From Fibrella aestuarina BUZ 2 (GTDB lineage Bacteria > Bacteroidota > Bacteroidia > Cytophagales > Spirosomataceae), in the NCBI RefSeq assembly GCF_000331105.1, contig NC_020054.1, positions 1 through 64,000 of the forward strand: a stretch of 64,000 bases of DNA, in the 5' to 3' direction. The notes under the pieces were generated by a model that worked only from the letters and a program-made list of their open reading frames with translations, did not search any database and was not told the origin of the DNA. Positions 1 through 64,000 of the stretch are shown here, one piece after another (the stretch's first letter is position 1; the number at the start of each line of letters is the position of its first letter). The translations under genes and the position numbers were made by a program.

Positions 1-1410
1 ATGCAACGCGAGGTTCAGCTAGTCTGGGCCAACTGCCTGCGCGTTATCCAGGAAATTGTGCCCGAAGCCAGCTATAAAACCTGGTTCGAGCCCATTGTGC
101 CGCTGCATCTGTACGGGAAGGTGCTCACCATTCAGGTCCCCAGCGTGTTCTTCTACGAATGGCTCGAAGAAAACTTCGTGCATGCCATCCGGAAGGCACT
201 CGACGCCGCCATTGGGCGCGACGGGCAACTCGAATATTCGATTGTGGTGGATCAGGGCGATGAAAAAAACCGCCCCATCGCGGTGAACATGCCCACCACC
301 AAAAGCCCGCAATCGGCCAAACCCGACAACGTCAGCCCCGATATTTTGCGGTCACCCTTTCAGCTTAAAGACCTCGATTCGCTCACGCTCGACTCGTACC
401 TCAATCCGTCGTACACGTTCGACAACTACGTGGAAGGCGACTGCAACCGGCTGGCGCGCAACGCGGGCTATGCGGTGGCGGCCCGGCCCGGCGTGACCTC
501 GTTCAACCCGCTGATGATCTACGGCGGCGTAGGGCTGGGAAAAACGCACCTGGTGCAGGCAATTGGCAACTACATCAAGAATACCAATCAGGACAAGTTT
601 GTGCTGTACGTGACGTCGGAGAAGTTCACGAACCAGTTTCTGAACGCCATTAAAGGCGATTCAATGCGCGATTTCAGCCAGTTCTACATGCAGGTCGATG
701 TGCTGGTGATCGACGACGTGCAGTTTTTGCAGAAGAAAGAGAAAACGCAGGACATCTTTTTCCACATCTTCAACCACCTGCATCAGTCGGGTAAGCAGAT
801 CATTATGACGTCGGACCGGCCTCCGCGCGCGCTCGACGGCCTCGACGACCGGTTGCTGTCGCGCTTCAAATGGGGCCTCACCACCGACCTGCAAACGCCC
901 GATCTGGAAACGCGCATCGCCATCATCCAGAAGAAGTTGCAGGCTGAAGGTGTTTATATCGACGACAGCGTGATCGAATACCTGGCGCACAGCATCAACA
1001 CCAACGTACGCGAGCTGGAAGGCGTAGTGGTGTCGCTGATGGCGCAAGCCTCGCTCAACCGCCGCGAAATCGACCTGGATCTGGCCAAAATGACGCTCCG
1101 CAACATCGTGCAGAACGACGAGAAGGAGATCAACATCGACACGGTGCAGGAACTGGTGGCCGATTTCTACAACATTTCCATTGCCGACCTGAAAGCCAAG
1201 AGCCGCAAACGTGAGGTGGTCTACCCACGGCAGGTAGCGATGTACCTGGCCAAAGAGCTCACCGAGCTGTCGCTGAAGTCGATTGGTTACCATTTCGGCG
1301 GGCGTGACCATAGCACCGTCATCCACGCCATTCAGATCGTTAATGATCTGTTGAAGGAGAAGCCCGACACCAAAGAAGAAATCGCCAAGCTGAAGGCGTA
1401 TTTCAAGTAA
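1..1410 (+). CDS. dnaA: Chromosomal replication initiator protein DnaA
   Basis: DnaA binds origin DnaA boxes, oligomerises with ATP and melts the origin to start chromosome replication. The 469-residue protein has the full family layout: an N-terminal protein-interaction domain (about 1-85), a short variable linker, an AAA+ domain with Walker A GGVGLGKT at 175-182 and Walker B VLVIDD at 234-239, and a C-terminal DNA-binding domain with the signature GGRDHSTV at 433-440. Length is normal. The ATG is base 1 of the window, so its promoter and any upstream DnaA boxes are not visible. dnaN does not follow; the next gene is an unrelated acyltransferase-like gene 65 bp downstream. Identification is essentially certain. 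Confidence 0.99.
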   Translation: MQREVQLVWANCLRVIQEIVPEASYKTWFEPIVPLHLYGKVLTIQVPSVFFYEWLEENFVHAIRKALDAAIGRDGQLEYSIVVDQGDEKNRPIAVNMPTTKSPQSAKPDNVSPDILRSPFQLKDLDSLTLDSYLNPSYTFDNYVEGDCNRLARNAGYAVAARPGVTSFNPLMIYGGVGLGKTHLVQAIGNYIKNTNQDKFVLYVTSEKFTNQFLNAIKGDSMRDFSQFYMQVDVLVIDDVQFLQKKEKTQDIFFHIFNHLHQSGKQIIMTSDRPPRALDGLDDRLLSRFKWGLTTDLQTPDLETRIAIIQKKLQAEGVYIDDSVIEYLAHSINTNVRELEGVVVSLMAQASLNRREIDLDLAKMTLRNIVQNDEKEINIDTVQELVADFYNISIADLKAKSRKREVVYPRQVAMYLAKELTELSLKSIGYHFGGRDHSTVIHAIQIVNDLLKEKPDTKEEIAKLKAYFK

Positions 1411-1475
1411 GGCGGTTGACGCCTGCCGTTTCGCGTTGATCATTGGTACGCCTATTCGACTGTGCCTAACCCGAT

Positions 1476-2465
1476 ATGGCTCTTGTTTTCCTCAACCGCG
1501 ACCAAATCAACGTACCTGAGTGGGATCGGTGCGTGGCTGCGGCTCACAACGCGCTGCTCTACGGCCATAGCTGGTACCTCGACGCCGTCACGAACGTACC
1601 TGAGGGGCCCCGCTGGTGCTGGGAAGGGCTGGTAGCGGTAGATACCGATGGGCACTATACGGCCGTGTTGCCGGTGCCGCTCCGCCGTCGTTGGGGCCAG
1701 TGGGTGGTGTATCAGCCGCTGTTTTGCCAGTTCGTGGCGATTTTCTCAGCGCAGCCCGTCGACCCGGTGCCTTTTCTCGAAGCCCTCCTGAAGCGCTATC
1801 GGTATGCCAGCCGTCTTTGCCTGGCATTGACCACCCTACTTCCCAACGTACCTGGCTATGTGCAGCAGCGGCTGTTACAGACGCACGTGCTTGCTCTTGA
1901 TGGCGCCGTGCCAAACTACACCGCCGACCGCCGCATGAACCTGCGCCGGGCGCATCGACGCGTCGCCCAGACGCCGGGCTGGCGCGTAACGGAATCGACC
2001 GACGTGCAACCGTTGCTGACCTTGTTTCGGGAAAACCACGCCGCTGCTATCGGCGTTGGCAAATGGGCTTATCCGCTGTTTACTCGGCTGTTTGTGGCCT
2101 TGCAAGCGCGTGGCCTGGGTACGTTGCACTATGCTTACGCGGATAACGTACCTGTAGCGGGCGCGTTCTTTGCCGAACAGCACGGGCGCATGATCTACCT
2201 CTTCAATGCAGCCGATGCCGAGGGGCGTCGCCTCAACGCCCGCACGATTTTGATCGACCAGTCCATCCAACGCGCAATAAGCCGGCTGAGTCCAACCGGC
2301 TTGTTTGATTTCGAAAGCCCTGATCAACCAGGCGTCGTGCAGTTTTACGAAAGCTTTGGCGCTACGCCTGCCCCCTACCTGCAACTTAGCTGGAACCGGC
2401 TGACAGCGGTGGAGCGGTGGACTCGGCTACTTCGCCAGACGATATTCAAACCTTATAGGTTTTGA
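1476..2465 (+). CDS. FemAB/GNAT-like acyltransferase family protein
   Basis: A 329-residue soluble protein without signal peptide or membrane segment. The middle and C-terminal part (about 145-300) resembles the FemAB/BioF2-like GNAT fold: a basic MNLRRAHRR stretch, a helix with FRENHAAAIG, and a strand-turn GAFFAEQHGRMIYLFNA followed by a helix carrying LIDQSIQRA. Such proteins usually transfer an acyl or aminoacyl group, often in cell-envelope or polysaccharide metabolism, but the substrate cannot be read from sequence. It follows dnaA on the same strand. Its last codons (KPYRF, TGA) lie inside a palindrome that also separates it from the convergent DUF3108 gene. The family call is moderately sure; the function is unknown. 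Confidence 0.7.
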   Translation: MALVFLNRDQINVPEWDRCVAAAHNALLYGHSWYLDAVTNVPEGPRWCWEGLVAVDTDGHYTAVLPVPLRRRWGQWVVYQPLFCQFVAIFSAQPVDPVPFLEALLKRYRYASRLCLALTTLLPNVPGYVQQRLLQTHVLALDGAVPNYTADRRMNLRRAHRRVAQTPGWRVTESTDVQPLLTLFRENHAAAIGVGKWAYPLFTRLFVALQARGLGTLHYAYADNVPVAGAFFAEQHGRMIYLFNAADAEGRRLNARTILIDQSIQRAISRLSPTGLFDFESPDQPGVVQFYESFGATPAPYLQLSWNRLTAVERWTRLLRQTIFKPYRF

Positions 2466-2480
2466 AAACCTATAGGGTTT
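2448..2480. repeat. Near-perfect palindrome AAACCTTATAGGTTTT, likely bidirectional terminator
   Basis: Two 16-bp arms around a single central base, with one mismatch. It covers the stop codon of the upstream plus-strand gene and lies 11 bp before the end of the convergent DUF3108 gene. The same palindrome, perfect, recurs at 19292-19324, and a looser copy at 44952-44998. A T-rich hairpin between convergent genes fits a bidirectional terminator, but the recurrence also fits a dispersed repeat family. Confidence 0.8.
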
Positions 2481-2491
2481 ACTAGGGCTTA

Positions 2492-3286
2492 TTAGTTGAA
2501 GCGCATGGGCTGTTTCAGGCCGCCGTAGCTTCGGATATCCATTTCGAGCGAGCCGATCGCCAGTTCCACTTCTACCTTGAGGGGCACCTTATTGCCATCG
2601 TCGGATACCCAGACCAGCAGCGCATCTTCCCCTTTAAAGAAGCCGTTCGTGGCCATAATCGGGCTTAGCTTGATGGAATTGATCTTGCCAAATTTGGTCT
2701 TGATCCGCTCTTTTCCCCGGTACCGCACTTTCATGTTATAAACCGTATCGTCGTAGAACGCCGGTACTTCGATCGTCGAGCCGACAGGTAGGCGGTTGAA
2801 ATCGATGGTGCGCAGGAAATAGTAGCTACTGACCACATCGTGCACATTATCAGGCACTTTGAACAAGTCTTTCTCCGTGCGTTCCTCGGCTTTCACCGTG
2901 TTGGCGCTGTGGTTGAAGGTCATGTTTTCCTCCTTCCGGTACTTGTTCTCCTGAATGTTGGTGTAAAACTTCTGCGGCAGAATCGCCGATGTATCAATGT
3001 AAGACCGCCAGGTGTCGCGTACCCGTGTAACGAGGTCAAACGCGCCGGTTGTACGCCCAAACACGTTGACCTGATAGCAGGGTCGGCTGTTGACGTTATA
3101 GAGCGCCGGCGCCACGTCAACAACGGCTTCGGCGGCATTGATGAATCCGTAGTGGACCCGATATTCGATATGTTCGCCCGGTCCGAAACTTGTGTTCACT
3201 ACCCGGCGGTAAGTATGGGCCGTCGTGAACGCAACGACGGCCAGTAACAAGGCGGAAAGACTCAGAATGATTCCTGTTTTTTTCAT
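2492..3286 (-). CDS. DUF3108 domain-containing exported protein
   Basis: A 264-residue protein beginning with a signal or anchor segment (about 5-24, ISLSALLLAVVAFTTA) followed by an all-beta region typical of DUF3108: an opening GEHIEYRVHYGFINAAEAVVDV, a central FYTNIQENKYRKEE stretch and a C-terminal DDGNKVPLKVEVELAIGSLEMDIRSY. The family is common in Bacteroidota and Proteobacteria and is probably periplasmic; no biochemical role is firmly known. It starts 13 bp after the stop of the upstream aminopeptidase gene, so the two probably form one transcript. The family assignment is fairly sure; function is not. Confidence 0.8.
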   Translation of the reverse strand: MKKTGIILSLSALLLAVVAFTTAHTYRRVVNTSFGPGEHIEYRVHYGFINAAEAVVDVAPALYNVNSRPCYQVNVFGRTTGAFDLVTRVRDTWRSYIDTSAILPQKFYTNIQENKYRKEENMTFNHSANTVKAEERTEKDLFKVPDNVHDVVSSYYFLRTIDFNRLPVGSTIEVPAFYDDTVYNMKVRYRGKERIKTKFGKINSIKLSPIMATNGFFKGEDALLVWVSDDGNKVPLKVEVELAIGSLEMDIRSYGGLKQPMRFN

Positions 3287-3299
3287 GGCAATCAGTCCG

Positions 3300-4349
3300 T
3301 TACAGCGAAGGATAGGTTTGTTTCAGGTGTCGTAAATAACGCGGAAAGTCGCTGTTAAATTGAGTAACAAACTCTGTTTTGAAGCGGTTCTGCTGTTTTC
3401 GATACGTTAAATAACTAACAAAATAAGCGTTGTTGGGCAGTTTGCTTTGTGTAGAGACCCGTCTTTGCGGCAAACGGTTGGCCGATCGTTCGTCGGTAAT
3501 GGTGTCGGCGGCCGTCACGATTTGCCCGATGGTTTTCCACTTCATTGCTTCTTTGACAGCCACGGGCGTCGTCGGTTTAAACGCTCTATAAATCTTGTCG
3601 AGTAGCTGGCTACCCCGCACCACATGTTGCGTATACCGTTCCCAAAAGGCCAGCCCGGCCCGATAATCGCGGTATACAGCCGACGTATCGCCGTACTTGT
3701 AGGCCATGAATCGCTCGGCACCGTAGTCACCTACGAAATCTGCGAGGTTTTCGTTGTACTCCAGGTTATCTTTTATGAATAACGTACCGTGCGTTAGCTC
3801 ATGAATGATCAACTGAGCCAGATCGCCTTCGTTGCGGCTCAGCATGCTCGACAGAATCGGGTCTTTGAAAAAACCGAGCGTTGAGTAGGCCGCGATGCCG
3901 CTGATGCGGGTGTCATACCCTTGCTTCCGCAGCAGACTATCAGCTTCCAAAAGTCGGGTTTTATCGAAAAAGCCCCTATAGGCAAACGTGCCAAGCAGCG
4001 GAATTGAGAATTGAACTGGCGTTAACGCGTACCGATCCGACCCGACCAGCATCCACATGAGCGGTTTACCTTCCTGATCATGAAAAGTGGTGAAGTTCTC
4101 CGACGGGTCAAGGCCGAGCGAATCCTGCGCAAACTGCTTGATTTCGCCAATCAGCCGGATCTTCACTTTGGCCGAGTCAGGTACGTTGGCGTCGGCCAGT
4201 ACCTCGGCTACGGGGCGGGTGTTGAGCATGATATGCAGTTGCCCTTTGGCCTGCATGTAGCCGTAACTGATGAGTTCGTGTTGCCAGATAGCGAGGCCCA
4301 GCAGGGCAACGAGCAAGACCAGGCCAATTCGTTTAAGGATGCGTTTCAT
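3300..4349 (-). CDS. Putative membrane-anchored aminopeptidase (PF10023-type zinc peptidase)
   Basis: The start is placed at the ATG at 4349 because it opens directly into a membrane anchor (about 8-22); an upstream in-frame start would add an unlikely 35-residue tail. The 349-residue product carries a zinc-peptidase motif HELTH at 183-187 and a downstream NENLADFVGDYGAERF segment whose Glu200 is a plausible third metal ligand. This is the pattern of the putative aminopeptidase family (COG4324-like). The protein probably faces the periplasm while anchored in the inner membrane. It is the first gene of a leftward pair with the DUF3108 gene. The peptidase fold is well supported; the substrate is unknown. 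Confidence 0.82.
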   Translation of the reverse strand: MKRILKRIGLVLLVALLGLAIWQHELISYGYMQAKGQLHIMLNTRPVAEVLADANVPDSAKVKIRLIGEIKQFAQDSLGLDPSENFTTFHDQEGKPLMWMLVGSDRYALTPVQFSIPLLGTFAYRGFFDKTRLLEADSLLRKQGYDTRISGIAAYSTLGFFKDPILSSMLSRNEGDLAQLIIHELTHGTLFIKDNLEYNENLADFVGDYGAERFMAYKYGDTSAVYRDYRAGLAFWERYTQHVVRGSQLLDKIYRAFKPTTPVAVKEAMKWKTIGQIVTAADTITDERSANRLPQRRVSTQSKLPNNAYFVSYLTYRKQQNRFKTEFVTQFNSDFPRYLRHLKQTYPSL

Positions 4350-4518
4350 GGACACTACCCACAACCGGGGTTCGGCGCAAAGGTCGCAAAGAAGTGATTC
4401 AATAACTTTTATGCCACCCAGTGGCCCAATTCCCTCTGTTTGGGGCGACGTCACAGTTAGTCATTGCGACTTTGCCCCGAAACGCCTAGGTTCGTACTAA
4501 ACTAAACAGGAACACACT

Positions 4519-4806
4519 ATGTCCGTCAACGCCAAACACTTAGCCACGTTCATTTTGGGAGCCGCCGCCGGAGTTGCCCTTAACAAATACCTGCAAACCG
4601 AAGAGGGTGAAAAAATGATGAGCGATCTGAAAGCAAAAGGGTCGGAACTGAAGGCTGAAGCGGAAACCGCCATGGACAATGCCCCTGAGTATTTCGACAA
4701 GCTCAGAGCACAACTCGCCGAGGTGTTCAAAGCCAACTTCCCCAACGCCGAACAAGCCATTGACGATGTATTGGGCAAAAAGCCCGAAACTGATCAGCCT
4801 GTGTAA
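4519..4806 (+). CDS. YtxH-like small protein
   Basis: A 95-residue protein with a short hydrophobic segment (about 8-22, LATFILGAAAGVALNKYL) followed by a charged amphipathic helical region rich in Lys, Glu and Ala. This is the general arrangement of YtxH-domain proteins, linked in other bacteria to stress or envelope functions. It probably spans or peripherally binds the membrane by its N-terminus. It stands alone, divergent from the aminopeptidase gene and followed by a strong terminator at 4835-4873. The assignment rests on overall layout rather than a catalytic motif. Confidence 0.65.
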   Translation: MSVNAKHLATFILGAAAGVALNKYLQTEEGEKMMSDLKAKGSELKAEAETAMDNAPEYFDKLRAQLAEVFKANFPNAEQAIDDVLGKKPETDQPV

Positions 4807-4834
4807 AGCCAGCTACTTTATTGCCTTACAACGT

Positions 4835-4873
4835 CCCTGCCACGCCCTATACGACGACGTGGCAGGGATTTTT
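4835..4873 (+). terminator. Intrinsic terminator after the YtxH-like gene
   Basis: Perfect 10-bp arms CCCTGCCACG (4835-4844) and CGTGGCAGGG (4858-4867) around a 13-nt loop, followed by ATTTTT. It sits 28 bp after the stop codon and ends transcription before the phosphate transporter gene. Confidence 0.9.
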
Positions 4874-5053
4874 GCGTTACATCGTATTACTACTCAAGCC
4901 TTTGAGTAATCAGCGTACATTATTATCGAAATATTACCCTAATGTTAACAACATAACAATTTCTTAATGCTTCGTGATTTTATAGCCCGACTATTCCCCT
5001 GAACTTTGCGGCACAAGTACACCAATATATCATTTAACTAATTGTCAGTCAGT

Positions 5054-6472
5054 ATGTTCGGCTTAGAAACCGGCGTTTTTATTCTGCTTGCTTTCTGTTT
5101 TTTAGCAGCCCTCGCATTTGAATTCATTAACGGCTTTCACGACACCGCCAACGCCGTTGCCACCGTCATCTATACCAATTCGCTCCAACCCACGCAGGCC
5201 GTTGTGTGGTCGGGCATCGTCAACTTTATCGGTGTAATTACCGGGGGCGTCGGGGTTGGTATGAGCATCGTCAACCTGCTTCCGGTCGAGTTGCTCATCG
5301 ATCAGAATGTGTATCACAGCATCGCCATGGTGCTGGCGCTGCTCTTCTCAGCCATCATCTGGAACTTCGGCACCTGGTATTTTGGCCTGCCCGCTTCCAG
5401 CTCTCACACACTCATCGGCGCCATTCTGGGCGTAGGGTTGGGCTATGCGCTCCTGCCTGAGAACACCACGGGTGTAGCCGCCGTCAACTGGGACAAAGCC
5501 AAAGAGATTTTCATGGCGCTGTTTCTGTCGCCGCTGGTTGGCTTCAGTATGGCGGTGGTGCTCATGTTTATGCTGCGCCGCGCCCTCAACAAGCAGGTGC
5601 GGAAGCAGATTTTCGACGAACCGGTGCCGGGCGAACAGCCACCGATGTGGATTCGGGGCCTGCTCATTACCACCTGCACGTTGGTTAGCTTCTTCCACGG
5701 GCGCAACGACGGCCAGAAAGGCATCGGGCTGGTGATGCTCATCCTGATTGGGGTGCTGCCCGCCTTCTTCGCCATCAACAACAAAATCGACATTGCCGAA
5801 CTGAAGCCCGATCTGGTCAAGGTACAGCAGATTGTCGCCCGGATTGACACGACCCAGCTCTCGGATAGTGATTTGGAGCGTTTCCAGAAGATCAACACGA
5901 GCATCGCCAACCTCACGCCGGTAGTCGAGGCCAACCAGTTCGAGCAAAAAGACGCCCTCCTGATCCGCAAAGCCCTGCTGACCATCAGCAGCAACAGCAA
6001 AAAGCTGATCGCCAGCGAAGACGTGAAGCTCAGCGAGGCCGACAAAGAAGCCTTGCAGGCTACGGCGGTTAAGGAAGAAAAAGGCATTCGCCGCTTCACC
6101 GACCACGCACCCTTCTGGGTCATTCTGGCCATCTCGCTCTCGCTGGGCTTTGGCACAATGGTGGGCTGGAAACGCATCGTGGTTACGGTGGGGGAGAAGA
6201 TTGGTAAGTCACACCTTACTTATGCGCAAGGTGCCTCCGCCGAACTCGTGGCGGCAACCACCATCGGTCTGGCGTCGTGGTTTACGTTGCCGGTGAGTAC
6301 CACGCACGCACTGTCGTCGGGGATTGCCGGGTCAATGGTGGCCAGCAAAGGCATCAAAAATCTACAGGCCAAAACGATCCAGAGCATTCTGCTCGCCTGG
6401 GTGCTCACGCTCCCGATGGCCATCCTGATCTCGGCTACGTTGTTCATGCTGTTCCGCTGGCTGCTGGGTTAA
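5054..6472 (+). CDS. PiT-family inorganic phosphate transporter
   Basis: Inner-membrane low-affinity phosphate symporter. The 472-residue product has the duplicated PiT architecture: N-terminal signature GFHDTANAVAT (about 25-35), a first membrane block, a second-half HGRNDGQKGIGL segment, a long charged hydrophilic insert (about 235-345), and a C-terminal block with LPVSTTHALSSGIAGSM. ATG at 5054 is preferred over the in-frame TTG 12 bp upstream because it gives the usual N-terminus. A Porin_O_P gene follows after 74 bp, suggesting that outer- and inner-membrane phosphate passage are encoded together. No PhoU-like DUF47 partner is present. Family identification is very secure; the transported ion is inferred from the family. 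Confidence 0.95.
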   Translation: MFGLETGVFILLAFCFLAALAFEFINGFHDTANAVATVIYTNSLQPTQAVVWSGIVNFIGVITGGVGVGMSIVNLLPVELLIDQNVYHSIAMVLALLFSAIIWNFGTWYFGLPASSSHTLIGAILGVGLGYALLPENTTGVAAVNWDKAKEIFMALFLSPLVGFSMAVVLMFMLRRALNKQVRKQIFDEPVPGEQPPMWIRGLLITTCTLVSFFHGRNDGQKGIGLVMLILIGVLPAFFAINNKIDIAELKPDLVKVQQIVARIDTTQLSDSDLERFQKINTSIANLTPVVEANQFEQKDALLIRKALLTISSNSKKLIASEDVKLSEADKEALQATAVKEEKGIRRFTDHAPFWVILAISLSLGFGTMVGWKRIVVTVGEKIGKSHLTYAQGASAELVAATTIGLASWFTLPVSTTHALSSGIAGSMVASKGIKNLQAKTIQSILLAWVLTLPMAILISATLFMLFRWLLG

Positions 6473-6546
6473 TCGCCGAACGTACCTGACCCACTGACCG
6501 GGCAAGCGGGCGGGGGGCGAGCAGGGACCTCTTTATCTGATTCACT

Positions 6547-7881
6547 ATGATTTTGTCCGGGAAACGTACCTGTTCATACCTGCTTACTGGCTGGTTCTGG
6601 CTGCTGACAGCCGGGTACGTAGCGGCCCAACAACGTGGGGGACTCACCGAAAGTCAGATCGACACCACCCAACGGCTGATCGGCCTGCTGCGGCGTTATG
6701 AATTCCTGAATATTTCGGGCTATATCCAGCCGCAGTTCCAACTCGGCCAGACTGAGGGGCAGCGCAGCTTCAATGGCGGCGACTTCCCGGCGGGGGTCGA
6801 TGACCGATTCAGCGTACGGCGGGGGCGGCTCCGACTCGATTACGCCCGCTACACGCCCGAGGGTCAGCCCAAAGTGCTGTTCGTCTTTCAGTTTGACGGC
6901 ACCGAGCGGGGCATGCAAACCCGCGATTTCTGGGGCCGTCTGTACGACAACCGGTTTAACCTCTTTCATCTGACAGCCGGTCTGTTTGCCCGCCCGTTTG
7001 GCTTTGAGGTCAACTACGGCTCGGGTGACCGCGAATCGCCGGAGCGGGGGCGTATGTCGCAACTGCTGATGCGTACCGAACGCGACCTGGGCGCGATGAT
7101 CAGCTTCGAGCCGCGCGTACCGGGGCATCCACTTCGGCAGTTCAAGCTGGACGTTGGCCTGTTCAACGGTCCCGGTCTGGCCAGCGTATCAGATTATGAT
7201 ACCCGCAAAGACGTCATCACGCGGCTGGCGCTCAAACCCCTGCGTCTCAACAAGTCGGGCACAACACTGGCGGGTAGTGTGTCGGGGTATTTCGGGGGCA
7301 TTGCCCGGTACACCAACAACTCATACCGGATGGCTAATGTGGAGTCGACAGCCCCTCTTTTCGTGCGTGACACCTCGGCGGTAATCGGGCGGCAGTTTTT
7401 GCCGCGTCAGTACTACGGAGCCGATCTGCAACTGCGCATTCCTAACCGGAAGGGGTTTACCGAGTTCAGGGCTGAGTACATTGGCGGCTGGCAAACCAGT
7501 ACACAGGCCAGCACCGAAACGCCGGGCGTTATTCCTAACCCGGTGTCGGCACCGGGGGCAGCGCCGTTGTATGTGCGCCGGTTCGATGGGGCCTATTTTT
7601 ACTACCTTCAGCACCTCGGCAGCCTCAAACACCAGCTTGTCGTCAAATATGACTGGTACGACCCCAACAAACAGGTATCGGGTCAACAAATCGACAACAA
7701 GTTCAGCTGGGCCGACCTGCGCTACGATACCATCGGCTTCGGGTACCTGTATTACATGAACGAAAACCTCAAGGTTGTCTTCTGGTACGACGTACCTATC
7801 AACGAATCGTCGCGCCTGACCGGCTACACGCAGGACGCACCCGACAACCTCCTGACGATTCGAACGCAGTATCGGTTTTAA
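6547..7881 (+). CDS. Phosphate-selective-type outer-membrane porin (Porin_O_P family)
   Basis: A 444-residue outer-membrane beta-barrel with an N-terminal signal peptide ending near AGYVAAQQ (about 28). The body shows alternating beta-strand patterns: ISGYIQPQFQLG near the start, RRGRLRLDYARY, LFNLFHLTAGLFARPFGFEVNYGSGDRESPERGR, and a C-terminal strand ending TIRTQYRF with the terminal Phe typical of barrel proteins. These match the OprO/OprP-like Porin_O_P family. It follows the PiT transporter on the same strand, supporting a role in phosphate passage across the outer membrane, although anion selectivity is not visible in sequence. A long inverted repeat begins at its stop codon. Confidence 0.9.
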   Translation: MILSGKRTCSYLLTGWFWLLTAGYVAAQQRGGLTESQIDTTQRLIGLLRRYEFLNISGYIQPQFQLGQTEGQRSFNGGDFPAGVDDRFSVRRGRLRLDYARYTPEGQPKVLFVFQFDGTERGMQTRDFWGRLYDNRFNLFHLTAGLFARPFGFEVNYGSGDRESPERGRMSQLLMRTERDLGAMISFEPRVPGHPLRQFKLDVGLFNGPGLASVSDYDTRKDVITRLALKPLRLNKSGTTLAGSVSGYFGGIARYTNNSYRMANVESTAPLFVRDTSAVIGRQFLPRQYYGADLQLRIPNRKGFTEFRAEYIGGWQTSTQASTETPGVIPNPVSAPGAAPLYVRRFDGAYFYYLQHLGSLKHQLVVKYDWYDPNKQVSGQQIDNKFSWADLRYDTIGFGYLYYMNENLKVVFWYDVPINESSRLTGYTQDAPDNLLTIRTQYRF

Positions 7882-7962
7882 CGAGCGAATGAGTGGACAA
7901 GTGACTGGCTGACGCCAGATTGTGTTTGCGTCAGCCAGTCACTCGTCCACTCATTCGCTCGT
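7881..7962. repeat. 34-bp-arm inverted repeat between convergent genes
   Basis: Arms at 7881-7914 and 7929-7962 are reverse complements with a single mismatch, separated by 14 nt. The repeat starts at the last base of the porin stop codon and ends 19 bp before the end of exbD, so it could terminate both convergent transcripts. The stem is far longer than an ordinary terminator needs. Confidence 0.92.
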
Positions 7963-7981
7963 TCACTCTTTACCCTACTCT

Positions 7982-8374
7982 TTATTTCGACGTCGCCATC
8001 ACCATTTTGATGTTGAGCTTGGCGCCGGTTTGCAGTACGTCGACCAGATCCTGCACGGACAGCGTCTTGTCAAACCGAACCACGATGGTGGGTTCATCGA
8101 TCCCCGTCATGATCGTCTTGAGTTCTTCCTCGAGGTTCTCGCTCGAGACGGGTTGTTTATCGATAAAATACTGCTTGTTGGCATCGACCGACAGCGTTAC
8201 CTGCTTCTTGCTCAATTGCTGCGACGACGACGCTTTGGGCAATAACAACTTGATCACGTTGGGGTTGGCTACCGTCGAGATGATCAGGAAGAACAGCAGC
8301 AGGAAGAACATAATGTCGTTCAGAGACGACGTGGCTACCTCGGCGGCAAATTTGCGTTTCCGGCGGAGTTTCAT
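7982..8374 (-). CDS. ExbD/TolR-family biopolymer transport protein
   Basis: A 130-residue protein from the ATG at 8374, chosen because it yields the usual short basic N-terminus before one membrane helix (about 21-37, IMFFLLLFFLIISTVAN). Asp20 just before the helix matches the protonatable aspartate of ExbD. A periplasmic domain follows with VVRFDKTLSVQDLVDVLQTGAKL. With an ExbB/TolQ/MotA-type channel it should use the proton gradient to energise outer-membrane transport or envelope maintenance. The matching ExbB-like gene lies at 9466-10194, but a nitrilase-family gene separates the two. The family call is secure; whether it serves TonB or a Tol-like system is open. Confidence 0.92.
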   Translation of the reverse strand: MKLRRKRKFAAEVATSSLNDIMFFLLLFFLIISTVANPNVIKLLLPKASSSQQLSKKQVTLSVDANKQYFIDKQPVSSENLEEELKTIMTGIDEPTIVVRFDKTLSVQDLVDVLQTGAKLNIKMVMATSK

Positions 8375-8424
8375 GGATAATAGAGTCAGTGGCTGCGCAT
8401 CGTTAACGGGCAGCCGGTTCAATG

Positions 8425-9378
8425 CTATTCGTTGGCGTCGAGCCAGACAACTCGCTGTTCGGGCCGGTGCTCTTTGCCGATAATATCGCGGTACAGGTCT
8501 GGGCGGCGGGCTTTGATGTACCGGTGGCCACCCGCCTGAATCAATTTCTGCGGTATCAGCGTCGCCGTTACAAAACTGTCATCGAAGGTGCGGCACTCGG
8601 CCAGAATATCGCCAAACGGGTCGATAATCATCGAGCAGCCGTTTTTCAACTGATCGTCGTCCATCCCGATCGGATTCGAGAATACGGCGTAGATGGCGTT
8701 GTCGTAGGCGCGGGCCGGCAGCCACTTCATCAGCCAGTCGCGGCCCTTCATCCCGTCGAATTCGAGCCGTAGCGAGGTAGGGTCAGCTTCGCGGTTTTCC
8801 CAAAGCGACGGTTCCACAAACCCTGCGCCCGGCCGGGTCGAGGGCGTGCACATGGTTACGTGGGGCATGAAGATGACCTGCGCACCCAGCAGCTTGGTCG
8901 CCCGCACGTTTTCGATCACGTTGTTGTCGTAACAGATCAGTATGCCGCATTTCCAGCCATACAGGTCAAATACGCAGTAGCTGTCGCCGGGCGTGATGTG
9001 CGGGTTAATAAACGGATGGAGCTTCCGGTACTTGGCTACCAGCCCGTTTTTATCCACGCAGACATAGGCCTTGTAGATTTTGTCGGCGTCGTCTTTCTCG
9101 AACAGCCCGGCCAGCACGGCAATGTTGTGGCGTTTGGCAATGTCCGTCAGCGCTTCGATGCTTTCGCCACCGGGAATAAACTCAGCCAGATCAAGCAGTT
9201 GGCGCTTGGTCAACTGCCGGGCAAAGGTATAGCCGGTGATGGAACACTCATGAAACGCGATCACCTGCGAGCCTTCTTTCGACGCCTTCTCGGCCAGCCG
9301 ATTGATAACCGACAGGTTGTATTTCTTGTCGCCGCTGCGGTGCTCAAACTGCGCGGTCGATACTTTCAGCTTATCCAT
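8425..9378 (-). CDS. Carbon-nitrogen hydrolase (nitrilase superfamily)
   Basis: A 317-residue cytosolic enzyme with the Glu-Lys-Cys triad of the nitrilase superfamily: Glu44 in AFHECSITGY, Lys119 in KYRKLHPF and Cys149 in GILICYDN. Family members hydrolyse amides, nitriles or carbamoyl groups; the N-terminal KVSTAQFEH strand and GDSY segment are also typical. The exact substrate (omega-amide, carbamoylputrescine-like or other) is not distinguishable here. It lies between exbB-like and exbD-like genes on the same strand, 87 bp after the former and 50 bp before the latter, suggesting cotranscription. Family and catalytic residues are secure; the link to the transport genes is only positional. 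Confidence 0.93.
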   Translation of the reverse strand: MDKLKVSTAQFEHRSGDKKYNLSVINRLAEKASKEGSQVIAFHECSITGYTFARQLTKRQLLDLAEFIPGGESIEALTDIAKRHNIAVLAGLFEKDDADKIYKAYVCVDKNGLVAKYRKLHPFINPHITPGDSYCVFDLYGWKCGILICYDNNVIENVRATKLLGAQVIFMPHVTMCTPSTRPGAGFVEPSLWENREADPTSLRLEFDGMKGRDWLMKWLPARAYDNAIYAVFSNPIGMDDDQLKNGCSMIIDPFGDILAECRTFDDSFVTATLIPQKLIQAGGHRYIKARRPDLYRDIIGKEHRPEQRVVWLDANE

Positions 9379-9465
9379 GTGTCGTTCGGAATAGAATCGC
9401 GCTCAGCCTCGGGCCAAGCAACCCGTGACCGTGATCGGTACTGGGTACGTGTCCGAATGAAGCGT

Positions 9466-10194
9466 TTACCGAACGCGGGCCGTTTCGGTTGGCTTTTGCA
9501 ACACTTCCATGAAATCGAAAGCGGCCATTTCGAGCTTGAGCGTAAACCGTTCGATGTTCATATTGAGCAGGTGGTAGCCCGTGTAGGCAATAACCCCCAC
9601 GATCAGACCGCCGCCCGAGGTAATCATTTTTTCGTACAGACCACCGGCGATGATCCCCACGCTGATGTTGTCGGATAACGAAATGTCGTAGAAAATGCGG
9701 ATAATCCCGGAAATGGTACCGATAAACCCGAGCATCGGCGCGATACCAGCGATAACCCCCAGGTAGCCCAGATTTCGCTCCATGCGCGCGATTTCAATCT
9801 GCCCAACGGTTTCGATCGTGCCTTCGATTTCTTTGTTCGACGCGACTCCTACCCGACCAACGGCTTTTTCAAACACGCGCCCAACGGCGTTGCGTTGATT
9901 TTTGCAGAACGATTCCGCCGATTTGATATTTCCTTGCAGGAGCATATCCTTGACGTTGTCGACGAAACCCTCATCGATGTGGCTTTGCTTCCGAATCAGG
10001 ATCAGGCGTTCGATAATCAGGTACAGAGTGGCGAAGAACAGGAAGGCAATCGGGACCATAACCCACCCCCCTTTCGCTACCAGATCAAACAGACCCAGAC
10101 TTTGTGTAACGGTAGCGGCTCCGTTGGCAGCGTTGGCGGTCGAGTCGGCCACCGCTGAGGCCGAAGTGGTTGGAACCTGAAGCAGGATGGTCAT
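9466..10194 (-). CDS. MotA/TolQ/ExbB-family proton channel protein
   Basis: A 242-residue inner-membrane protein with three predicted membrane segments: about 42-62 (WVMVPIAFLFFATLYLIIE), 142-165 (LGYLGVIAGIAPMLGFIGTISG) and 185-207. The second and third carry the family core, with GxxAPMLGxIGTxxG and a Gly-rich YEKMITSGGGLIVGVIAYTGYH. It has a Ser/Thr/Ala-rich N-terminal extension of about 30 residues that is not a clear signal peptide. With the ExbD-like protein it should form a proton-driven motor. It is the first gene of the leftward cluster; its upstream region, shared with mscS, contains interleaved inverted repeats. Confidence 0.93.
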   Translation of the reverse strand: MTILLQVPTTSASAVADSTANAANGAATVTQSLGLFDLVAKGGWVMVPIAFLFFATLYLIIERLILIRKQSHIDEGFVDNVKDMLLQGNIKSAESFCKNQRNAVGRVFEKAVGRVGVASNKEIEGTIETVGQIEIARMERNLGYLGVIAGIAPMLGFIGTISGIIRIFYDISLSDNISVGIIAGGLYEKMITSGGGLIVGVIAYTGYHLLNMNIERFTLKLEMAAFDFMEVLQKPTETARVR

Positions 10195-10339
10195 AGACAG
10201 AAGATAACGGAAGCGTTTAGTGGAAAACAGTCAGCAATCAGAACGTGTAAGTCGGATTGAATCGTATGCCAAAGATAACAAAGCCCCCGTTGGACGGGTT
10301 GGAAAAATGAGTTAGCGACCAGAAGACAACTGGGAATGT

Positions 10340-10426
10340 GGTCATCTGGCTTCGCTGCCATTGGTGGTCATTCGTCGTAAAACCATCAATGACGGCGAAG
10401 CCAGATGACCATGAATGATCACCAAC
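10340..10426. repeat. Interleaved inverted repeats in a divergent intergenic region
   Basis: Arm A GGTCATCTGGCTTCGC (10340-10355) pairs with GCGAAGCCAGATGACC (10395-10410), and pairing continues imperfectly for about ten more bases. Arm B TTGGTGGTCATTC (10361-10373) pairs with GAATGATCACCAA (10413-10425) with one mismatch. The order A-B-A'-B' makes the two helices cross. The block lies between the divergent exbB-like and mscS genes, 27 bp before the mscS start. Confidence 0.85.
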
Positions 10427-10452
10427 GACCATAAATTTTCCACCTTTACGCT

Positions 10453-11550
10453 ATGCAACAACAAATCGATGTCTGGATACGCGCCGTTATTCGCTGGTTT
10501 GGGTACGTACCCAACCGCGACCTATCGGGCTGGATCCTGCTGATCATCTCCGTCATTGCAGGGCTGGCAACCACATTTGTGCTCACGCAGATTATCCGGC
10601 TGATTGCCCGGCGCAAGAATAACCAGGTTTTGGTCTTGCTGCGCCGGTATGTCAGAACGGCTTTTTATTTCTGGCTACCCTCTCTGTTTTTCCTCACCGG
10701 CACCAACATTCAGCCCGAACGATTCTTGCGGCGGCATCCCGTAGCTGACAAAGCCGCCGAGGTGTTATTTCTGCTCACCAGCACCTGGCTGGCGTTGCGG
10801 CTGCTGAAACTGGGCGAACTGCTGATGGTCCGCAGTTACGACATCAGCAGCGACACCAACCTCTCGCAGCGCAAGTTTGTTACGCAGGTGCAGTTTATCC
10901 GGCGGATCATCTCGACGATTCTGGTGCTGGTCAGTTTCTCGCTGCTGCTGCTCAATTTCCAGGGAAGCCGTAAACTCGGGGCCAGCGTGCTCACCTCAGC
11001 CGGTATCGTATCGGTGGTGGTGGGCTTTGCCGCCCAGAAATCGCTCGGCAACCTGCTGGCGGGCATCCAGATCGCCTTCACGCAGCAAATCCGGCTCGAC
11101 GACGCCGTGGTGGTCGAAAACGAGTGGGGGCGGGTGGAAGAAATCAACCTGACCAACGTGGTGGTTCGGCTCTGGGACCGACGACGGCTCATTCTGCCGA
11201 TCACGTATTTCGTGGAAAACCCGTTTCAGAACTGGACCCGCTCCGACGCCAGCATTACCGGGGCGATTCTGCTCTACCTCGACTACAATACCCCGATCGA
11301 CAAAGTGCGCGACAAAGCGAAGCAGATTGCCGAAGCCGACCCGCTCTGGAACGAACAGGTGTTTGTGGTGCAGATCACCGACACCACCCCGACGGGCATT
11401 GTGCTCCGCGTGCTGGTGTCGGCCAACGATGCTCCGTCGGCCTTTGACCTGCGCTGTCACCTGCGCGAGGCGCTCATCACGTACCTGCGCGACGAACATC
11501 CGCAAAGCCTGCCTCAGGTACGTATCCAGAGCGGAGCCGGGCTGGCTTAG
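10453..11550 (+). CDS. MscS-family mechanosensitive ion channel
   Basis: Inner-membrane channel that opens under membrane tension to release solutes on osmotic downshock. The 365-residue product has four or five N-terminal membrane segments (about 25-48, 70-86, 98-118, 148-170, 178-195), then the pore-lining helix region with FAAQKSLGNLLAGIQIAF and the beta domain motif RLDDAVVVENEWGRVEEINL and LPITYFVENPFQNWTR. A C-terminal alpha/beta cytoplasmic domain completes the fold. Length is slightly above the minimal MscS because of extra membrane helices. It is transcribed alone and divergently from the exbB-like gene. Family assignment is very secure. Confidence 0.95.
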   Translation: MQQQIDVWIRAVIRWFGYVPNRDLSGWILLIISVIAGLATTFVLTQIIRLIARRKNNQVLVLLRRYVRTAFYFWLPSLFFLTGTNIQPERFLRRHPVADKAAEVLFLLTSTWLALRLLKLGELLMVRSYDISSDTNLSQRKFVTQVQFIRRIISTILVLVSFSLLLLNFQGSRKLGASVLTSAGIVSVVVGFAAQKSLGNLLAGIQIAFTQQIRLDDAVVVENEWGRVEEINLTNVVVRLWDRRRLILPITYFVENPFQNWTRSDASITGAILLYLDYNTPIDKVRDKAKQIAEADPLWNEQVFVVQITDTTPTGIVLRVLVSANDAPSAFDLRCHLREALITYLRDEHPQSLPQVRIQSGAGLA

Positions 11551-11616
11551 TGGCACCATCGCCCCTGTTCAGGCCCTACGAGGCCACAGCTAACCATTCA
11601 TCCGTCACACTAACCT

Positions 11617-12555
11617 ATGTTTTGGGGTAACGAGCAAGCCGATTTTTTCGAGACCATTCTGTATCAGCACCTGGGCCAATCCGTGGAAGTGCTCGATACG
11701 CAGTTTCTGAGTGGCGGCGATATCAACACGGCAGCGCGGGTGTTTTCGTCGGAAGGCACCTTCTTCGTGAAGTGGAATCACGCCCGAAGCAGCGACCTGG
11801 GCCGCCAAACACCCGACGGGCAGTCGGTAGAAGGGAGTGACCTGTTTGGGGCCGAAGCCGAAGGGCTTGAGCGCCTGCGCCAGACGCATACCCTACGCGT
11901 CCCGAACCTGATCGGGTATGGCCAACAAGGCGACAAAGCGTATCTGATTCTTGAGTTTATTGAGTCGGATGGGGCCGGGCTGCGCAACGCCAGCGCCGCC
12001 TACTGGACGCAGTTGGGGCAGCAACTGGCCGAGCTACACGCCCACACGCAGCCACTGTTTGGCCTCGACCACGACAACTACATCGGCTCGTTGCCCCAAC
12101 GCAACACGCTTACCGAAAACGGCCACACCTTCTTTTTCGAGCAGCGGCTGCTGCCGCAAGCTGGTCAGGCGCTCTACAACGGCCTGCTCGACAAACAGAC
12201 CTACGAAGCGCTGTTTCGGCTCCGCGATCGCCTGCCCGACCTGCTACCACCTGACCGGCCGGCCTTGCTTCACGGCGACCTTTGGACAGGCAACGTGCTC
12301 CTAACGGAAGAAGGCCAGCCGGCGCTGGTCGATCCGGCGGTGTACTATGGCTTTCGCGAAGCCGAACTGGCTTTCACGCACCTGTTCGGTGGATTCGACA
12401 CCCGTTTTTACGAAGCCTACGACGCGCTTTTTCCGCTTGAGCCGGGCTTTGCCGATCGCATCGCCATTTATAATTTATACCCCCTGCTGGTACACGTCAA
12501 CCTGTTTGGGGCCGGGTACGTCCCCGGCGTCGAACGGGTACTGAATCGGTTTTAA
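11617..12555 (+). CDS. Fructosamine/ketosamine-3-kinase family protein
   Basis: A 312-residue aminoglycoside-phosphotransferase-like kinase. The catalytic loop LLHGDLWTGNVL places His219, Asp221 and Asn226 in the family positions, and LVDPAVYYGFREAELA supplies the metal-binding Asp of the DFG equivalent. An N-terminal lobe with GGDINTAARV and FFVKWN provides the nucleotide-binding part. Family members phosphorylate fructosamines or related ketosamines on proteins, priming deglycation. It has no signal peptide and should be cytosolic. It stands 66 bp after mscS and ends 7 bp before a convergent lipoprotein gene, with no clear hairpin in between. Confidence 0.92.
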   Translation: MFWGNEQADFFETILYQHLGQSVEVLDTQFLSGGDINTAARVFSSEGTFFVKWNHARSSDLGRQTPDGQSVEGSDLFGAEAEGLERLRQTHTLRVPNLIGYGQQGDKAYLILEFIESDGAGLRNASAAYWTQLGQQLAELHAHTQPLFGLDHDNYIGSLPQRNTLTENGHTFFFEQRLLPQAGQALYNGLLDKQTYEALFRLRDRLPDLLPPDRPALLHGDLWTGNVLLTEEGQPALVDPAVYYGFREAELAFTHLFGGFDTRFYEAYDALFPLEPGFADRIAIYNLYPLLVHVNLFGAGYVPGVERVLNRF

Positions 12556-12561
12556 GCGCGA

Positions 12562-13098
12562 TTACTGTTTTGTCAGCGTCATGGTATAGGTCGTCTGAAC
12601 GCCCTGATTGCTGAGGTCCTGGTCTTTCCACTGTAGTGTGACCAGATTACCCGGCGCATACGCTTTTGTCAGAAGCAGGCTAGTCAAATTACCGGCTCCG
12701 ATCAGTTTCAGTTGGTTGGCCGATTCAACGTACGTCCCGTTCGGGTCGACCAGGTAATCGACAATAAACGTCGAGTTAGGGCCGTTGGCGCCGCAGGTGG
12801 GCAGGCTTTCCTTGTTGGTGGTGTAGCGGCCGTCCTGCGCAAACGTCCAGGTTACATCGGTCAGACAGGTCTCGTTGATGCGCTTAAGGTATTGGAGGTA
12901 ATCGGTAAATTGCTCGGGGGAGCCGTTCACCACTTTTGGCCAGGCAGGGTCCAGCTTGAAAGCCGTCACCTTCCAGTTACCCACCAACGATGTGGGGGTT
13001 GTGTCGGTGGTTCCCGAGCCAGGGTCATCGGTCTTTTTACAGCCCATGACAAAGACCAGACTCAAACCAACCAGCGCCGAAAGCATTCGTGTTACCAT
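12562..13098 (-). CDS. Lipocalin-like lipoprotein, paralogue A
   Basis: A 178-residue probable lipoprotein: hydrophobic segment (about 4-19) followed by lipobox VMGC and mature N-terminus CKKTDDPGSG. After a Thr/Ser-rich spacer comes LVGNWKVTAF, the usual opening strand of small lipocalin-like Bacteroidota lipoproteins, and the protein ends TYTMTLTKQ. It closely resembles the 178-residue lipoprotein at 14654-15190, sharing the lipobox region, the GNW strand and the C-terminal YTMxLTKQ. The two flank the fucosidase gene. Function is unknown; a beta-barrel ligand-binding or structural role is only a guess from the fold. Confidence 0.78.
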   Translation of the reverse strand: MVTRMLSALVGLSLVFVMGCKKTDDPGSGTTDTTPTSLVGNWKVTAFKLDPAWPKVVNGSPEQFTDYLQYLKRINETCLTDVTWTFAQDGRYTTNKESLPTCGANGPNSTFIVDYLVDPNGTYVESANQLKLIGAGNLTSLLLTKAYAPGNLVTLQWKDQDLSNQGVQTTYTMTLTKQ

Positions 13099-13226
13099 AT
13101 TGTTGAAGCAAATAAGTAAAGGTTTCTATATAGACTTTATATGTTTTGAAAAGTAACTCCCGCTGCGGTGTTAAAAGTAAGTCGAACCGCGCGCCGGCTT
13201 TTCAGCGCAAAGCCAATCCCATTGTT

Positions 13227-14555
13227 ATGCGCACGTTACTTGTCCTGCTAAGCCTGTGGTCGCTGTCGGCCGCCGCCCAATCCTACCAGCCTACGGCCGA
13301 TAATCTGGCCGCCCGTAAGGCCTTTCAAGACGACAAATTTGGCCTCTTCATTCACTGGGGCGTCTACAGTCAGCTCGGTGATGGCGAGTGGGTTATGAAC
13401 AACCAGCAGATTCCGATCAAAGACTACGAGAAGTTACCCACCTTTTTCAACCCGACGCAATTTGATCCTAAAGCCTGGGTAAGTATGGCCAAAAATGCGG
13501 GCATGCGCTACATCACCATCACCAGCAAACACCACGACGGCTTTGCTATGTGGCACTCCAAAGTGAGCCCGTACAACATCGTCGACGCTACGCCCTACAA
13601 GAAAGACGCCCTGAAGATGCTGGCCGATGAGTGCAAGGCCCAGGGCATCAAGTTGTTCTTTTACCACTCCCACCTCGACTGGCACCACCCCGACTATTTC
13701 CCCCGTGGTAAAACCGGCGGCACCTGGACTGGCCGCCCCGAAAAAGGCAATTTCGACACGTACCTGCGCTACATGGACGCCCAGCTGACCGAGCTGCTAA
13801 GTGGCGACTATGGTCCCATTGCCGGTATTTGGTTCGATGGCTGGTGGGATCAGGCGAGAGACGAGATGAACAAAAGCACCCGCGACACCAAAGTCGACTG
13901 GCAATTACGACGTACCTACGACCTCATTCACAAGCTGCAACCCGCCGCCCTGATCGGCAACAACCACCACGTGGCCCCGTTTGACGGCGAAGATTTCCAG
14001 ATGTTTGAGCGCGACCTGCCCGGCCAGAATACCTTCGGCTACAACACCAACGAAGTGAGCCAGCTTCCCCTCGAAACCTGCGAGACCCTCAACGGGGCCT
14101 GGGGCTTTAACCTGCGGGACAACCATTATAAGTCGCCCAAAGAGCTGGTTCGGTACCTGGTGAAAGCCGCTGGGCGTAACGCCAATTTCCTGCTCAACGT
14201 GGGCCCGATGCCCAACGGCAAAATTCAGCCGGAGTTTGTCAACGCGCTGGCCGAAGTGGGTAAATGGACGCAGCAGTTTGGCGAAACCGTCTATGGCACC
14301 CGCGGCGGGCCGGTTGGTCCACGTCCCTGGGGCGTCACAACGGCCAACGGTAAGCGGGTCTTCGTGCACATCCTCGATTGGAACGACGCCCAACTGACGC
14401 TGCCCACCCTGCCAACCCGGGTCAAATCAGCCCGGATTTTCGGGAGTAAACAGGCCGTGAAAGTAAGCCAAACCGCCGACGGCGTGCTCCTGACCATGCC
14501 CACCGCCCCCGCCGCCAACGCTATTGACACCATCGTCGAGTTGGAAACGGAATAG
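13227..14555 (+). CDS. Secreted alpha-L-fucosidase (GH29)
   Basis: Hydrolyses alpha-linked fucose from glycans. The ATG at 13227 opens a clear signal peptide (MRTLLVLLSLWSLSAAAQS), so this start is preferred to an in-frame TTG 81 bp upstream; the product is 442 residues. GH29 hallmarks are FGLFIHWGVYSQLGDGEWV near the mature N-terminus, TSKHHDGFAMWHSKVSPYN, and IAGIWFDGWWD, which holds the likely nucleophile Asp. The C-terminal beta domain includes LLNVGPMPNGKIQPEFV. It is probably periplasmic or surface-exposed. Paralogous lipoproteins lie on both sides. A long inverted repeat follows the stop. No sulfatase or SusCD pair is adjacent. Confidence 0.95.
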   Translation: MRTLLVLLSLWSLSAAAQSYQPTADNLAARKAFQDDKFGLFIHWGVYSQLGDGEWVMNNQQIPIKDYEKLPTFFNPTQFDPKAWVSMAKNAGMRYITITSKHHDGFAMWHSKVSPYNIVDATPYKKDALKMLADECKAQGIKLFFYHSHLDWHHPDYFPRGKTGGTWTGRPEKGNFDTYLRYMDAQLTELLSGDYGPIAGIWFDGWWDQARDEMNKSTRDTKVDWQLRRTYDLIHKLQPAALIGNNHHVAPFDGEDFQMFERDLPGQNTFGYNTNEVSQLPLETCETLNGAWGFNLRDNHYKSPKELVRYLVKAAGRNANFLLNVGPMPNGKIQPEFVNALAEVGKWTQQFGETVYGTRGGPVGPRPWGVTTANGKRVFVHILDWNDAQLTLPTLPTRVKSARIFGSKQAVKVSQTADGVLLTMPTAPAANAIDTIVELETE

Positions 14556-14563
14556 CCCTGCTA

Positions 14564-14645
14564 GTAAACAGTGCGTGGTGCGGGATGAACGATACATTGG
14601 CTTTTAGGGGCCTTGTTTATTCATCCCGCACCACGCACTGTTTAC
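14564..14645. repeat. Perfect 26-bp-arm inverted repeat between convergent genes
   Basis: Arms at 14564-14589 and 14620-14645 are exact reverse complements around a 30-nt loop. The repeat begins 9 bp after the fucosidase stop and ends 8 bp before the stop end of the convergent lipoprotein gene. It may act as a bidirectional terminator, although neither side carries a strong T-run. Its sequence is unrelated to the repeat at 7881-7962. Confidence 0.93.
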
Positions 14646-14653
14646 CACACAGT

Positions 14654-15190
14654 CTATTGCTGCTTCGTCAGCACCATCGTGTAGGACGTTGGTGTTGGCT
14701 GGCCTAGCGGGTCTACATTCAATTGGGTTACAAGTGTCGCCGTGTTCGTTCCCAACGTTTTGGTAGCGGTCACCGTTTGGGTTCCTTTAAGCACCACCTG
14801 GGTTTCAGTCTCCGTGTACGTAGTTGAGGGGCCGAAAAAAGTGTTAAATAGCAGTTTCGACTGAGTCGCGTTGGCGCAGGCCGATACTGATGCGGCGTTA
14901 CTCGTCACGGTATTGTTATTGAACGATAACGTAGTGTTGGCCACACAGCCACCCTCCAACCCATTCAACCCACTAACCAACTCTGATATCGGAAATCCCT
15001 GATAGATTAAAGCAGGGTTAATGTTGAGCGCCGTCAGGCGCCAGTTACCTTGTATCGTGGTCAGGTTAGAAGAGCCGCCGGTGCCGGGGTCTTCGGTTTT
15101 CTTACAGCTCACCACCAGCGCGAAAACGAGCGAAAGAGCAATAGCATTGGTTAGCAAAAAAACAAGAATTGGACGTTTCGAGGCGATCAT
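14654..15190 (-). CDS. Lipocalin-like lipoprotein, paralogue B
   Basis: A 178-residue probable lipoprotein with a hydrophobic leader (about 8-27), lipobox VVSC and mature start CKKTEDPGTG. It then shows TIQGNWRLTALNINPAL, a Thr/Asn-rich middle with paired cysteines (GGCVANTT and SACANATQ), and a C-terminus SYTMVLTKQQ. It mirrors the lipoprotein at 12562-13098 in length, leader, GNW strand and ending, so the two are probably a duplication. It is convergent with the fucosidase and has 117 bp of AT-richer sequence upstream. Function is unknown. Confidence 0.78.
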   Translation of the reverse strand: MIASKRPILVFLLTNAIALSLVFALVVSCKKTEDPGTGGSSNLTTIQGNWRLTALNINPALIYQGFPISELVSGLNGLEGGCVANTTLSFNNNTVTSNAASVSACANATQSKLLFNTFFGPSTTYTETETQVVLKGTQTVTATKTLGTNTATLVTQLNVDPLGQPTPTSYTMVLTKQQ

Positions 15191-15307
15191 ATACAGGTAG
15201 TTTTTAGTCGAACAGACAACGGCAAAAATGCGTCAAATTGTCTAAATCGCCTGTTTTGAGGCAATTTTGTAATTAAGCGGTTTTGCTCCGTCCCACTCAG
15301 CACTGAT

Positions 15308-16093
15308 TCAGACGTACCCCATCGCGGCGTATGTAACGTACCCAACCCATTCTTTGAGCAGGTGCATGGCGTCGGCAAAGGCCTGCTCGTGGGGCACCAG
15401 CACGTCGGCCAGCACCAACTGCCCCGGCTGCTGCATGTAGGCCCCGGCAAAGGGCGTAGCCGTAATGCCTTCCCGCGCAAAGCAGGCCAATGCCCGCCGC
15501 ATATGAAACGCTGACGTAACCACCACGCATTGGCCCGTTTTGTAGTGCTGGCGAAGCAGCCGGGCCGAAAAGAGCGCATTTTCCTGTGTGTTGCGGGAGC
15601 GCGTTTCCCAGAGCAGATCGCGGGTGGGTACGCCCGCCAGGTGCAAAAACTGCATGGCCGCTCGCCCTTCCTGCACGGCACCGGTTCCGTAGAAAAACAG
15701 ACCGCTCTCGCCCCCGCTGATCAGAATCTTCTGCACCCGCCCGGTTTTGTACAGATAGAGCGCCTGCGCCAGCCGGTCGGCCTGCTGCCCCAGCAGCGGA
15801 CGAGCGGGCGTAACCGTCAGTTTGGTGTTGATCATCCCTCCCGTCAGTACCACGGCAACGGTTGGGCTGCCTTCGACTGGCTGGGGCACCGGTTGAATCG
15901 GGCCAACTTCCCAGCGAGGAGCCAGTTGATTATAGACTAAATAGCTGTTTCCCAACACACAAAACAGCAACAGCGACGTACCTACGAGCCGACGGCGATA
16001 CCGGGGCAGCAGCCACGCACCCACCAACGTACCCAGCAACCACCCCGCCGGTGTCAGAAAATAACCAATCGATTTGGAGAGAATGTAAAACAT
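15308..16093 (-). CDS. YdcF/SanA/ElyC-family membrane protein (DUF218)
   Basis: A 261-residue inner-membrane protein with two N-terminal hydrophobic segments (about 8-28 and 34-54) followed by a DUF218 domain. That domain shows VAVVLTGGMINTK, a helix with QADRLAQALYLYKTGRVQKILISGGE, ETRSRNTQENALFSARLL, and VVVTSAFHMRRALACFAREGI. Related proteins (ElyC, SanA) affect envelope integrity, and YdcF binds a nucleotide-like ligand. No biochemical activity is certain. It is divergent from the thioredoxin-like gene with only 79 bp between them. Family assignment is secure. Confidence 0.88.
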   Translation of the reverse strand: MFYILSKSIGYFLTPAGWLLGTLVGAWLLPRYRRRLVGTSLLLFCVLGNSYLVYNQLAPRWEVGPIQPVPQPVEGSPTVAVVLTGGMINTKLTVTPARPLLGQQADRLAQALYLYKTGRVQKILISGGESGLFFYGTGAVQEGRAAMQFLHLAGVPTRDLLWETRSRNTQENALFSARLLRQHYKTGQCVVVTSAFHMRRALACFAREGITATPFAGAYMQQPGQLVLADVLVPHEQAFADAMHLLKEWVGYVTYAAMGYV

Positions 16094-16172
16094 GGAATGA
16101 ATATTGACGACTGGTCACTTACGGCAGGGTACTCTTCAATATACAGCGCCCAATATCCGTTAACTTTGTGCT

Positions 16173-17645
16173 ATGAACGTACGTAACTACTGCATGCTGT
16201 TGCTAGGGCTGGGCCTGGGGGTTGTCTCCCTGTTGGCGTCGGCCCAATCACCCGAGGGGCATCGGATCGCTGGCCGCATTCGGGGCCTGAAAGATACCAC
16301 CGTTGTGTTGGCGCATTACCAGTATGATGCGACTCACTACGTGCCGAAAGATACCGCCCGCGTCGATGCCGGTGGCAATTTCGTGTTCCAAAGCCGCAAG
16401 AAGCTTCCCGAAGGCCTCTATCTGGTTGTTCTGCCCAAAGGCCGATACTTCGACCTGATGCTGGCCGAGCAGCAATTCAGCTTCGAGACCGACACGACGG
16501 ACCTGATCGGTAGCCTGAAAAGTGCCGGCTCCGTCGAGAATGCAGCGTTTTATGGGTATCAGCATAAGCTCAAAAGTATTTTCGACCAGATGGGTAAGCT
16601 CGATAAGCTACCCAAATCGGACGTAACGGCGCAGCAGATGAAAGCCCTGCAAACGGAAGCAGCTACGTATCGAAAAGAGTTTCTGGCCAAGAACCCCAAA
16701 CTCCTGACCAGCAAAATTCTGCTCGCCTCGGCCGACCCCGACGTACCTGCGCCGCCCAAAGCCGCCAACGGCCGCCCCGATTCGATCTGGCAGTTCAACT
16801 ACTACAAGAATCACTTCTGGGATAACTTCGACCTCACCGACGATCGGATGCTGCGCACCTCGCTGTTGCAGCCCCGCATCGATCGCTACATCAAAGAGCT
16901 GACCTTCCAGCAGGTAGACTCGCTCACCAAGGAGGCCGACATGCTCATCAAGCGGGCAGGCCCCAGCAAAGACATGCGTAATTACCTCATCTGGTACCTG
17001 ACCAGCCAGTATGAGCGCCCCAAAGTGCTGGGCACCGACGGCCTGTTTATTCACCTCGTGGAGAATTACTGGCTGAAAGGGCAGTTTGATAACCTCGACT
17101 CCACCACGCGCAAAACCCTAACCGAGCGCGTCGCCATCCTGAAGCCGTTGCAAGTGGGTAAGCCGTTCCAGATGCCCGTCGTAGGCGATACGCTCACCCG
17201 GCCCATCAACCTGGCGCAGGCTACCACCGGAGCCGACTACACGGTGATGTTCTTCTACGCCCCTCATTGCGGTCACTGCCGCGAAGCTGCCCCTAAGGTG
17301 AAGCAGTTTACCGACTCGCCCGCGGGCAAGGGCGTGAAGGTCGTAGCGGTGGCCATCGAGGACTCGGCCGACGACTGGAAGAAGTTTATCCGCGAGTTCA
17401 AGCTGACCAATTGGGTCAACGGTTATGATCACAGCCAGCGCATCGACTTCCGCCGCCAGTATGACGTATACAGTACTCCGACGGTTTATGTATTGGATAA
17501 GAACCGGAAAATTATTGCCCGCGCCCTGCCCGCCGAAGACATTGGCAACTTTATCGAGTTCAGCCGGAAGCAGGCAGCCAGCAAAGCACCGGCGGCCAGC
17601 GCCACCACCAAGCCTGCGCCTAAGCAAAAGGTAAGTGGCCGGTAA
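16173..17645 (+). CDS. Exported thioredoxin-like (TlpA-type) protein with DUF4369/DUF5106-like N-terminus
   Basis: A 490-residue exported redox protein. A signal peptide (about 1-25, ending LLASAQS) is followed by a beta-rich region (about 28-120) resembling DUF4369, a helical middle (about 130-320) like DUF5106, and a C-terminal TlpA/thioredoxin fold with CGHC at 366-369 in MFFYAPHCGHCREAAP and a cis-Pro-type VYSTPTVYVLD. Such proteins reduce or shuffle periplasmic disulfides. The tail is Ala/Lys/Pro-rich. A TAACTTTG sequence resembling the Bacteroidota -7 box ends only 4 bp before the ATG; if real it implies a leaderless mRNA or a later start. Redox fold is secure; partner unknown. Confidence 0.88.
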   Translation: MNVRNYCMLLLGLGLGVVSLLASAQSPEGHRIAGRIRGLKDTTVVLAHYQYDATHYVPKDTARVDAGGNFVFQSRKKLPEGLYLVVLPKGRYFDLMLAEQQFSFETDTTDLIGSLKSAGSVENAAFYGYQHKLKSIFDQMGKLDKLPKSDVTAQQMKALQTEAATYRKEFLAKNPKLLTSKILLASADPDVPAPPKAANGRPDSIWQFNYYKNHFWDNFDLTDDRMLRTSLLQPRIDRYIKELTFQQVDSLTKEADMLIKRAGPSKDMRNYLIWYLTSQYERPKVLGTDGLFIHLVENYWLKGQFDNLDSTTRKTLTERVAILKPLQVGKPFQMPVVGDTLTRPINLAQATTGADYTVMFFYAPHCGHCREAAPKVKQFTDSPAGKGVKVVAVAIEDSADDWKKFIREFKLTNWVNGYDHSQRIDFRRQYDVYSTPTVYVLDKNRKIIARALPAEDIGNFIEFSRKQAASKAPAASATTKPAPKQKVSGR

Positions 17646-17789
17646 CGAATGGACCGCTCAATCGGATTGATGGCATTTTACCTATTCCTTATAGGACAAT
17701 ACCTATTATACATACCACGTTTTCTTAGAAGCCTTTAACTTTCGCTTTCAATTCAGTTGTTGGCTTTGTAGGCCAAGTTAAATCGGCTC

Positions 17790-18728
17790 ATGTTTATTCA
17801 CGCAGTTAGCCACTATTTGCCTGCTCAAGTAGTTGGTAACGATCATTTTACCCGGCTCAACGGGCTATCAGACGAATGGATTACTACCCGAACAGGTATT
17901 AGTGAACGCCGGAAAGCCGCACCGGGCGAGAACACGAATACAATGTCGATCGAGGTGGTCAACCACCTCATGGCCAAAGCCGACTTAAGTACCGTTGATC
18001 TGATTGTAGGCGCGACGTACACCCCGCATGATACCATCGTGACGCTGGCTCACGTGGTGCAGAACCACCTCAACATTGCCGATATCCCGACGGTCTCGGT
18101 GTCATCGGCCTGCTCGTCGCTGCTCAATGCCATCGAGATCGTAGAAGGCTATTTTGCGTTGAACAAAGCTACCCGGGCGCTGGTGGTCGTTTCGGAACAC
18201 AACACCGGCTATTACAACGAAGACGATACGGTGTCGGGCCACCTGTGGGGCGATGGCGCGGCGGCTCTGCTAATCACGCGGGAACGGCAGTCGGACCGGG
18301 ATCTGACGATCAAAGGTCTGCTCACCGGGGGCGCGGCGCATGCCGGTAAAGCCGTCGAAGCGGTTGTGTTGCAGCCGCTGGAACGGGGCGTGATCATGCC
18401 CTATGGCCGCGACGTCTTCCAGAATGCCTGTGTCTATATGCCCAAAGCCAGCCTCCAGATTCTGGCCAAATTCGGCCTAACCGCCGCCGATGTCGATTAT
18501 GTGTTGCCGCATCAGGCCAACCTGCGCATCAGCCGGAACGTGATGCAGACACTGGGCCTACCCGAAGAAAAACTCATTTCAAACATTCAATACCTCGGCA
18601 ATACGGGCTGCGCCGGTTGCGCCATCGCCCTGTCTGAGCGTTGGGACTCGTTCCAGCCCGGTGAACGCATCGTGGTTACGGTCTTCGGTGGAGGCTATTC
18701 CTACGGCGCGATGCTGGTAGAGGTATAA
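17790..18728 (+). CDS. 3-oxoacyl-ACP synthase III (FabH-like) family enzyme
   Basis: A 312-residue thiolase-fold condensing enzyme. The KAS III catalytic set is present: Cys108 in VSVSSACSSLLNAIE, His241 in YVLPHQANLRI and Asn271 in YLGNTGCAGCAIALS. Length matches FabH (about 317-330) at the short end. Family members condense acetyl- or acyl-CoA with malonyl-ACP, or make starter units for other pathways. No acyl-carrier protein, fabD, fabG or plsX lies nearby, so this may be a secondary paralogue rather than the main fatty-acid FabH, and no gene symbol is assigned. It is preceded by an AT-rich 144-bp gap and followed by a dispersed inverted repeat. Confidence 0.9.
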   Translation: MFIHAVSHYLPAQVVGNDHFTRLNGLSDEWITTRTGISERRKAAPGENTNTMSIEVVNHLMAKADLSTVDLIVGATYTPHDTIVTLAHVVQNHLNIADIPTVSVSSACSSLLNAIEIVEGYFALNKATRALVVVSEHNTGYYNEDDTVSGHLWGDGAAALLITRERQSDRDLTIKGLLTGGAAHAGKAVEAVVLQPLERGVIMPYGRDVFQNACVYMPKASLQILAKFGLTAADVDYVLPHQANLRISRNVMQTLGLPEEKLISNIQYLGNTGCAGCAIALSERWDSFQPGERIVVTVFGGGYSYGAMLVEV

Positions 18729-18739
18729 TTTTTTAATGA

Positions 18740-18865
18740 GCACGCGGATGACGTGGATTTTGGCGATGATCGCGGATTTAAAAGAAGTCTGAACCGCAAA
18801 GCCTGTTCGTTCTAATCAATCAAAAAATTCGCGACTATCCCAGGAAATCTGCGTCATCCGCGTGC
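18740..18865. repeat. Dispersed inverted repeat, CGCGGATGA family, copy 1
   Basis: Arms at 18740-18760 (GCACGCGGATGACGTGGATTT in outline) and 18845-18865 pair with two mismatches over 21 bp, with weaker inner pairing around ATCGCGGATTT. Related copies are at 25211-25311 and, as a fragment, 28491-28507. It fills most of the gap between the FabH-like gene and arfB. Confidence 0.85.
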
Positions 18866-18874
18866 CAAAAAACC

Positions 18875-19282
18875 ATGCTTTTCGATCCCCGCAGTTTACA
18901 TTCCGATCTTCGCTTTCAGTTTGCGCGCAGTGGCGGTGCGGGCGGGCAGAACGTCAACAAAGTAGCCACTAAGGCCGAACTCCGCTTCAGCGTGCGCGAA
19001 TCGACCTTGCTGACCGACGAGCAGCGCGCCACCCTACTCGATAAACTGGCCAACAAACTCACCACCGAGGGCGAGCTCGTCCTGACGCACCAGACCGAAC
19101 GTACCCAGCTTGCCAACCGCGAGAAGGTGATCAAGAAGTTCGACCGGTTAATCGCCAAGGCCTTCGAGGTACCCAAGCCCCGCAAAGCAACTAAGCCCAG
19201 CGCCGGCATGATTGCCCAGCGGCTCGACCAAAAAAAACGCCGGAGCGAGGTTAAAGCCTCACGCCGGCGCATTGATGATTGA
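18875..19282 (+). CDS. arfB: Alternative ribosome-rescue factor ArfB (peptidyl-tRNA hydrolase)
   Basis: Rescues ribosomes stalled at the end of broken mRNAs by hydrolysing peptidyl-tRNA with an RF-like GGQ loop while a basic tail fills the empty mRNA channel. The 135-residue product shows RSGGAGGQNVNKVATKAELRF with Gly23-Gly24-Gln25 and a C-terminus rich in Lys and Arg (KKRRSEVKASRRR), both hallmark features. Length matches E. coli ArfB (140). It is a single gene; a dispersed inverted repeat ends 9 bp before its start and a perfect palindrome follows 9 bp after its stop. Confidence 0.95.
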   Translation: MLFDPRSLHSDLRFQFARSGGAGGQNVNKVATKAELRFSVRESTLLTDEQRATLLDKLANKLTTEGELVLTHQTERTQLANREKVIKKFDRLIAKAFEVPKPRKATKPSAGMIAQRLDQKKRRSEVKASRRRIDD

Positions 19283-19291
19283 TTCTTCTAT

Positions 19292-19324
19292 AAACCTTAT
19301 AGGTTTTCAAAACCTATAAGGTTT
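19292..19324. repeat. Perfect palindrome AAACCTTATAGGTTTT, likely bidirectional terminator
   Basis: Two exact 16-bp arms around one central C. It lies between the convergent arfB and rhomboid genes, 9 bp after one stop and 7 bp before the other. The sequence is nearly identical to that at 2448-2480. Confidence 0.9.
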
Positions 19325-19331
19325 GCTGTCT

Positions 19332-20252
19332 TCATGACTTCTGGCTTGCCCGGAACAGTTTCTGTTTCTCTTCGCGGGTGAGGCTTTCGTAGCCTGAGCG
19401 GCCAATCTTATCCAGAATTGCATCGACTTCGTCCTGATCGGGAATCCCGACGTGCGTGGCGGAACTGCCCGCAGCCGCATAGGCGCTGGGCGTCGTTTGC
19501 GCGCTACGCTGGCGCTGCGACACCTTCACCGGTGGTTTTGCCCGGAACAAATTGCTCCAGATGTCCATCACCCAATAGACTGGGCGGCCCATGTCGCTGC
19601 CGTTTTGCAGCAGCTTGATGTAAACAAACCCAACCAGCGCCCCGCCAATGTGAGCCAAGTTGCCACCAGCGTTGTTACCAACCGAGTTGAAGAAGGACAG
19701 TACCACGAAAAACAGCACGATGTATTTGATGCGCACTGGCCCGATGAAGAGCAGGTGGAACGTGTAGTTCGGCAACAGCGTAGCCGCACCCACGGCTACC
19801 GACAACGCCGCGCCCGACGCGCCCAGCAGCACCTGCCCGCCAACCTGATTATTGAAATACGGCACCAGGTTATAGGCTACGAAATAGCAGAGCCCGCCGC
19901 CCAACGCACCCATGATATACAACCCAACCAGCCGACGGCTGCCGAGGTATTCTTCGATGAGGCGGCCAAACCAATACAGGAAGACCATGTTCCACAGAAT
20001 ATGGAACGGATCGTAATGCGTGAAGGAATAGGTCAGCACGGTCCACGGTTTGCGCAGTAGCGCACCCGGTTGCCAGGGCATCATGAGCTGGTCAAGCGTC
20101 CACTGGTAGTATTCGGTGTGGTTGGTGAGTTTCGAGACGACCAGCACCAGAATCACAGCCAGGAAAATGACCGTGTTAATCAAAATCAACTGCACCAACG
20201 TGTTGTTGGGCTTGTTGAATTCGGACTTGAAATCATCTAGTAGTCCGCTCAT
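19332..20252 (-). CDS. Rhomboid-family intramembrane serine protease (second of a tandem pair)
   Basis: A 306-residue polytopic protein. The catalytic serine is Ser146 in LLGASGAAL and the catalytic His201 lies in NLAHIGGALVGF, with HILWNMVFLYWFG marking the L1/TM2 region typical of rhomboids. About six membrane segments fall between 22 and 215. A cytosolic tail of about 90 residues follows, with a basic, Ala/Ser-rich stretch and DEVDAILDKIGRSGYESLTREEKQKLF, a motif often found at the C-terminus of Bacteroidota rhomboids. It follows the other rhomboid gene after 2 bp, and mutL precedes both, suggesting one transcript. Substrates are unknown. Confidence 0.93.
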   Translation of the reverse strand: MSGLLDDFKSEFNKPNNTLVQLILINTVIFLAVILVLVVSKLTNHTEYYQWTLDQLMMPWQPGALLRKPWTVLTYSFTHYDPFHILWNMVFLYWFGRLIEEYLGSRRLVGLYIMGALGGGLCYFVAYNLVPYFNNQVGGQVLLGASGAALSVAVGAATLLPNYTFHLLFIGPVRIKYIVLFFVVLSFFNSVGNNAGGNLAHIGGALVGFVYIKLLQNGSDMGRPVYWVMDIWSNLFRAKPPVKVSQRQRSAQTTPSAYAAAGSSATHVGIPDQDEVDAILDKIGRSGYESLTREEKQKLFRASQKS

Positions 20253-20254
20253 TG

Positions 20255-21043
20255 TTAGTAAAATGTTTTTCGTTGAGATTCCCAGACCTTAATGATGATA
20301 TAAGCGAAAAGCATACCACCAATGTGCGCAAAATGGGCCACCCCGTCGGCCTGCGCCCGATACACGCCCGTGTAAATCTCCCAGAGGGCATAGGCCCCTA
20401 CGAGGTACTTGGCTTTGATCGGGATAGGGGGAAACAGCAGGAACAATTGCGTGTTCGGGAACAATAGGCCAAACGCCATTAACACCCCGAAAATTGCCCC
20501 CGAAGCCCCCACCATCGGCGTGTTGACCTGCGTGGCTACATAAGCGGTTAAAATCTTGCGCCCTCCCTCAATATACGCCGGATTTTCCGGGTCAGCATCG
20601 AATTTCTGAATAAACGGCTCGATGTTATCGTAGATCGAAGAAGCGTACCCATTGATAAACCCAATAAACTCACCGTTGGTTGGGTTGGCCCGGTAAGTTT
20701 CGAACGCCTGCACCAGCCCGGCGGTCTCGTAATAGTTCACAGCGAGGTATAACGCCGCTGCGCCCAGGCCCGTGAGCAGGTAAAAAGTTAGGAAACGGCT
20801 CGCGCCCCACGTCTTTTCGAGCAGCGGCCCGAAGACCAGCAACCCCAGCATGTTACTGAACAAATGGCTAAAGTTGCCATGCATGAACATGTGGGTGATG
20901 AGTTGAATAATGTTGAACTGTTGCGACAGCAGGGAGTGCAGCGCAAACTGATCGATCACCTCTTCGCGCACCGACGAGGTTAAAAAATAGACCAGTACGT
21001 TAACCAGCAACAGCGTGCGAACGGCAGGAGTAAACGAAAACAT
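20255..21043 (-). CDS. Rhomboid-family intramembrane serine protease (first of a tandem pair)
   Basis: A 262-residue polytopic membrane protease from the ATG at 21043, chosen because MFSFTPAVRTLLLVNVLVYFL is the usual rhomboid N-terminus; a start 36 bp upstream is possible. Catalytic residues are Ser181 in MVGASGAIFGV and His240 in AHFAHIGGMLF; HMFMHGNFSHLFSNMLGL supplies the conserved Asn/His loop. An extra loop of about 55 residues (about 110-165) between membrane helices is unusual in length. It lies 87 bp after mutL and 2 bp before the second rhomboid gene, an arrangement seen in other Bacteroidota. Confidence 0.93.
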   Translation of the reverse strand: MFSFTPAVRTLLLVNVLVYFLTSSVREEVIDQFALHSLLSQQFNIIQLITHMFMHGNFSHLFSNMLGLLVFGPLLEKTWGASRFLTFYLLTGLGAAALYLAVNYYETAGLVQAFETYRANPTNGEFIGFINGYASSIYDNIEPFIQKFDADPENPAYIEGGRKILTAYVATQVNTPMVGASGAIFGVLMAFGLLFPNTQLFLLFPPIPIKAKYLVGAYALWEIYTGVYRAQADGVAHFAHIGGMLFAYIIIKVWESQRKTFY

Positions 21044-21130
21044 AAGTTGTAGACCGAAGCTGACACCCCGGCGGGTCACTCGTAGTGGGGCAATACGTAT
21101 CGAAGCGGGTGCCTCAACATACCTAACTCA

Positions 21131-23152
21131 TTACGGTTTAAATAATTCAGCTAATTTATCCAATGTCAATACCGTGGTGATCGCCTCACCACCCGGCGTG
21201 TAACTAGGGCTGGCCGATCCAAACAGTTGATCGACGAGCGCCCGCCGTTCGGCCTGCGTCATCGGTTTCAGATGGCGACTTGCCGACCGACGCGCCAGCG
21301 AACGAGCCAGCGCTTCGAGCCGGTCCAGTTTAAGCCGACCCGTATCTTCCCGCAGTTGCGCCAATAAATTGGCAAATAATTCTTCCTCGCGTTCCTCGCC
21401 GATCTGCACCGGCACGCCCCGGATCAGGAACGTGTTGGGGCCCGCCTCGTCGAACTGAAAGCCGACGCTCTCCAACTCCTCGCGTACGTCGAGCGCCAAC
21501 TGAAAATCAACGGCCGACACAGTGACGGTTTTGGGGAACAACAGTTGCTGCGACGACCCACTCCGCTTGGTCAGCGCTGAATGAAACTGATCGTACAGGA
21601 TGCGTTCGTAGGCGCCGCGTTGATCGATGAGCAGCACCCCCGATTTGACGGTCGTCAGCAGGTAGCGGTTCTTCACCTGAATCACGGCCGTTTCTACGTC
21701 GTCGGGAATGGCCTGTCCAGGTACGTCGCCACTCAGCTGGTTGGCCCGGCTGCCCATCTTCGTCACCATATCCGTAACTACGTCGGCAACGGGCGGTTGG
21801 CTTTCCGTAGCGCCAGCAACCGGGTTTGACACGACCGGCTGGGGCGTAGGCGCTACGCTGGGCTCGATCCAGCTGACATCGTGCGTCAGCGGTTTGTCGG
21901 GCTTTGGTTTGGCTTTGGCTGGTGCACCGGCGCCTTCAAAAAGCGCCTGCCAGTTTTGGGGTGTTGGCTTCCGGTACGCCTCAGCGGGTGGCGGCGTTGG
22001 GTTGCTACGTGGCGTGTCGGCCGCTGGGGTCGCCGGTTTGGCCCAGGAAGGCGTAACCGGTTTAGGGGCACTAGCCGCCTGAGCGGCCGCAATCGACAGG
22101 GCATCGCGCCCACCCCGATTCAGGAAATTAACGTCTGACTCAAAGTTGAGCGACGGCGACAAGTTATACACCCCCATCGCCTTCCTGACGGCGGCCATTA
22201 CAATGGCGTACACCGACCGTTCGTCGTCGAACTTGATCTCGGTTTTGGTGGGGTGAATATTGATGTCGATATGCGACGGGTCGATTTCGATGAACAGCAC
22301 GTAAAATGGGTGGTGTCCTTCAGGAATCATGCCCTCGTAGGCCCCCACCACGGCATGGTGGAGGTAGTTGTGCTTAATGTAGCGATTGTTGACAAAGAAA
22401 TACTGCTCGTTGCGCGTCTTGCGGGCCGATTCGGGCTTGCCGATATAGCCGTGCACCGACACGTAGGGCGTTTCTTCGTCGCACGACGCCAGTTGCTCGC
22501 GGTAGGCCTTGCCAAACATGTCTACGATGCGGCGGCTCAGCTTGCCCGCGGGCAGGTTGAACACCTCCTGATCGTTGTGAAAGAGCGAAAAGGCCACTTC
22601 AGGGTTGGCCAGCGCAATGCGCTGAAACTCGTCGATGATGTGGCGCATCTCGACGGAGTTGGATTTGAGGAAGTTACGTCGAGCCGGTACGTTAAAAAAC
22701 AGGTTCTTGACGAGCAGATTCGTCCCCGGCAGGCACGAGACCGCCTCCTGCGCCTTTATTTCCGAGCCTTCAATGCGCACCAACGTACCCAGCTCGTCGT
22801 CGGCGCGGCGGGTACGCATTTCCACTTGCGCCACGGCGGCAATCGACGCCAGCGCCTCGCCCCGGAAGCCCATCGTCCGGATCTTGAACAGATCGTCGGA
22901 GGTGCGGATCTTGGACGTGGCGTGCCGTTCAAAACTCATCCGGGCATCGGTCTCGGTCATGCCCTTTCCGTCGTCGATCACCTGTACCAACGTCCGGCCG
23001 GCATCCCGCACCACCAGTTGCACCGATTTGGCACCCGCATCGACGGCGTTTTCCAGCAACTCCTTCACCACCGACGCCGGGCGTTGCACTACCTCACCAG
23101 CGGCAATCTGGTTGGCAATCGAATCGGGTAGGAGTTGAATGATATTCTGCAT
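21131..23152 (-). CDS. mutL: DNA mismatch repair protein MutL
   Basis: Links MutS mismatch recognition to strand removal. The ATG at 23152 gives the canonical start MQNIIQLLPDSIANQIAAGEVVQRP; the product is 673 residues. The GHL ATPase motifs are intact: ELLENAVDAGA, DDGKGM, ERHATSKI and GFRGEALASI within the first 100 residues. A Pro/Ala/Thr-rich linker (about 345-470) leads to a C-terminal dimerisation domain. There the endonuclease motif DQHA..E is replaced by IDQRGAYERILYD, and the end lacks the Cys-Pro-His motif (SYTPGGEAI instead). It heads a leftward group with two rhomboid genes. Confidence 0.97.
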   Translation of the reverse strand: MQNIIQLLPDSIANQIAAGEVVQRPASVVKELLENAVDAGAKSVQLVVRDAGRTLVQVIDDGKGMTETDARMSFERHATSKIRTSDDLFKIRTMGFRGEALASIAAVAQVEMRTRRADDELGTLVRIEGSEIKAQEAVSCLPGTNLLVKNLFFNVPARRNFLKSNSVEMRHIIDEFQRIALANPEVAFSLFHNDQEVFNLPAGKLSRRIVDMFGKAYREQLASCDEETPYVSVHGYIGKPESARKTRNEQYFFVNNRYIKHNYLHHAVVGAYEGMIPEGHHPFYVLFIEIDPSHIDINIHPTKTEIKFDDERSVYAIVMAAVRKAMGVYNLSPSLNFESDVNFLNRGGRDALSIAAAQAASAPKPVTPSWAKPATPAADTPRSNPTPPPAEAYRKPTPQNWQALFEGAGAPAKAKPKPDKPLTHDVSWIEPSVAPTPQPVVSNPVAGATESQPPVADVVTDMVTKMGSRANQLSGDVPGQAIPDDVETAVIQVKNRYLLTTVKSGVLLIDQRGAYERILYDQFHSALTKRSGSSQQLLFPKTVTVSAVDFQLALDVREELESVGFQFDEAGPNTFLIRGVPVQIGEEREEELFANLLAQLREDTGRLKLDRLEALARSLARRSASRHLKPMTQAERRALVDQLFGSASPSYTPGGEAITTVLTLDKLAELFKP

Positions 23153-23291
23153 ACTAAAAGGGCGTTCGTCAGTAGCCATCTAGCAATAGTGGCGTCAGCC
23201 GAAAGAGCCGGATGGCGTATCCGGTGCGGTTGAGGCAAGGCAAATGACTACTGACCTAACAGCAAAAAGCCCAAAATAGTGGCCTGCAACC

Positions 23292-24110
23292 CTACTGATT
23301 TCGCCAGTTTGGCGCGCGTTTTTCCAGAAAAGCAGCCATGCCTTCGCGGGCGTCGTCGGTTTGTTGGATCTGCCCAAACTGATCGTGCAAAAAAGCCTGC
23401 TGCTGGCTCTGAGGCAGGTTTTTGAGTTGCTCGTAGGCCTTCAGCCCAAACCGCAAAGCCGTGGGTGAAACGGCCGTCAGGTCGGCCACGAGGGTCGCTA
23501 CCGTCTGGTCAATTTCTGCCGCAGGCACGGCATGTGTAACCAGCCCGTTGGCCAGCGCCTCGGCCGCGCTCAGCGACTGCCCGCGCAGGCACAGATCGAG
23601 TGCCTTGCGGGCGGGCATGAGGTCGAGCAGAATCGCCAGCACCTGAAACGGAAACAGGCCTCGCTTCACTTCGGGCAACGCAAACACCGCCGACTCGGCC
23701 GCGACGGCATAAGTAGCGCCCCCCACCAGCAGAAAGCCACCGGCGTAGACACTCCCCTGCACCCGCACGATACTTGGTTTGTGCAAACCCACCATCAGCT
23801 CCCCCAGCCGAACCGGCCCGGCGGGCAGCGGCACTGTATCGCCCCTGGTCTCGCCCGCCTGCAACGCTTTCAGGTCCATCCCCGCGCAGAACGTGTCGCC
23901 CGCCGCGGCCAGTACCACCACCCAAACGGCGGGCGTATGGTGCGCGTAGGCGAGCGCGTAGGCCAGTTCGTTGAGCAGCGTGGGATTGAGGGCGTTCTTT
24001 TTCTCAGGCCGGTTGAGGGTCAGCGTGAGCACGTGGTCGCGCTCGTCGACCAGCAAATGCCGCAGCGGGCGCGTGCGCAAATTAGCAACCTGATCGGGTG
24101 TGTAGAGCAT
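23292..24110 (-). CDS. Enoyl-CoA hydratase/isomerase (crotonase) family protein
   Basis: A 272-residue cytosolic crotonase-fold enzyme. The first oxyanion-hole segment is TFCAGMDLKALQAG and the second is VQGSVYAGGFLLVGGATY; ALPEVKRGLFPF carries a Glu at a catalytic position seen in hydratases. The C-terminal helices include AREGMAAFLEKRAPNW, the usual family ending. Members hydrate, isomerise or decarboxylate acyl-CoA thioesters, and the substrate here is unknown. No other fatty-acid or polyketide gene is adjacent. It is on the same strand as mutL, which starts 139 bp further on. Upstream lies a long inverted repeat. Confidence 0.92.
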   Translation of the reverse strand: MLYTPDQVANLRTRPLRHLLVDERDHVLTLTLNRPEKKNALNPTLLNELAYALAYAHHTPAVWVVVLAAAGDTFCAGMDLKALQAGETRGDTVPLPAGPVRLGELMVGLHKPSIVRVQGSVYAGGFLLVGGATYAVAAESAVFALPEVKRGLFPFQVLAILLDLMPARKALDLCLRGQSLSAAEALANGLVTHAVPAAEIDQTVATLVADLTAVSPTALRFGLKAYEQLKNLPQSQQQAFLHDQFGQIQQTDDAREGMAAFLEKRAPNWRNQ

Positions 24111-24121
24111 AGGAGCTTGGT

Positions 24122-24240
24122 AATGAATAATGGACGATGTACAATGAATGATGTATAGTGCGGTCCGCCGCTGCGGTATAATGAGCCGAGTTACGGGCCC
24201 GCATCATTTATTGTACATTGTACATCATTCATTATACATT
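24122..24240. repeat. Long AT-rich inverted repeat with GC-rich centre
   Basis: Left arm 24122-24153 and right arm 24202-24240 are imperfect reverse complements built from the words AATGATG, ATGTACAATG and AATGAATAATG; the right arm contains one extra TGTACAA-type unit. The 48-nt centre includes a GC-rich segment (GCGGTCCGCCGCTGCGG). It fills the gap between two leftward genes and reaches the last base of the GNAT stop codon. Confidence 0.8.
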
Positions 24241-24686
24241 CATAAACTTTTCCGAAAGCAGATACTATCGGGCATACCGACGTACTGGCCGTAATTAGGT
24301 GTGCGTTCGTAGCCCCACTTTGTGTAGAGTTGAACGGCGCCGGGCAGTTTCACGCTCGTTTCGAGCACACAGGCCGTGTATCCTTCTTCGTGGCTCCACC
24401 CTTCCAGTTCAGCCAGGATGGCTTGGGCGATACCCTGCCCGCGGTGGGCGGGATCAACGAACATTCGTTTGATTTCGGTTGCCTGTTGGTCAAACGGTTT
24501 AAAAGCCCCGCACCCCACAGGTACGTCGTTTACGTAGGCCACGACCACGTACCTGAGCGCATCGATGGTGTTGAACTGCCGGTAATACGCGTCGTCGCTC
24601 CCGTTCACGCCCGTCAGGTACGTGTCGAGCGCCAGCACGAGCCTCTGAAAATCAGTATGATCCGACGTGGTTCGTAGCAACGTCAT
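24240..24686 (-). CDS. GNAT-family N-acetyltransferase
   Basis: A 148-residue acetyltransferase with the acetyl-CoA pyrophosphate-binding motif in KRMFVDPAHRGQGIAQAILAELEGW (about 90-115), preceded by the strand VPVGCGAFKPFD and followed by CVLETSVKLPGAVQLYTKWGYERTPNYG, a typical GNAT C-terminal half. It transfers an acetyl group from acetyl-CoA to an amine whose identity cannot be told. The ATG lies 17 bp downstream of the nuoC stop on the same strand, so the two may be cotranscribed, but no functional link is obvious. Family assignment is secure. Confidence 0.92.
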   Translation of the reverse strand: MTLLRTTSDHTDFQRLVLALDTYLTGVNGSDDAYYRQFNTIDALRYVVVAYVNDVPVGCGAFKPFDQQATEIKRMFVDPAHRGQGIAQAILAELEGWSHEEGYTACVLETSVKLPGAVQLYTKWGYERTPNYGQYVGMPDSICFRKSL

Positions 24687-24703
24687 GGCGAAGGGGGCAG
24701 TCG

Positions 24704-25195
24704 TTATTTGGTTGAAATGCCGTGGTACCGGTCGGGTTCTTGGTAGTCGGTGCGGAGCGGGTGGCCCTCCCAGTCGGTGGGGAGCAGGATGCGGCGCAGG
24801 TCGGGGTGGCCGGTGAAGTGAATACCGACCAGGTCGAAGGCTTCGCGCTCGTGCCAGTCGGCGGTGCGCCAGACGCCCGACAGGCTGGGTACGTTCGGCA
24901 GGGCTTGGGCATCCGCCGGATTCTGACGCGGGATGGTCAGCTTCAGCATCAGATCGTGCCCGTAGGGAATCGACGTCAGGTTGTAGATGACCTCCATTGT
25001 GTTCTTTTCCAAGCCGTTATCGATGGCGGTTACGCAGGCGAGCAAGTCGAAGAACAGGCGTTCATCATTCCGCAGAAACTGGCCGAGCGCCACCAGTTCC
25101 TCGGCCTGCACGGTCAGGTAAGGCAGGAAGTTGGCCGTGACGGCCTCCACCGTGAAGCGTTCGGCCAGGTACGTATGGAGTTCGGAAAACGTCAT
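24704..25195 (-). CDS. nuoC: NADH-quinone oxidoreductase subunit C (NuoC)
   Basis: Peripheral-arm subunit of respiratory complex I, facing the cytoplasm. The 163-residue protein contains the conserved 30-kDa-subunit signature [20 protein letters not shown] followed by [19 protein letters not shown] (about 112-150), and an N-terminal half with [13 protein letters not shown]. Length fits a stand-alone NuoC, not a fused NuoCD. No nuoA, nuoB, nuoD or other complex I gene is next to it: a 2-phosphosulfolactate phosphatase gene lies upstream and a GNAT gene downstream. The gap upstream holds a dispersed inverted repeat. Confidence 0.95.
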
Positions 25196-25210
25196 AGGGC
25201 GTAATCGATT

Positions 25211-25311
25211 GGCACGCAGATGAAACGAATTTAGGGGATGATCGCGGCTTACAGAACGTTAATCGACGTGCTATGGGCGTCAGTGCTTTGAATCCGTTTC
25301 ATCCGCGTTCC
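25211..25311. repeat. Dispersed inverted repeat, CGCGGATGA family, copy 2
   Basis: Arms at 25211-25233 and 25288-25311 pair with a few mismatches (GATGAAACG against CGTTTCATC as the core). The inner GGATGATCGCGG resembles the inner part of the copy at 18740-18865. It occupies most of the 124-bp gap between comB and nuoC. Confidence 0.78.
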
Positions 25312-25319
25312 TACCTTCT

Positions 25320-26030
25320 TTACACGTCCATTCGCACGAGCGCGCTACCGCGCAGGACGGGCACAACATCGTACAGATCGTGCTGGAGACAGTAAGCAAT
25401 GTCTTTCTGGATACCCAGCCGCTGCAACCGCCGGATGTGCGACGCATTGGCCAAGTAGTTGATCAGGTTGTCTTTACCATCGACATACAGGCGGTGGGCC
25501 ATCAGGGCACCGTCTTCGTTCAGTGCGTATTCATCGCGGAGCCGGTCGGCGAGAGCACCGGCGAAGAGCGTATCCTCGAGGTTCACGCGCCCTTTCCAGC
25601 CTGCACACAGCACGAGCACGTCGTAGGGCTGGGTACGTAGGTACCGGGCCACCGCTTCCAGGTTCAGAAATGACCCAACAAGCACCTTCACCGCCGCCCG
25701 CGACTTGGTGATGGCGAGTGTACCGTTGGTGGTGGTCATGGCAATATCGGCTCCCTGCAACCGCTCGTCCATGTAGCTGAAGGGCGAGTTGTCGAGGTCG
25801 AAGCCTTCGACCGTGCGGGCGTTGCGCTCGGCGGCAGCCAGGTAGCCTCGCTGTTGCAGGTCGCGACACTCGTCGACGGTGGCGACGGGGATGATGCTGC
25901 CTACACCATAGGCAAAGGCCGTCACCATGCAGCTCGTCGCCCGGAATACGTCGGCCACCACGACAATGGTGTTATCAACGGTATGGAGATGCAGTAAATC
26001 AGGCGTTAAGCAAACGTCAAGGTTATTCAT
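25320..26030 (-). CDS. comB: 2-phosphosulfolactate phosphatase (ComB family)
   Basis: ComB removes phosphate from 2-phosphosulfolactate, a step of coenzyme M-type sulfonate metabolism in archaea, and occurs in many bacteria as a sulfolactate-related or uncharacterised phosphatase. The 236-residue product shows VVVADVFRATSCMVTAFAYG at the N-terminus, TTTNGTLAITKS, and VLCAGWKGRVNLEDTLFAGAL, all conserved in the family. It is cytosolic. No comA, comC or sulfonate transporter is adjacent. The start codon lies just upstream of the repeat that borders the S23 gene. The family is secure; the physiological substrate in this organism is uncertain. Confidence 0.92.
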   Translation of the reverse strand: MNNLDVCLTPDLLHLHTVDNTIVVVADVFRATSCMVTAFAYGVGSIIPVATVDECRDLQQRGYLAAAERNARTVEGFDLDNSPFSYMDERLQGADIAMTTTNGTLAITKSRAAVKVLVGSFLNLEAVARYLRTQPYDVLVLCAGWKGRVNLEDTLFAGALADRLRDEYALNEDGALMAHRLYVDGKDNLINYLANASHIRRLQRLGIQKDIAYCLQHDLYDVVPVLRGSALVRMDV

Positions 26031-26034
26031 ACAA

Positions 26035-26082
26035 AAAGTCTGGAAAGTCGTTCAGGAGCAGTCCAGAGTCTGGAAAGTCGTT
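26035..26082 (+). repeat. Tandem GTCTGGAAAGTCGTT repeats, left border of the S23 gene
   Basis: Two copies of GTCTGGAAAGTCGTT at 26038-26052 and 26068-26082, 30 bp apart; AAA at 26035-26037 extends the first so that AAAGTCTGGAAAGTCG matches the outer right repeat over 16 bp. Inverted copies lie on the other side of the four-helix-bundle gene. Confidence 0.93.
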
Positions 26083-26084
26083 AG

Positions 26085-26441
26085 TTAATAAGCTTTGTTA
26101 AGTTTATTGATCAACCCGGAAAGTATCCGCTTGATCTCTGTGCATAAAAGCAGTGCTTCGTTGAGGCTTTGATCATCCATAAAATTCAGACGATACGCTA
26201 AGTAGAGCATTGATTTTACCTCTGCGTTCGAGCCTTTGGCAATGTAAAGAAACCGGCAAAAATCGGCGTCTGAGCCTCGCTCAAATCCCTCAGCTATGTT
26301 ATTCGATACCGAAACAGCCGCCCGGCAGATTTGATCCTTGAAGCTATAATCCTTCAACAGGTGAAACTTATCGTAGACCAAAACGGCTAACCCCTGCGCT
26401 TTCTGCCAGGCAATAATATCCTCAAACTGGTTGATAGTCAA
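26085..26441 (-). CDS. Four-helix-bundle (S23, 23S rRNA intervening-sequence-type) protein
   Basis: A 118-residue protein of the TIGR02436-like S23 family. It opens with FEDIIAWQKAQGLAVLVYDKF, continues DQICRAAVSVSNNIAEGFERGSDADFCRFLYIAKGSNAEVKSMLYLAYRL, and consists of four predicted helices. Relatives were first seen as ORFs in intervening sequences of 23S rRNA, and similar helical-bundle proteins accompany diversity-generating retroelements; their biochemical role is unclear. Here it sits alone between comB and gcvT. The repeated motif GTCTGGAAAGTCG borders it twice on each side in opposite orientation, suggesting that gene and repeats moved as one unit. No reverse transcriptase or variable repeat was seen. 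Confidence 0.93.
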   Translation of the reverse strand: MTINQFEDIIAWQKAQGLAVLVYDKFHLLKDYSFKDQICRAAVSVSNNIAEGFERGSDADFCRFLYIAKGSNAEVKSMLYLAYRLNFMDDQSLNEALLLCTEIKRILSGLINKLNKAY

Positions 26442-26474
26442 ATGTGTAGGTGGATACCCGAACCAACGAACATA

Positions 26475-26521
26475 CGACTTTCCAGACTTCGACTATCACC
26501 TAAACCGACTTTCCAGACTTT
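26475..26521 (-). repeat. Tandem CGACTTTCCAGAC repeats, right border of the S23 gene
   Basis: Copies at 26475-26487 and 26506-26521, 31 bp apart, are the reverse complement of the left-border repeats. The outer copy lies inside the gcvT coding end, where it encodes the C-terminal LKSGKS residues. Confidence 0.92.
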
Positions 26522-27633
26522 AGGAATGGCATTTTAACAACCTCGGCTTTGAGGAGCTTGTCGCGGACTTTCACGAAGATTTCGGTGCCAGGCTTGCTCA
26601 GGTCGGTGGGTACGTAGCCCATGCCGATGCCCTTGCCCAGCGTCGGCGATTGGGTGCCCGAGGTTACCTCGCCCACCACGGTACCGTCGGCGGTGCAGAG
26701 CTCGTAGTGGCTGCGCGGAATGCCCCGGTCGATCATCGAAAAACCAACCAGCTTGCGCGTCAGGCCGGCCTCTTTCTGCGCTTTCAGGGCGGGGGCGTTC
26801 ACAAAATCATGCGAGCCCGAACCGGTGGTAAATTTAGTAACCCAACCCAGCCCGGCTTCGAGCGGCGAGATGTCGTCGGTGATGTCGTTGCCGTAGAGAC
26901 AGAAACCCGCTTCGAGGCGGAGGGTGTCGCGGGCACCGAGGCCAATGGGCTTGATGCCATAGGGCTTACCAGCCTCCAGAATGGCGTTCCAGACGGCTTC
27001 AGCCTGATGGTTGGACACGTAGATTTCAAAGCCCCCCGCGCCGGTGTAGCCCGTTGCCGACACGATCACGTTGGCCATCCCGGCAAAATCGGTTTTCTCG
27101 AAGGTGTAGTAGCTCATCGAGTCGAGCAGGACGTTGGTCAGCGGCTGTAACGCCTTGGCGGCCAACGGCCCCTGCACGGCAAAGAGGCACATGTCGTCGG
27201 AGACGTTGACCATCTCCAGCGGGGCGCCGGGCCGGTCATACTCGGCGGCGTACTGGCTGATCCAGTTCCAGTCTTTTTCGATGTTCGAGGCGTTGACCAC
27301 GAGCATGTATTCAGTGGCTGAAATCCGGTACACGAGTAGGTCATCGACGGCACCGCCACGGTCGTTGGGCAGGTACGAATACTGCACCTTCCCATCATAG
27401 AGCGCGCTGGCGTCGTTGGCCGACACGCGCTGAATGAGGTCGAGCGCGCCTTCACCTTTCAGGATGAACTCACCCATGTGCGAGACGTCGAAAATACCGA
27501 CGGCGTTGCGGACGGTGTTGTGCTCGTCGAGATCAGAGCTATAACGAACGGGCATTTCATAGCCCGCAAAGGGAACGATCTTGGCTCCCAACGCCCGATG
27601 AACGGCGTCGAGCGGTACGGTTTTCAGCGACAT
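26500..27633 (-). CDS. gcvT: Glycine cleavage system T protein (aminomethyltransferase)
   Basis: Transfers the methylene group from aminomethyl-lipoyl GcvH to tetrahydrofolate, releasing ammonia. The 377-residue product has the full family pattern: HRALGAKIVPFAGYEMPVRY, VGIFDVSHMGEFILKGEGAL, VQYSYLPNDRGGAVDDLLVYR, SATGYTGAGGFEIYV and LGARDTLRLEAGFCLYGNDI, ending with the C-terminal barrel and VVKMPFLKSGKSV. Length is normal. gcvH and gcvP are not nearby, which is common. The last coding bases (26506-26521) are one copy of the repeat that borders the S23 gene, so this end may have been the target or source of that repeat. Confidence 0.97.
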   Translation of the reverse strand: MSLKTVPLDAVHRALGAKIVPFAGYEMPVRYSSDLDEHNTVRNAVGIFDVSHMGEFILKGEGALDLIQRVSANDASALYDGKVQYSYLPNDRGGAVDDLLVYRISATEYMLVVNASNIEKDWNWISQYAAEYDRPGAPLEMVNVSDDMCLFAVQGPLAAKALQPLTNVLLDSMSYYTFEKTDFAGMANVIVSATGYTGAGGFEIYVSNHQAEAVWNAILEAGKPYGIKPIGLGARDTLRLEAGFCLYGNDITDDISPLEAGLGWVTKFTTGSGSHDFVNAPALKAQKEAGLTRKLVGFSMIDRGIPRSHYELCTADGTVVGEVTSGTQSPTLGKGIGMGYVPTDLSKPGTEIFVKVRDKLLKAEVVKMPFLKSGKSV

Positions 27634-27846
27634 GTTGACGGTTTTGATGCCGCAAAAGTACGGGAAAGCGGGTGAGGATGGATGCTGAGTTTACGTAAAC
27701 AAAAACAAAGCAAATGGTCGCTTTATAAAAATACAGACACATCAAGTGCCGTTATTTCGAGTAAAGCTTACTTATTCAGCTTATCATCTCCGCTTACCAA
27801 ACGTCTCTCAGTCGTGCTCAACGGTCCTTCATACAAAACAGCGCTT

Positions 27847-28464
27847 ATGCTGCTGATACTATTTCTGGCATCATCTCAGGCCAAAAGCGCTGCTCCATGG
27901 GCTGTTAAACAGAACCGTTCTGACCACGGGCGGGCTTTATCCGCCCACTCTACCGACACGCTTAGCCGTCATGGCATGCGGGAAGAATCAAGCAGACGAC
28001 AGTTAGCCATCATGAGATTAGATATCCCTTTTGCCGTAAATGGCCAACTTATGACCTTATGCGGCCAGATCGTGTGCAATGTTACTTCGCAGACGATCGT
28101 CTCATCGGAGTTGTTCCTGTATGGCCCGGGCGCTCCCGACAAACAGACAAACTATGTACCTCCCGTCGCGGCTTACAATCCCGACGGTTCTATCGAGTTT
28201 ATCGGGAACCTGGGTTTTCAGTACAAGGCAACGCTTGAGCGAAAACTGGTCGACCATGCCGGTGCAGCGATCACCCTCGGTACAGGGTCTCCAGCTCAGT
28301 TAGTCAGTGAGCATAGTCGGGAACAAGCCTATACGCTTTATCCGGCCGACATTCTCTACATCCGCTTTACGATCGATGACAAGGCTGGGCGTGGTCAGGG
28401 TGAAGTCCAACTGGGTGGAACGAAGGGGGCCGTTTACCGGTATCGGATCATCCCCCGCAAATAA
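27847..28464 (+). CDS. Hypothetical exported protein
   Basis: The start at 27847 is chosen because it opens a signal peptide (MLLILFLASSQAKSAAPW); an in-frame ATG at 27682 would add 55 unlikely basic and Ser-rich residues. The 205-residue product has a charged segment, then MRLDIPFAVNGQLMTLCGQIVCNVTSQTIV, YVPPVAAYNPDGSIEFIGNLGFQYKATLERKLVDHAG, and a beta-rich ending with VQLGGTKGAVYRYRIIPRK. Two cysteines (LCGQIVC) lie close together and could form a disulfide. I do not recognise a family. It stands alone, divergent from gcvT, and a fragment of the CGCGGATGA repeat follows its stop. Confidence 0.65.
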   Translation: MLLILFLASSQAKSAAPWAVKQNRSDHGRALSAHSTDTLSRHGMREESSRRQLAIMRLDIPFAVNGQLMTLCGQIVCNVTSQTIVSSELFLYGPGAPDKQTNYVPPVAAYNPDGSIEFIGNLGFQYKATLERKLVDHAGAAITLGTGSPAQLVSEHSREQAYTLYPADILYIRFTIDDKAGRGQGEVQLGGTKGAVYRYRIIPRK

Positions 28465-28490
28465 GGGGGCGGCGGCTATCCAGTTAACTC

Positions 28491-28507
28491 TACGTCATCC
28501 GCGTTCC
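28491..28507. repeat. Fragment of the CGCGGATGA repeat family
   Basis: TACGTCATCCGCGTTCC resembles one arm of the repeats at 18740-18865 and 25211-25311; no partner arm is seen. It lies in the 57-bp gap between convergent genes. Confidence 0.55.
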
Positions 28508-28521
28508 CAGATGGTTCCCAA

Positions 28522-29982
28522 CTAGCCCAGCTGAAACGCAATGGGCAGGCTGTATTTTACCCGAATGGGTTTGCCACGCTGACTGCCGGGCTTCCACAGC
28601 TTATTCATGCGCTTCACCACCCGCAATGCCTCCCGGTCGAGCGACTTGTGTACGCCACGCAACAGCTTGAAATCGCACAGCGACCCGTCGGTACAAACGG
28701 TGAAGCTGACAAACACTTTACCCATAATACCTGCCCGTTGCGCATCGACTGGGTACGTTATGTTCTGCGCCAGAAAGGCATACATCTCTTTCTGTCCCCC
28801 CTCGAATTCGGGGCTTTTCAGTGCTTCGCTATACGTCGTTGTTTGTCCGTTGATCGTGGTTTTACCGCCCAAACACTGGCCCTGCTCATAACGCTCTTCG
28901 TACTGGTAGGAACCGTCGGCGGTCTGCCCTTTCCATACGCCGTGCTGAAAGCCGTTCAGGTAATCCCCTTCTTCGGTCAGCAGGGTTTGTTTAGCCTTAT
29001 CCTGCGAAGAGGCGACCCACTGATGATTGATCGAATGGCCGTTTCCGTTGGTTACCAGTTGCCGGCCGGTGCTGTCCCACTCCATATCAACCCGGTACGA
29101 GCCAACCATCTTATCGTTCGGGTCATCGATGACCCACTGCTGCGTTCGTTTCAGTAAACCACTTGAGAAGTAGGCCACGCGGCGCTTCGTCATATTATCT
29201 TCCTGCAAAGCCACTTGCCCGTTCCGGTGGTAGTAGGTAGTCGGGCTTTCATTCCGGTCGGCCGATTCGGTTTTCAAGAGGCTACCGTCCAGCCGTAGTG
29301 TGTAGATCATGCCGATCCAATCGCCGTCGGGCTGTTTGTGGCCGATCATAACCGTCGAGTCCATGTCTTCCGATTCGGAATGAACGCGCGTGAACGGAAA
29401 ACGAGCTACTTCTTTGCCAGGCACCCCTTTGCTGGCCTTGCAGATGCGCAGATCGCCAGTTGGGAGGCCGGTGGTTGTATCAACGGGCAGAATAATCACT
29501 TTATCAGCCGTGGCGGGGTCGGCCGAAAGAACATCATCTTTATAATACATCATCGAATTGCCCTGCGCGTAATAGACGGGGGCATTCGCCTGAAACGTGA
29601 CCGGGTACGTCACCGCCTGCCGAACTGGTTTGCCGCCTTTCAGGGCAGGGCGCCAGAAATTGGCGTGGCGCATTACCCGAAGAGCTTCCTGATCGCAATC
29701 GGGCCGCAGGCCACGCAGAATTTGTACGTCGGAAAGCCGACCGTCTGTCTCAACGATCCCTTTGACCGTCACCCGCCCCGTTGCATTGGCAACGCGGGCC
29801 ATAAATGGCTTGTCGAGATGCGTTTTCAGGAATGAATTGAGCATCGGCAGCCCACCGCGGGGCGCGGCTACGGAGTCTACCTCAAACGGTTGATATACAG
29901 GTTCCTGCGCCCAGGCACTGAAAAAACATGAGCTAGTAAGGAATAAGGTTAGGCAGCTTGATACGATAGAACGCAACCACAT
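28522..29982 (-). CDS. Exported protein with two TonB C-terminal-like domains and a MORN/YwqK-like centre
   Basis: A 486-residue exported protein with a signal peptide ending FFSAWAQ (about 25). The first TonB_C-like domain (about 45-118) has GRVTVKGIVETDGRLSDVQILRGLRPDCDQEALRVMRHANFWRPALKGGKPV, and the second (about 395-486) has GKVFVSFTVCTDGSLCDFKLLRGVHKSLDREALRVVKRMNKLWKPGSQRGKPIRV. The centre carries repeats with Tyr, Gly and Asn like YwqK/MORN modules (YYHRNGQVAL, YLNGFQHGVWKGQTADGSYQYEERYEQG). No N-terminal membrane anchor typical of TonB is present, so it probably does not energise receptors in the usual way. It is divergent from the transglutaminase-like gene. Confidence 0.8.
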   Translation of the reverse strand: MWLRSIVSSCLTLFLTSSCFFSAWAQEPVYQPFEVDSVAAPRGGLPMLNSFLKTHLDKPFMARVANATGRVTVKGIVETDGRLSDVQILRGLRPDCDQEALRVMRHANFWRPALKGGKPVRQAVTYPVTFQANAPVYYAQGNSMMYYKDDVLSADPATADKVIILPVDTTTGLPTGDLRICKASKGVPGKEVARFPFTRVHSESEDMDSTVMIGHKQPDGDWIGMIYTLRLDGSLLKTESADRNESPTTYYHRNGQVALQEDNMTKRRVAYFSSGLLKRTQQWVIDDPNDKMVGSYRVDMEWDSTGRQLVTNGNGHSINHQWVASSQDKAKQTLLTEEGDYLNGFQHGVWKGQTADGSYQYEERYEQGQCLGGKTTINGQTTTYSEALKSPEFEGGQKEMYAFLAQNITYPVDAQRAGIMGKVFVSFTVCTDGSLCDFKLLRGVHKSLDREALRVVKRMNKLWKPGSQRGKPIRVKYSLPIAFQLG

Positions 29983-30117
29983 AGCGAATCAGGACTCGTT
30001 TTTTGTAGCCCAATATAGCCAATAAGACGACAGTAGCTAACAATTTTCAGTTACATCAAGTTGAGCACAGTTGTTATCTTTGATGTGGTTCATCCCATTC
30101 ACTTCCCCAAAAACACT

Positions 30118-30906
30118 ATGAAATTGTCGGCTGGCTGCGATTTACAGTTCGATGTAGAGGCTGAAACGCCTATGGTCCTGATGCTACGCCCCCGGTCGGG
30201 TGCCGGGCAATGGGTGATCAGCGAAGAATACACCATCGTGCCACCCGTACCTGTTACTGAGTTTACCGATTTGTATGGTAATCTGTGCCAGCGCCTGATG
30301 GCCCCCGCCGGTCCGCTTCAGGTACGTACCCAGATGGTCGTTCAAACCGACGACGGCATTGATGTGCAGCCCGGCGCGCCACTGACACTGGTGCAGGATC
30401 TGCCCGATGATGTACTGCATTTTCTGCTGCCCAGCCGCTATTGCCCCGCCGATCAGCCCGAGATTAGCCAACAGGCCAGCTCGATTATCGAGGGCGTGGA
30501 GCCCGGCTACGATCAGGCCGAAGCCATCCGCCACTGGATCAACACCAACCTGACGTATCAGTATGGCACCAGCGATGCTACCACGTCGGCACTGGAAACC
30601 CTGCAAAAACGCATTGGTGTTTGCCGCGATTTCACCCACCTGGGCATTTCGCTGTGCCGCAGCCTGAATATCCCGGCCCGGATGGTGGTGGGGTATCTGC
30701 ACGAACTGAAGCCCATGGACCTGCACGCCTGGTTTGAGGCCTATGTGGACGGCCGCTGGTTTACGTTCGACGCTACCCAAACAACGCCAAAAGGCAACCG
30801 GATTACGGTTGCCTATGGTCGTGATGCGGCCGATGTGGCCTTTGTGACTCAGTTTGGCCCGGCTACGCTCCAGAATATGAGTGTCTGGGTCGATACCGCG
30901 TCCTAG
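30118..30906 (+). CDS. Transglutaminase-like protein
   Basis: A 262-residue protein of the bacterial transglutaminase-like superfamily. ATG at 30118 is preferred over an in-frame TTG 57 bp upstream because the domain begins soon after (LSAGCDLQFDVEAETPMVLML). The catalytic triad is visible as Cys169 (RIGVCRDFTHLGISLCR), His203 (MDLHAWFEAYVDGRW) and Asp218 (FTFDATQTTPKGNRI). An N-terminal beta domain (about 1-95) precedes it. Relatives are peptidase- or amidase-like and sometimes sit near ATP-grasp or alpha-E genes; no such neighbours are present. No signal peptide is seen, so it is probably cytosolic. Confidence 0.9.
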   Translation: MKLSAGCDLQFDVEAETPMVLMLRPRSGAGQWVISEEYTIVPPVPVTEFTDLYGNLCQRLMAPAGPLQVRTQMVVQTDDGIDVQPGAPLTLVQDLPDDVLHFLLPSRYCPADQPEISQQASSIIEGVEPGYDQAEAIRHWINTNLTYQYGTSDATTSALETLQKRIGVCRDFTHLGISLCRSLNIPARMVVGYLHELKPMDLHAWFEAYVDGRWFTFDATQTTPKGNRITVAYGRDAADVAFVTQFGPATLQNMSVWVDTAS

Positions 30907-30909
30907 CGG

Positions 30910-31650
30910 CTAGGCGCTTACCACGATGGTGTGAGTCAGCGTATACCCCGCCGACACACTGCCCGACAGCGTAGCGAGTTCGTTCGTGTAGCCATCGCTG
31001 AAGACATTGTCGCGCTCGTTGAGCGTATCCTGCGCCCCTTTGGTATAGCCCTGCGCGGTGGCTGTGGTGTAGACCGTATTCGTCACGTCGTAGGGGAAAG
31101 CAATCTGGGTCACCAGCAGCGATTTACCCGCCGAGTTGTAGATGTGCACGTGAATGTGGGGGGCCCGACCCGAATACCAGCCGGGGAAGATGGAGGTGAA
31201 ACTCACCAGCCCGTTGGTGTCGGTGGTCTGACGACCGCGCAGGAAATCCACGCTCTGAAAGTTGACGCTCTGCATGCCGGTGCCGCCATATTCTGAATAG
31301 TAGCCGTCTTTATCGCAATGCCAGATATCGACCAGCGCGCCCGACAGCGCCGCACAACTGGCATTGCCATTCTTGATCGTGATATTTATGGCCAAGGCCA
31401 CGCCGGTACGGTCATCGCGAATATCTTTCCGCAAGAAGTTGGCCGGTACTTTGGTTGGGAAAGGCCCTTCCGTTTCGGAAGGCGTTACTGAGCAGTTGGT
31501 CGATGAGCTGCCGTTGGTGGAGCCACCCGACGTGGTGCTCCCTCCCGTTGTGGTAGTCGGATCGACCGAGGTGGTATTTTTGCAGGCGACTACAGCGGCA
31601 AGGCCAATCAGGCTACCAAAACCGCGCTTCAGAAATTCGTTACGTTCCAT
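30910..31650 (-). CDS. Intradiol ring-cleavage dioxygenase-like lipoprotein
   Basis: A 246-residue probable lipoprotein whose core resembles the beta-subunit of protocatechuate 3,4-dioxygenase. Iron ligands can be placed as Tyr118 (DGYYSEYGG), Tyr159 (FPGWYSGR), His165 and His167 (APHIHVHIY). The N-terminus is MERNEFLKRGFGSLIGLAAVV ending in lipobox VAC with Cys23; ERNEFLK is close to the twin-arginine motif but has Asn for the second Arg. A Thr/Ser/Gly linker (about 24-52) follows. Such secreted dioxygenases cleave catechol-type compounds, though many have no known substrate. A tatA gene lies 36 bp upstream on the same strand. Confidence 0.9.
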   Translation of the reverse strand: MERNEFLKRGFGSLIGLAAVVACKNTTSVDPTTTTGGSTTSGGSTNGSSSTNCSVTPSETEGPFPTKVPANFLRKDIRDDRTGVALAINITIKNGNASCAALSGALVDIWHCDKDGYYSEYGGTGMQSVNFQSVDFLRGRQTTDTNGLVSFTSIFPGWYSGRAPHIHVHIYNSAGKSLLVTQIAFPYDVTNTVYTTATAQGYTKGAQDTLNERDNVFSDGYTNELATLSGSVSAGYTLTHTIVVSA

Positions 31651-31685
31651 ATAGAGTTAAGTTGACAATTGAGGTGAGGCTGCGT

Positions 31686-31856
31686 TTACCGGGTGGATGC
31701 GTCTTCGATCGTTGACTGGATAGCCTGGGTGGCGTCTTTAAACTCGCGAATGCCTTTACCCAGTCCACGAGCCAGATCGGGTAGCTTTTTTGCACCGAAG
31801 AGCAGCAGAACAACTGCCAGAATCAGGACGATTTCAGCTGTACCTAGACCAACCAT
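31686..31856 (-). CDS. tatA: Sec-independent translocase protein TatA
   Basis: Forms the variable-size pore of the twin-arginine translocase. From the ATG at 31856 the product is 56 residues: one short membrane helix (about 5-21, [17 protein letters not shown]), the hinge [23 protein letters not shown], and a short acidic tail. The hinge is the signature of TatA/TatE. An in-frame start 81 bp upstream gives a basic extension that is not expected. It is followed by a gene for a secreted dioxygenase with a Tat-like leader. tatC is not nearby. Confidence 0.93.
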
Positions 31857-31976
31857 AGGGGCGTGCTTCAACCTCTTTTCTGTGTATATGTACTTATAAC
31901 GCAGCCTTAGCCACCCACCGTTGCAGCCCCTATACACTTTGCGGTAAAGGCCCTGATTGTGTCGGTAAACGACTAG

Positions 31977-32699
31977 CTAGGGCCGGAAGCGGCTCATCAG
32001 CGCGGCCTCGTAGCTGGCTCCAACTGGAATGTCGCGCCCGGCGAGCCGGATGGTTTTGTTCCGAATGCCTTCAATTCGGCTGAACGGCACGATGAAGGAG
32101 CGGTGCACCCGAATAAACTGACTGTCGGGCAGCTTATCCAACAGGGCTTTCATGGTCATTCGGGCCACGATCGGGCGGGGCTCCGAGGCGAGGTGTATTT
32201 TGAGGTAATCGTCCAGCCCTTCAATCAGCACAATGTCGGCCAGGGCTACCTTATAGACGGTATAATCGGCCCGAACAAACAAGTACTCATCGGCGGGTTG
32301 GCTGGGTACGTTGGGCTGGGTACGTTGCTGCCAGATAGCGTATTCATTGGCCTTGGTTACGGCCTGCGTAAATCGTTCGAACGTAAATGGTTTGAGCAGG
32401 TAATCGACGGCATTGAGCGTAAATCCCTCGACGGCATACTCGGCATAAGCGGTGGTGAAAATGACCATCGGTGCCGTGCCCGTTTCGGCCTGGATCGTCC
32501 GGTAAAAATCCGTGCCGATCATAAAGGGCATGTTGATATCCAGAAAGAGCAGATCGGCCCCCTCCTTGATCAGAAAGTGGTGCGCTTCGTCGGTACGCGT
32601 GAAGGTTTGCCGCAGATCGACGAATGGCGTTTGCTGGCAGAAATGCGTCAGCACACGCAGCGCAAGCGGTTCATCGTCCAGGGCAATGGCGCGGATCAT
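31977..32699 (-). CDS. LytTR-family response regulator
   Basis: A 240-residue two-component response regulator. The receiver domain (about 1-115) has the acidic pair ALDDE at 7-10, phosphoacceptor Asp54 in LLFLDINMPFM, Thr in IFTTAYAEYAVEGF and the conserved Lys in YLLKPFTFERF. A LytTR DNA-binding domain follows (about 135-238) with FVRADYTVYKVALADIVLIEGLDDYLKIHLA and FIRVHRSFIVPFSRIEGI. It overlaps the histidine kinase gene upstream by 4 bp, so translation is probably coupled and the two form a cognate pair. Target genes cannot be named from sequence. Confidence 0.95.
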   Translation of the reverse strand: MIRAIALDDEPLALRVLTHFCQQTPFVDLRQTFTRTDEAHHFLIKEGADLLFLDINMPFMIGTDFYRTIQAETGTAPMVIFTTAYAEYAVEGFTLNAVDYLLKPFTFERFTQAVTKANEYAIWQQRTQPNVPSQPADEYLFVRADYTVYKVALADIVLIEGLDDYLKIHLASEPRPIVARMTMKALLDKLPDSQFIRVHRSFIVPFSRIEGIRNKTIRLAGRDIPVGASYEAALMSRFRP

Positions 32700-33823
32700 A
32701 ACAGGTTCATCTCGAGTTCGACGGCAAACGTATCGGGTTCATCGCGAATCACCAATTCATGCCGACCGGGGTAGAGCAGTTGCAGACGAGCCTGCGTGTT
32801 GCTCAGCCCGATGCCGCTCCCCACGGCTGTCGGGTCGGCTACGCGTACTTTCTGATTGGCTACGTGCAGGTGCAACCGCCCGCCCGTCGCCAGTTCGATG
32901 CGGACGTCGATCCGCGACGGCTCCTGCGGGCTGACGCCGTATTTGAAGGCATTTTCGATGAATGATATCAGCAACAGCGGCGCAATCTGATACCCGTTTA
33001 CGGCCGTGGGTGCCTGGTAGGAAACCTGCACCGTATCGACCATCCGGAGTCGTTGCAGTGCGATGTAATGGCCAATATAGGCCAGTTCGTGGCTCAGTGC
33101 CACGCGATCCTGCCGCCCTTCGGTAATGACATAGCGCAGAAACGACGAGAGCTGCACTACGGCGTCGGCTGTGGATGGCGACTGTTCAATGGCCAGCGAG
33201 TAAATGCTGTTGAGCGTATTGAACAGAAAGTGCGGGTTGATCTGGGCCTTCAGGTAGCGTAGCTCAGTCTGGATGCGTTCGCGCTCAGTTTCACGCCAGC
33301 GATTGTTGATCCGGATAGCCAGTGACAGCAGCAGGCCCGCCAGAAAAAGGAAAAACGTATGATTGATTTCAGACGGCAGGCCCGGTGGCTGCGCCCTCGC
33401 CTTGGGCCACGGGGCGGCAGTACCGGGCGGCGGTGCGGCCCCGTCGGCGGAGACAGGGGGCGGGCCACCCCGATGCCCATCGGGTGGAGGCATTGGCCTC
33501 ACTGCGCCATCGAACCGCGGGGGCGATCCTGCCTGCTGATTGACAATTGATAAGGTGGTTTGAACGAGCAGAAACGACCCCACCACGCTTACCGCGTACA
33601 ACCCATAATGGCGCCCGAAAAAAAGCCGAGGAATCAGGTAATAATAGTTGACGTAGAAAAAGGTAATCGTCAGCCCATACGACAGCAGGTTGCGTCGCTC
33701 GTGAGGGTTGGTGGGCAGTTCGGCCAGCTTGGCAAACCCATTCTCGGCAAATAGATAGGGCAGCGACAGAAAGAGCAAGCAACCCAGCAGGTGAATCAGA
33801 ATCAGGGCAATACGGCGGCTCAT
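32696..33823 (-). CDS. LytS/YpdA-type sensor histidine kinase
   Basis: A 375-residue membrane kinase pairing with the LytTR regulator. N-terminal membrane segments lie near 6-26, 47-66 and 73-93, and a fourth at about 155-171. Between the third and fourth is a long Pro/Gly-rich stretch (about 100-150) that should lie outside the membrane. The His_kinase motif is LKAQINPHFLFNTLNSI, with His198 as phosphorylation site, and an HATPase domain with ENAFKYG and GSGIGLSNTQARLQLLYPG follows. The gene overlaps the regulator by 4 bp and is divergent from an SDR-family gene. The sensed signal is unknown. Confidence 0.95.
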   Translation of the reverse strand: MSRRIALILIHLLGCLLFLSLPYLFAENGFAKLAELPTNPHERRNLLSYGLTITFFYVNYYYLIPRLFFGRHYGLYAVSVVGSFLLVQTTLSIVNQQAGSPPRFDGAVRPMPPPDGHRGGPPPVSADGAAPPPGTAAPWPKARAQPPGLPSEINHTFFLFLAGLLLSLAIRINNRWRETERERIQTELRYLKAQINPHFLFNTLNSIYSLAIEQSPSTADAVVQLSSFLRYVITEGRQDRVALSHELAYIGHYIALQRLRMVDTVQVSYQAPTAVNGYQIAPLLLISFIENAFKYGVSPQEPSRIDVRIELATGGRLHLHVANQKVRVADPTAVGSGIGLSNTQARLQLLYPGRHELVIRDEPDTFAVELEMNLL

Positions 33824-33981
33824 ACAAGGCAGTAAAGGCGAAAAGTTACGCTACAGAGCAGCGCCGAGACACACAATCGAGGCAAAGCAGCCGAAATTGC
33901 CGGTAAATGGGGATTGGGACTTAAAGGAGGCCGGTTTTCGTAGTGTAGTTCCTTATTTCATCCGATTTTTGCCACTGATTC

Positions 33982-34815
33982 ATGATGAACACGTCAAAAC
34001 GTACCTGCAGCCTTATTGGACTTGGCTGGTTGGGGCTGCCCCTCGCCGAACGGTTGCTGACGCTCGGCTACCGGGTTTCAGGCAGTACGACTACGCCCGA
34101 CAAAGTGGCCACGCTACGCCATAAAGGCATCCATGCGATTGAGTTGCGGCTCTCGCCCGCTCCCGAGGGCGACCTGCCGACGCTGCTCGATACCGACGTG
34201 CTGGTCGTCAACGTGCCACCCCGCGCCGGGCAGTTTGGTGATCAGTACCACCCTGAGCAGATGCGCTTACTGGCCGAGGCCGTTCGTGGGTCACGCATTC
34301 AGCATATCATCTATGTCAGTTCGACCTCTGTTTATCCAGAGCTTAGCCGCGATGTTTACGAGGAGGATGTACAGTCGCCGGCTCAATCAGCAGCACCAGC
34401 GCTGGCGACTGCCGAGCAATACTGGCTGGCGCTGGCTCCTGAACGCGCCGTTACGGTGGTTCGTTGTGCCGGGCTGATGGGCGGCAGCCGCATTCCGGGC
34501 AAATACGTGGCGGGGCGCACGGTTGAATCAGGTACGTTGCCGGTCAACTACCTGCATCAGGTCGACGCCGTTGGGCTGCTATCGGCCGTAATTGAACAAG
34601 GCCTGGCCGGTACCTTTAACGCTGTGGCGCCGCAACACCCCACCCGCGAGGCCGTTTATCGCCAGAGTTGCGCGGCCTTTGGCTACGCCGAACCCACGTT
34701 TGTCACCCCCGATAAGCCATTGCCGTTTAAGCGCATCAATGGCGATAGACTGACGCAGGCTACTGCCTACCGGTTTGTTTATCCAGACCCGTTGTCGTTC
34801 CCCTATCAGCCATAA
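33982..34815 (+). CDS. NAD(P)-binding SDR/epimerase-family protein (YeeZ-like)
   Basis: A 277-residue Rossmann-fold protein. The N-terminal dinucleotide motif is GLGWLGLPLAERLLTLGY (about 13-30), followed by VLVVNVPPRAG and IIYVSSTSVYPE, the strand carrying the SDR serine. This pattern is close to extended SDR proteins such as YeeZ, with proposed oxidoreductase or epimerase activity. No substrate can be named. A C-terminal substrate-binding part with TFNAVAPQHPTREAVYRQ follows. Its last 56 bp overlap the 3' end of the convergent SGNH gene. It is divergent from the histidine kinase gene. Confidence 0.87.
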   Translation: MMNTSKRTCSLIGLGWLGLPLAERLLTLGYRVSGSTTTPDKVATLRHKGIHAIELRLSPAPEGDLPTLLDTDVLVVNVPPRAGQFGDQYHPEQMRLLAEAVRGSRIQHIIYVSSTSVYPELSRDVYEEDVQSPAQSAAPALATAEQYWLALAPERAVTVVRCAGLMGGSRIPGKYVAGRTVESGTLPVNYLHQVDAVGLLSAVIEQGLAGTFNAVAPQHPTREAVYRQSCAAFGYAEPTFVTPDKPLPFKRINGDRLTQATAYRFVYPDPLSFPYQP

Positions 34816-35848
34816 GGCAGGTGGGTGTTCTTACAAGGTTGTTGACGATGCCCAACCAGTAACGGCGACCCTGTTTATTCCAGTGGCCGTCGCCAAGGTG
34901 GTACCAGTCGGGGTGCTGCCGGATGGTGTTGATCGTGCTGATCACGGTCGGTTGCAGATCGGGGTGGCGCTCGATCCGTTCGATCTGATGGTTGTACACG
35001 CCCAGCGTAGGTGCCAGTACGGTCGACTTGTTCGGAATCAGGGTAAGGTAAATTTCCTGGAAACCCAGTTTCCGATAATAGTCCGTCACATAATTCAGGT
35101 GTTTGACCACCGCGTCGATATCCTGTTCCCGGATGTGACGAAACGAACTCAACTGCTGCGTCGTATCGGTTTCGGCATCGTAAAAAGCATGTTGCTTGTT
35201 GGCCGATAAGCGGGCGCCGGCCGTCCGGTCAAACCAGTCGAGCATAAAACCAGCCTTCAATTCCTTGGCCTTCAACGCGATGTTGTTGTTGAACAGCATA
35301 AACTCCAGGCGGCTGTTGAGATCGGAGCCAAAGCGGGTGTTCAGTAGGTTACCGACCCAGGTTGTCGGTTTGGGCGCGGGCGGTTTGATGCGGCTCGAAT
35401 CGACCAGCGCGTTGGTGGCGTACAGCTGCCAGGAATGATCGCGGAACCGTTCCTGCAACACCCGTTCGATGATCTGAATAACCAGCACGTTGCGCTTGGT
35501 TGAGTCGAGTTTGATCGCCTGTCGCCCGTTGCCAATCCAGACGTGCACGTTTTTCTCCGCCGGATAAAAGGCCGTGTCGATGTCGGTGAAGCTATCGCCA
35601 ATGGTATACAGGTGTACACCCGCCTCTTTGACGGCGGGCAGGTCGGTCGAATCCAACTGGTCGGTTTCTTTGAATGTATGCTCCTTAAACCGCGCAATGT
35701 TGGTCATGTTGTACAGGTCACCAAACCGGTATTGATCGGCAATCCAGCCGCGCCGGGCCAACGCCCGCTCCCACGACGGGATGAAACCCACCAGCACAAT
35801 GAGTGAGACGATTCCGATACCAATCCAACGCAAGGCAAACGAACGCAT
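34760..35848 (-). CDS. SGNH-hydrolase-like protein, probable partner of MBOAT acyltransferase
   Basis: A 362-residue protein with an N-terminal membrane anchor (about 8-24, WIGIGIVSLIVLVGFIP). Family-like motifs are LYTIGDSFTDIDTAFYP, with the Ser nucleophile of SGNH enzymes, and LGDGHWNKQGRRYW near the end, giving the Asp-x-His pair. This matches AlgX/DltD/PatB-type acyl-transfer partners that take acetyl groups from an MBOAT protein and attach them to polysaccharide. The MBOAT gene lies 48 bp upstream on the same strand. The acceptor glycan is unknown. The 3' end overlaps the convergent SDR gene by 56 bp. Confidence 0.82.
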   Translation of the reverse strand: MRSFALRWIGIGIVSLIVLVGFIPSWERALARRGWIADQYRFGDLYNMTNIARFKEHTFKETDQLDSTDLPAVKEAGVHLYTIGDSFTDIDTAFYPAEKNVHVWIGNGRQAIKLDSTKRNVLVIQIIERVLQERFRDHSWQLYATNALVDSSRIKPPAPKPTTWVGNLLNTRFGSDLNSRLEFMLFNNNIALKAKELKAGFMLDWFDRTAGARLSANKQHAFYDAETDTTQQLSSFRHIREQDIDAVVKHLNYVTDYYRKLGFQEIYLTLIPNKSTVLAPTLGVYNHQIERIERHPDLQPTVISTINTIRQHPDWYHLGDGHWNKQGRRYWLGIVNNLVRTPTCLMADRGTTTGLDKQTGRQ

Positions 35849-35896
35849 AGAAACAAGAGGATGGTTACTGACTGATTTGCCGAAACCAACGACAAA

Positions 35897-37345
35897 TCAG
35901 AATTGAAAATAAATGAACTGATTGCTAGTAAAGACGCCGAAGAAGTAACAAACTACGGCCAACAACGGAAAGGCAACCCAGAACACCCGCGCACTCACTC
36001 TGTCTACAAGTTCAATCCAATAAGGCTCAAAGCGTAGCAGCAACACCAGCCCACCGGCAAACAGCAGTTCGGTCTGGCTCAGCGCCATTCGGATAGGCTC
36101 CTGATGGTCGGTTGCTATTTTCTTGATGATCAAACCCGCATCGGCAAAGGAATTAGCCCGGAAGAAAATCCAGGCCAGCGTAACGAAGGCAAACGTCAGA
36201 ATAGGTGCGATAAGCGACGTTGAGGCCCCCTGTAGCGCATACTCAGCCTGCTCGACCTTGGTAAGGTGCGCTTGTTTGTCGCGCCGATACCGCCGCCATC
36301 GCTGCTCGATAATGAGCATAAATCCGTGCAACAGGCCCCAGAAGACAAACTTCCAGCTTGCTCCGTGCCAGAGGCCACTCAGCCCAAAAATAGTCAGCGT
36401 GTTCAGGTACGTTCGGGCGGGCGATTTCCGGTTACCACCCAGCGGAATGTAGACGTAATCCCGAAACCAGGTCGACAGCGAGATGTGCCAGCGCCGCCAG
36501 AAGTCGGTAACCGACGTGGCCAGGTAGGGCGTTCGGAAATTCTCCATCATGCGCACGCCCATCACGCGCCCCGCCCCAATGGCAATGTCGGAGTAGCCCG
36601 AAAAGTCGCAGTAGATTTGAATGGAATAGGCTACGGCCGCGATCAACAGCGAGGTGCCGTTGGTGTTGTTTACGTGCCCGAAAGCCGGGTCAACAAGCAG
36701 GGCAAGCCGGTCAGCAATGACCACTTTCTTGAACATACCCCCGGCCATCATCAACAACCCCGACCGGACCCGCGCCCAGTTGAAGCCGGGCAAGTCGTGC
36801 AGTTGCGGCAACACGTTCTGCGGCCGTTCGATCGGCCCGGCAACTAATTGCGGATAGAACAACACATACAGCGCGTAGTGCGCCAGACTCCGTTCGGCTT
36901 TCTGGTTCCCCCGGTACACCTCAATGGTGTAGCTCATCGACTGAAACGTGTGGAATGATAAGCCAATGGGCAGCACAATTCCCGGCGCCAGCAAGGACAG
37001 CGACGGCAATGGATTCACGTACCCGATCCGTTCGAGCAGGTACGTTATGTTATCGTTGGCAAAATCGTAGTATTTGAAAAAGGCCAACAGCGCCACGTTG
37101 GCCACCAAACTGGCAATTAACCAATTTCGTCGTTTCTTCCCCTCGGATGCCTCAATCCAGAGGCCTGCCTGATAGTCAATGGCTATGACCAGAAACAGAA
37201 TCAGCAGGTAAGCCGGAATGTAGGCGGCGTAGAAATAGCAGCTCGCCAGCAACAATAGCCCCACGCGCTTTCGCCCCGACAAGCTGAAAAACAGCAGGGT
37301 CACGAGCGTGAAAAAAAGCAAAAAATGAAGCGAATTAAACAGCAT
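35897..37345 (-). CDS. MBOAT-family membrane O-acyltransferase (AlgI-like)
   Basis: A 482-residue polytopic protein with about ten membrane segments. Hallmarks are the N-terminal MLFNSLHFLLFFTLVTLLFF, LPIGLSFHTFQSMSYTIEVYRG, LVAGPIERPQNVLPQL, SDIAIGAGRVMGV and FWRRWHISLSTWFRDYVYIPLGG, with the conserved His in LSGLWHGASWKF. This is the AlgI/DltB-type protein that moves acyl groups across the membrane for extracellular polysaccharide O-acylation. The SGNH-like gene follows on the same strand and probably completes the transfer. No alginate or exopolysaccharide synthase genes are in the window. Confidence 0.95.
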   Translation of the reverse strand: MLFNSLHFLLFFTLVTLLFFSLSGRKRVGLLLLASCYFYAAYIPAYLLILFLVIAIDYQAGLWIEASEGKKRRNWLIASLVANVALLAFFKYYDFANDNITYLLERIGYVNPLPSLSLLAPGIVLPIGLSFHTFQSMSYTIEVYRGNQKAERSLAHYALYVLFYPQLVAGPIERPQNVLPQLHDLPGFNWARVRSGLLMMAGGMFKKVVIADRLALLVDPAFGHVNNTNGTSLLIAAVAYSIQIYCDFSGYSDIAIGAGRVMGVRMMENFRTPYLATSVTDFWRRWHISLSTWFRDYVYIPLGGNRKSPARTYLNTLTIFGLSGLWHGASWKFVFWGLLHGFMLIIEQRWRRYRRDKQAHLTKVEQAEYALQGASTSLIAPILTFAFVTLAWIFFRANSFADAGLIIKKIATDHQEPIRMALSQTELLFAGGLVLLLRFEPYWIELVDRVSARVFWVAFPLLAVVCYFFGVFTSNQFIYFQF

Positions 37346-37732
37346 GCAATAACGGCTAGTTGGTCTCTGCCACTTTTTTATCTGCCCTCGTCGCCTTGTC
37401 GATCAGGCTCAGGAAGGCGGGTATAGCGTTGAGTGGCTCTGACACGCGTAACGAACTGTGCTGTTCTAAAAAGCGCAACAAAGCAAGCCTTTCAGAGCGG
37501 ATTTGGCTAGCTACGGTACAGAATCACCGACAAATATAGCCGATCGAGGATACGTTCGCTAGATCGAATTATGTTAACGGACGCCGAAACGCCCAAAAAA
37601 CTACCATACCGGGCTGTAAGGAGGCTTTTTTAGCGATAAATTCTATCGTGAATATAGATTACTCACTACGCAGAGAGGCCTATTCTAAACGGTGATTCAG
37701 GCCTAAAAAGGGGATACTGGTGGGTACGTCTG
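37346..37732. other. 387-bp intergenic region without a recognised gene
   Basis: Lies between the start of the MBOAT gene and the end of the lysoplasmalogenase-like gene. On the minus strand 37531-37538 reads TATATTTG, a match to the Bacteroidota -7 box, about 185 bp before the MBOAT start, but no TTG is found at the right upstream distance. No convincing ORF, RNA gene or strong hairpin was seen. Confidence 0.6.
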
Positions 37733-38422
37733 TCAGCGCAGCATGCCAAGGACAATCAGGTACTGGGCCGCTGCATACGCACTCATGATGAGTACTGTCG
37801 CGCCGGGAATGGGCATCAGAAATTTGTCGATGGCAATGGCCGAGTCGGACAGGATGAAGAGTAAGGCGCCGATCGTTACCCAGCTGGCACCCGCCTTTGG
37901 GCCGCGCTGACTCGCCAGAAAACCCATTGTGCACAGGCAAATGGCATAAACGACCACCGGCCACCAGAGCGGCTTAAGGGCAGGGGTGCCCAAAAAAGCG
38001 GGGTAAAGCATCCCCAGAAAAGCGACCAGGTAGCCCGCAAACAGCAGAGCCTGTTGCCAACGGAGGTGGATAAGCCGGGTTGTCTGTCGGCGGATCGATT
38101 GCCAGAAGGCCGCGCTATAGCTCAATTGCATCAGCAGAAAGGCCCCTAGCCCAACGGCAAACAAATCCACTTCCCGGATCATGAGCAACACGTCGCCCAG
38201 CAGCGCGAAGACCATCCCGACCCCCATCCAGGCCGACGGCCGACGAGACGTACCCAGTTGACTATACACCATCAATGACCCCATAATGAGCGGCTTGAAG
38301 CCATAATGCAGCCAGCGGACAGCCAACTCGTCGCCCAGCATCTCGAGTACCGTAATCGATATAAACAGGGCGGTGAAGCGGTAGGTGCGCCTGTCGGTTT
38401 GTGAGGGATGGGGTTGGTGCAT
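37733..38422 (-). CDS. Lysoplasmalogenase-like (YhhN/TMEM86) membrane protein
   Basis: A 229-residue polytopic protein with about eight membrane segments. The start at 38422 is chosen because it leaves a short basic N-terminus before the first helix (FTALFISITVLEMLGDE); a further upstream start would add 34 residues. Family features are FKPLIMGSLMVYSQLG, ALLGDVLLMI and the helix LFAVGLGAFLLMQLSYSAAF, then GALLFILSDSAIAIDKF. Members of this family hydrolyse the vinyl-ether bond of lysoplasmalogens. Activity in this organism is inferred from family only. It is divergent from the sorbosone dehydrogenase gene. Confidence 0.85.
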   Translation of the reverse strand: MHQPHPSQTDRRTYRFTALFISITVLEMLGDELAVRWLHYGFKPLIMGSLMVYSQLGTSRRPSAWMGVGMVFALLGDVLLMIREVDLFAVGLGAFLLMQLSYSAAFWQSIRRQTTRLIHLRWQQALLFAGYLVAFLGMLYPAFLGTPALKPLWWPVVVYAICLCTMGFLASQRGPKAGASWVTIGALLFILSDSAIAIDKFLMPIPGATVLIMSAYAAAQYLIVLGMLR

Positions 38423-38661
38423 AACAGGAAAGCTAGGCCGTTGAGGTGCGTCTGAAGCTACGCGTAGATCGCCGGTCATTTCCCAACTGGCTTGTCTGTG
38501 ATGGGTCAGACCGTTCTTACCCAAATCAGTTGTCGGTCCAAACAGACGGCTAGCGGGTTCTGGCGAAAGGCGGGGGCATAACCAAACTACCGGCAGGCGG
38601 GTTATCTCGTTGTATAAGCGACAAACAACCTACGCATTTTGCTTCTTACACTCAACGATTT

Positions 38662-39996
38662 ATGACTTTCCATAACCGATTACCCCTGCTGCTAAGCCTT
38701 TGTCTGCTGGCGGCCTGCTCGCAGAAGAAGGAAGACAACAGCGACAAAAGCACCAACACGAGCCCGACCACCGTTGAAACGGCCATCGGTCCACTCGAAC
38801 TGCCCGCCCCTTACGCCACTAAATCAGCGAAAACTTTCAGTAAGGTGATTGGCTGGCCCGACGGTCAAACCCCTGTGGCCCCGGCTGGTTTTGCGGTGAC
38901 CGAGTATGCCCGCGATCTCATCAATCCACGCTGGATTTATATTGCTCCCAACGGCGACGTGTTTGTATCGGAAGCCAACACGGAAAAGAAAGGCGTTAAA
39001 AAAGCAGCTGCTGAAGTGATTGGCCAAGCCGATTCACAACGGTTCGACGCCAGCGCCAACCGCATCACCCTCCTGCGGGATACCAACGGCGACGGCAAAC
39101 CCGATCAGCGCTCGGTATTCCTTACGGGCCTGAACCAGCCGTTTGGTATGCTGGTGATGGGCAACCATTTCTACGTGGCCAACACCGACGCCCTGTTGCG
39201 CTTCCCGTATACACCCGGTGCCACGAAGCTGGCCGCAACCAGCAAGCCCGACACCATTCTGAAACTACCCGCCGGTGGCTACAACAACCACTGGACCCGC
39301 AACCTACTGGCTGGCCCCGACGGCAAGAAGATTTACGTATCGGTAGGGTCGGGTAGTAACGTGGGCGAGCATGGGATCGAACATGAGGTGCGCCGCGCCA
39401 ACGTGCTGGAAATTAATCCCGATGGGTCAGGCGAGCGTGTCTACGCCAGTGGGCTGCGCAACCCGGTAGGAATCGATTGGCAACCAGGCACCAACAAACT
39501 TTACGCGGCGGTTAACGAACGCGATGAACTGGGCGATGGCCTCGTGCCCGACTACCTGACGAGCGTGCAGGAAGGCGGTTTTTACGGTTGGCCGTTCAGC
39601 TATTACGGACAAATCGAAGATCCGCGCCGGGCGGGCGAAAGCCCCTCGTCGGTCAAGAAAGCGATTGTACCCGATGTGCCACTGGGAGCGCATACTGCCT
39701 CACTTGGCCTTACCTTCTACGATCAGACCAAATTTCCGGCCAAATACCACAATGGTGCCTTTGTGGCTCAGCACGGCTCCTGGAACCGGTCTAGTCTGTC
39801 GGGGTACAAAGTAGTCTTTGTCCCGTTTGCGAACGGCAAACCTGGCAAACCCGAAGATTTCCTGACGGGCTTCGTCGCCAAAAATGACGGGCAGGATGTG
39901 TATGGCCGACCGGTGGGTGCGTTCACCATGCCCGACGGCTCGCTGCTCGTTACCGACGACTCAGGCAACCGCATCTGGCGCGTAGCGGCGCAGTAA
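38662..39996 (+). CDS. PQQ-type sorbosone/glucose dehydrogenase-like lipoprotein
   Basis: A 444-residue beta-propeller protein. It has a lipoprotein leader (LLLSLCLLAACSQKK, Cys near 19) and a charged, Ser/Thr-rich spacer, then PAGFAVTEYARDLINPRWIYIAPNGDVFVSEAN, GLNQPFGMLVMGNHFYVANTD, NHWTRNLLAGPDGKKIYVSVGSGSN, LRNPVGIDWQPGTNKLYAAVNERDELG and VAQHGSWNRSS. This is the glucose/sorbosone dehydrogenase fold, usually using PQQ to oxidise aldoses. Localisation is periplasmic or outer-membrane-associated. No PQQ synthesis genes are in the window. The phosphoglycerate mutase gene follows after 14 bp, probably cotranscribed. Confidence 0.92.
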   Translation: MTFHNRLPLLLSLCLLAACSQKKEDNSDKSTNTSPTTVETAIGPLELPAPYATKSAKTFSKVIGWPDGQTPVAPAGFAVTEYARDLINPRWIYIAPNGDVFVSEANTEKKGVKKAAAEVIGQADSQRFDASANRITLLRDTNGDGKPDQRSVFLTGLNQPFGMLVMGNHFYVANTDALLRFPYTPGATKLAATSKPDTILKLPAGGYNNHWTRNLLAGPDGKKIYVSVGSGSNVGEHGIEHEVRRANVLEINPDGSGERVYASGLRNPVGIDWQPGTNKLYAAVNERDELGDGLVPDYLTSVQEGGFYGWPFSYYGQIEDPRRAGESPSSVKKAIVPDVPLGAHTASLGLTFYDQTKFPAKYHNGAFVAQHGSWNRSSLSGYKVVFVPFANGKPGKPEDFLTGFVAKNDGQDVYGRPVGAFTMPDGSLLVTDDSGNRIWRVAAQ

Positions 39997-40010
39997 ACCC
40001 ATTCGCTGCT

Positions 40011-40616
40011 ATGTCGCTTCTTGTCATCGTCCGCCACGGTCAATCGCAGTACAACGTAGAGAATCGGTTTACGGGCACCATCGACACCCCATTGACTGAT
40101 CTGGGCAGGCACGAAGCCCAGCAGGCCGGCGCTCTACTCAGAGCTGATCGCTTTCAGATCGGGTTTACGTCGGTACTCCAGCGGGCTATCGACACCATGG
40201 CGATCATTTTACAGACAATCGGCCAGACCGACCTTCCGGTGGAACGGAGCGAGGCACTGAACGAACGCATGTATGGGCAACTGCAGGGCTTGAACAAACT
40301 GGAGGTAGCCGAGCGGTTTGGGGCTGATCAGCTCTTCCGCTGGCGGCGGGGGTATGCCGATCAACCACCTGGTGGCGAGAGCCTGGCCGATACATATAAT
40401 CGCGTGGTTCCTTACTTCGAGTCGACCATCCTGCCGCATCTGCAAGCCAACCAGCCTGTGCTGGTGGTGGCGCATGGCAACAGCCTTCGCGCCTTACTGA
40501 TGCGACTGGAAGGCATTACGCCCAAAGGCATCGAGCAAATTGAACTAGCGACGGGCGTGCCCCGACAATACCATTTCGATACCCAGTCAGGTACGTTCAG
40601 TTTGTTGGAGAAGTAA
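40011..40616 (+). CDS. gpmA: 2,3-bisphosphoglycerate-dependent phosphoglycerate mutase
   Basis: Interconverts 3- and 2-phosphoglycerate in glycolysis through a phosphohistidine. The 201-residue protein shows the catalytic RHG at 8-10 (His9), Glu85 in LNERMYGQLQGL and the second His155 in VVAHGNSLRAL, with the substrate loop WRRGYADQPPGGESL. It is shorter than E. coli GpmA (250), as in the compact bacterial dPGM subgroup, but keeps the full motif set. A broader histidine-phosphatase role is possible. It starts 14 bp after the sorbosone dehydrogenase gene on the same strand. A 58-bp gap separates it from the convergent lipoprotein gene. Confidence 0.9.
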   Translation: MSLLVIVRHGQSQYNVENRFTGTIDTPLTDLGRHEAQQAGALLRADRFQIGFTSVLQRAIDTMAIILQTIGQTDLPVERSEALNERMYGQLQGLNKLEVAERFGADQLFRWRRGYADQPPGGESLADTYNRVVPYFESTILPHLQANQPVLVVAHGNSLRALLMRLEGITPKGIEQIELATGVPRQYHFDTQSGTFSLLEK

Positions 40617-40674
40617 GCTTGGTTGCATCCTGCCCAACGCCTGCGGGTACATCGCCCAACTGACGTGCCAACCG

Positions 40675-41535
40675 TTAGTAAGCTTCGTACTCGAATAGTA
40701 TGCGCGACGAGGTATTGGAGGTTTGCGCTGTGATCGGCAATCCCTGCTCGTTGTAGGTATAACTGATTGTGTACGTTCGTACGCTACCGCTGGAATACCT
40801 GACCGTAGCTTCTGTAACGTTGTTGCGGCTGTAGCGACGCACAGGCGTAACATCGGGGCCAAACAGGCCGAAAAATGGGTTGGGTTTATCGTCGAACGTA
40901 AAGTTTTCGATCTGATCTGGCCCACTGACTGCTCTTATGGCCGTTAAATTTCCGGACTCAATCGTGTACTGATCGGTTGTAGCTGCCGACCCCGCGGTGG
41001 TGGCTTCGGTCCGCACCGTGCTGACCAGGCCGTTGACCAGTGTTGATGTGGTATGCTTCAATAGCTGATACGTACCATCTGACTTCACGAAATCAGTTTG
41101 TGCAAAAAGAATCTCTACCGTTGGCCCACCCGAACCGCTGCTTTGAGGACGATAGCTAAAAGCCGTACGCTCACCCAACGTACCCTGGCCATCCACATAC
41201 GGATATTGATAGGTATAGGTTAAAAGCTGGTTACCGGCGTTGTAGGCAAATAATCCTTTCGGTGCACCCCGTCCAACATCCTGCCCAACGTAGGTAGCCT
41301 GATTTACTTTTCCGTTGTTGCCGTACGTAAACTCGGTAGTAGCTCCTGCAGCCCAATCGCCTTCGTATACAATCCGTTTGATGCGATAGCCCTTCAGCGT
41401 TTTCTCCGGTTCTTTTTCGGGTTGTGGTTTCTGTTGCGGGGGCACTTTGTCGGACAAAATCGAGTAGTCAGTCCCGCAGCCAGGCAGGAAAGCACTCCAG
41501 ATCAGTAAGGAAACTGTTCGTAGTATTGCTCGCAT
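40675..41535 (-). CDS. Hypothetical lipoprotein
   Basis: A 286-residue probable lipoprotein with leader MRAILRTVSLLIWSAFLPGC and Cys20, then a Pro/Lys/Glu-rich spacer (about 30-45). The body is beta-rich with recurring Tyr-rich strands: IKRIVYEGDWAAGATTEFTYGNNGKVNQATYV, FAYNAGNQLLTYTYQYPYVDGQGTLGERTAFSY, and a final RTYTISYTYNEQGLPITAQTS. The YNxxGxL pattern recalls RHS-like or DUF4595-type beta repeats, but I do not recognise a named family with certainty. It lies downstream of alaS on the same strand, separated by a perfect 25-bp hairpin. Confidence 0.68.
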   Translation of the reverse strand: MRAILRTVSLLIWSAFLPGCGTDYSILSDKVPPQQKPQPEKEPEKTLKGYRIKRIVYEGDWAAGATTEFTYGNNGKVNQATYVGQDVGRGAPKGLFAYNAGNQLLTYTYQYPYVDGQGTLGERTAFSYRPQSSGSGGPTVEILFAQTDFVKSDGTYQLLKHTTSTLVNGLVSTVRTEATTAGSAATTDQYTIESGNLTAIRAVSGPDQIENFTFDDKPNPFFGLFGPDVTPVRRYSRNNVTEATVRYSSGSVRTYTISYTYNEQGLPITAQTSNTSSRILFEYEAY

Positions 41536-41612
41536 GGCGGTTGCTGTTTTTGCACTAACTTACTGAACAGACAAAGGGTTGTAACAAACCAACTCTACCT
41601 ATCAGGGTCACT

Positions 41613-41673
41613 GTTTCGCGAAAAAGCCCTTTACCTGAACGTGGCTTCCAGGTAAAGGGCTTTTTCGCGAAAC
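41613..41673 (-). terminator. Perfect 25-bp hairpin terminator of alaS
   Basis: Arms at 41613-41637 and 41649-41673 are exact reverse complements around an 11-nt loop. Read on the minus strand, the core is AAAGCCCTTTACCTG, loop, CAGGTAAAGGGCTTTTT, so a T-run follows a GC-rich stem 59 bp after the alaS stop. The further outer TTTCGCGAAA pairs make the stem unusually long. Confidence 0.93.
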
Positions 41674-41731
41674 AAACCGACAAGGTAGTCTATTCGAGAC
41701 CTTATCGGTTTGGGGAAACAGGGTAAAATCC

Positions 41732-44392
41732 CTACCCCAGCAACTCGCGACCCTGGGCCAGGGCGGCGTCGAGGCCGGAGGCGTCGGAGCCACCGGCAGT
41801 GGCGAAGAAGGGTTGCCCACCACCACCACCTTTGATGTTTTTGGCGAGATCTTTCACCACCTGCCCGGCGTTGAGGCCACGGCCGCTGATAAGGCTGTCG
41901 GGTAGCATCACGGCGAGTTGGGGTTTGCCGTTGATGTCGGCACCCAGCACGAGGGCGAGGTTATCGACTTTGGCTTTCAGATCGTAGGCCAGTTGCTTCA
42001 GGGCGTCGGCGCTGGGTACGTTCACCCGCTCGATGACCACGCTGTGCCCATTTACGGCTTCGACTTTGGCGAGCAGTTGCTCTTTCAACTGCTGCACCTT
42101 CTCGTTCTCCAGCGTCTCAAGTTTTTTCTGGAGGGCGTTGCGCTCGTCGATGAGCGACTGCACCGCTTTCACCACGTCTTTCGGGGCTTTGAGTATGTCC
42201 TTCAACGCGTTAAGGGTGGTTTCCTGCTCGTTCAGCAGGGCCAACGCACCTTCCGACGTTTTGGCTTCGATCCGCCGCACACCCGTCGACACCGACCCTT
42301 CCGACGTCAGTTTGAACAGCCCGATCTGACCCGTAGCGGGTACGTGGGTACCACCGCAGAGTTCGACCGAGTAGTTGGGGTCAAAGGTGATGACGCGGAC
42401 GAAATCGCCGTATTTCTCGCCGAACAACGCCGTGGCTCCCATAGCCCGCGCCTGTTCGATGGGTACGTTCCGTTTTTCGTCGAGCGGAATATTCTGCCGT
42501 ATTTTCTCGTTGACGATGGTCTCGACGCGGCTAATCTCTTCGTCGGTCATCTTGCCGAAGTGGCTGAAGTCGAACCGGAGCGCGTCAGGACCAACGTATG
42601 AGCCTTTCTGCGCCACGTGCGTACCCAGTACCTCGCGCAGGGCCGAATGCAGCAGGTGCGTGGCCGAGTGATTGTCTTCGGTCAGTTCGCGGCGGTGCGT
42701 GTCGATTTTGGCAAACACCAGATCGGTCGACTGCAACAGCTCATCGAGATCGGGACGATCAGCCACGAGGTGGATGCTCAGGTCGTTTTCTTTGCGCGTA
42801 TCCAGCACCGTCAGCGTAGCCTTGGGTACGTTGCTTTCGAACAACTCCAACGTACCGGTATCACCAATCTGCCCGCCCGATTCGGCATAGAACGGCGTAC
42901 GGTCGAGCACGATTTGCACCTGCGTACCTTGCTTGTTCTGCACACGACGGTACTTCACGATCTGAGCGTAGGCTTCGGTTTCGTCGTAGCCCACAAACTC
43001 AACCTTATCAATATCCTGCAACTCCACCCAGTCGCCAGCCGACGAAGCGGCATCTTTGCGGGAACGGGCTTTCTGCTGAGCCAGAGCGGCTTTGAACCCT
43101 TCCTCGTCAATTTGCAGGTGCTGCTCGCGGGCAATCAGCGCCGTCAGGTCAGCCGGGAAACCGAAGGTATCGTTTAGTTCAAACACCGTTTCGCCGGGGA
43201 TCTCGGTTTTGCCTTCACCCGTCAACTGCCCGATGATCTGGTCGAGCCGCGTCAGGCCGGTGCCCAGCGTGCGCAGGAAAGCGATTTCTTCTTCCCGAAT
43301 CACGGTGGCAACAAACTCCTGCTGCGCTTTCAGTTCGGGGAACACGTCGGCAAACTGATTGGCCAGCAAGGGCACGAGCTTGGTCATAAACGGCTCCATG
43401 AAACCCAGATACGAATACCCGTAGCGGATGGCGCGGCGCAGAATGCGGCGGATCACGTACCCAGCCTTGGCGTTGCTCGGCACCAGCCCGTCGGCGATGG
43501 CGAAGCTCACGGCCCGGATGTGGTCGGCGATAACGCGCATGGCCACGTCTGACTTCTCCATCTGGCCGGTGTAGGTACGTCCCGACAGTTGCTCGATGAG
43601 GTTGATCGTGCCCGAGAACACGTCGGTGTCGTAGTTGCTCTGCTTGCCCTGAATGGCCATGCACAGCCGCTCGAAACCCATACCCGTGTCGACGTGACGG
43701 GCAGGCAGTCCTTCCAGCGAGCCATCGGCTTTCCGGTTAAACTGCATAAATACGTTGTTCCAGATCTCAACGACCTGCGGGTGGTCGGCGTTGACCAGCT
43801 CTTTGCCCGACTGCTTGGCTACCTCTTCGGGCGAGCGCAGATCGATGTGTATCTCTGAGCAGGGACCGCAGGGGCCAGTGGCGCCCATCTCCCAGAAATT
43901 GTCTTTCTTATTGCCCAGGATAATCCGGTCTTCGCTACCGATGATGCCTTTCCAGATGTCCCACGCTTCCTGATCGAAGGGCACGCCGTCGGCCTCGTCA
44001 CCTTTGAACACCGACACGTAGATGCGGTCTTTCGGCAGCTTGTAGACGCCCGTGAGCAATTCCCACGACCACTCGAGCGCTTCTTTTTTGAAGTAATCGC
44101 CAAACGACCAGTTGCCCAGCATCTCGAACATGGTGTGGTGGTAGGTGTCGAACCCAACGTCTTCGAGGTCGTTGTGCTTACCCGACACGCGCAGGCATTT
44201 CTGCGTATCGGCCACGCGCGGCGCGGGGGGCGTTCCATTGCCCAGGAAGAAGTCTTTAAACTGAGCCATCCCCGAGTTATTAAACATCAGGGTGGGGTCA
44301 TTTTTGGCAACCAACGGAGCCGACGGCACGATCAGGTGCCCTTTGCTGCGGAAGAAGTCCAGAAACTGGCGGCGTATTTCGGAAGAAGTCAT
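41732..44392 (-). CDS. alaS: Alanyl-tRNA synthetase
   Basis: Charges tRNA-Ala with alanine. From the ATG at 44392 (MTSSEIRRQFLDFFRSKGH, the usual AlaRS N-terminus) the product is 886 residues, the normal length. The class II catalytic core has LMFNNSGMAQFKDFFLG and RVADTQKCLRVSGKHNDLEDVG; GYVIRRILRRAIRYGYS lies in the tRNA-binding part; the editing domain has EDNHSATHLLHSAL and VELCGGTHVPATGQIG, which hold the zinc ligands; and the C-terminal domain ends with IKGGGGGQPFFATAGG. A C/G-rich inverted repeat begins only 14 bp upstream of the start. A strong hairpin follows the stop. Identification is certain. Confidence 0.98.
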   Translation of the reverse strand: MTSSEIRRQFLDFFRSKGHLIVPSAPLVAKNDPTLMFNNSGMAQFKDFFLGNGTPPAPRVADTQKCLRVSGKHNDLEDVGFDTYHHTMFEMLGNWSFGDYFKKEALEWSWELLTGVYKLPKDRIYVSVFKGDEADGVPFDQEAWDIWKGIIGSEDRIILGNKKDNFWEMGATGPCGPCSEIHIDLRSPEEVAKQSGKELVNADHPQVVEIWNNVFMQFNRKADGSLEGLPARHVDTGMGFERLCMAIQGKQSNYDTDVFSGTINLIEQLSGRTYTGQMEKSDVAMRVIADHIRAVSFAIADGLVPSNAKAGYVIRRILRRAIRYGYSYLGFMEPFMTKLVPLLANQFADVFPELKAQQEFVATVIREEEIAFLRTLGTGLTRLDQIIGQLTGEGKTEIPGETVFELNDTFGFPADLTALIAREQHLQIDEEGFKAALAQQKARSRKDAASSAGDWVELQDIDKVEFVGYDETEAYAQIVKYRRVQNKQGTQVQIVLDRTPFYAESGGQIGDTGTLELFESNVPKATLTVLDTRKENDLSIHLVADRPDLDELLQSTDLVFAKIDTHRRELTEDNHSATHLLHSALREVLGTHVAQKGSYVGPDALRFDFSHFGKMTDEEISRVETIVNEKIRQNIPLDEKRNVPIEQARAMGATALFGEKYGDFVRVITFDPNYSVELCGGTHVPATGQIGLFKLTSEGSVSTGVRRIEAKTSEGALALLNEQETTLNALKDILKAPKDVVKAVQSLIDERNALQKKLETLENEKVQQLKEQLLAKVEAVNGHSVVIERVNVPSADALKQLAYDLKAKVDNLALVLGADINGKPQLAVMLPDSLISGRGLNAGQVVKDLAKNIKGGGGGQPFFATAGGSDASGLDAALAQGRELLG

Positions 44393-44405
44393 GATGCTGC
44401 GGTTT

Positions 44406-44531
44406 ACCCCACCCCCGGCCCCTCCCCTCAACTAGAGGGGAGGGGGGCCAGCTACAGTAGCTGCGCGGTTGGTGGCAGCGGAGCATTACCCCCCTCCCTT
44501 GTTTTTCAGAGGAGGGGCCGGGGGGTGGGGT
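44406..44531. repeat. C/G-rich inverted-repeat element upstream of alaS
   Basis: Outer arms 44406-44425 (ACCCCACCCCCGGCCCCTCC) and 44511-44531 are reverse complements apart from one extra base. Nested smaller hairpins include CCCCTC-AACTA-GAGGGG at 44425-44441. The block fills most of the gap between divergent alaS and the MerR gene and resembles REP-type dispersed elements. Confidence 0.85.
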
Positions 44532-44582
44532 CCCGCAAAATTACGCTATTTTCGCGGGAGGGTATTGGTCATAAGGCAACTA

Positions 44583-44942
44583 ATGACCAACAACAACCCA
44601 CCAACTACCAGTATGGATACGGGCGAAAAGCGGTACTACAGCGTTCGGGAAGTGGCCGATATGTTTAACGTCAACATATCGAAGCTGCGCTATTATGAGA
44701 AGGAATTTCCGACGCTCAGCCCCAAAAAGAACCGATCCGGCGACCGTATCTACACCAAAGCAGAGATCGATCACCTGCGCGAAATCCTGGATCTGGTCGA
44801 AAACCGGGGCTTTAAACTACAGGGCGCTCGCGAGTTCATCAACAAGAAACAAACGGCCCAACAGGAGAGCCATAAATTACTCGACCGGCTCCGCGAAATC
44901 CGGGAGTTTATGGTCGACCTGCGCGACAAACTCGATCAATAA
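44583..44942 (+). CDS. MerR-family transcriptional regulator
   Basis: A 119-residue DNA-binding protein. The winged-helix MerR domain is visible in KRYYSVREVADMFNVNISKLRYYEKEFPTL followed by RIYTKAEIDHLREILDLVENRGFKLQGAREFI. A C-terminal helix (about 85-119, LDRLREIREFMVDLRDKLDQ) should form the antiparallel dimer coil. No metal- or drug-binding extension follows, so it belongs to the short, effector-poorly-defined MerR group common in Bacteroidota. ATG at 44583 is chosen; another at 44613 would still keep the domain. It is divergent from alaS across the C/G-rich repeat. Confidence 0.9.
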   Translation: MTNNNPPTTSMDTGEKRYYSVREVADMFNVNISKLRYYEKEFPTLSPKKNRSGDRIYTKAEIDHLREILDLVENRGFKLQGAREFINKKQTAQQESHKLLDRLREIREFMVDLRDKLDQ

Positions 44943-44951
44943 CCTACTACC

Positions 44952-44998
44952 AAACCTATGAGGTCTCGAACGGGGGCGCCCAGCCCTTATAGGTTTTT
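44952..44998. repeat. Degenerate copy of the AAACCTTATAGGTTT palindrome family
   Basis: Left arm AAACCTAT (44952-44959) pairs with ATAGGTTT (44989-44996), and several inner bases also match. The loop is about 29 nt and contains GGGGGCGCCC. It lies just after the MerR stop and ends in TTTTT, so it may be a terminator. Confidence 0.65.
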
Positions 44999-45104
44999 AA
45001 AGATTGAAACCACTGATTTACAGGTAATTTTCACTAGAAATTGACAAAAATCTATTTTATTTTTAATTATATCAATAAACTAACATAATATTCTGCATAG
45101 ACAC

Positions 45105-45134
45105 TTGACAGCGATATAATCGTTGGTATATTTG
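45105..45134 (+). promoter_or_regulatory. Bacteroidota-type promoter (TTG, 19 bp, TATATTTG) for the TonB-dependent receptor
   Basis: TTG at 45105-45107 and TATATTTG at 45127-45134 are separated by 19 bp, matching the Bacteroidota primary-sigma consensus (TTG, 19-20 bp, TAnnTTTG). The surrounding 45010-45135 is the most AT-rich stretch in this part of the window. If used, transcription would begin near 45140, leaving a leader of roughly 390 nt before the ATG at 45528. Confidence 0.7.
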
Positions 45135-45139
45135 ATCAA

Positions 45140-45527
45140 GTACAACAAATCACATCGCTTCTCAGCCTACCGCTAGCCTTCGTTTAGCGCGCTGACGAAA
45201 GCAGGTTCTGCCGACCGCTATTGCCCGTCTTCGGGGTAGTCTGTCGCATCCGTTAGCCAGCCATCCTGTCACCTGCGTAAGCCGTCAAACCGGCTGTCAG
45301 GCTTGGCGTTGCCTCTTGCGTATTACTCGATCAATGCGTACCCAGTGCTGTACTAACCCAAACAAACTCGACTCGCTATGCTCGTATCCGCCCCGTAACC
45401 GATCGCCTGGCTGCTTTTCCGGCACAACCTACCCGCCGACCCGTTGGCAATGGCCGTTTGTTTTTGGGCCATCTGCATGCTGTATCTGTACGCACTCCTT
45501 TCGACTCCTTACACACATACACGTCTG
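45140..45527 (+). other. Long untranslated leader of the TonB-dependent receptor gene
   Basis: About 390 nt between the predicted promoter and the start codon. Short open frames exist but none looks like a gene. Small hairpins can be drawn, for example CCCG-TCTT-CGGG at 45224-45235 and AGCCG-TCAAAC-CGGCT about 50 nt further on. No known riboswitch class was recognised. Confidence 0.5.
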
Positions 45528-48488
45528 ATGATGAAACGTCTACAACCTGATCGTACTGTTATTTCGGTGTTTATCCTGCTTGTCGTTCTGCTCTTGCTGC
45601 TACCGATTATTCCGTCGTTGGCCCAGGCCAGGCGCATTACGGGCAAAGTAGTGACGGGTACCCAGGCCGAGCCGCTGCAAGGCGTCAACGTCCTGATCAA
45701 GGGCAATTCGCGCAAAGGCGCCATTACCAACAACCTCGGCGAATTTTCGCTCGAAGCCAGCCCAACCGATGTGCTGATCGTGAGCTTTATCGGTTTCAAA
45801 TCGAAAGAAGTACCGGTGGGAAGCAGTACCACCCTATCGGTATCGCTCGACGATGAGGTAAGCCTGTTCAACGAACTGGTTGTAACGGGCACACGAAACG
45901 TGGGCCGGACCACACTGGAAACACCCGTGCCGGTCGACGTCATTTCGATCAAAGACATTATGGGCAACCTGCCGCAGATCGATCTGGCGCAGATGCTCGC
46001 GTACGTCGCGCCCAGCTTCAACGCCGTGCGTTCCCAAGGCGGTGACCTTGATTCGCACGTCGATCCGGTGCAGTTGCGCAACATGGCGCCCAACCAGATT
46101 CTGGTGCTCATCAATGGCAAACGGCGGCACACCTCGGCCCTGCTGATTACGGGCACAGCGGTGGGTAGCCCGTCGACCTCGGTGGATCTGATGACGATTC
46201 CGGCGGCGGCCATCGACCGGGTCGAAATTCTGCGCGACGGGGCGGCGGCGCAATATGGCTCCGATGCGGTGGCGGGGGTGGTGAACATCATCCTGAAAAA
46301 GGGCACCAACAAGCTCACGGCTAACCTCACGGGTGGTGGCTACCAGAACTCGGGCGGCAGCGCGGGCGACCTCACCAAAGCGGGCAAACCCGACGGCTTC
46401 AACTACCAATTCGACGCCAATTATGGCTTCAAAATTGGCGATCGGGGCTTCTTCAACGTGTCGGGGCAGGTGACCCAACGTCGCCCTACCCTGCGCCCGT
46501 TCGTCAACGACTGGGAAATCTACGACAAGACGTACCTGAGCAACCTGCGCACCGACAAATCCGGCAAACCCGTCATTACTAACCCCGAACTGATCAACGC
46601 GCAGGCCGCTGGAAACGCACCCCTGACGGCCGCCCTGCAAACCGAAGATGGCCTCTTGACGGCCCGGGGCCTGAGCCGGTCTGACTTCGCCGTGTATGCC
46701 GGGATGCCGGGGATTACGATGGGCAGCACGTTTTACAACGCCGGCTACGAGATCAACCCTACCACCACGATTTACAGCTTCGGGGGGGCGTCGTACAAAT
46801 ACCTGCGCGGCTACTCGTGCTACTACCGCCGTCCCTCGCAGACCGACCGGTTCAACTTCCTGCTCTACCCCAACGGCTTCCGCCCGCAGATGACCTCCAA
46901 CACCTCGGATATCTCTAATACCATCGGGATTCGGAGCCGCGTAGGTGAGTTCAGCGTCGATTTCAGCAACACCTACGGCAGCAATAGCATGCGGCTGGGC
47001 ATGGTGAACACCATGAACGCCTCCTACGGCTCCAACTCGCCGGTCAACATGTATCTGGGCACGCATGAGTTCACTCAGAACTCGACCAACCTCGATTTTT
47101 CGCGTTACTTCAAAGACATCATGAGTGGCCTGAACATCGCGTTTGGGGCCGAAATGCGGGTCGAGAATTACAAGATCATGCGCGGGCAGGATGAGAGCTA
47201 CACCTACGGCGACGCTGGCACGCTCACCGTGGCGCAGAGTGGCCTACTCGTCGGCCCCGACGGCAAACCGCTACAGGATGCCAGCAGCCAGCCGATTGTC
47301 GACGCCAAGGGCAACCCCGTTCAGGTAACGGCCGGGCAGCAGGTGGTGGTTAAATCGCTGTCATCGAACTGCCAGTGTTTTGCCGGTTTCGGGCCGAAAA
47401 ACGAGCGCAACGAATACCGCACCACGATGGCCGCCTACCTCGACGCCGAGTTGGAACTGACCCGGAAGTTTCTGGTAGCGGGTGCCGTGCGGTTCGAAAA
47501 CTACTCCGACTTTGGCGGGGTGTCGATCGGCAAACTGGCTGCCCGGTATCTGCTGACCAAAACCCTGACGATTCGTGGTTCGATCGCCACCGGTTTCCGG
47601 GCACCGTCGTTGCAGGAACTGAACTACACGCATACCGCCACGGCCTTCGTGCCCGACGCCAACGGAATTCCGCAACCGCTCGACGTGACTACGTACCCAA
47701 CCAACAGCACGGCCGCGCGGGTACTGGGCATCCGGGGGCTGCAACAGGAGAATTCACGTACCTACGGCCTGGGGCTCACCTACCAGCCCCTGCCGGGCTT
47801 CGAAGTCACGCTCGACGCCTACCAGATCGACGTGGACAACCGCATTTTCCGCACCAGCTACTTCAACGCGTCGGAGGTGGGTAACAACTACAATGAGGTG
47901 ATTGGCGGGGGCGAAGCGCAGTTCTTTGTCAACGGGGCCAACGTGCGGTCACGCGGGCTGGAGGCGGTCGGCAACTACACCCACAACATGGGCCGCAACC
48001 GCAGCCTGACGTTTAGCCTGGCTACCATTTTCAGCAAGAACACGATCCTGACCCGCAAGACACTCAACCTGAACGTGGCCAACCTGACGCCGGATCAGGT
48101 CGTGGAAAAGTACCTGAGCCGCGACGTAATCGGGCAGTTTGAAACGGGCACGCCCCGCACCAAGCTGATCGGGTCGGTGATGTACCACGTCAACAAGTTC
48201 GACCTGATGCTGCGCGGTACCTATTTTGGCTCGGTAACGGAGCGGTCGATATCGACGGACGACAAAGGCAATTACTACGATCAGTCGTTCGCCCCGCAAA
48301 CGGTTTTCGACCTGAGCGTGGGCTACGCCCTGTCGAACAGCCTGAAGCTTTCGATCGGAGGCAGCAACATCCTCGACCAGTACCCCGAGATGCTGCGGTC
48401 TGAAAACCGGGGCTTCTACCTCTACTCAAATAACCAGCAAGGCTCAAACGGCGCCTATTACTACGGCCGGCTGACGCTCAACCTCTAA
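45528..48488 (+). CDS. TonB-dependent outer-membrane receptor with carboxypeptidase-like N-terminal domain
   Basis: A 986-residue outer-membrane receptor importing an unknown substrate with TonB energy. ATG at 45528 (or 45531) gives a signal peptide (VISVFILLVVLLLLLPIIPSLAQA). A CarboxypepD_reg-like domain follows (about 36-105, RITGKVVTGTQAEPLQGVNVLIKGNSRKGAITNNLGEFSL), then a plug domain with NELVVTGTRNVGRTTLETPVPVDVI, NMAPNQILVLINGKRRHTS and VEILRDGAAAQYGSDAVAGVVNIIL. The barrel ends in GAYYYGRLTLNL with a C-terminal aromatic-hydrophobic strand pattern. A lipoprotein gene follows after 14 bp. No SusD homologue is present, so it is more like a stand-alone receptor than a SusCD pair. Confidence 0.96.
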   Translation: MMKRLQPDRTVISVFILLVVLLLLLPIIPSLAQARRITGKVVTGTQAEPLQGVNVLIKGNSRKGAITNNLGEFSLEASPTDVLIVSFIGFKSKEVPVGSSTTLSVSLDDEVSLFNELVVTGTRNVGRTTLETPVPVDVISIKDIMGNLPQIDLAQMLAYVAPSFNAVRSQGGDLDSHVDPVQLRNMAPNQILVLINGKRRHTSALLITGTAVGSPSTSVDLMTIPAAAIDRVEILRDGAAAQYGSDAVAGVVNIILKKGTNKLTANLTGGGYQNSGGSAGDLTKAGKPDGFNYQFDANYGFKIGDRGFFNVSGQVTQRRPTLRPFVNDWEIYDKTYLSNLRTDKSGKPVITNPELINAQAAGNAPLTAALQTEDGLLTARGLSRSDFAVYAGMPGITMGSTFYNAGYEINPTTTIYSFGGASYKYLRGYSCYYRRPSQTDRFNFLLYPNGFRPQMTSNTSDISNTIGIRSRVGEFSVDFSNTYGSNSMRLGMVNTMNASYGSNSPVNMYLGTHEFTQNSTNLDFSRYFKDIMSGLNIAFGAEMRVENYKIMRGQDESYTYGDAGTLTVAQSGLLVGPDGKPLQDASSQPIVDAKGNPVQVTAGQQVVVKSLSSNCQCFAGFGPKNERNEYRTTMAAYLDAELELTRKFLVAGAVRFENYSDFGGVSIGKLAARYLLTKTLTIRGSIATGFRAPSLQELNYTHTATAFVPDANGIPQPLDVTTYPTNSTAARVLGIRGLQQENSRTYGLGLTYQPLPGFEVTLDAYQIDVDNRIFRTSYFNASEVGNNYNEVIGGGEAQFFVNGANVRSRGLEAVGNYTHNMGRNRSLTFSLATIFSKNTILTRKTLNLNVANLTPDQVVEKYLSRDVIGQFETGTPRTKLIGSVMYHVNKFDLMLRGTYFGSVTERSISTDDKGNYYDQSFAPQTVFDLSVGYALSNSLKLSIGGSNILDQYPEMLRSENRGFYLYSNNQQGSNGAYYYGRLTLNL

Positions 48489-48502
48489 CCGCAACTGACC
48501 CC

Positions 48503-49012
48503 ATGAAGCGCACGCTCCTCCAAACCAGTTTCCCGATCCTGAGTCTGTTTGTTGGCCTGCTGGGCCTGCTACTGACCGGCTGCGAACAGCAGAACTACGA
48601 GCCCGCCAGCAGTGTAGCCCCCGGCGGCGGCACCGTATCGACGTTCAAATCGTATACGCTCACATCGGCCGACAGCAAGAACATCTACGGTCGGATTGTC
48701 TTCTACAAATACAATTCGACCACCACGCTGGTGCAGATGGGCCTCTACAACACGGCGGCCGGCGCCACCTACGCCGCCTCGATCTATCAGGGCACGGTAG
48801 CGACCAGTGCCGCGACGCCCCTGAAAACGCTCGACGCCGTCAGTGGGGCCACGGGGGCCTTTGCGACCAACAAGTACTTCACCATCAGCGAAGCCGGTTT
48901 CTACGATAAACTGAGCACCTACAACGCCAGCGTGAAAGTCATGGCCAGCAATGCCGTCGTTGCCAGCGGCAACATTGGGGCTAACGCCGCGCCGGTAGCC
49001 GAGTCGAATTGA
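48503..49012 (+). CDS. Hypothetical lipoprotein downstream of the TonB-dependent receptor
   Basis: A 169-residue probable lipoprotein with leader and lipobox LLTGC, Cys27. The mature part is Ser/Thr/Ala-rich and beta-like: IYGRIVFYKYNSTTTLVQMGLYNTAAGATYAASIYQG, then ATPLKTLDAVSGATGAFATNKYFTISEAG. The pattern recalls CHRD-type secreted proteins of Bacteroidota but lacks their usual His pair, so no family is assigned. It starts 14 bp after the receptor gene and is likely cotranscribed; a role as surface partner of that receptor is possible but unproven. A strong terminator follows. Confidence 0.7.
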   Translation: MKRTLLQTSFPILSLFVGLLGLLLTGCEQQNYEPASSVAPGGGTVSTFKSYTLTSADSKNIYGRIVFYKYNSTTTLVQMGLYNTAAGATYAASIYQGTVATSAATPLKTLDAVSGATGAFATNKYFTISEAGFYDKLSTYNASVKVMASNAVVASGNIGANAAPVAESN

Positions 49013-49037
49013 GTAGATGGTGTTTCATTCATAAACC

Positions 49038-49067
49038 AAAGGCCCCGGATCTGCATCCGGGGCCTTT
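49038..49067. terminator. Bidirectional hairpin terminator
   Basis: Arms AAAGGCCCCGGAT (49038-49050) and ATCCGGGGCCTTT (49055-49067) pair perfectly around CTGC, with A and T runs at the ends. It lies between the convergent lipoprotein and gliding-motility-type genes. Confidence 0.93.
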
Positions 49068-49090
49068 GTCATTTCAGCCAGGTACGTTCT

Positions 49091-50437
49091 TCAGCGCACC
49101 AGCCACAACGTACCCCGCCACTCGGCCTGTCGGCTGGGGAGGTTGAGCCGGTAAGCGTAGGCGCCGCTGGGCAGGGGTTCACCGTTGAGCTGGCCATCAA
49201 ACGCCGCCTGACCCGCTTTCGTCGAGAACACCAATTCGCCCGATCGGGTAAAAATCCAAAGCTCGGCGTCGGGGTATTCCGTCCAGTTAACTGGCGCCCA
49301 GGTATCGTTTTGCCCGTCGCCATTAGGGGAAAAGGCCGTCGGGAAATGAATGCGGTACCGAACCGGCACGAAGAGCGTGTCGGCATACGGACAACCCGCT
49401 TCGCTCGTGATCTGAAGCGTATACAACGTAGATCGAAGCGGACTAAAAACAGGCCGGGCAATGGTCGGGTCCGATACCCCTTCGGTGGGTGTCCACCGGT
49501 ACCGATACGCCGGGTTCTCGGGGGCGTTACTCGCCGACACGCCGGGTGGCAGATCGCCGGGCGGCACAGTCGCCAGCCTGAACATGGGCAACGGATTGAT
49601 AGTCGGCGCAAAGATGTAATTGACGGTCTTGTAGCAGCCGCCGGGCCGCGTCGCCGTCAGGCTGAACGTAGCCGTGGTGTTGGCCGTGAGGCTACGTACT
49701 GCGCCCAGATCGACGCCGTCCCGTAGCCAGCGGATGGCATTGTCGGTGTCGGTTTGCACGTTGATTTGGGCAACCTCGCCTTCGCAGAACGTCAGGCTGC
49801 TGGGCTCAATACTCGCCGTTGGCAACGGGTTGATCTGCACCACTGGCTGGTTTTCGACCGAAATGCAGGTGGAGGCAATCCCGCCGAGCGTATACGTACC
49901 TGGCTCCTTCACCACCAGCACCGACCGGTTCTGCGAGTTGGGTACGTTGGTGCCGTTGCGCGTCCAGTTGTAGCCCGTATACGTACCAGCGTCGGCAGTG
50001 AGCGTCACCGATTCTCCTTCACAAACCGTCGCCGACGTGGGCTGAAGCGTGATCGTGCGGGATTCGGCTCCGCTCAGGGTCAGCGTCAGCGCTTTCGGAC
50101 CCGTGAAGCAGATGTCGCGTTCCCAGTCGCCGCCCAGGGAATACACACCCGCGGTTTCAACGTTCAGAAACGTTTGCTGATCATAGCCCAGCTTTCGCCC
50201 GTTGAGGGTCCAGTACCAGTTACCGAAGGGTAGGCCAGGCACCAGTGCTTTCAGGGTCACCGGCTTGCCCGCGCAGAGCGCCGCGTTATCAACTACAGCA
50301 ATCCCCAGCGTGGTGGAACAACTCAGGGACGTAATGGCCTTGGGCACGGCAGGCGTTTCGGCCCGTACCAGACCCGCCACGAGCAGCAAGCCACTTACCA
50401 TTAGTCCCAAAAGCACATACCGTATTCGTTGAGTCAT
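49091..50437 (-). CDS. Secreted protein with gliding-motility-associated C-terminal (T9SS type B) domain, paralogue A
   Basis: A 448-residue exported protein; ATG at 50437 gives a signal peptide (VLLGLMVSGLLLVAGLVRAE). Ig-like or PKD-like beta repeats follow with recurring motifs: CSTTLGIAVVDNAALCAGKPVTLKA, TSATVCEGESVTLTADAGTYTGYNWTRNG, PSSLTFCEGEVAQINVQTDTDNAIRWLRDGV. The C-terminal domain (about 365-448) has FPTAFSPNGDGQNDTWAPV and a final strand EWRGTLWLVR, the type B sorting signal for the type IX secretion system. The protein is therefore probably surface-exposed or released. It shares domain order and wording with the 699-residue protein at 52082-54181. Adhesive or structural role is inferred only. 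Confidence 0.92.
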   Translation of the reverse strand: MTQRIRYVLLGLMVSGLLLVAGLVRAETPAVPKAITSLSCSTTLGIAVVDNAALCAGKPVTLKALVPGLPFGNWYWTLNGRKLGYDQQTFLNVETAGVYSLGGDWERDICFTGPKALTLTLSGAESRTITLQPTSATVCEGESVTLTADAGTYTGYNWTRNGTNVPNSQNRSVLVVKEPGTYTLGGIASTCISVENQPVVQINPLPTASIEPSSLTFCEGEVAQINVQTDTDNAIRWLRDGVDLGAVRSLTANTTATFSLTATRPGGCYKTVNYIFAPTINPLPMFRLATVPPGDLPPGVSASNAPENPAYRYRWTPTEGVSDPTIARPVFSPLRSTLYTLQITSEAGCPYADTLFVPVRYRIHFPTAFSPNGDGQNDTWAPVNWTEYPDAELWIFTRSGELVFSTKAGQAAFDGQLNGEPLPSGAYAYRLNLPSRQAEWRGTLWLVR

Positions 50438-50599
50438 AACGTGCGTCGCCCGAATGGGCTCATTTGCCCCATCGACGGCCAATAAACGATACAATCCAGT
50501 CTGTTGATTAACTTAACCTATCAGGTGGCCTTCTATCTATTCGCTCGTCAAGTCTCCGCAGTTGGGCGTAACTTCCGCTTCCTCTTTGCTTCAGGTATT

Positions 50600-52099
50600 A
50601 TGAATCCAACGCTTGCCCAGGCCTATTCGCCCGATGCCTTTCGGCAGATGGGCCACGCGCTGATCGATCAACTGGCCGATCAGTTGGAGGCTACCCTATC
50701 GCGCCAGACCGGGCAGGCGATCCCGTATCACGACCCCGACACCGCCTTCGCACACTGGCAGGCCGACAGTCAGCAGCCGCTGCTGGATGACCCCATGCCG
50801 CTGTTTGCCGACATCATCGCCCGGTCGACTCGGCTGCATCACCCGCGCTACATGGGGCATCAGGTGAGCCCGGTGGCGCCGGCCGCGGCCCTTGGTGGTC
50901 TGCTGACGGAGTTTCTCAACAACGGCTCGGCGGTGTATGAAATGGGTATGGCAGGCAACGCCATCGAACGGATCGTGATCGAGCACACAGCCCGGCACAT
51001 TGGGTATGTACCGACCGATGCGGCAACCCCGGCCGAACAGCCGGGCGGTATCATCACGTCGGGCGGTACGCTGGGCAACCTGACGGCCCTGCTGACAGCG
51101 CGAGCCCGGCTGCCGCAGGACGTCTGGCATGAGGGAAACGGTAGCCAGAAACTGGCCATCATGGTGTCGGCCGAAGCGCACTATTGCATTGATCGGGCCG
51201 CGCGAATCATGGGGTTAGGCGAGATGGGCATTCTGAAAATCCCGACCGACGAGCAGTTCAAACTGCGCACCGATTTGCTGGAAGCAACGTACCTGAACGC
51301 CAGGGCGGCGGGCCTCACCGTCTTTGCCATCGTGGGCAGCGGCTGCACGACCTCCACCGGCTCCCACGACGATCTGACGGCGATCGGTGCGTTTGCTCGC
51401 CAACACAACCTCTGGTTTCATGTCGATGCCGCGCATGGCGGCGGGGCTTTCTTTTCGCCCACGTACCGGCACCTGCTGGCGGGCAGCGAACAGGCTGATT
51501 CGGTCGTGATCGATTACCACAAAATGCTGATGGTGCCCGCCCTCGCTACGGTGGTCGTATACAAACGAGCCGCCGACAGCCACCGCACGTTTCAGCAACG
51601 GGCGCAGTACCTCTGGGACAACCACACTACCGGCGCCGCCGACTGGTACAACACGGGCAAGCGCACCTTCGAATGCACCAAATTCATGGCGGCGGTGAAA
51701 GTCTACACGCTAATGCGCCTGTATGGCGACGAGTTGTTTCGGGCCAATGTCGATACGCTCTACGGCCTCGGCCACACCTTCGCCCGGCTGGTGCGGCAGC
51801 GACTCACGTTTGACCTTCCGGGCGAGCCCGAATGCAACCTGGTCTGCTTCCGGTACGTTGGTGCGGCCCGTTTTTCCGACGAGCAGCTCAACAACCTGAA
51901 CCAGCAGTTACGAACCGATTCGCTCAACGATGGGCGTTTTTACATTGTTCAGACTACCCTCCGCCATCAAACGTACCTGCGCGTATCGCTCATGAACCCA
52001 TTCACGACGGAAACCGACCTGACCGAGCTACTCGACTGGCTGGAACAACGGGCAGACGCCCTGCTGGCCCAAACCGACCCGCTACCGAATCAACCGTAA
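50600..52099 (+). CDS. Pyridoxal-phosphate-dependent decarboxylase (group II, aromatic amino acid/diaminobutyrate type)
   Basis: A 499-residue PLP enzyme from the ATG at 50600, preferred over an in-frame TTG 96 bp upstream. Core motifs are HPRYMGHQVSPVAPAAALGGLLTEFLNNGSAVYEMG, GGIITSGGTLGNLTALLTAR, AEAHYCIDRAARIMGLG, Asp276 in FHVDAAHGGGAFFS and the Schiff-base Lys308 in VIDYHKMLMVP. Group II decarboxylases act on aromatic amino acids, glutamate or 2,4-diaminobutyrate; the last is plausible from general resemblance but not proven. It lies between two leftward T9SS-type genes and its 3' end overlaps the downstream one by 18 bp. No aminotransferase or siderophore genes accompany it. Confidence 0.92.
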   Translation: MNPTLAQAYSPDAFRQMGHALIDQLADQLEATLSRQTGQAIPYHDPDTAFAHWQADSQQPLLDDPMPLFADIIARSTRLHHPRYMGHQVSPVAPAAALGGLLTEFLNNGSAVYEMGMAGNAIERIVIEHTARHIGYVPTDAATPAEQPGGIITSGGTLGNLTALLTARARLPQDVWHEGNGSQKLAIMVSAEAHYCIDRAARIMGLGEMGILKIPTDEQFKLRTDLLEATYLNARAAGLTVFAIVGSGCTTSTGSHDDLTAIGAFARQHNLWFHVDAAHGGGAFFSPTYRHLLAGSEQADSVVIDYHKMLMVPALATVVVYKRAADSHRTFQQRAQYLWDNHTTGAADWYNTGKRTFECTKFMAAVKVYTLMRLYGDELFRANVDTLYGLGHTFARLVRQRLTFDLPGEPECNLVCFRYVGAARFSDEQLNNLNQQLRTDSLNDGRFYIVQTTLRHQTYLRVSLMNPFTTETDLTELLDWLEQRADALLAQTDPLPNQP

Positions 52100-54181
52100 C
52101 GTACCCCGCGACTCGATCTGCTGAATGTTCAGCCGGATCCGGTAGGTATAAATTCCACCCGGCAGGGGTTCGCCACGCAGCGTACCATCAAACGGCGCTT
52201 CACCCGATCGGCCCGCGTAAACCAACGTGCCCCACCGGTCGTAGATAGATAGTTCGGCATTGGGATAACGATCGATGTTCACCGGTGCCCAGGTGTCGTT
52301 TTGCCCGTCGCCGTTGGGCGAAAACGCCGTGGGTGTCAGCAATTGTGTAAACAACGTCAGCGTGAGCCTGTCGCTGAACTGGCACCCGTGCTGATCGGTG
52401 ATGGTCAGTGTATAGCTGGTCGCCACCGCCGGGTTCAGCAGCGGCCGGGCGATCGTCGGGTCCGACACACCGGCGGGGGGTAGCCACTGGTAGCGGTAAC
52501 CGGGGTTTTCAGGTACGTTGTCGGGCTGCACCAACGTGTTCTGCCAGACGGGTTCGGGTTGGTCAAGCTTGAAATCGGGCAGTGAAACCAGCTGTGGGTT
52601 AAAGGCATAGACGGCCGTTTGCTGGCACCCGGCCGGGGTCGTGACGGTCAGGCTGAAGGTGGTGCTGGCGCCGGCGGTCTGGCGGGGCGCCGTGCCAGCC
52701 TCGACGCCATCGCGCAACCAATGAAGCGTATTCGCCGCGTCGGTCTGCGCCACAATGGTTGTTTGCTGCCCGGCACAGAGCGTGAGGCTCCCGGCCACTA
52801 AACTCACCGCCGGAGGTGGCGTCACGGCTATTACGGGTTTGTCGGGTGCATTTACACAGGTAGGGAACGCGCCGTCGAGGGCATACACGCCCGCCTGATT
52901 TACCGGCAGTGACGCAAGCCCATCGCTACCGGGTATTGGCATTCCATTGCGGGTCCAGACATAGCCCGACACGTCGCCGCCCGATACGGTCAATGTGGTT
53001 GACTTATCCTGGCAGATGCTCAGCGAACCAGCGGGGGCAATGTGTAGCGTCGTCTGGGGTATAAACTGCACCAGCCCGTCACTGCTGATGAGCAGCGTGC
53101 AGCCCGTTGGCGTGCTGATGCGCAGGCGGTACGGCGTTTCGTCGGCAACCGTAAGCCGGGGAACGTTGAACGAGTTGACCACCTTTCCCGCCTGATTCAG
53201 CCATACATAGCCGTTGGCCGGGTCGGCGGGCTGCACGGCGAGTTCATACGTATTGCCCCGGCACACCACCGACTGACTGGCAACCAACTGCGCCGTCGGC
53301 CGGGTCCCCACCGTCACGGAAAGCGGCGGCGGAAACTGTATGCACCCCGCCCCGTCGCCCCGAACGTTGTAGATACCTTCGTCAGCGACGGTCAGGGTAG
53401 CCGAGAACGGAGCAGTCAGCGCCTGCCCGTTGCGGATCCAGACCGGGTTGATAAGGTCGCCCCCGCCCTGCACCAGCCGTACCGAGCCGCCTTCGCAAAA
53501 CGCCATTGGGCCGTCGGCCTGCAAGGTAATGGTCTGGCTGGCGTAGGCCGTCACGAGCGGCGCCGTAGCCACGTAGGTGCAGGCCGATGGACTCACCACC
53601 ACCAGCGAATACGCATCGGGGCTATTGGTGGCCAGTACCGGCCCCGCCACGATAAACCGATGCTGACTGTCGACCCATTGATACTGATTGGTGGATGAAC
53701 TGAGCTCGGCGGCCAACGTGAACGATTGCCCCGCGCACACCGACGTAGCCGACGCATTAACGGCTGTAACGGGTAAATCGATGATCGTGAGCGTAAACAC
53801 GCCGTTCACCGTCACAGTCGGGTCGGTTTCCCACTCGCCGCCGAGTGTATACGTACCTGGCTCGTTGACCGTAATCGACATGTCGCGATCCTGACTGAAC
53901 TTCACCCCATCTTTGGTCCAATACCAGTTGGGCGTAAAATCAGCGGGAACGCTGGCCTGAATCTGCGTAAAGCTGCCCCGGCAGAGCGTCAGCGGGCGCG
54001 CGGGCGTAATCACCAGCGTCGTGCTGGCAGCGCGGGCAAGCTGCGCCGCCGACAGAGAAGCCGCCTGCCCCCTGGCCTGGCCCAGCAGACAGAGCAGCAC
54101 CGCCCACATCCAGCATGACCAACCACCCCAAAAGCGTAGGAAAGCAGCCCACTGACTGGTCTTGGTTGGATGACGATTCAT
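52082..54181 (-). CDS. Secreted protein with gliding-motility-associated C-terminal (T9SS type B) domain, paralogue B
   Basis: A 699-residue exported protein with a basic start, a hydrophobic leader (about 20-38) ending GQARGQA, then five or more Ig/PKD-like repeats each with a Cys-x-Gly pattern: LCRGSFTQIQASV, VCAGQSFTLAAEL, FCEGGSVRLVQGG, VCRGNTYELAV, ICQDKSTTLTVSGG, LCAGQQTTIVAQTD. The C-terminal domain has LTPTAFSPNGDGQNDTWAPV, DRWGTLVYAGRSGEAPFDG and a final ESRGTLRLIR. This is the type B cargo domain of type IX secretion. It is an expanded relative of the 448-residue protein at 49091-50437. The 3' end overlaps the decarboxylase gene by 18 bp. Confidence 0.93.
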   Translation of the reverse strand: MNRHPTKTSQWAAFLRFWGGWSCWMWAVLLCLLGQARGQAASLSAAQLARAASTTLVITPARPLTLCRGSFTQIQASVPADFTPNWYWTKDGVKFSQDRDMSITVNEPGTYTLGGEWETDPTVTVNGVFTLTIIDLPVTAVNASATSVCAGQSFTLAAELSSSTNQYQWVDSQHRFIVAGPVLATNSPDAYSLVVVSPSACTYVATAPLVTAYASQTITLQADGPMAFCEGGSVRLVQGGGDLINPVWIRNGQALTAPFSATLTVADEGIYNVRGDGAGCIQFPPPLSVTVGTRPTAQLVASQSVVCRGNTYELAVQPADPANGYVWLNQAGKVVNSFNVPRLTVADETPYRLRISTPTGCTLLISSDGLVQFIPQTTLHIAPAGSLSICQDKSTTLTVSGGDVSGYVWTRNGMPIPGSDGLASLPVNQAGVYALDGAFPTCVNAPDKPVIAVTPPPAVSLVAGSLTLCAGQQTTIVAQTDAANTLHWLRDGVEAGTAPRQTAGASTTFSLTVTTPAGCQQTAVYAFNPQLVSLPDFKLDQPEPVWQNTLVQPDNVPENPGYRYQWLPPAGVSDPTIARPLLNPAVATSYTLTITDQHGCQFSDRLTLTLFTQLLTPTAFSPNGDGQNDTWAPVNIDRYPNAELSIYDRWGTLVYAGRSGEAPFDGTLRGEPLPGGIYTYRIRLNIQQIESRGTLRLIR

Positions 54182-54410
54182 GCGTTTATGTGCGCTGCTG
54201 ACACGCGTTGGTGGTGGGTGCCTGTAGACGAGTGGCCCACCATAAAATACGGACAGAGGGCCCTAATTCGTGTGCGCAGCAGGCCATAATTAGCCAGTAG
54301 TGCCTAGGGTTAACCCCTGAATGAGCCCGTTAGCCCATTGCAAAGTTTGCGCCAGTACTGTATCAGGTTGCCGAAACGCTTATATTGCGGTATCCCTAAA
54401 TCTTAGCTTT

Positions 54411-54698
54411 GTGCTCTACGTCGTTCATGCCTACGATCATTCCGATGCCGAGGCACTCAACCGCCGCATGGCCGTACGCCCTGCGCATTTTGAAGGTGCC
54501 CAACGCCTGAAAGAGGCGGGTCATTTTATCCTGGGCGGGGCGCTGCTCAACCCCGACGGCCAGATGATCGGCTCCATGATGCTCCTCGATTTTGCCGACG
54601 AAACGCAGTTGCAGGAGTGGCTTTCCTGGGAACCCTACGTTCAACAGGGCATCTGGGAAACCATTGACATCAAGCCCTTCCGGCAGGCTGCCATCTGA
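54411..54698 (+). CDS. YciI-family protein
   Basis: A small soluble protein of 96 residues if translation begins at the GTG at 54411 (VLYVVHAYDHSDAEALNRRMAVRPAHFEGAQRL). Family features are the strand LYVVHAYDH, the helix with RPAHFEGAQRLKEAG, GGALLNPDGQMIGSMMLLDFAD and WEPYVQQGIWETIDIKPFRQ. A longer reading frame upstream adds a Cys/Ser-rich segment without homology to the family. YciI proteins are ferredoxin-like and often of unknown function. Interestingly TAGCTTTG, a -7-like box, overlaps the GTG, so the real promoter position is unclear. It is alone. Confidence 0.88.
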   Translation: MLYVVHAYDHSDAEALNRRMAVRPAHFEGAQRLKEAGHFILGGALLNPDGQMIGSMMLLDFADETQLQEWLSWEPYVQQGIWETIDIKPFRQAAI

Positions 54699-54786
54699 CG
54701 GCCTCGCCACTGTCCCCATCGCCTATTAGTGCTAGCCTATCCCACTTCTACCTTTTAACCGAAACGGTTTACCGTTTACGCATGCC

Positions 54787-55542
54787 TTGAAAAAACAGTT
54801 CGTACTGGTTGCGCTGGCGACGTCGGCCATCGCCTGCCAAACCAAACAGGAGACCTCGACGACGTTGACCAGCCCCGACAGCACGACCGTGGCATCGACC
54901 ACCGTTGCGGAGGGCCCGGGGGAGTCGCCCGACAACTTTGTGGTTATCCCCGGCAGGCAGGTGGGGGTGGTGCGGGCCAATTCGACGGAGGCGGGCCTGC
55001 GCGAGTTGCTCGGGGCGGCCAACGTCGTGCGCGATACCATCTACATGGCTGAAGGCGAGTTTGACATCGGCACGACGCTCTTCAAAAACACGGCCGATCA
55101 GGCGCAGATTATCTGGAAAGACAAAAAACGGTTTGCCCGCCCCGAAATCGTCCTGCTCCGGCCCGAGTACGACGAAAACAACGAACTCCTGACCGGAACC
55201 GGCGGCAAAACCGTGCAGTGGACAGTTCCGATCGGCACGGCCGGTAGCCTCAGCCTGGGTACGTCGCTGCGGGAAGTCGAGCGGCTGAACGGAAAACCGT
55301 TTAAGCTGTATGGCTTCGGCTGGGACTACGGCGGGCTGTCGTCGGACTGGCAACGGGGAAAACTTCAGGATACCGACGGGAAAACGTACCTGTCGGCTGC
55401 TTTTGGTGTTGGGGCGGAATTTACCGGCTCCGAAAGCAAAATGTACGATTCGGTGCTGGGCGACGGTGAATTTCTGTCGAGCAACGCCGCCATGCAAGCG
55501 CTTAATCCAACGATCAAAACCTTGACTATTTCCTTCCGATGA
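54787..55542 (+). CDS. Hypothetical lipoprotein upstream of phzF-like gene
   Basis: A 251-residue probable lipoprotein read from TTG at 54787, since an upstream ATG is in another frame and hits a stop at once. The leader is short, MKKQFVLVALATSAIAC, with Cys17, then a Ser/Thr-rich stretch. The body has VIPGRQVGVVRANSTEAGLRELLGAANVVRDTIYMAEGEFDIGTTLF, DKKRFARPEIVLLRPEYDEN, WTVPIGTAGSLSLGTSLREVERLNGKPFKLYGFGWDYGG, and LSSNAAMQALNPTIKTLTISF. I do not recognise the family. It overlaps the PhzF-family gene by 4 bp (ATGA), so the two are translationally coupled. Confidence 0.72.
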   Translation: MKKQFVLVALATSAIACQTKQETSTTLTSPDSTTVASTTVAEGPGESPDNFVVIPGRQVGVVRANSTEAGLRELLGAANVVRDTIYMAEGEFDIGTTLFKNTADQAQIIWKDKKRFARPEIVLLRPEYDENNELLTGTGGKTVQWTVPIGTAGSLSLGTSLREVERLNGKPFKLYGFGWDYGGLSSDWQRGKLQDTDGKTYLSAAFGVGAEFTGSESKMYDSVLGDGEFLSSNAAMQALNPTIKTLTISFR

Positions 55543-56378
55543 CCACAACTCCTTCCCTACGCATTTACCAGCTCGATGCGTTCACCGATACCCTCTACAA
55601 GGGTAATCCGGCGGCGGTCGTGCCGCTGACCGACCAGAACCAATGGCTCACCGACGTGCAGATGCAGACCATCGCCGCCGAGAACAACCTGGCCGAAACC
55701 GCTTTCTACGTCCGCACCGACACCGGCTATCACATCCGCTGGTTTACGCCCACCGTGGAAATCGACCTCTGCGGGCACGCCACGCTGGCGACTGGGTACG
55801 TTATCTTTTTCCTGGAAAACCAGCCCGACAGCACCACCACCGATGCCATGACCTTCGACTCGCGCTCGGGCCCGTTGAAAGTGTGCCGCAGCGATGACGG
55901 CTGGCTTACGCTCGATTTCCCGGCCGATGTGTTGCAAAAAGCCGCGGTGCAGCCCCCTGCGTTGCTGGCGGGCCTCGGCGGCCCCAAGCCGTTGGAAATC
56001 CACAAAGGCAAAACGGATTTTATGGTGGTGTACGCCACGCAGGCCGACATTGAAAGCCTGGAACCCGATTTTCGCGAGCTGGTGACGGTGCCCGCCCGAG
56101 GCGTGATCGTGACAGCCCCCGGCACCGACGTCGATTTTGTTTCGCGCTTTTTCGGCCCTCAGTCGGGTATCGACGAAGACCCCGTTACGGGCTCGGCCCA
56201 CACGACACTAGCCCCATACTGGGCCAACCGGCTGGGCAAGACCGAACTGGTTGCCCGGCAGCTCTCGGCCCGGGGCGGCTACCTCCGCTGCAAGCTCCAC
56301 GGCACCGAAGAGACCGGCCGGCGCGTCGACATCAGCGGGCAGGTGCAGGTGTACCTGAAGGGCGAAATCTGGCTGTAG
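55539..56378 (+). CDS. PhzF-family isomerase-like protein
   Basis: A 279-residue protein with the duplicated PhzF/diaminopimelate-epimerase-like fold. It opens with IYQLDAFTDTLYKGNPAAVVPL and shows NNLAETAFYV (Glu53 in the position of the catalytic Glu of PhzF), DLCGHATLATGYVIFF and FFGPQSGIDEDPVTGSAHTTLAPYW. Members act in phenazine synthesis or as isomerases of unknown substrate; phenazine partners are absent here, so only the family is claimed. It is cytosolic and translationally coupled to the lipoprotein gene by an ATGA overlap. Confidence 0.93.
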   Translation: MTTTPSLRIYQLDAFTDTLYKGNPAAVVPLTDQNQWLTDVQMQTIAAENNLAETAFYVRTDTGYHIRWFTPTVEIDLCGHATLATGYVIFFLENQPDSTTTDAMTFDSRSGPLKVCRSDDGWLTLDFPADVLQKAAVQPPALLAGLGGPKPLEIHKGKTDFMVVYATQADIESLEPDFRELVTVPARGVIVTAPGTDVDFVSRFFGPQSGIDEDPVTGSAHTTLAPYWANRLGKTELVARQLSARGGYLRCKLHGTEETGRRVDISGQVQVYLKGEIWL

Positions 56379-56506
56379 GTCAGCGCTGGCGAGCGTTGCG
56401 TTTGGGTCATGCCCACGGGTGTCAAGGTCGCGTGTTTTGGGTTAACCAAATCGTTCCTGCGTAGTTGTTTGGGTAGTCAATCAACTGTTGCCCCTGGGGC
56501 TTACGT

Positions 56507-57370
56507 ATGGAAAACACAAAAATCAGTCGCCTCGCCACTGCCGCACTGGTTGTGGGGAGCATCGTTGGCACGTACTTTTTTGCCGGACCCCGTAACAAAA
56601 AACGCCGGACCGACGTCGTGCCGGAATACAACGACGAACTGGACACCAACCTGATTACCCCCGCCGGACCAACCTTTGCAGCCGTGTGGCCCGTCATTTA
56701 CACCGGTACGTTAGGGCTGGCCGTGCATCAGGCACTCCCCTCGCAGGTCGAGAACCCACGCTACGAAAAAGCAGCCCCCTGGCTGGTGGTGAACTACCTG
56801 CTCAACGGGCTGTTCGGGATCTTCTTCTCGCGGGGCGAAAAAGCGGCGCGCATGGCAGCCAACGCCGTTACGGTTACGCAGCTTCCCACGGTGCTGGCGC
56901 TGCATCAGGCGCTGGGCGTGGGCCAAACCGACGTACCTGAACCCGAGCGCACTTTCCACCGGGCCACGGGTATCTATGCGGGCTGGATCACCGTAGCGAC
57001 GGGCGTAGCCACGACCAACCTGCTGATCGAAAACGGCTGGCGTGAACCCCGCTCGCGGGCGGTGCCCTACGCGATTGGGCTGCTCAACGTGCTGGGCGCG
57101 ATCGGGCTAACGGTATCGAAACGCCTCAACGACCCCTATTACCTGCTGCCCTTCATAGCGGGCTTTACGGGCGTAGCCGCCAAGCAGTATGGCCGCAACA
57201 ATGCCGTGGCGGGAGTAGCCGGTACGCTGGCGCTGGTGGCAGCGGGAGCGTTCATTGACAGCGTCCGTAAGACGTCACCAACGCCTGAAGCCGAACAGGT
57301 CGATCAGGAAGCGGCCGAAACGATGCGCGCCGACATGGCCGAAGAGCCGTACTACATCGACCTGGACTAG
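56507..57370 (+). CDS. TspO/MBR-like multi-pass membrane protein
   Basis: A 287-residue membrane protein with several hydrophobic segments (about 8-26, 55-75, 90-107, 150-172, 185-203, 208-226 and 230-248). The stretch LITPAGPTFAAVWPVIYTGTLGLAVHQAL resembles the conserved ITPAGxxFxxWxxIY segment of TspO-related tryptophan-rich sensory proteins, although tryptophans are few. The C-terminal 40 residues are acidic and hydrophilic. A role in tetrapyrrole or stress signalling cannot be claimed. It is preceded by a 128-bp gap and followed by a terminator. Confidence 0.6.
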   Translation: MENTKISRLATAALVVGSIVGTYFFAGPRNKKRRTDVVPEYNDELDTNLITPAGPTFAAVWPVIYTGTLGLAVHQALPSQVENPRYEKAAPWLVVNYLLNGLFGIFFSRGEKAARMAANAVTVTQLPTVLALHQALGVGQTDVPEPERTFHRATGIYAGWITVATGVATTNLLIENGWREPRSRAVPYAIGLLNVLGAIGLTVSKRLNDPYYLLPFIAGFTGVAAKQYGRNNAVAGVAGTLALVAAGAFIDSVRKTSPTPEAEQVDQEAAETMRADMAEEPYYIDLD

Positions 57371-57406
57371 TCGATAGGTCTCTGAACGACTGACGCGTCG
57401 CGTTTA

Positions 57407-57451
57407 ACGGAGCCCCGATTGCGGTACTGAACGAATCGGAGCTCCGTTTTT
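57407..57451 (+). terminator. Intrinsic terminator of the TspO-like gene
   Basis: ACGGAGC-C-CCGATT (57407-57420) pairs with AATCGG-A-GCTCCGT (57434-57447) with one mismatch, followed by TTTT. It lies 37 bp after the stop codon. Confidence 0.88.
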
Positions 57452-57495
57452 GTCATTCTTCCGTCAGCCATCAACCGCAAAACATTATTCTACGC

Positions 57496-58944
57496 TTGCA
57501 GTACGCACTCACCGTTACCAGCCCCCACGTTATCGACATTACGTGCCGGATCGATCAGATTACGGGCAAAACCCTCGACCTGCAACTGCCCGCCTGGCGA
57601 CCGGGCCGCTATGAGTTGCAGCATTTTGCCAAGAACGTTCGCCGCTTTGCCGTGTTCGATCAGGACGATCGGCCACTGCCGGTGCGCAAGGTGACCAGAG
57701 ACCGCTGGCGGGTGCAGCTCAACGGCGCAACCAGCCTGCGGGTCGACTACGATTATTTTGCGTTGGTGGCGGGCGAACATCGGCTCGATGCAGGCAGCAG
57801 CTACGCTGACCCCACGCATTTCTGGTATGTTAACCCCATTAACCTGTGCATCTACGCCGACGGGCGGCTCAACGAACCCTGCTCACTGACGCTCGATATT
57901 CCCGACCACTGGGACATTGCCTGCGGCTTACCCCGCGAGGGCAGAACGTTACTAGCCTCCGATTACCACGCGCTGGTCGATAGCCCGTTCATCGCTTCCG
58001 ATACACTACAGGCCATTCGGTATGAGGCGCGGGGCGTAGCCTGCACCGTCTGGATACAGGGCTGGCATTATTACCTGCCCCCCTCGTTCGACCGGGAGCA
58101 GATCATTCGCGATTTTACCCGCTTTTCGGAAGCCCAAATCGACTTGTTTGGCGAGTTTCCGCAGCCCGACTATCATTTTCTGACCATCGTGCTACCGGTG
58201 GCGTATTACCACGGCGTTGAACACCGCAACAGCACGGTGCTGGTTCTGGGGCCGGAGGTGGAAACGATCGACGCCGATGGCAACAAGACTGCCGATGCCG
58301 CGGGGCTGTACACCGACCTGCTGGGGGTAGCGTCGCACGAATTGTTTCATACCTGGAACGTCTGCCGCATCCGTCCCGCCGAACTGCTGCCTTACGATTA
58401 TACCCGCGAGAATTACTTCACCACCTGTTTCGTGGCCGAGGGCATCACCACCTACTACGGTGATCTGATGCTCCACCGGTCGGGCGTGTTCGATGATGTT
58501 GCTTACCAGAAAGAGTTGCTGGTGATCCTGAAACGCCATTTCGAGGTAGCCGGGCGGGCGGCCTTGTCGCTCACCGAATCGTCGTGGGATCTTTGGCTCG
58601 ATGGCTACGTGCGCGGCGTGCCCGACCGCAAAGTGTCAGTCTATCACAAAGGGGCTATTGTGTCGATGATGCTGGATCTGTACCTGCGCCGTAAGTTTGC
58701 CAACGCCCGCTCGCTCGACGATGTGATGCGACTGTTGTGGCAACGTTTCGGCAAACCGTTTATCGGCTATACCTACGACGACTACCGCGCCATTGTGGCC
58801 GAAGTAGCCGAGGAACCGATGGACTGGTATTTCGATACCTGCATCACGGGCAATGCCCCCCTCGAAGCACCACTCAACGAACTGTTGGCCTTCATCGGCC
58901 TGCACATCACGCGCGACGCCGACGGGCTGATCGTCCTGAGCTGA
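57496..58944 (+). CDS. M61-family metallopeptidase
   Basis: A 482-residue peptidase starting at TTG 57496. The N-terminal beta domain opens MQYALTVTSPHVIDITCRID and has LPAWRPGRYELQHFAKNVR. The zinc site is ASHELFHTWNVCRIRPAEL with His281, Glu282 and His285, and ENYFTTCFVAEGITTYYGDLML supplies the third ligand, a conserved Glu. This is the glycyl-aminopeptidase-like M61 family. The protein ends soon after LNELLAFIGLHITRDADGLIVLS, and the usual C-terminal PDZ domain is mostly or wholly absent. No signal peptide is seen. A GH43 gene is convergent immediately after it. Confidence 0.93.
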   Translation: MQYALTVTSPHVIDITCRIDQITGKTLDLQLPAWRPGRYELQHFAKNVRRFAVFDQDDRPLPVRKVTRDRWRVQLNGATSLRVDYDYFALVAGEHRLDAGSSYADPTHFWYVNPINLCIYADGRLNEPCSLTLDIPDHWDIACGLPREGRTLLASDYHALVDSPFIASDTLQAIRYEARGVACTVWIQGWHYYLPPSFDREQIIRDFTRFSEAQIDLFGEFPQPDYHFLTIVLPVAYYHGVEHRNSTVLVLGPEVETIDADGNKTADAAGLYTDLLGVASHELFHTWNVCRIRPAELLPYDYTRENYFTTCFVAEGITTYYGDLMLHRSGVFDDVAYQKELLVILKRHFEVAGRAALSLTESSWDLWLDGYVRGVPDRKVSVYHKGAIVSMMLDLYLRRKFANARSLDDVMRLLWQRFGKPFIGYTYDDYRAIVAEVAEEPMDWYFDTCITGNAPLEAPLNELLAFIGLHITRDADGLIVLS

Positions 58945-59940
58945 TTACTCACCGGTCTCCAACACCACCTCGGTCACAGGCACGCCAAAATCGGGCATCC
59001 CGTCGGGCAGCCATCCGATGGGTTGCAGGCGTGGGGTCCGTTCGTTTTCGCAGCCCAGATTGGGGCGGGGGTTGGCGTGGTAGAGCAACCAGGTCTGGCC
59101 CGTTTCGGTCTTGAAAAAACACCCATGCCCCGGCCCATACGTATCTGTTTCGGGCGAAGTGCTGAAGACCGGTTCCTGGCATTTCGTCCATGAGGCGGCG
59201 GCCATCAGGTCACTGTCGGTGCGGGCGTGCAACAGGCCAAACGCGTACTCATCCGTCCAGCAGCCACTGGCTGAGTACGCTACAAAGAGGTGGTCGCCGT
59301 GGTGCAGAAAGGCCGGAGCCTCGTTCACCAGAATCCGATTCCGAACACTCGCCGGATCGGCGTCGCGATTGTGCCGCTCCCAGGGCAGGTGGGGCTCAGA
59401 CAGCAGCAGCCGGTCGCCCACACAGGTCCAGGGGTTGCTCATGCGGCAGAGGTAGATGTTCTGCTGTTCGTTCTGATCCCCCGCCCAGCCCGACCACGCG
59501 AAGTACAACTGACCGTTCAGGTCGATCACCGTTCCGTCGATACCCCATTTGTTATCGGGTGTCACCAGTTCGTTCTTCACCGTCCAACGCCCGTCGATAG
59601 GATCGCAGGCATCGTTTTCCAGCACCCAGATTCGTTGCCTGTCGGGCGTTTCCCGGTTAGCCGCGCTCAGGTAGGCATACCAGCATTTGTGGCCCTGCCC
59701 GTTGTCGAGGTAATGCATCTCGGGGGCCCACACACTGCCCGAAAAAGGCCCGGATGCCGGCGCTTCCCAAACCACTTTCCCTTCGCTTTGAGCCAGATCG
59801 GCCAGGCTTTTCACCTTCCAGATCGTCAGGTTGCTGTTGGTTGAATGGGTATAATAGAAATAGCCGTCGTGGCAGAGCGCCCAGGGATCGGGGCCGTAGT
59901 TCAGCAGCGGATTAACGACGGCGGCAGGTTGTGCGGTCAT
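58945..59940 (-). CDS. Glycoside hydrolase family 43 protein
   Basis: A 331-residue five-bladed propeller enzyme. The N-terminal NYGPDPWALCHDGYFYYTHS holds the likely general base Asp18, and WAPEMHYLDNGQGHKCWYAYLSA, GIDGTVIDLNGQLYFAWSG, VNEAPAFLHHGDHLFVAYSASGCWTDEYAFGLL and GPGHGCFFKTETGQTWLLYHA match conserved GH43 segments. Members cut arabinan, xylan or related side chains. No signal peptide is seen, so it may act on imported oligosaccharides inside the cell. It is convergent with the M61 gene (stop codons adjoin) and divergent from the ABC permease gene. Confidence 0.93.
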   Translation of the reverse strand: MTAQPAAVVNPLLNYGPDPWALCHDGYFYYTHSTNSNLTIWKVKSLADLAQSEGKVVWEAPASGPFSGSVWAPEMHYLDNGQGHKCWYAYLSAANRETPDRQRIWVLENDACDPIDGRWTVKNELVTPDNKWGIDGTVIDLNGQLYFAWSGWAGDQNEQQNIYLCRMSNPWTCVGDRLLLSEPHLPWERHNRDADPASVRNRILVNEAPAFLHHGDHLFVAYSASGCWTDEYAFGLLHARTDSDLMAAASWTKCQEPVFSTSPETDTYGPGHGCFFKTETGQTWLLYHANPRPNLGCENERTPRLQPIGWLPDGMPDFGVPVTEVVLETGE

Positions 59941-60148
59941 GGTTGTAGTAGCCTAAAGGGACTTACGTATACGCACAACTCGCCAATGTCAGGTTGGTTA
60001 TCGAAAGCTTAGGCACGGACCCGGCGTGTCCGGCCCGCTGTCCAGTTTCGGACAACGTACCCAGCATCCGTGCCGCAATCGGGACCAGAAGCGGCCTTTA
60101 GCGCATATGGCACGGGCCTTGAGCGTCCTTCGTAAACACGCAACGGGC

Positions 60149-62530
60149 ATGTTCCGAACCTATCTTCTTCTAGCGCTACGTCAGTTTGGGCGCAACCGAC
60201 TGTATTCAGCCCTCAACATCGGCGGTCTGGCGGTGGGCCTGGCGGTCAGCGCCTACATCAGCCTGTATGTGTGGCACGAATTTCACTACGACCAGTTTCA
60301 TCCGCTGGCCGAACGTACCTACCGGGCACTGTCTGTCTCGAACTACGACGGGCAGGAAATGACCATGACCAACATGCACGAGTCGTTTGGCCGGGAAGCG
60401 AAACGGCAATTGCCCGAGGTCGAACAGGTCGTGCGTTTTTCGGCGGGAATGGGCCCCGTCTGGGTGCAGGCAGATGCTGACCACCAGCAAAAACCGGCCA
60501 ACGTGGGCTTTGCCGATCCATCGCTACTAACGGTCATGGGCTTCAGCCTGGCTGAGGGTGACCCCCGAATGGCACTGACCGAGCCGGGGAAGATTGTGCT
60601 GACACAGCCGCTGGCCGAGCAGCTATTTGGCCGTCAGAACCCGGTGGGCAAGACCGTCACCTACGACAAAAACTACCCATTGACCGTCAGCGGCGTGTTC
60701 GCGGATCTGCCCACCAACACTATTTTCCAGTTCGACGCGCTGGTATCGCTGGCCTCTATGCCAATGCTGGGCGAGCGAAAAAAGCAGAGTTGGGAATATG
60801 CCGGTTTCCTGGACACGTACCTGGTGCTACGCCCCGGAACAGAGGTGGCTAAAACGGCCGAAAAGCTGAAGTTGATCAATAAGGGCGTCAAGTTTATGGA
60901 TGCCAAAGCGTCGTTCCTGCTCGAAGCCCTGCCTGATCTTCACCTGCACAGTCATTCGGTTTCGCCCGACACACGCCAGAACCTGTACATTTTTCTGGGT
61001 ATTGCGCTGCTCATTCTGGCCCTGGCCACTACCAACTACGTCAGCCTGACTACGGCTCGCGCCACGCAACGCGCCCGTGAAGTGGGCGTTCGGAAAGCCA
61101 TTGGCGGGCAACGGCGCGAGTTGGTCATGCAATTCTATACCGAATCGTTTCTGACCACCACGCTGGCGGTTGGGCTAGGCCTTGGCCTGCTGGCGCTGTT
61201 CTTTCCGTGGATAAACCAGTTGCTGGGAATTCGTATGAATGGTCGCGTTTTCGATGACGCCAGCTACTGGCTGGTACTGGCTGGCCTGTGGCTTGGCTGT
61301 TCGTTGCTGGCCGGAGGTTATCCCGCTTTTCTGCTGTCTGGTTTTCGGCCGCAGGATGCGCTCAAAAGCACGGTATCGGGCGGCAAACGGGGCGCAGGTA
61401 TGCGCCGTGTGTTGACCACGGGTCAGTTCACGGCATCGGCTGGTTTGCTCATGTGCAGCCTGATCTTCTTCGCCCAGATGCGCTTTCTGCGGACAAAAAA
61501 TATTGGCCTCGACCGGGCACAGGTAGTGGCTGTTGCCATTGACAAAGAGATGGCTCCACAATACGCGGCGTTTCGTGATGCTGTCCGACAATGGAATGGT
61601 GCCGATCGGGTTGCCGCTACCAATACGCGCCTGTTTACTCCGTTCGTGTCTATTTATTTTTTGACGGTAAAAAAGACCCAAAAACAATCGATGGTCAACG
61701 TGCTGACGGTTGATAAATCGTTTTTCAGGACGCTCGGTATCGGCTGGAACCTGCCACCCGCTGGATGGAGCGATAAAGCTATTACTAAAGAGTTACAGGT
61801 GTATAATCAGCAGGCGATGAAAGAGGCGGGCGAGACGGTCCGCGTGGTGCCGCACCCTGACCCGTTTGGTTTTAGTAATCAGGGGCTGCAAGGCGTCGTG
61901 GCAGACTTCAAGCTCTTCGGATTAAAGCATGAACAGTCGCCGGTGATGCTCTCGGTGGTGAGTGATACCAGCCGGGCCGTGGTAGAGAATGGCGGTTACC
62001 TGCTGGTGAAATTGAACCCGAACCAGGACGTACCTGTGGCGCTGGGGCAGCTTAAACTCCTGTACGAACAAGCCAACCCACCCGCCCCATTCGATTATTA
62101 TTTCCTCGACGATGCCTACAACAAGCTGTACGAAAAAGAGCAGCAGTTGGCTACCCTTGTCAATGGCTTCACGGGCCTGACTTTGCTGGTGGCCTGCCTC
62201 GGCTTGCTGGGGCTGATGACGTTTACAGTCGAGGCCCGTACCAAAGAGATCGGCATCCGAAAAGTGCTCGGGGCCAGTGTGGCTAGCATCGTCGGGTTGC
62301 TGAGCCGGGAGCTGGTGCTGCTGGTGTCGATTGCCGTGTTGCTCGCCTCACCGTTGGCCTGGTGGGCCATGACGAAGTGGCTGGCCGATTTCGCCCATCA
62401 CATCGACATCCGCTGGTGGGTATTTGCCGCCGCGGGGGCTGGCTCCCTACTCATTGCGCTGCTCACGATTGGCGTGCAAAGCATCCGGGCCGCGTTGGCC
62501 AACCCCGTGGAGTCGCTGCGCAGCGAGTGA
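60149..62530 (+). CDS. MacB/FtsX-type ABC transporter permease
   Basis: A 793-residue membrane protein. ATG at 60149 gives MFRTYLLLALRQFGRNRLYSALNIGGLAVG, the common start of Bacteroidota FtsX-type permeases; the first membrane helix is about 20-42. A MacB-like periplasmic domain follows (about 45-270), then two FtsX domains, with EVGVRKAIGGQRRELVMQFYTES and TKEIGIRKVLGASVASIVGLLSREL. No ATPase gene is adjacent, so it must use an ATPase encoded elsewhere. Role is probably export of lipid, peptide or toxic compounds. It is divergent from the GH43 gene. Confidence 0.93.
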   Translation: MFRTYLLLALRQFGRNRLYSALNIGGLAVGLAVSAYISLYVWHEFHYDQFHPLAERTYRALSVSNYDGQEMTMTNMHESFGREAKRQLPEVEQVVRFSAGMGPVWVQADADHQQKPANVGFADPSLLTVMGFSLAEGDPRMALTEPGKIVLTQPLAEQLFGRQNPVGKTVTYDKNYPLTVSGVFADLPTNTIFQFDALVSLASMPMLGERKKQSWEYAGFLDTYLVLRPGTEVAKTAEKLKLINKGVKFMDAKASFLLEALPDLHLHSHSVSPDTRQNLYIFLGIALLILALATTNYVSLTTARATQRAREVGVRKAIGGQRRELVMQFYTESFLTTTLAVGLGLGLLALFFPWINQLLGIRMNGRVFDDASYWLVLAGLWLGCSLLAGGYPAFLLSGFRPQDALKSTVSGGKRGAGMRRVLTTGQFTASAGLLMCSLIFFAQMRFLRTKNIGLDRAQVVAVAIDKEMAPQYAAFRDAVRQWNGADRVAATNTRLFTPFVSIYFLTVKKTQKQSMVNVLTVDKSFFRTLGIGWNLPPAGWSDKAITKELQVYNQQAMKEAGETVRVVPHPDPFGFSNQGLQGVVADFKLFGLKHEQSPVMLSVVSDTSRAVVENGGYLLVKLNPNQDVPVALGQLKLLYEQANPPAPFDYYFLDDAYNKLYEKEQQLATLVNGFTGLTLLVACLGLLGLMTFTVEARTKEIGIRKVLGASVASIVGLLSRELVLLVSIAVLLASPLAWWAMTKWLADFAHHIDIRWWVFAAAGAGSLLIALLTIGVQSIRAALANPVESLRSE

Positions 62531-62603
62531 CAGGGCTAGTTCAGGCTGTAGAATAGCCTTTAATTGCCTTACGTTTAACGGTATAACGTTCTCAAAAAAG
62601 GAG

Positions 62604-63044
62604 ATGACTGAAGCGGTGTTTGCTTTCCGAATTAATGTTGAGAAACCCGTTGCTGGTGCCGTTTATGGTTTGCAAAAAGGCAGCGGGAACGACTACGAAA
62701 CCGTTCAACAGCAAACCGCTAGCTCCGAGGCACTCACGTTTACCATTGCCCTTTCTGCGAAGAGAACCAAAGAGGGCGACCTGGTTTTGTACGGGCCTTT
62801 TTGCCAGGGACCGCCCCATAACCGGTTTCTCTATCTGGACATTGGCAGCTATGCGGGCCAGGGGAATGCCCCTTTCAGCGGCCGGCTGAAAATTCCTCTC
62901 CCCAAACTTGCTGACGAGCTCAGTAGCGCAGCCGTAGCTGGTCGCACCTTGGTAGCCACCGTCTACGGCACCAATGAAAAGACGGGCCGCCCTGTTGGGG
63001 GCACGGGGAAACCAGTTGATGGCTGGAAGCCTGACAGACGCTAA
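62604..63044 (+). CDS. DUF5990-family protein
   Basis: A 146-residue soluble protein. ATG at 62604 is preceded directly by AAAAAAGGAG, an unusually strong Shine-Dalgarno for this window but with almost no spacing; a longer frame upstream overlaps the permease gene in another frame and looks spurious. The pattern is FRINVEKPVAGAVYGLQKGSGNDYETVQQQTASSEALTFTIALSAKR, then FCQGPPHNRFLYLDIGSYAGQ and GRLKIPLPKLADEL, which fits the DUF5990 family, of unknown function. A Gly/Lys-rich tail follows. It is transcribed in the same direction as the permease and the PA14 gene. Confidence 0.8.
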   Translation: MTEAVFAFRINVEKPVAGAVYGLQKGSGNDYETVQQQTASSEALTFTIALSAKRTKEGDLVLYGPFCQGPPHNRFLYLDIGSYAGQGNAPFSGRLKIPLPKLADELSSAAVAGRTLVATVYGTNEKTGRPVGGTGKPVDGWKPDRR

Positions 63045-63155
63045 GCCTAATTACTCTGCTCGCACACAGGCCCGGTCGCTCACAATTACGGCGCGTTTTA
63101 TGGAATGTCAGGACTAACTGAATCCATTGAAACACGACGAAATGACGCAATTAGT

Positions 63156-64000
63156 ATGCTACGGGGGCTGTTGTTGGTGGGTGGATGGCTAGCGGCCACT
63201 ACTGGTTGGGGGCAAGTCGCGAAAAATGCGCCCGCTGGTGGCAACGGTCTGGTTGGGGAGTACTATGCTGGTTCAGGCTTCAACCGGAAAGTGCTAGTGC
63301 GCACCGACCCTCAGGTTGATTTTAGCTGGGACGGCTACACATTGCCCGCTCCCGGCGTGACGCCCAACTCGTTTTCTGTTCGCTGGACGGGGAAAGTGTA
63401 TGCACCCGTGAGTGGCCCTTACAAATTCACGGCTGTGGTTGATGACGGGATTCGGATCTGGGTAGATGGCAAGCTGGCGATGGACGAATGGCACTACCGG
63501 AAACAGAAGTTGTCCGGGCAGTCGGTGACGCTACAGGCCGGCAAGTTTTACGACCTGAAAATCGAGTACTACAACGCCCGTAACGGTGGGTACGTACAGC
63601 TGAACTGGAACTTGGTGAATGAGGCTGGGAAATCGCCCGCTTTCGAGAACGCTCCGCAACAGAAAGTATCCGGTCAGTTCTTGTACAATGGCCCCCCATC
63701 GAAGGCGATGCCGTTACCGACAACCAAGCCTGTATCCGCCACCAAGCCGAAACCCGCCCCGCCTGTCGTTGTCCCGAAAGTGGCCATCAAAGCAAAGCAG
63801 GTCGCTAGTCAGCCCGCCCGCCCGCGAACGCCAGCCGTCAGCTCGGTGCCGGTATCACCATCAGTGAGTAGCGCCACGACACAGTCGGTTGTAACACCAG
63901 CTAGCCCGCCAGCCGTAAAGCCGATCGCTTTCGCGCAGAGCGATTATCAGCTACTGCCTTCCTCCTACGAAGCACTGAATGAGTGGGCCGCCACCTTGCG
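63156..64000 (+). CDS. Secreted PA14-domain protein, cut by the window end
   Basis: A partial gene whose reading frame stays open to base 64000. ATG at 63156 starts a signal peptide (MLRGLLLVGGWLAATTGWGQ); another in-frame ATG at 63105 is possible. A PA14 domain follows (about 33-150): GLVGEYYAGSGFNRKVLVRTDPQVDF, FSVRWTGKVYAPVSGPYKFTAVVDDGIRIWVDGKLAMDEW and GKFYDLKIEYYNARNGGYVQLNW. Then comes a long Pro/Ala/Lys/Ser-rich linker (about 170-260) and a new segment YQLLPSSYEALNEWAATL. PA14 domains bind carbohydrate or act in adhesion. The C-terminal part, likely decisive for function, lies outside the window. Confidence 0.88.
   Translation, partial: MLRGLLLVGGWLAATTGWGQVAKNAPAGGNGLVGEYYAGSGFNRKVLVRTDPQVDFSWDGYTLPAPGVTPNSFSVRWTGKVYAPVSGPYKFTAVVDDGIRIWVDGKLAMDEWHYRKQKLSGQSVTLQAGKFYDLKIEYYNARNGGYVQLNWNLVNEAGKSPAFENAPQQKVSGQFLYNGPPSKAMPLPTTKPVSATKPKPAPPVVVPKVAIKAKQVASQPARPRTPAVSSVPVSPSVSSATTQSVVTPASPPAVKPIAFAQSDYQLLPSSYEALNEWAATL

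Follow-up and report, generated by a model that had tools for sequence, protein, structure and literature searches.

A highly iterated, lineage-specific DNA word in Fibrella aestuarina with a proposed role in recognition

The heptamer ACGTACC/GGTACGT was the most frequent 7-mer, both strands pooled, of the window, i.e., the whole 64-kb stretch of Fibrella aestuarina DNA analyzed here. An exact string search found 83 copies against 8.0 expected from base composition, which bore out the roughly 80 copies, about tenfold over some 8 expected, that a preliminary description had counted by eye. The word is described here as a lineage-specific, highly iterated DNA motif, for which a role in recognition is tentatively proposed, at somewhat less than even confidence.

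Abundance, form and reading frames of the motif

On the plus strand of the window, 45 copies read ACGTACC, with first bases at 1510, 1594, 1846, 2146, 3782, 6480, 6564, 7790, 10505, 11479, 13758, 13910, 15312, 15336, 15976, 16027, 16741, 19099, 22783, 24547, 30324, 33999, 37017, 38248, 41070, 41178, 42850, 43455, 46530, 47691, 47756, 49108, 49894, 49981, 51287, 51461, 51971, 52099, 53851, 55384, 56931, 60055, 60313, 60815 and 62028. The other 38 read GGTACGT (minus-strand sites), with first bases at 2118, 4180, 6614, 9444, 10502, 11517, 12515, 21720, 22686, 24520, 24617, 24888, 25168, 25632, 26609, 28752, 29604, 30321, 32305, 32319, 34531, 36406, 37039, 37723, 40590, 42015, 42339, 42462, 42825, 43574, 49081, 49941, 51852, 52512, 55258, 55795, 56705 and 63589. 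At 1510–1516 (+) the extended form AACGTACCTG, starting at 1509, encoded Asn-Val-Pro in the gene at 1476–2465; at 13758–13764 (+) ACGTACC was followed by TG and read Thr-Tyr-Leu in the gene at 13146–14555; and at 60313–60319 (+) AACGTACC was followed by TA, with Arg-Thr, in the gene at 60026–62530. The positions first given for these examples (AACGTACCT at 1509, ACGTACC at 13758 and CGTACC at 60314) were right. The string search also located the palindromic double site GGTACGTACC at 10502–10511 and 30321–30330.

In the whole genome (6.94 Mb), 8,209 copies were counted against 686 of the reversed word, equally loaded on both strands (4,060/4,149). The density was 1.18 per kb in the genome and 1.30 per kb in the window, a similar degree of enrichment, so the excess first noticed in the window extended genome-wide; like DNA uptake sequences (DUS) and uptake signal sequences (USS), the word was strongly over-represented at about one per kb on both strands. 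The extended motif consisted of AACGTACC plus a flexible pyrimidine-purine step (YR), mostly TG or CA, adjoining the core ACGTACC, and AACGTACCYR occurred 3,396 times in the genome against 28. No longer conserved unit was seen around these 7–10 bases, and no AT tracts flanked the sites. The core is not a palindrome, and GGTACGTACC was found 174 times in the genome against the 8,209 motif sites.

Dinucleotide shuffles of the window gave 7.6 ± 2.8 copies (maximum 15 in 200 shuffles) against the 83 seen, and 500 synonymous-codon shuffles inside each gene, as called by our own ORF script, gave 17.8 ± 3.6 (maximum 32) against 75. The enrichment thus withstood both nulls, the window having ten times the copies expected from composition and its genes 4.2 times those of the codon null, which is the stricter of the two and which the preliminary description had named as a refuting test. 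All six codon frames exceeded the codon null and intergenic DNA the composition null (230 sites against 35 expected), in line with the earlier remark that the word occurs in coding and non-coding DNA and in several frames. The impression that genes mostly read ACGTACC on the coding strand agreed with raw counts, both in the window (47 sense and 28 antisense copies, with 8 intergenic) and in 1.02 Mb of coding DNA (701 against 551), but the codon null favored the antisense reading in the latter, with an excess of 6.4-fold against 4.0-fold in sense.

It is very improbable that codon usage, amino-acid pairs or base composition produced the motif as a by-product. Some frames did have a sizeable expectation under the codon null, such as the Thr-Tyr frame (266 seen, 117 expected), but the 4.0- and 6.4-fold excesses survived synonymous shuffling, and both the intergenic counts and the dinucleotide shuffles led us to reject codon usage and base composition as the source of most of the excess. 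Causation looks reversed: in loaded proteomes Asn-Val-Pro reached 511 and 445 per million residues against 219, roughly a doubling (rates resting on about 173, 22 and 12 occurrences). Because all six frames and intergenic DNA exceeded the nulls, and loaded species shared sites more often than control words (see below), the results support selection, or drive, acting on DNA and not on protein, as the preliminary description had argued.

Distribution in the genome and among relatives

No replichore strand bias was detected in 1.22 Mb (412+/448− and 313+/319−, with the terminus assumed to lie opposite the origin). Hence, the segregation signal suggested at the outset was not supported in a strand-oriented form, and an FtsK-orienting or other replication-strand signal was rejected, as no strand skew was seen to switch at origin and terminus. 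Regional density was even (SD 0.25 per kb between stretches against a Poisson expectation of 0.247), and the spacing of sites was random to slightly clustered, with neither even spacing nor helical phasing between neighbors. Inside genes there was no significant position bias by orientation and no bias to gene ends; an excess (2.45 sites per kb) was found in the first 50 bp after stop codons. As in DUS and USS systems, part of the sites formed inverted repeats in intergenic hairpins, 22 of the 230 intergenic sites lying in a 9-mer inverted repeat against 16 of 637 anagram-word sites. Short-range intergenic pairs were inverted slightly more often than direct (22 against 17), and direct pairs prevailed among close pairs in genes (88 against 67 inverted). 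Two 20-kb stretches, the two examined and judged mobile mostly by inspection, carried 7 and 9 sites (0.35 and 0.45 per kb), where about 24 (1.22 per kb) would be usual. The motif was also present on Fibrella plasmids, whose stretches were about as loaded as the chromosome, and a 12.3-kb transfer region common to a Fibrella plasmid and Spirosoma plasmids contained 6 copies against 4 and 6, hardly a difference.

Three of five species in the genus Fibrella were heavily loaded (F. aestuarina, Fibrivirga algicola and F. forsythiae); F. rubiginis and F. aquatilis were weakly loaded, with 1,845 ACGTACC against 679 reversed words and 1,784 against 756, respectively, in the whole genomes. The names of these relatives rest on DNA of 100% identity. 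Sampled coding DNA of F. aquatilis held 25 copies against 13.2 ± 3.4 under the null, and coding DNA of four F. rubiginis contigs held 14 against 9.8 ± 3.5; loaded relatives had 7 to 27 copies per 20 kb, varying by stretch. With site orthology defined by the best blastn pieces, 22 of 50 sites were conserved between loaded species, about twofold the roughly 20% obtained for anagram words, and 5 of 80 F. aestuarina sites were kept in weakly loaded species. At named loci in the same four species, which may overlap the main count, 7 of 12 sites were kept in loaded and 0 of 9 in weakly loaded species.

Alignment with F. rubiginis and F. aquatilis showed substitutions or identity with no gap at 74 of 80 F. 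aestuarina sites and a gap at 6; in alignments to loaded species a gap was present in 8 of 50. Species differences at the sites arose mostly by substitution. The many copies across the genome might recall a mobile-element footprint or insertion scars, but this explanation is hardly conceivable and was rejected, since the alignments were mostly ungapped and no larger unit surrounded the motif. The weakly loaded pair stood beside F. aestuarina in a MutL single-gene tree (81/84), and the loaded species formed a clade in a seven-gene tree (89.6/85); either a loss of the word in the weakly loaded pair or its gain by the loaded clade may account for the difference.

Furthermore, a sister word, AAGTACCC, occurred 6,594 times against 257 in another genus of the same family (genome G027), where it was enriched in all six frames and intergenic inverted pairs were found (13 against 9 direct). 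This dialect is written A[A/G]GTACCY, its core being related to the Fibrella ACGTACC-YR, and related dialects with a common core are likewise a feature of DUS and USS. In F. aestuarina AAGTACCC was not enriched (146 against 246), and weaker excesses were seen in G020, G018 and G044. In G021, ACGTAACG (15 against 2.8) and ACGTAGCG (15 against 2.9) gave a weaker signal that is not claimed as a dialect, and the candidate ACCGTAAAC of G057 was rejected, as it did not rank among the top words once the codon null was applied. A 20-kb survey of other genera, from which G009 and G022 were left out with stretches under 8 kb, revealed local repeat arrays in G011 and G016. In G106, from another family, ACGTACC was counted 844 times against 264. 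CATG, a part of the reversed control words, is seemingly avoided in some other-family genomes (e.g., G103, G114 and G147); since such avoidance makes the ratios there non-comparable, the conclusions rest on the codon nulls of F. aestuarina and G027.

Candidate functions of the word

By analogy with the uptake sequences of Neisseriaceae and Pasteurellaceae, the motif is best read as an uptake-sequence-like self-recognition word with dialects, a possibility that we take seriously while placing it below an even chance. A sequence-specific DNA-binding protein would prefer word-bearing molecules in DNA uptake or in recombination among kin, and copies born by mutation would spread by transfer and recombination more often than alleles lacking the mark, building up to about one per kb. 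An altered specificity of the reader could give rise to a new dialect, and disuse could let the word fade, possibly in F. rubiginis and F. aquatilis, unless it was gained in the loaded clade.

Of the functions named in the preliminary description, an uptake-like signal fits best; the dialects, the inverted repeats in hairpins, the excess after stop codons, the two sparse mobile-looking stretches and the conservation of sites speak for it. Against it stand the random to slightly clustered spacing, the absence of gene-end bias, the near-equal numbers of inverted and direct intergenic pairs, the prevalence of direct pairs in genes, the similar counts in the plasmid transfer region, and the loaded plasmids, which chromosomal transformation drive does not require. 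ComEC (PF03772), the inner-membrane channel of DUS and USS systems, was present in all 8 genomes examined, which speaks for uptake, but the weakly loaded species had it as well as the heavily loaded ones, a further point against. The search for the type IV pilus/T2SS ATPase (PF00437) also counts against uptake: none of the 8 genomes had a match above cut-off (5 had weak ones), while 13 of 14 control genomes did; the type IV pilus import machinery of DUS and USS systems was not recovered by this search. Among the matches listed in the open-licence literature, nothing on competence of Fibrella and no account of a comparable word from Spirosomataceae was found.

Among the rival functions, a HIP1-like word would contain or be a methyltransferase target, with methylation-directed repair creating and keeping the sites (the Elhai 2015 model of cyanobacterial HIPs). 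This is unlikely here, although the motif lies in coding and non-coding DNA and on plasmids, and alternate motifs exist in relatives, as the portion of PMC4390886 consulted describes for HIPs. As a descriptive label HIP1-like was apt, but the motif is non-palindromic. The methyltransferase comparison covered four families (PF01555, PF00145, PF02384 and PF07669) and 59 protein rows from 8 genomes, some rows being the same protein and three distinct ones coming from F. algicola (G001); it omitted weak matches without a locus, e.g., the 945- and 1,729-residue frames of G001. Within it, the loaded F. algicola lacked a PF01555 and a PF02384 match, and no methyltransferase linked all three loaded species at an identity of at least 35% over at least 100 residues. 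With no common enzyme in this comparison, the methylation target proposed earlier is weakened. Compared with weakly loaded species, near-miss words also showed no overall depletion (ratio 0.90, against 0.68–1.33 for controls).

Chi sites are species-specific and usually leading-strand biased. A Chi-like word would stop an AddAB/RecBCD-type nuclease and promote recombination, so that marked DNA would survive breakage and species-specific Chi would appear as dialects. The 7-mer core, the loading of chromosome and plasmids, the two sparse stretches and the genus-specific words agree with this function, but the over-representation came without replichore strand bias, and to our knowledge the motif is denser than any Chi of its length; we consider a Chi-like function quite unlikely. 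Just as unlikely is that an abundant nucleoid or chromosome-organizing protein binds the word under weak selection per site. Such binding would suit the even regional density, the plasmid copies and the flexible step next to the core, but not the sister pair of species carrying the word weakly or the lack of helical phasing, and no array of nucleoid-protein sites is known to us whose dialect changes from one genus to another.

Returning to the uptake-like reading, its fullest version is somewhat more doubtful than the reading itself. On that view Bacteroidota would have evolved, independently and without type IV pili, a third family of dialect-forming words for self-recognition; a new receptor would favor kin DNA in Spirosomataceae uptake or recombination, and resident plasmids would be tagged too. 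If uptake is true, the word would represent a third origin of sequence-tagged uptake and a handle on DNA exchange in Bacteroidota. Even with another function, the loaded and weakly loaded sisters and the dialect of the other genus would make the old question of what drives word accumulation (DUS, USS, HIP, Chi) directly testable.

Comparison with known systems

Sequence-tagged DNA uptake is known from Neisseriaceae and Pasteurellaceae, in both via type IV pili, and the density of Pasteurellaceae USS is similar to that of the Fibrella word. HIP1 and the alternate HIPs of cyanobacteria resemble it as highly iterated short words, low or replaced in some lineages and of unsettled function according to sections of PMC4390886, where Chi is also named as a class of over-represented short words. 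HIPs are, however, palindromes tied to methyltransferases, whereas the Fibrella word is asymmetric and had no common methyltransferase among those compared; it differs from Chi in having no replichore strand bias.

In Pasteurellaceae, the Hin and Apl types of USS are two dialects of a 9-mer that share an invariant inner core and diverge next to it, as given in part of PMC12616744. They show a gene-end bias (excerpt of PMC2346458) that was absent from Fibrella, whose sites lacked flanking AT tracts and whose uptake role is drawn by analogy. The Neisseriaceae DUS have a ComP-like reader and a sequence unrelated to that of the Fibrella word, which belongs to Bacteroidota with no type IV pilus ATPase detected and loads plasmid stretches about as much as the chromosome. 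Passages of Frye et al. (2013; PMC3630211) describe eight DUS dialects with a common 3-base core, inverted DUS pairs tied to terminators in every genome with a dialect, and some family members without any dialect. In the parts of that paper and of PMC7371117 consulted, the DUS resemble the Fibrella word in being short, non-palindromic and repeated thousands of times within and between genes, with family-wide dialects around a common inner core, terminator-tied inverted pairs and some relatives that lack the word. The DUS are also scarce in genomic islands, to which the two mobile-looking stretches of Fibrella may correspond.

Abundance, form and position of the word

The preliminary description had put the 7-mer ACGTACC/GGTACGT at about tenfold its expected frequency in the window, and this held: 83 copies were counted (45 and 38 by strand), versus 8.0 predicted from composition, and the three positions cited as examples were exact. 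Two null models left the excess standing, with 7.6 ± 2.8 copies in dinucleotide shuffles of the window and, for its genes, 75 copies versus 17.8 ± 3.6 when synonymous codons were shuffled within each gene. Nor was the enrichment confined to the window, since the genome of F. aestuarina held 4,060 and 4,149 copies by strand versus 350 and 336 of the word read backwards. Two contigs were counted: C2 (6,775,444 bp), which starts with the window and a dnaA gene, and C1 (161,819 bp), interpreted as a plasmid.

The form of the word was derived from 59 chromosome stretches (1.224 Mb, 1,492 copies). The base before the 7-mer was A in 49% of copies, C stood two positions ahead in 45%, and the next two bases were a pyrimidine-purine step in 1,188 copies (TG 551, CA 423, CG 137, TA 77), compared with 28% after other TACC. 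AACGTACCTG was 48-fold above an order-2 model, and the signal stopped about ten bases out.

Selection on DNA rather than protein, as proposed earlier, was supported by copies above the null in all six frames of 888 script-called genes (sense, 266, 271 and 164 versus 117, 47 and 10; antisense, 316, 105 and 130 versus 31, 44 and 11) and by 230 intergenic copies versus 35 expected (order-2 model). The tripeptide Asn-Val-Pro was about twice as common in proteome samples of heavily loaded species (511 and 445 per million residues) as in two weakly loaded ones (219), these rates resting on about 173, 22 and 12 occurrences. It appears to be the word that shapes the proteins rather than the reverse.

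Neighbouring copies were slightly clustered (117 gaps below 50 bp versus 84 expected), and no significant position bias was found inside genes. For genes of at least 600 bp, the 50 bp directly after the stop codon had 2.45 copies per kb and the 50 bp directly before the start codon 1.09, and several of the post-stop sites formed hairpins with a second copy. The 9-mer recurred inverted within 90 nt at 22 of 230 intergenic sites versus 16 of 637 anagram sites (Fisher p 3.5e-5), and at 23 of 1,262 coding sites. Close intergenic pairs were inverted in 22 cases and direct in 17, orientation alone being less telling than the 9-mer inverted repeats.

A degenerate repeat unrelated to ACGTACC, with units like CATTGTACATT / CATTATACATT and often with inverted copies back-to-back, was scattered in Fibrella and Rudanella DNA; it lies in the window at 24210-24240 (intergenic) and in stretches L074, L031, L046, L061, L055, L048, L070, L066, L092 and L009. 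In two other genomes (L160 of G011, L162 of G016), words like AGGGCATGCCCTGTCT and GGTTATAGTT were locally repeated at high density, perhaps as CRISPR or other repeat arrays.

Distribution among relatives and plasmids

By MutL, the nearest named relatives were Fibrella and Fibrivirga species. Four genomes of the genus were assigned to F. rubiginis (G002), F. aquatilis (G004), F. forsythiae (G003) and Fibrivirga algicola (G001) from 100% identical DNA over 4.5-6.9 kb. In whole genomes, within a search over 90, AACGTACCYR and its reversed control numbered 3,396/28 in F. aestuarina, 2,722/30 in Fibrivirga algicola and 3,853/32 in F. forsythiae (about hundredfold), versus 356/36 in F. rubiginis and 358/31 in F. 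aquatilis (about tenfold); other genera of the family reached at most 242 (G021, control 27). A seven-gene tree grouped the heavily loaded species (support 89.6/85); a MutL-only tree did not. Within alignable DNA, and with anagram counts reconstructed from rounded fractions, F. aestuarina sites were intact in F. algicola and F. forsythiae in 22 of 50 cases versus about 20% of 80 anagram words (Fisher p 2.7e-4), and in F. rubiginis and F. aquatilis in 5 of 80, versus about 20% for anagrams (p 1.3e-3). A gap occurred at 14 of 130 aligned sites, changes being otherwise mostly substitutions.

A sister word was found in another genus. Under the codon null the top word of G027 was AAGTACC[C/T], with variants AGGTACCT and AACTACCC; AAGTACCC numbered 6,594 versus 257 for its control there and 146 versus 246 in F. 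aestuarina, with weaker excesses in G020 (1,664 versus 281), G018 (892 versus 200) and G044 (953 versus 212). In 140 kb of G027, AAGTACC was raised in all six frames and reached 1.84 sites per kb between genes, where close pairs were inverted in 13 cases and direct in 9. GTACCY is common to AACGTACCYR and to A[A/G]GTACCY of G027, the main difference lying directly 5' of it. In another family, G106 had 844 ACGTACC versus 264 reversed words, possibly a distant or independent case. CATG-containing control words were very rare in G103, G114 and G147, of other families, which suggests CATG avoidance, possibly through restriction.

Plasmid stretches were also loaded: the 161.8-kb contig of F. aestuarina had 39 copies in 40 kb, and two plasmids of Fibrella sp. 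ES10-3-2-2 had 218 in 200 kb (CP155472.1) and 57 in 50 kb (CP155474.1). In F. rubiginis the plasmid-like contig C5 was loaded as well, at 34 copies in 32 kb, and over 8.2 kb it is 94% identical to CP155472.1; four other F. rubiginis contigs were near the null (15 in 80 kb). CP155473.1 had 59 copies in 100 kb, and its transfer region matches Spirosoma plasmids at about 92% identity. In Spirosoma and Runella plasmids, four stretches carried 2 to 10 copies per 50 kb, the top in-gene ratio being that of S. linguale (9 versus 3.5 ± 1.3). We read this as load that comes with having long resided in a loaded Fibrella host, where any resident replicon can be acted on. A shared 12.3-kb transfer region, with 6 sites on the Fibrella copy and 4 and 6 on two Spirosoma copies, neither supports nor refutes this reading; another shared piece, of 6.7 kb, had 4 sites in Fibrella versus 0. 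The pyrimidine-purine step was rarer on plasmids (C1 and ES10-3-2-2, 146/314 versus 1,188/1,492 chromosomal) at similar core density. By annotation, CP155474.1 carries CBASS cGAMP synthase and phospholipase genes (44363-46514), and a Runella plasmid (L270) a CBASS phospholipase.

Candidate machinery and interpretation

ComEC was present in all eight genomes searched, and the type II/IV secretion ATPase family in none above the cut-off, with weak matches in five. The Bacteroidetes T2SS has been termed peculiar (PMC6668835), so a divergent filament may exist. Among four methyltransferase families (59 protein rows compared), none linked the three heavily loaded species; PF01555 and PF02384 had no match in F. 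algicola, and a C5 enzyme with 65% identity linked F. aestuarina and F. forsythiae but not F. algicola. Its large gene in F. aestuarina, a 729 aa open frame, lies in a mobile-looking, word-poor part of C2 (about 4.88-5.01 Mb), where two stretches at 4.88 and 4.99 Mb had 7 and 9 copies per 20 kb; these look mobile, one from this C5 gene and the remainder from inspected translations. Weak matches to an Eco57I-type methyltransferase came from open frames of about 1,700 aa in both heavily and weakly loaded species (at C1:44480 in F. aestuarina, and in F. algicola, F. rubiginis, F. aquatilis and G020), and a gene annotated as a methyltransferase on CP155472.1 (73492-78582) is of similar length.

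The results fit a sequence-specific recognition process on lineage-resident DNA, with specificity switching between genera. A motif like HIP1, the iterated cyanobacterial palindrome (cf. PMC4390886), is a less likely reading; ACGTACC is not palindromic, and the palindrome GGTACGTACC was counted 174 times in the genome. A strand bias between replichores, for which the preliminary description had proposed a check, was absent, and regional variance of density was Poisson-like. A Chi-like site and a nucleoid-protein binding site are each likewise less likely than the reading favoured below.

The reading tentatively favoured is a signal of uptake or recombination preference, since the nearest known phenomenon is the DNA uptake sequence (DUS) and uptake signal sequence (USS) system. 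For DUS/USS, PMC3630211, PMC7371117 and PMC12616744 describe dialects built on a common core, terminators with inverted pairs, and gaps in islands. The word, whose role in uptake is putative, is not classed as one of these, because the pilus ATPase was sought and not found above the cut-off in the eight genomes.
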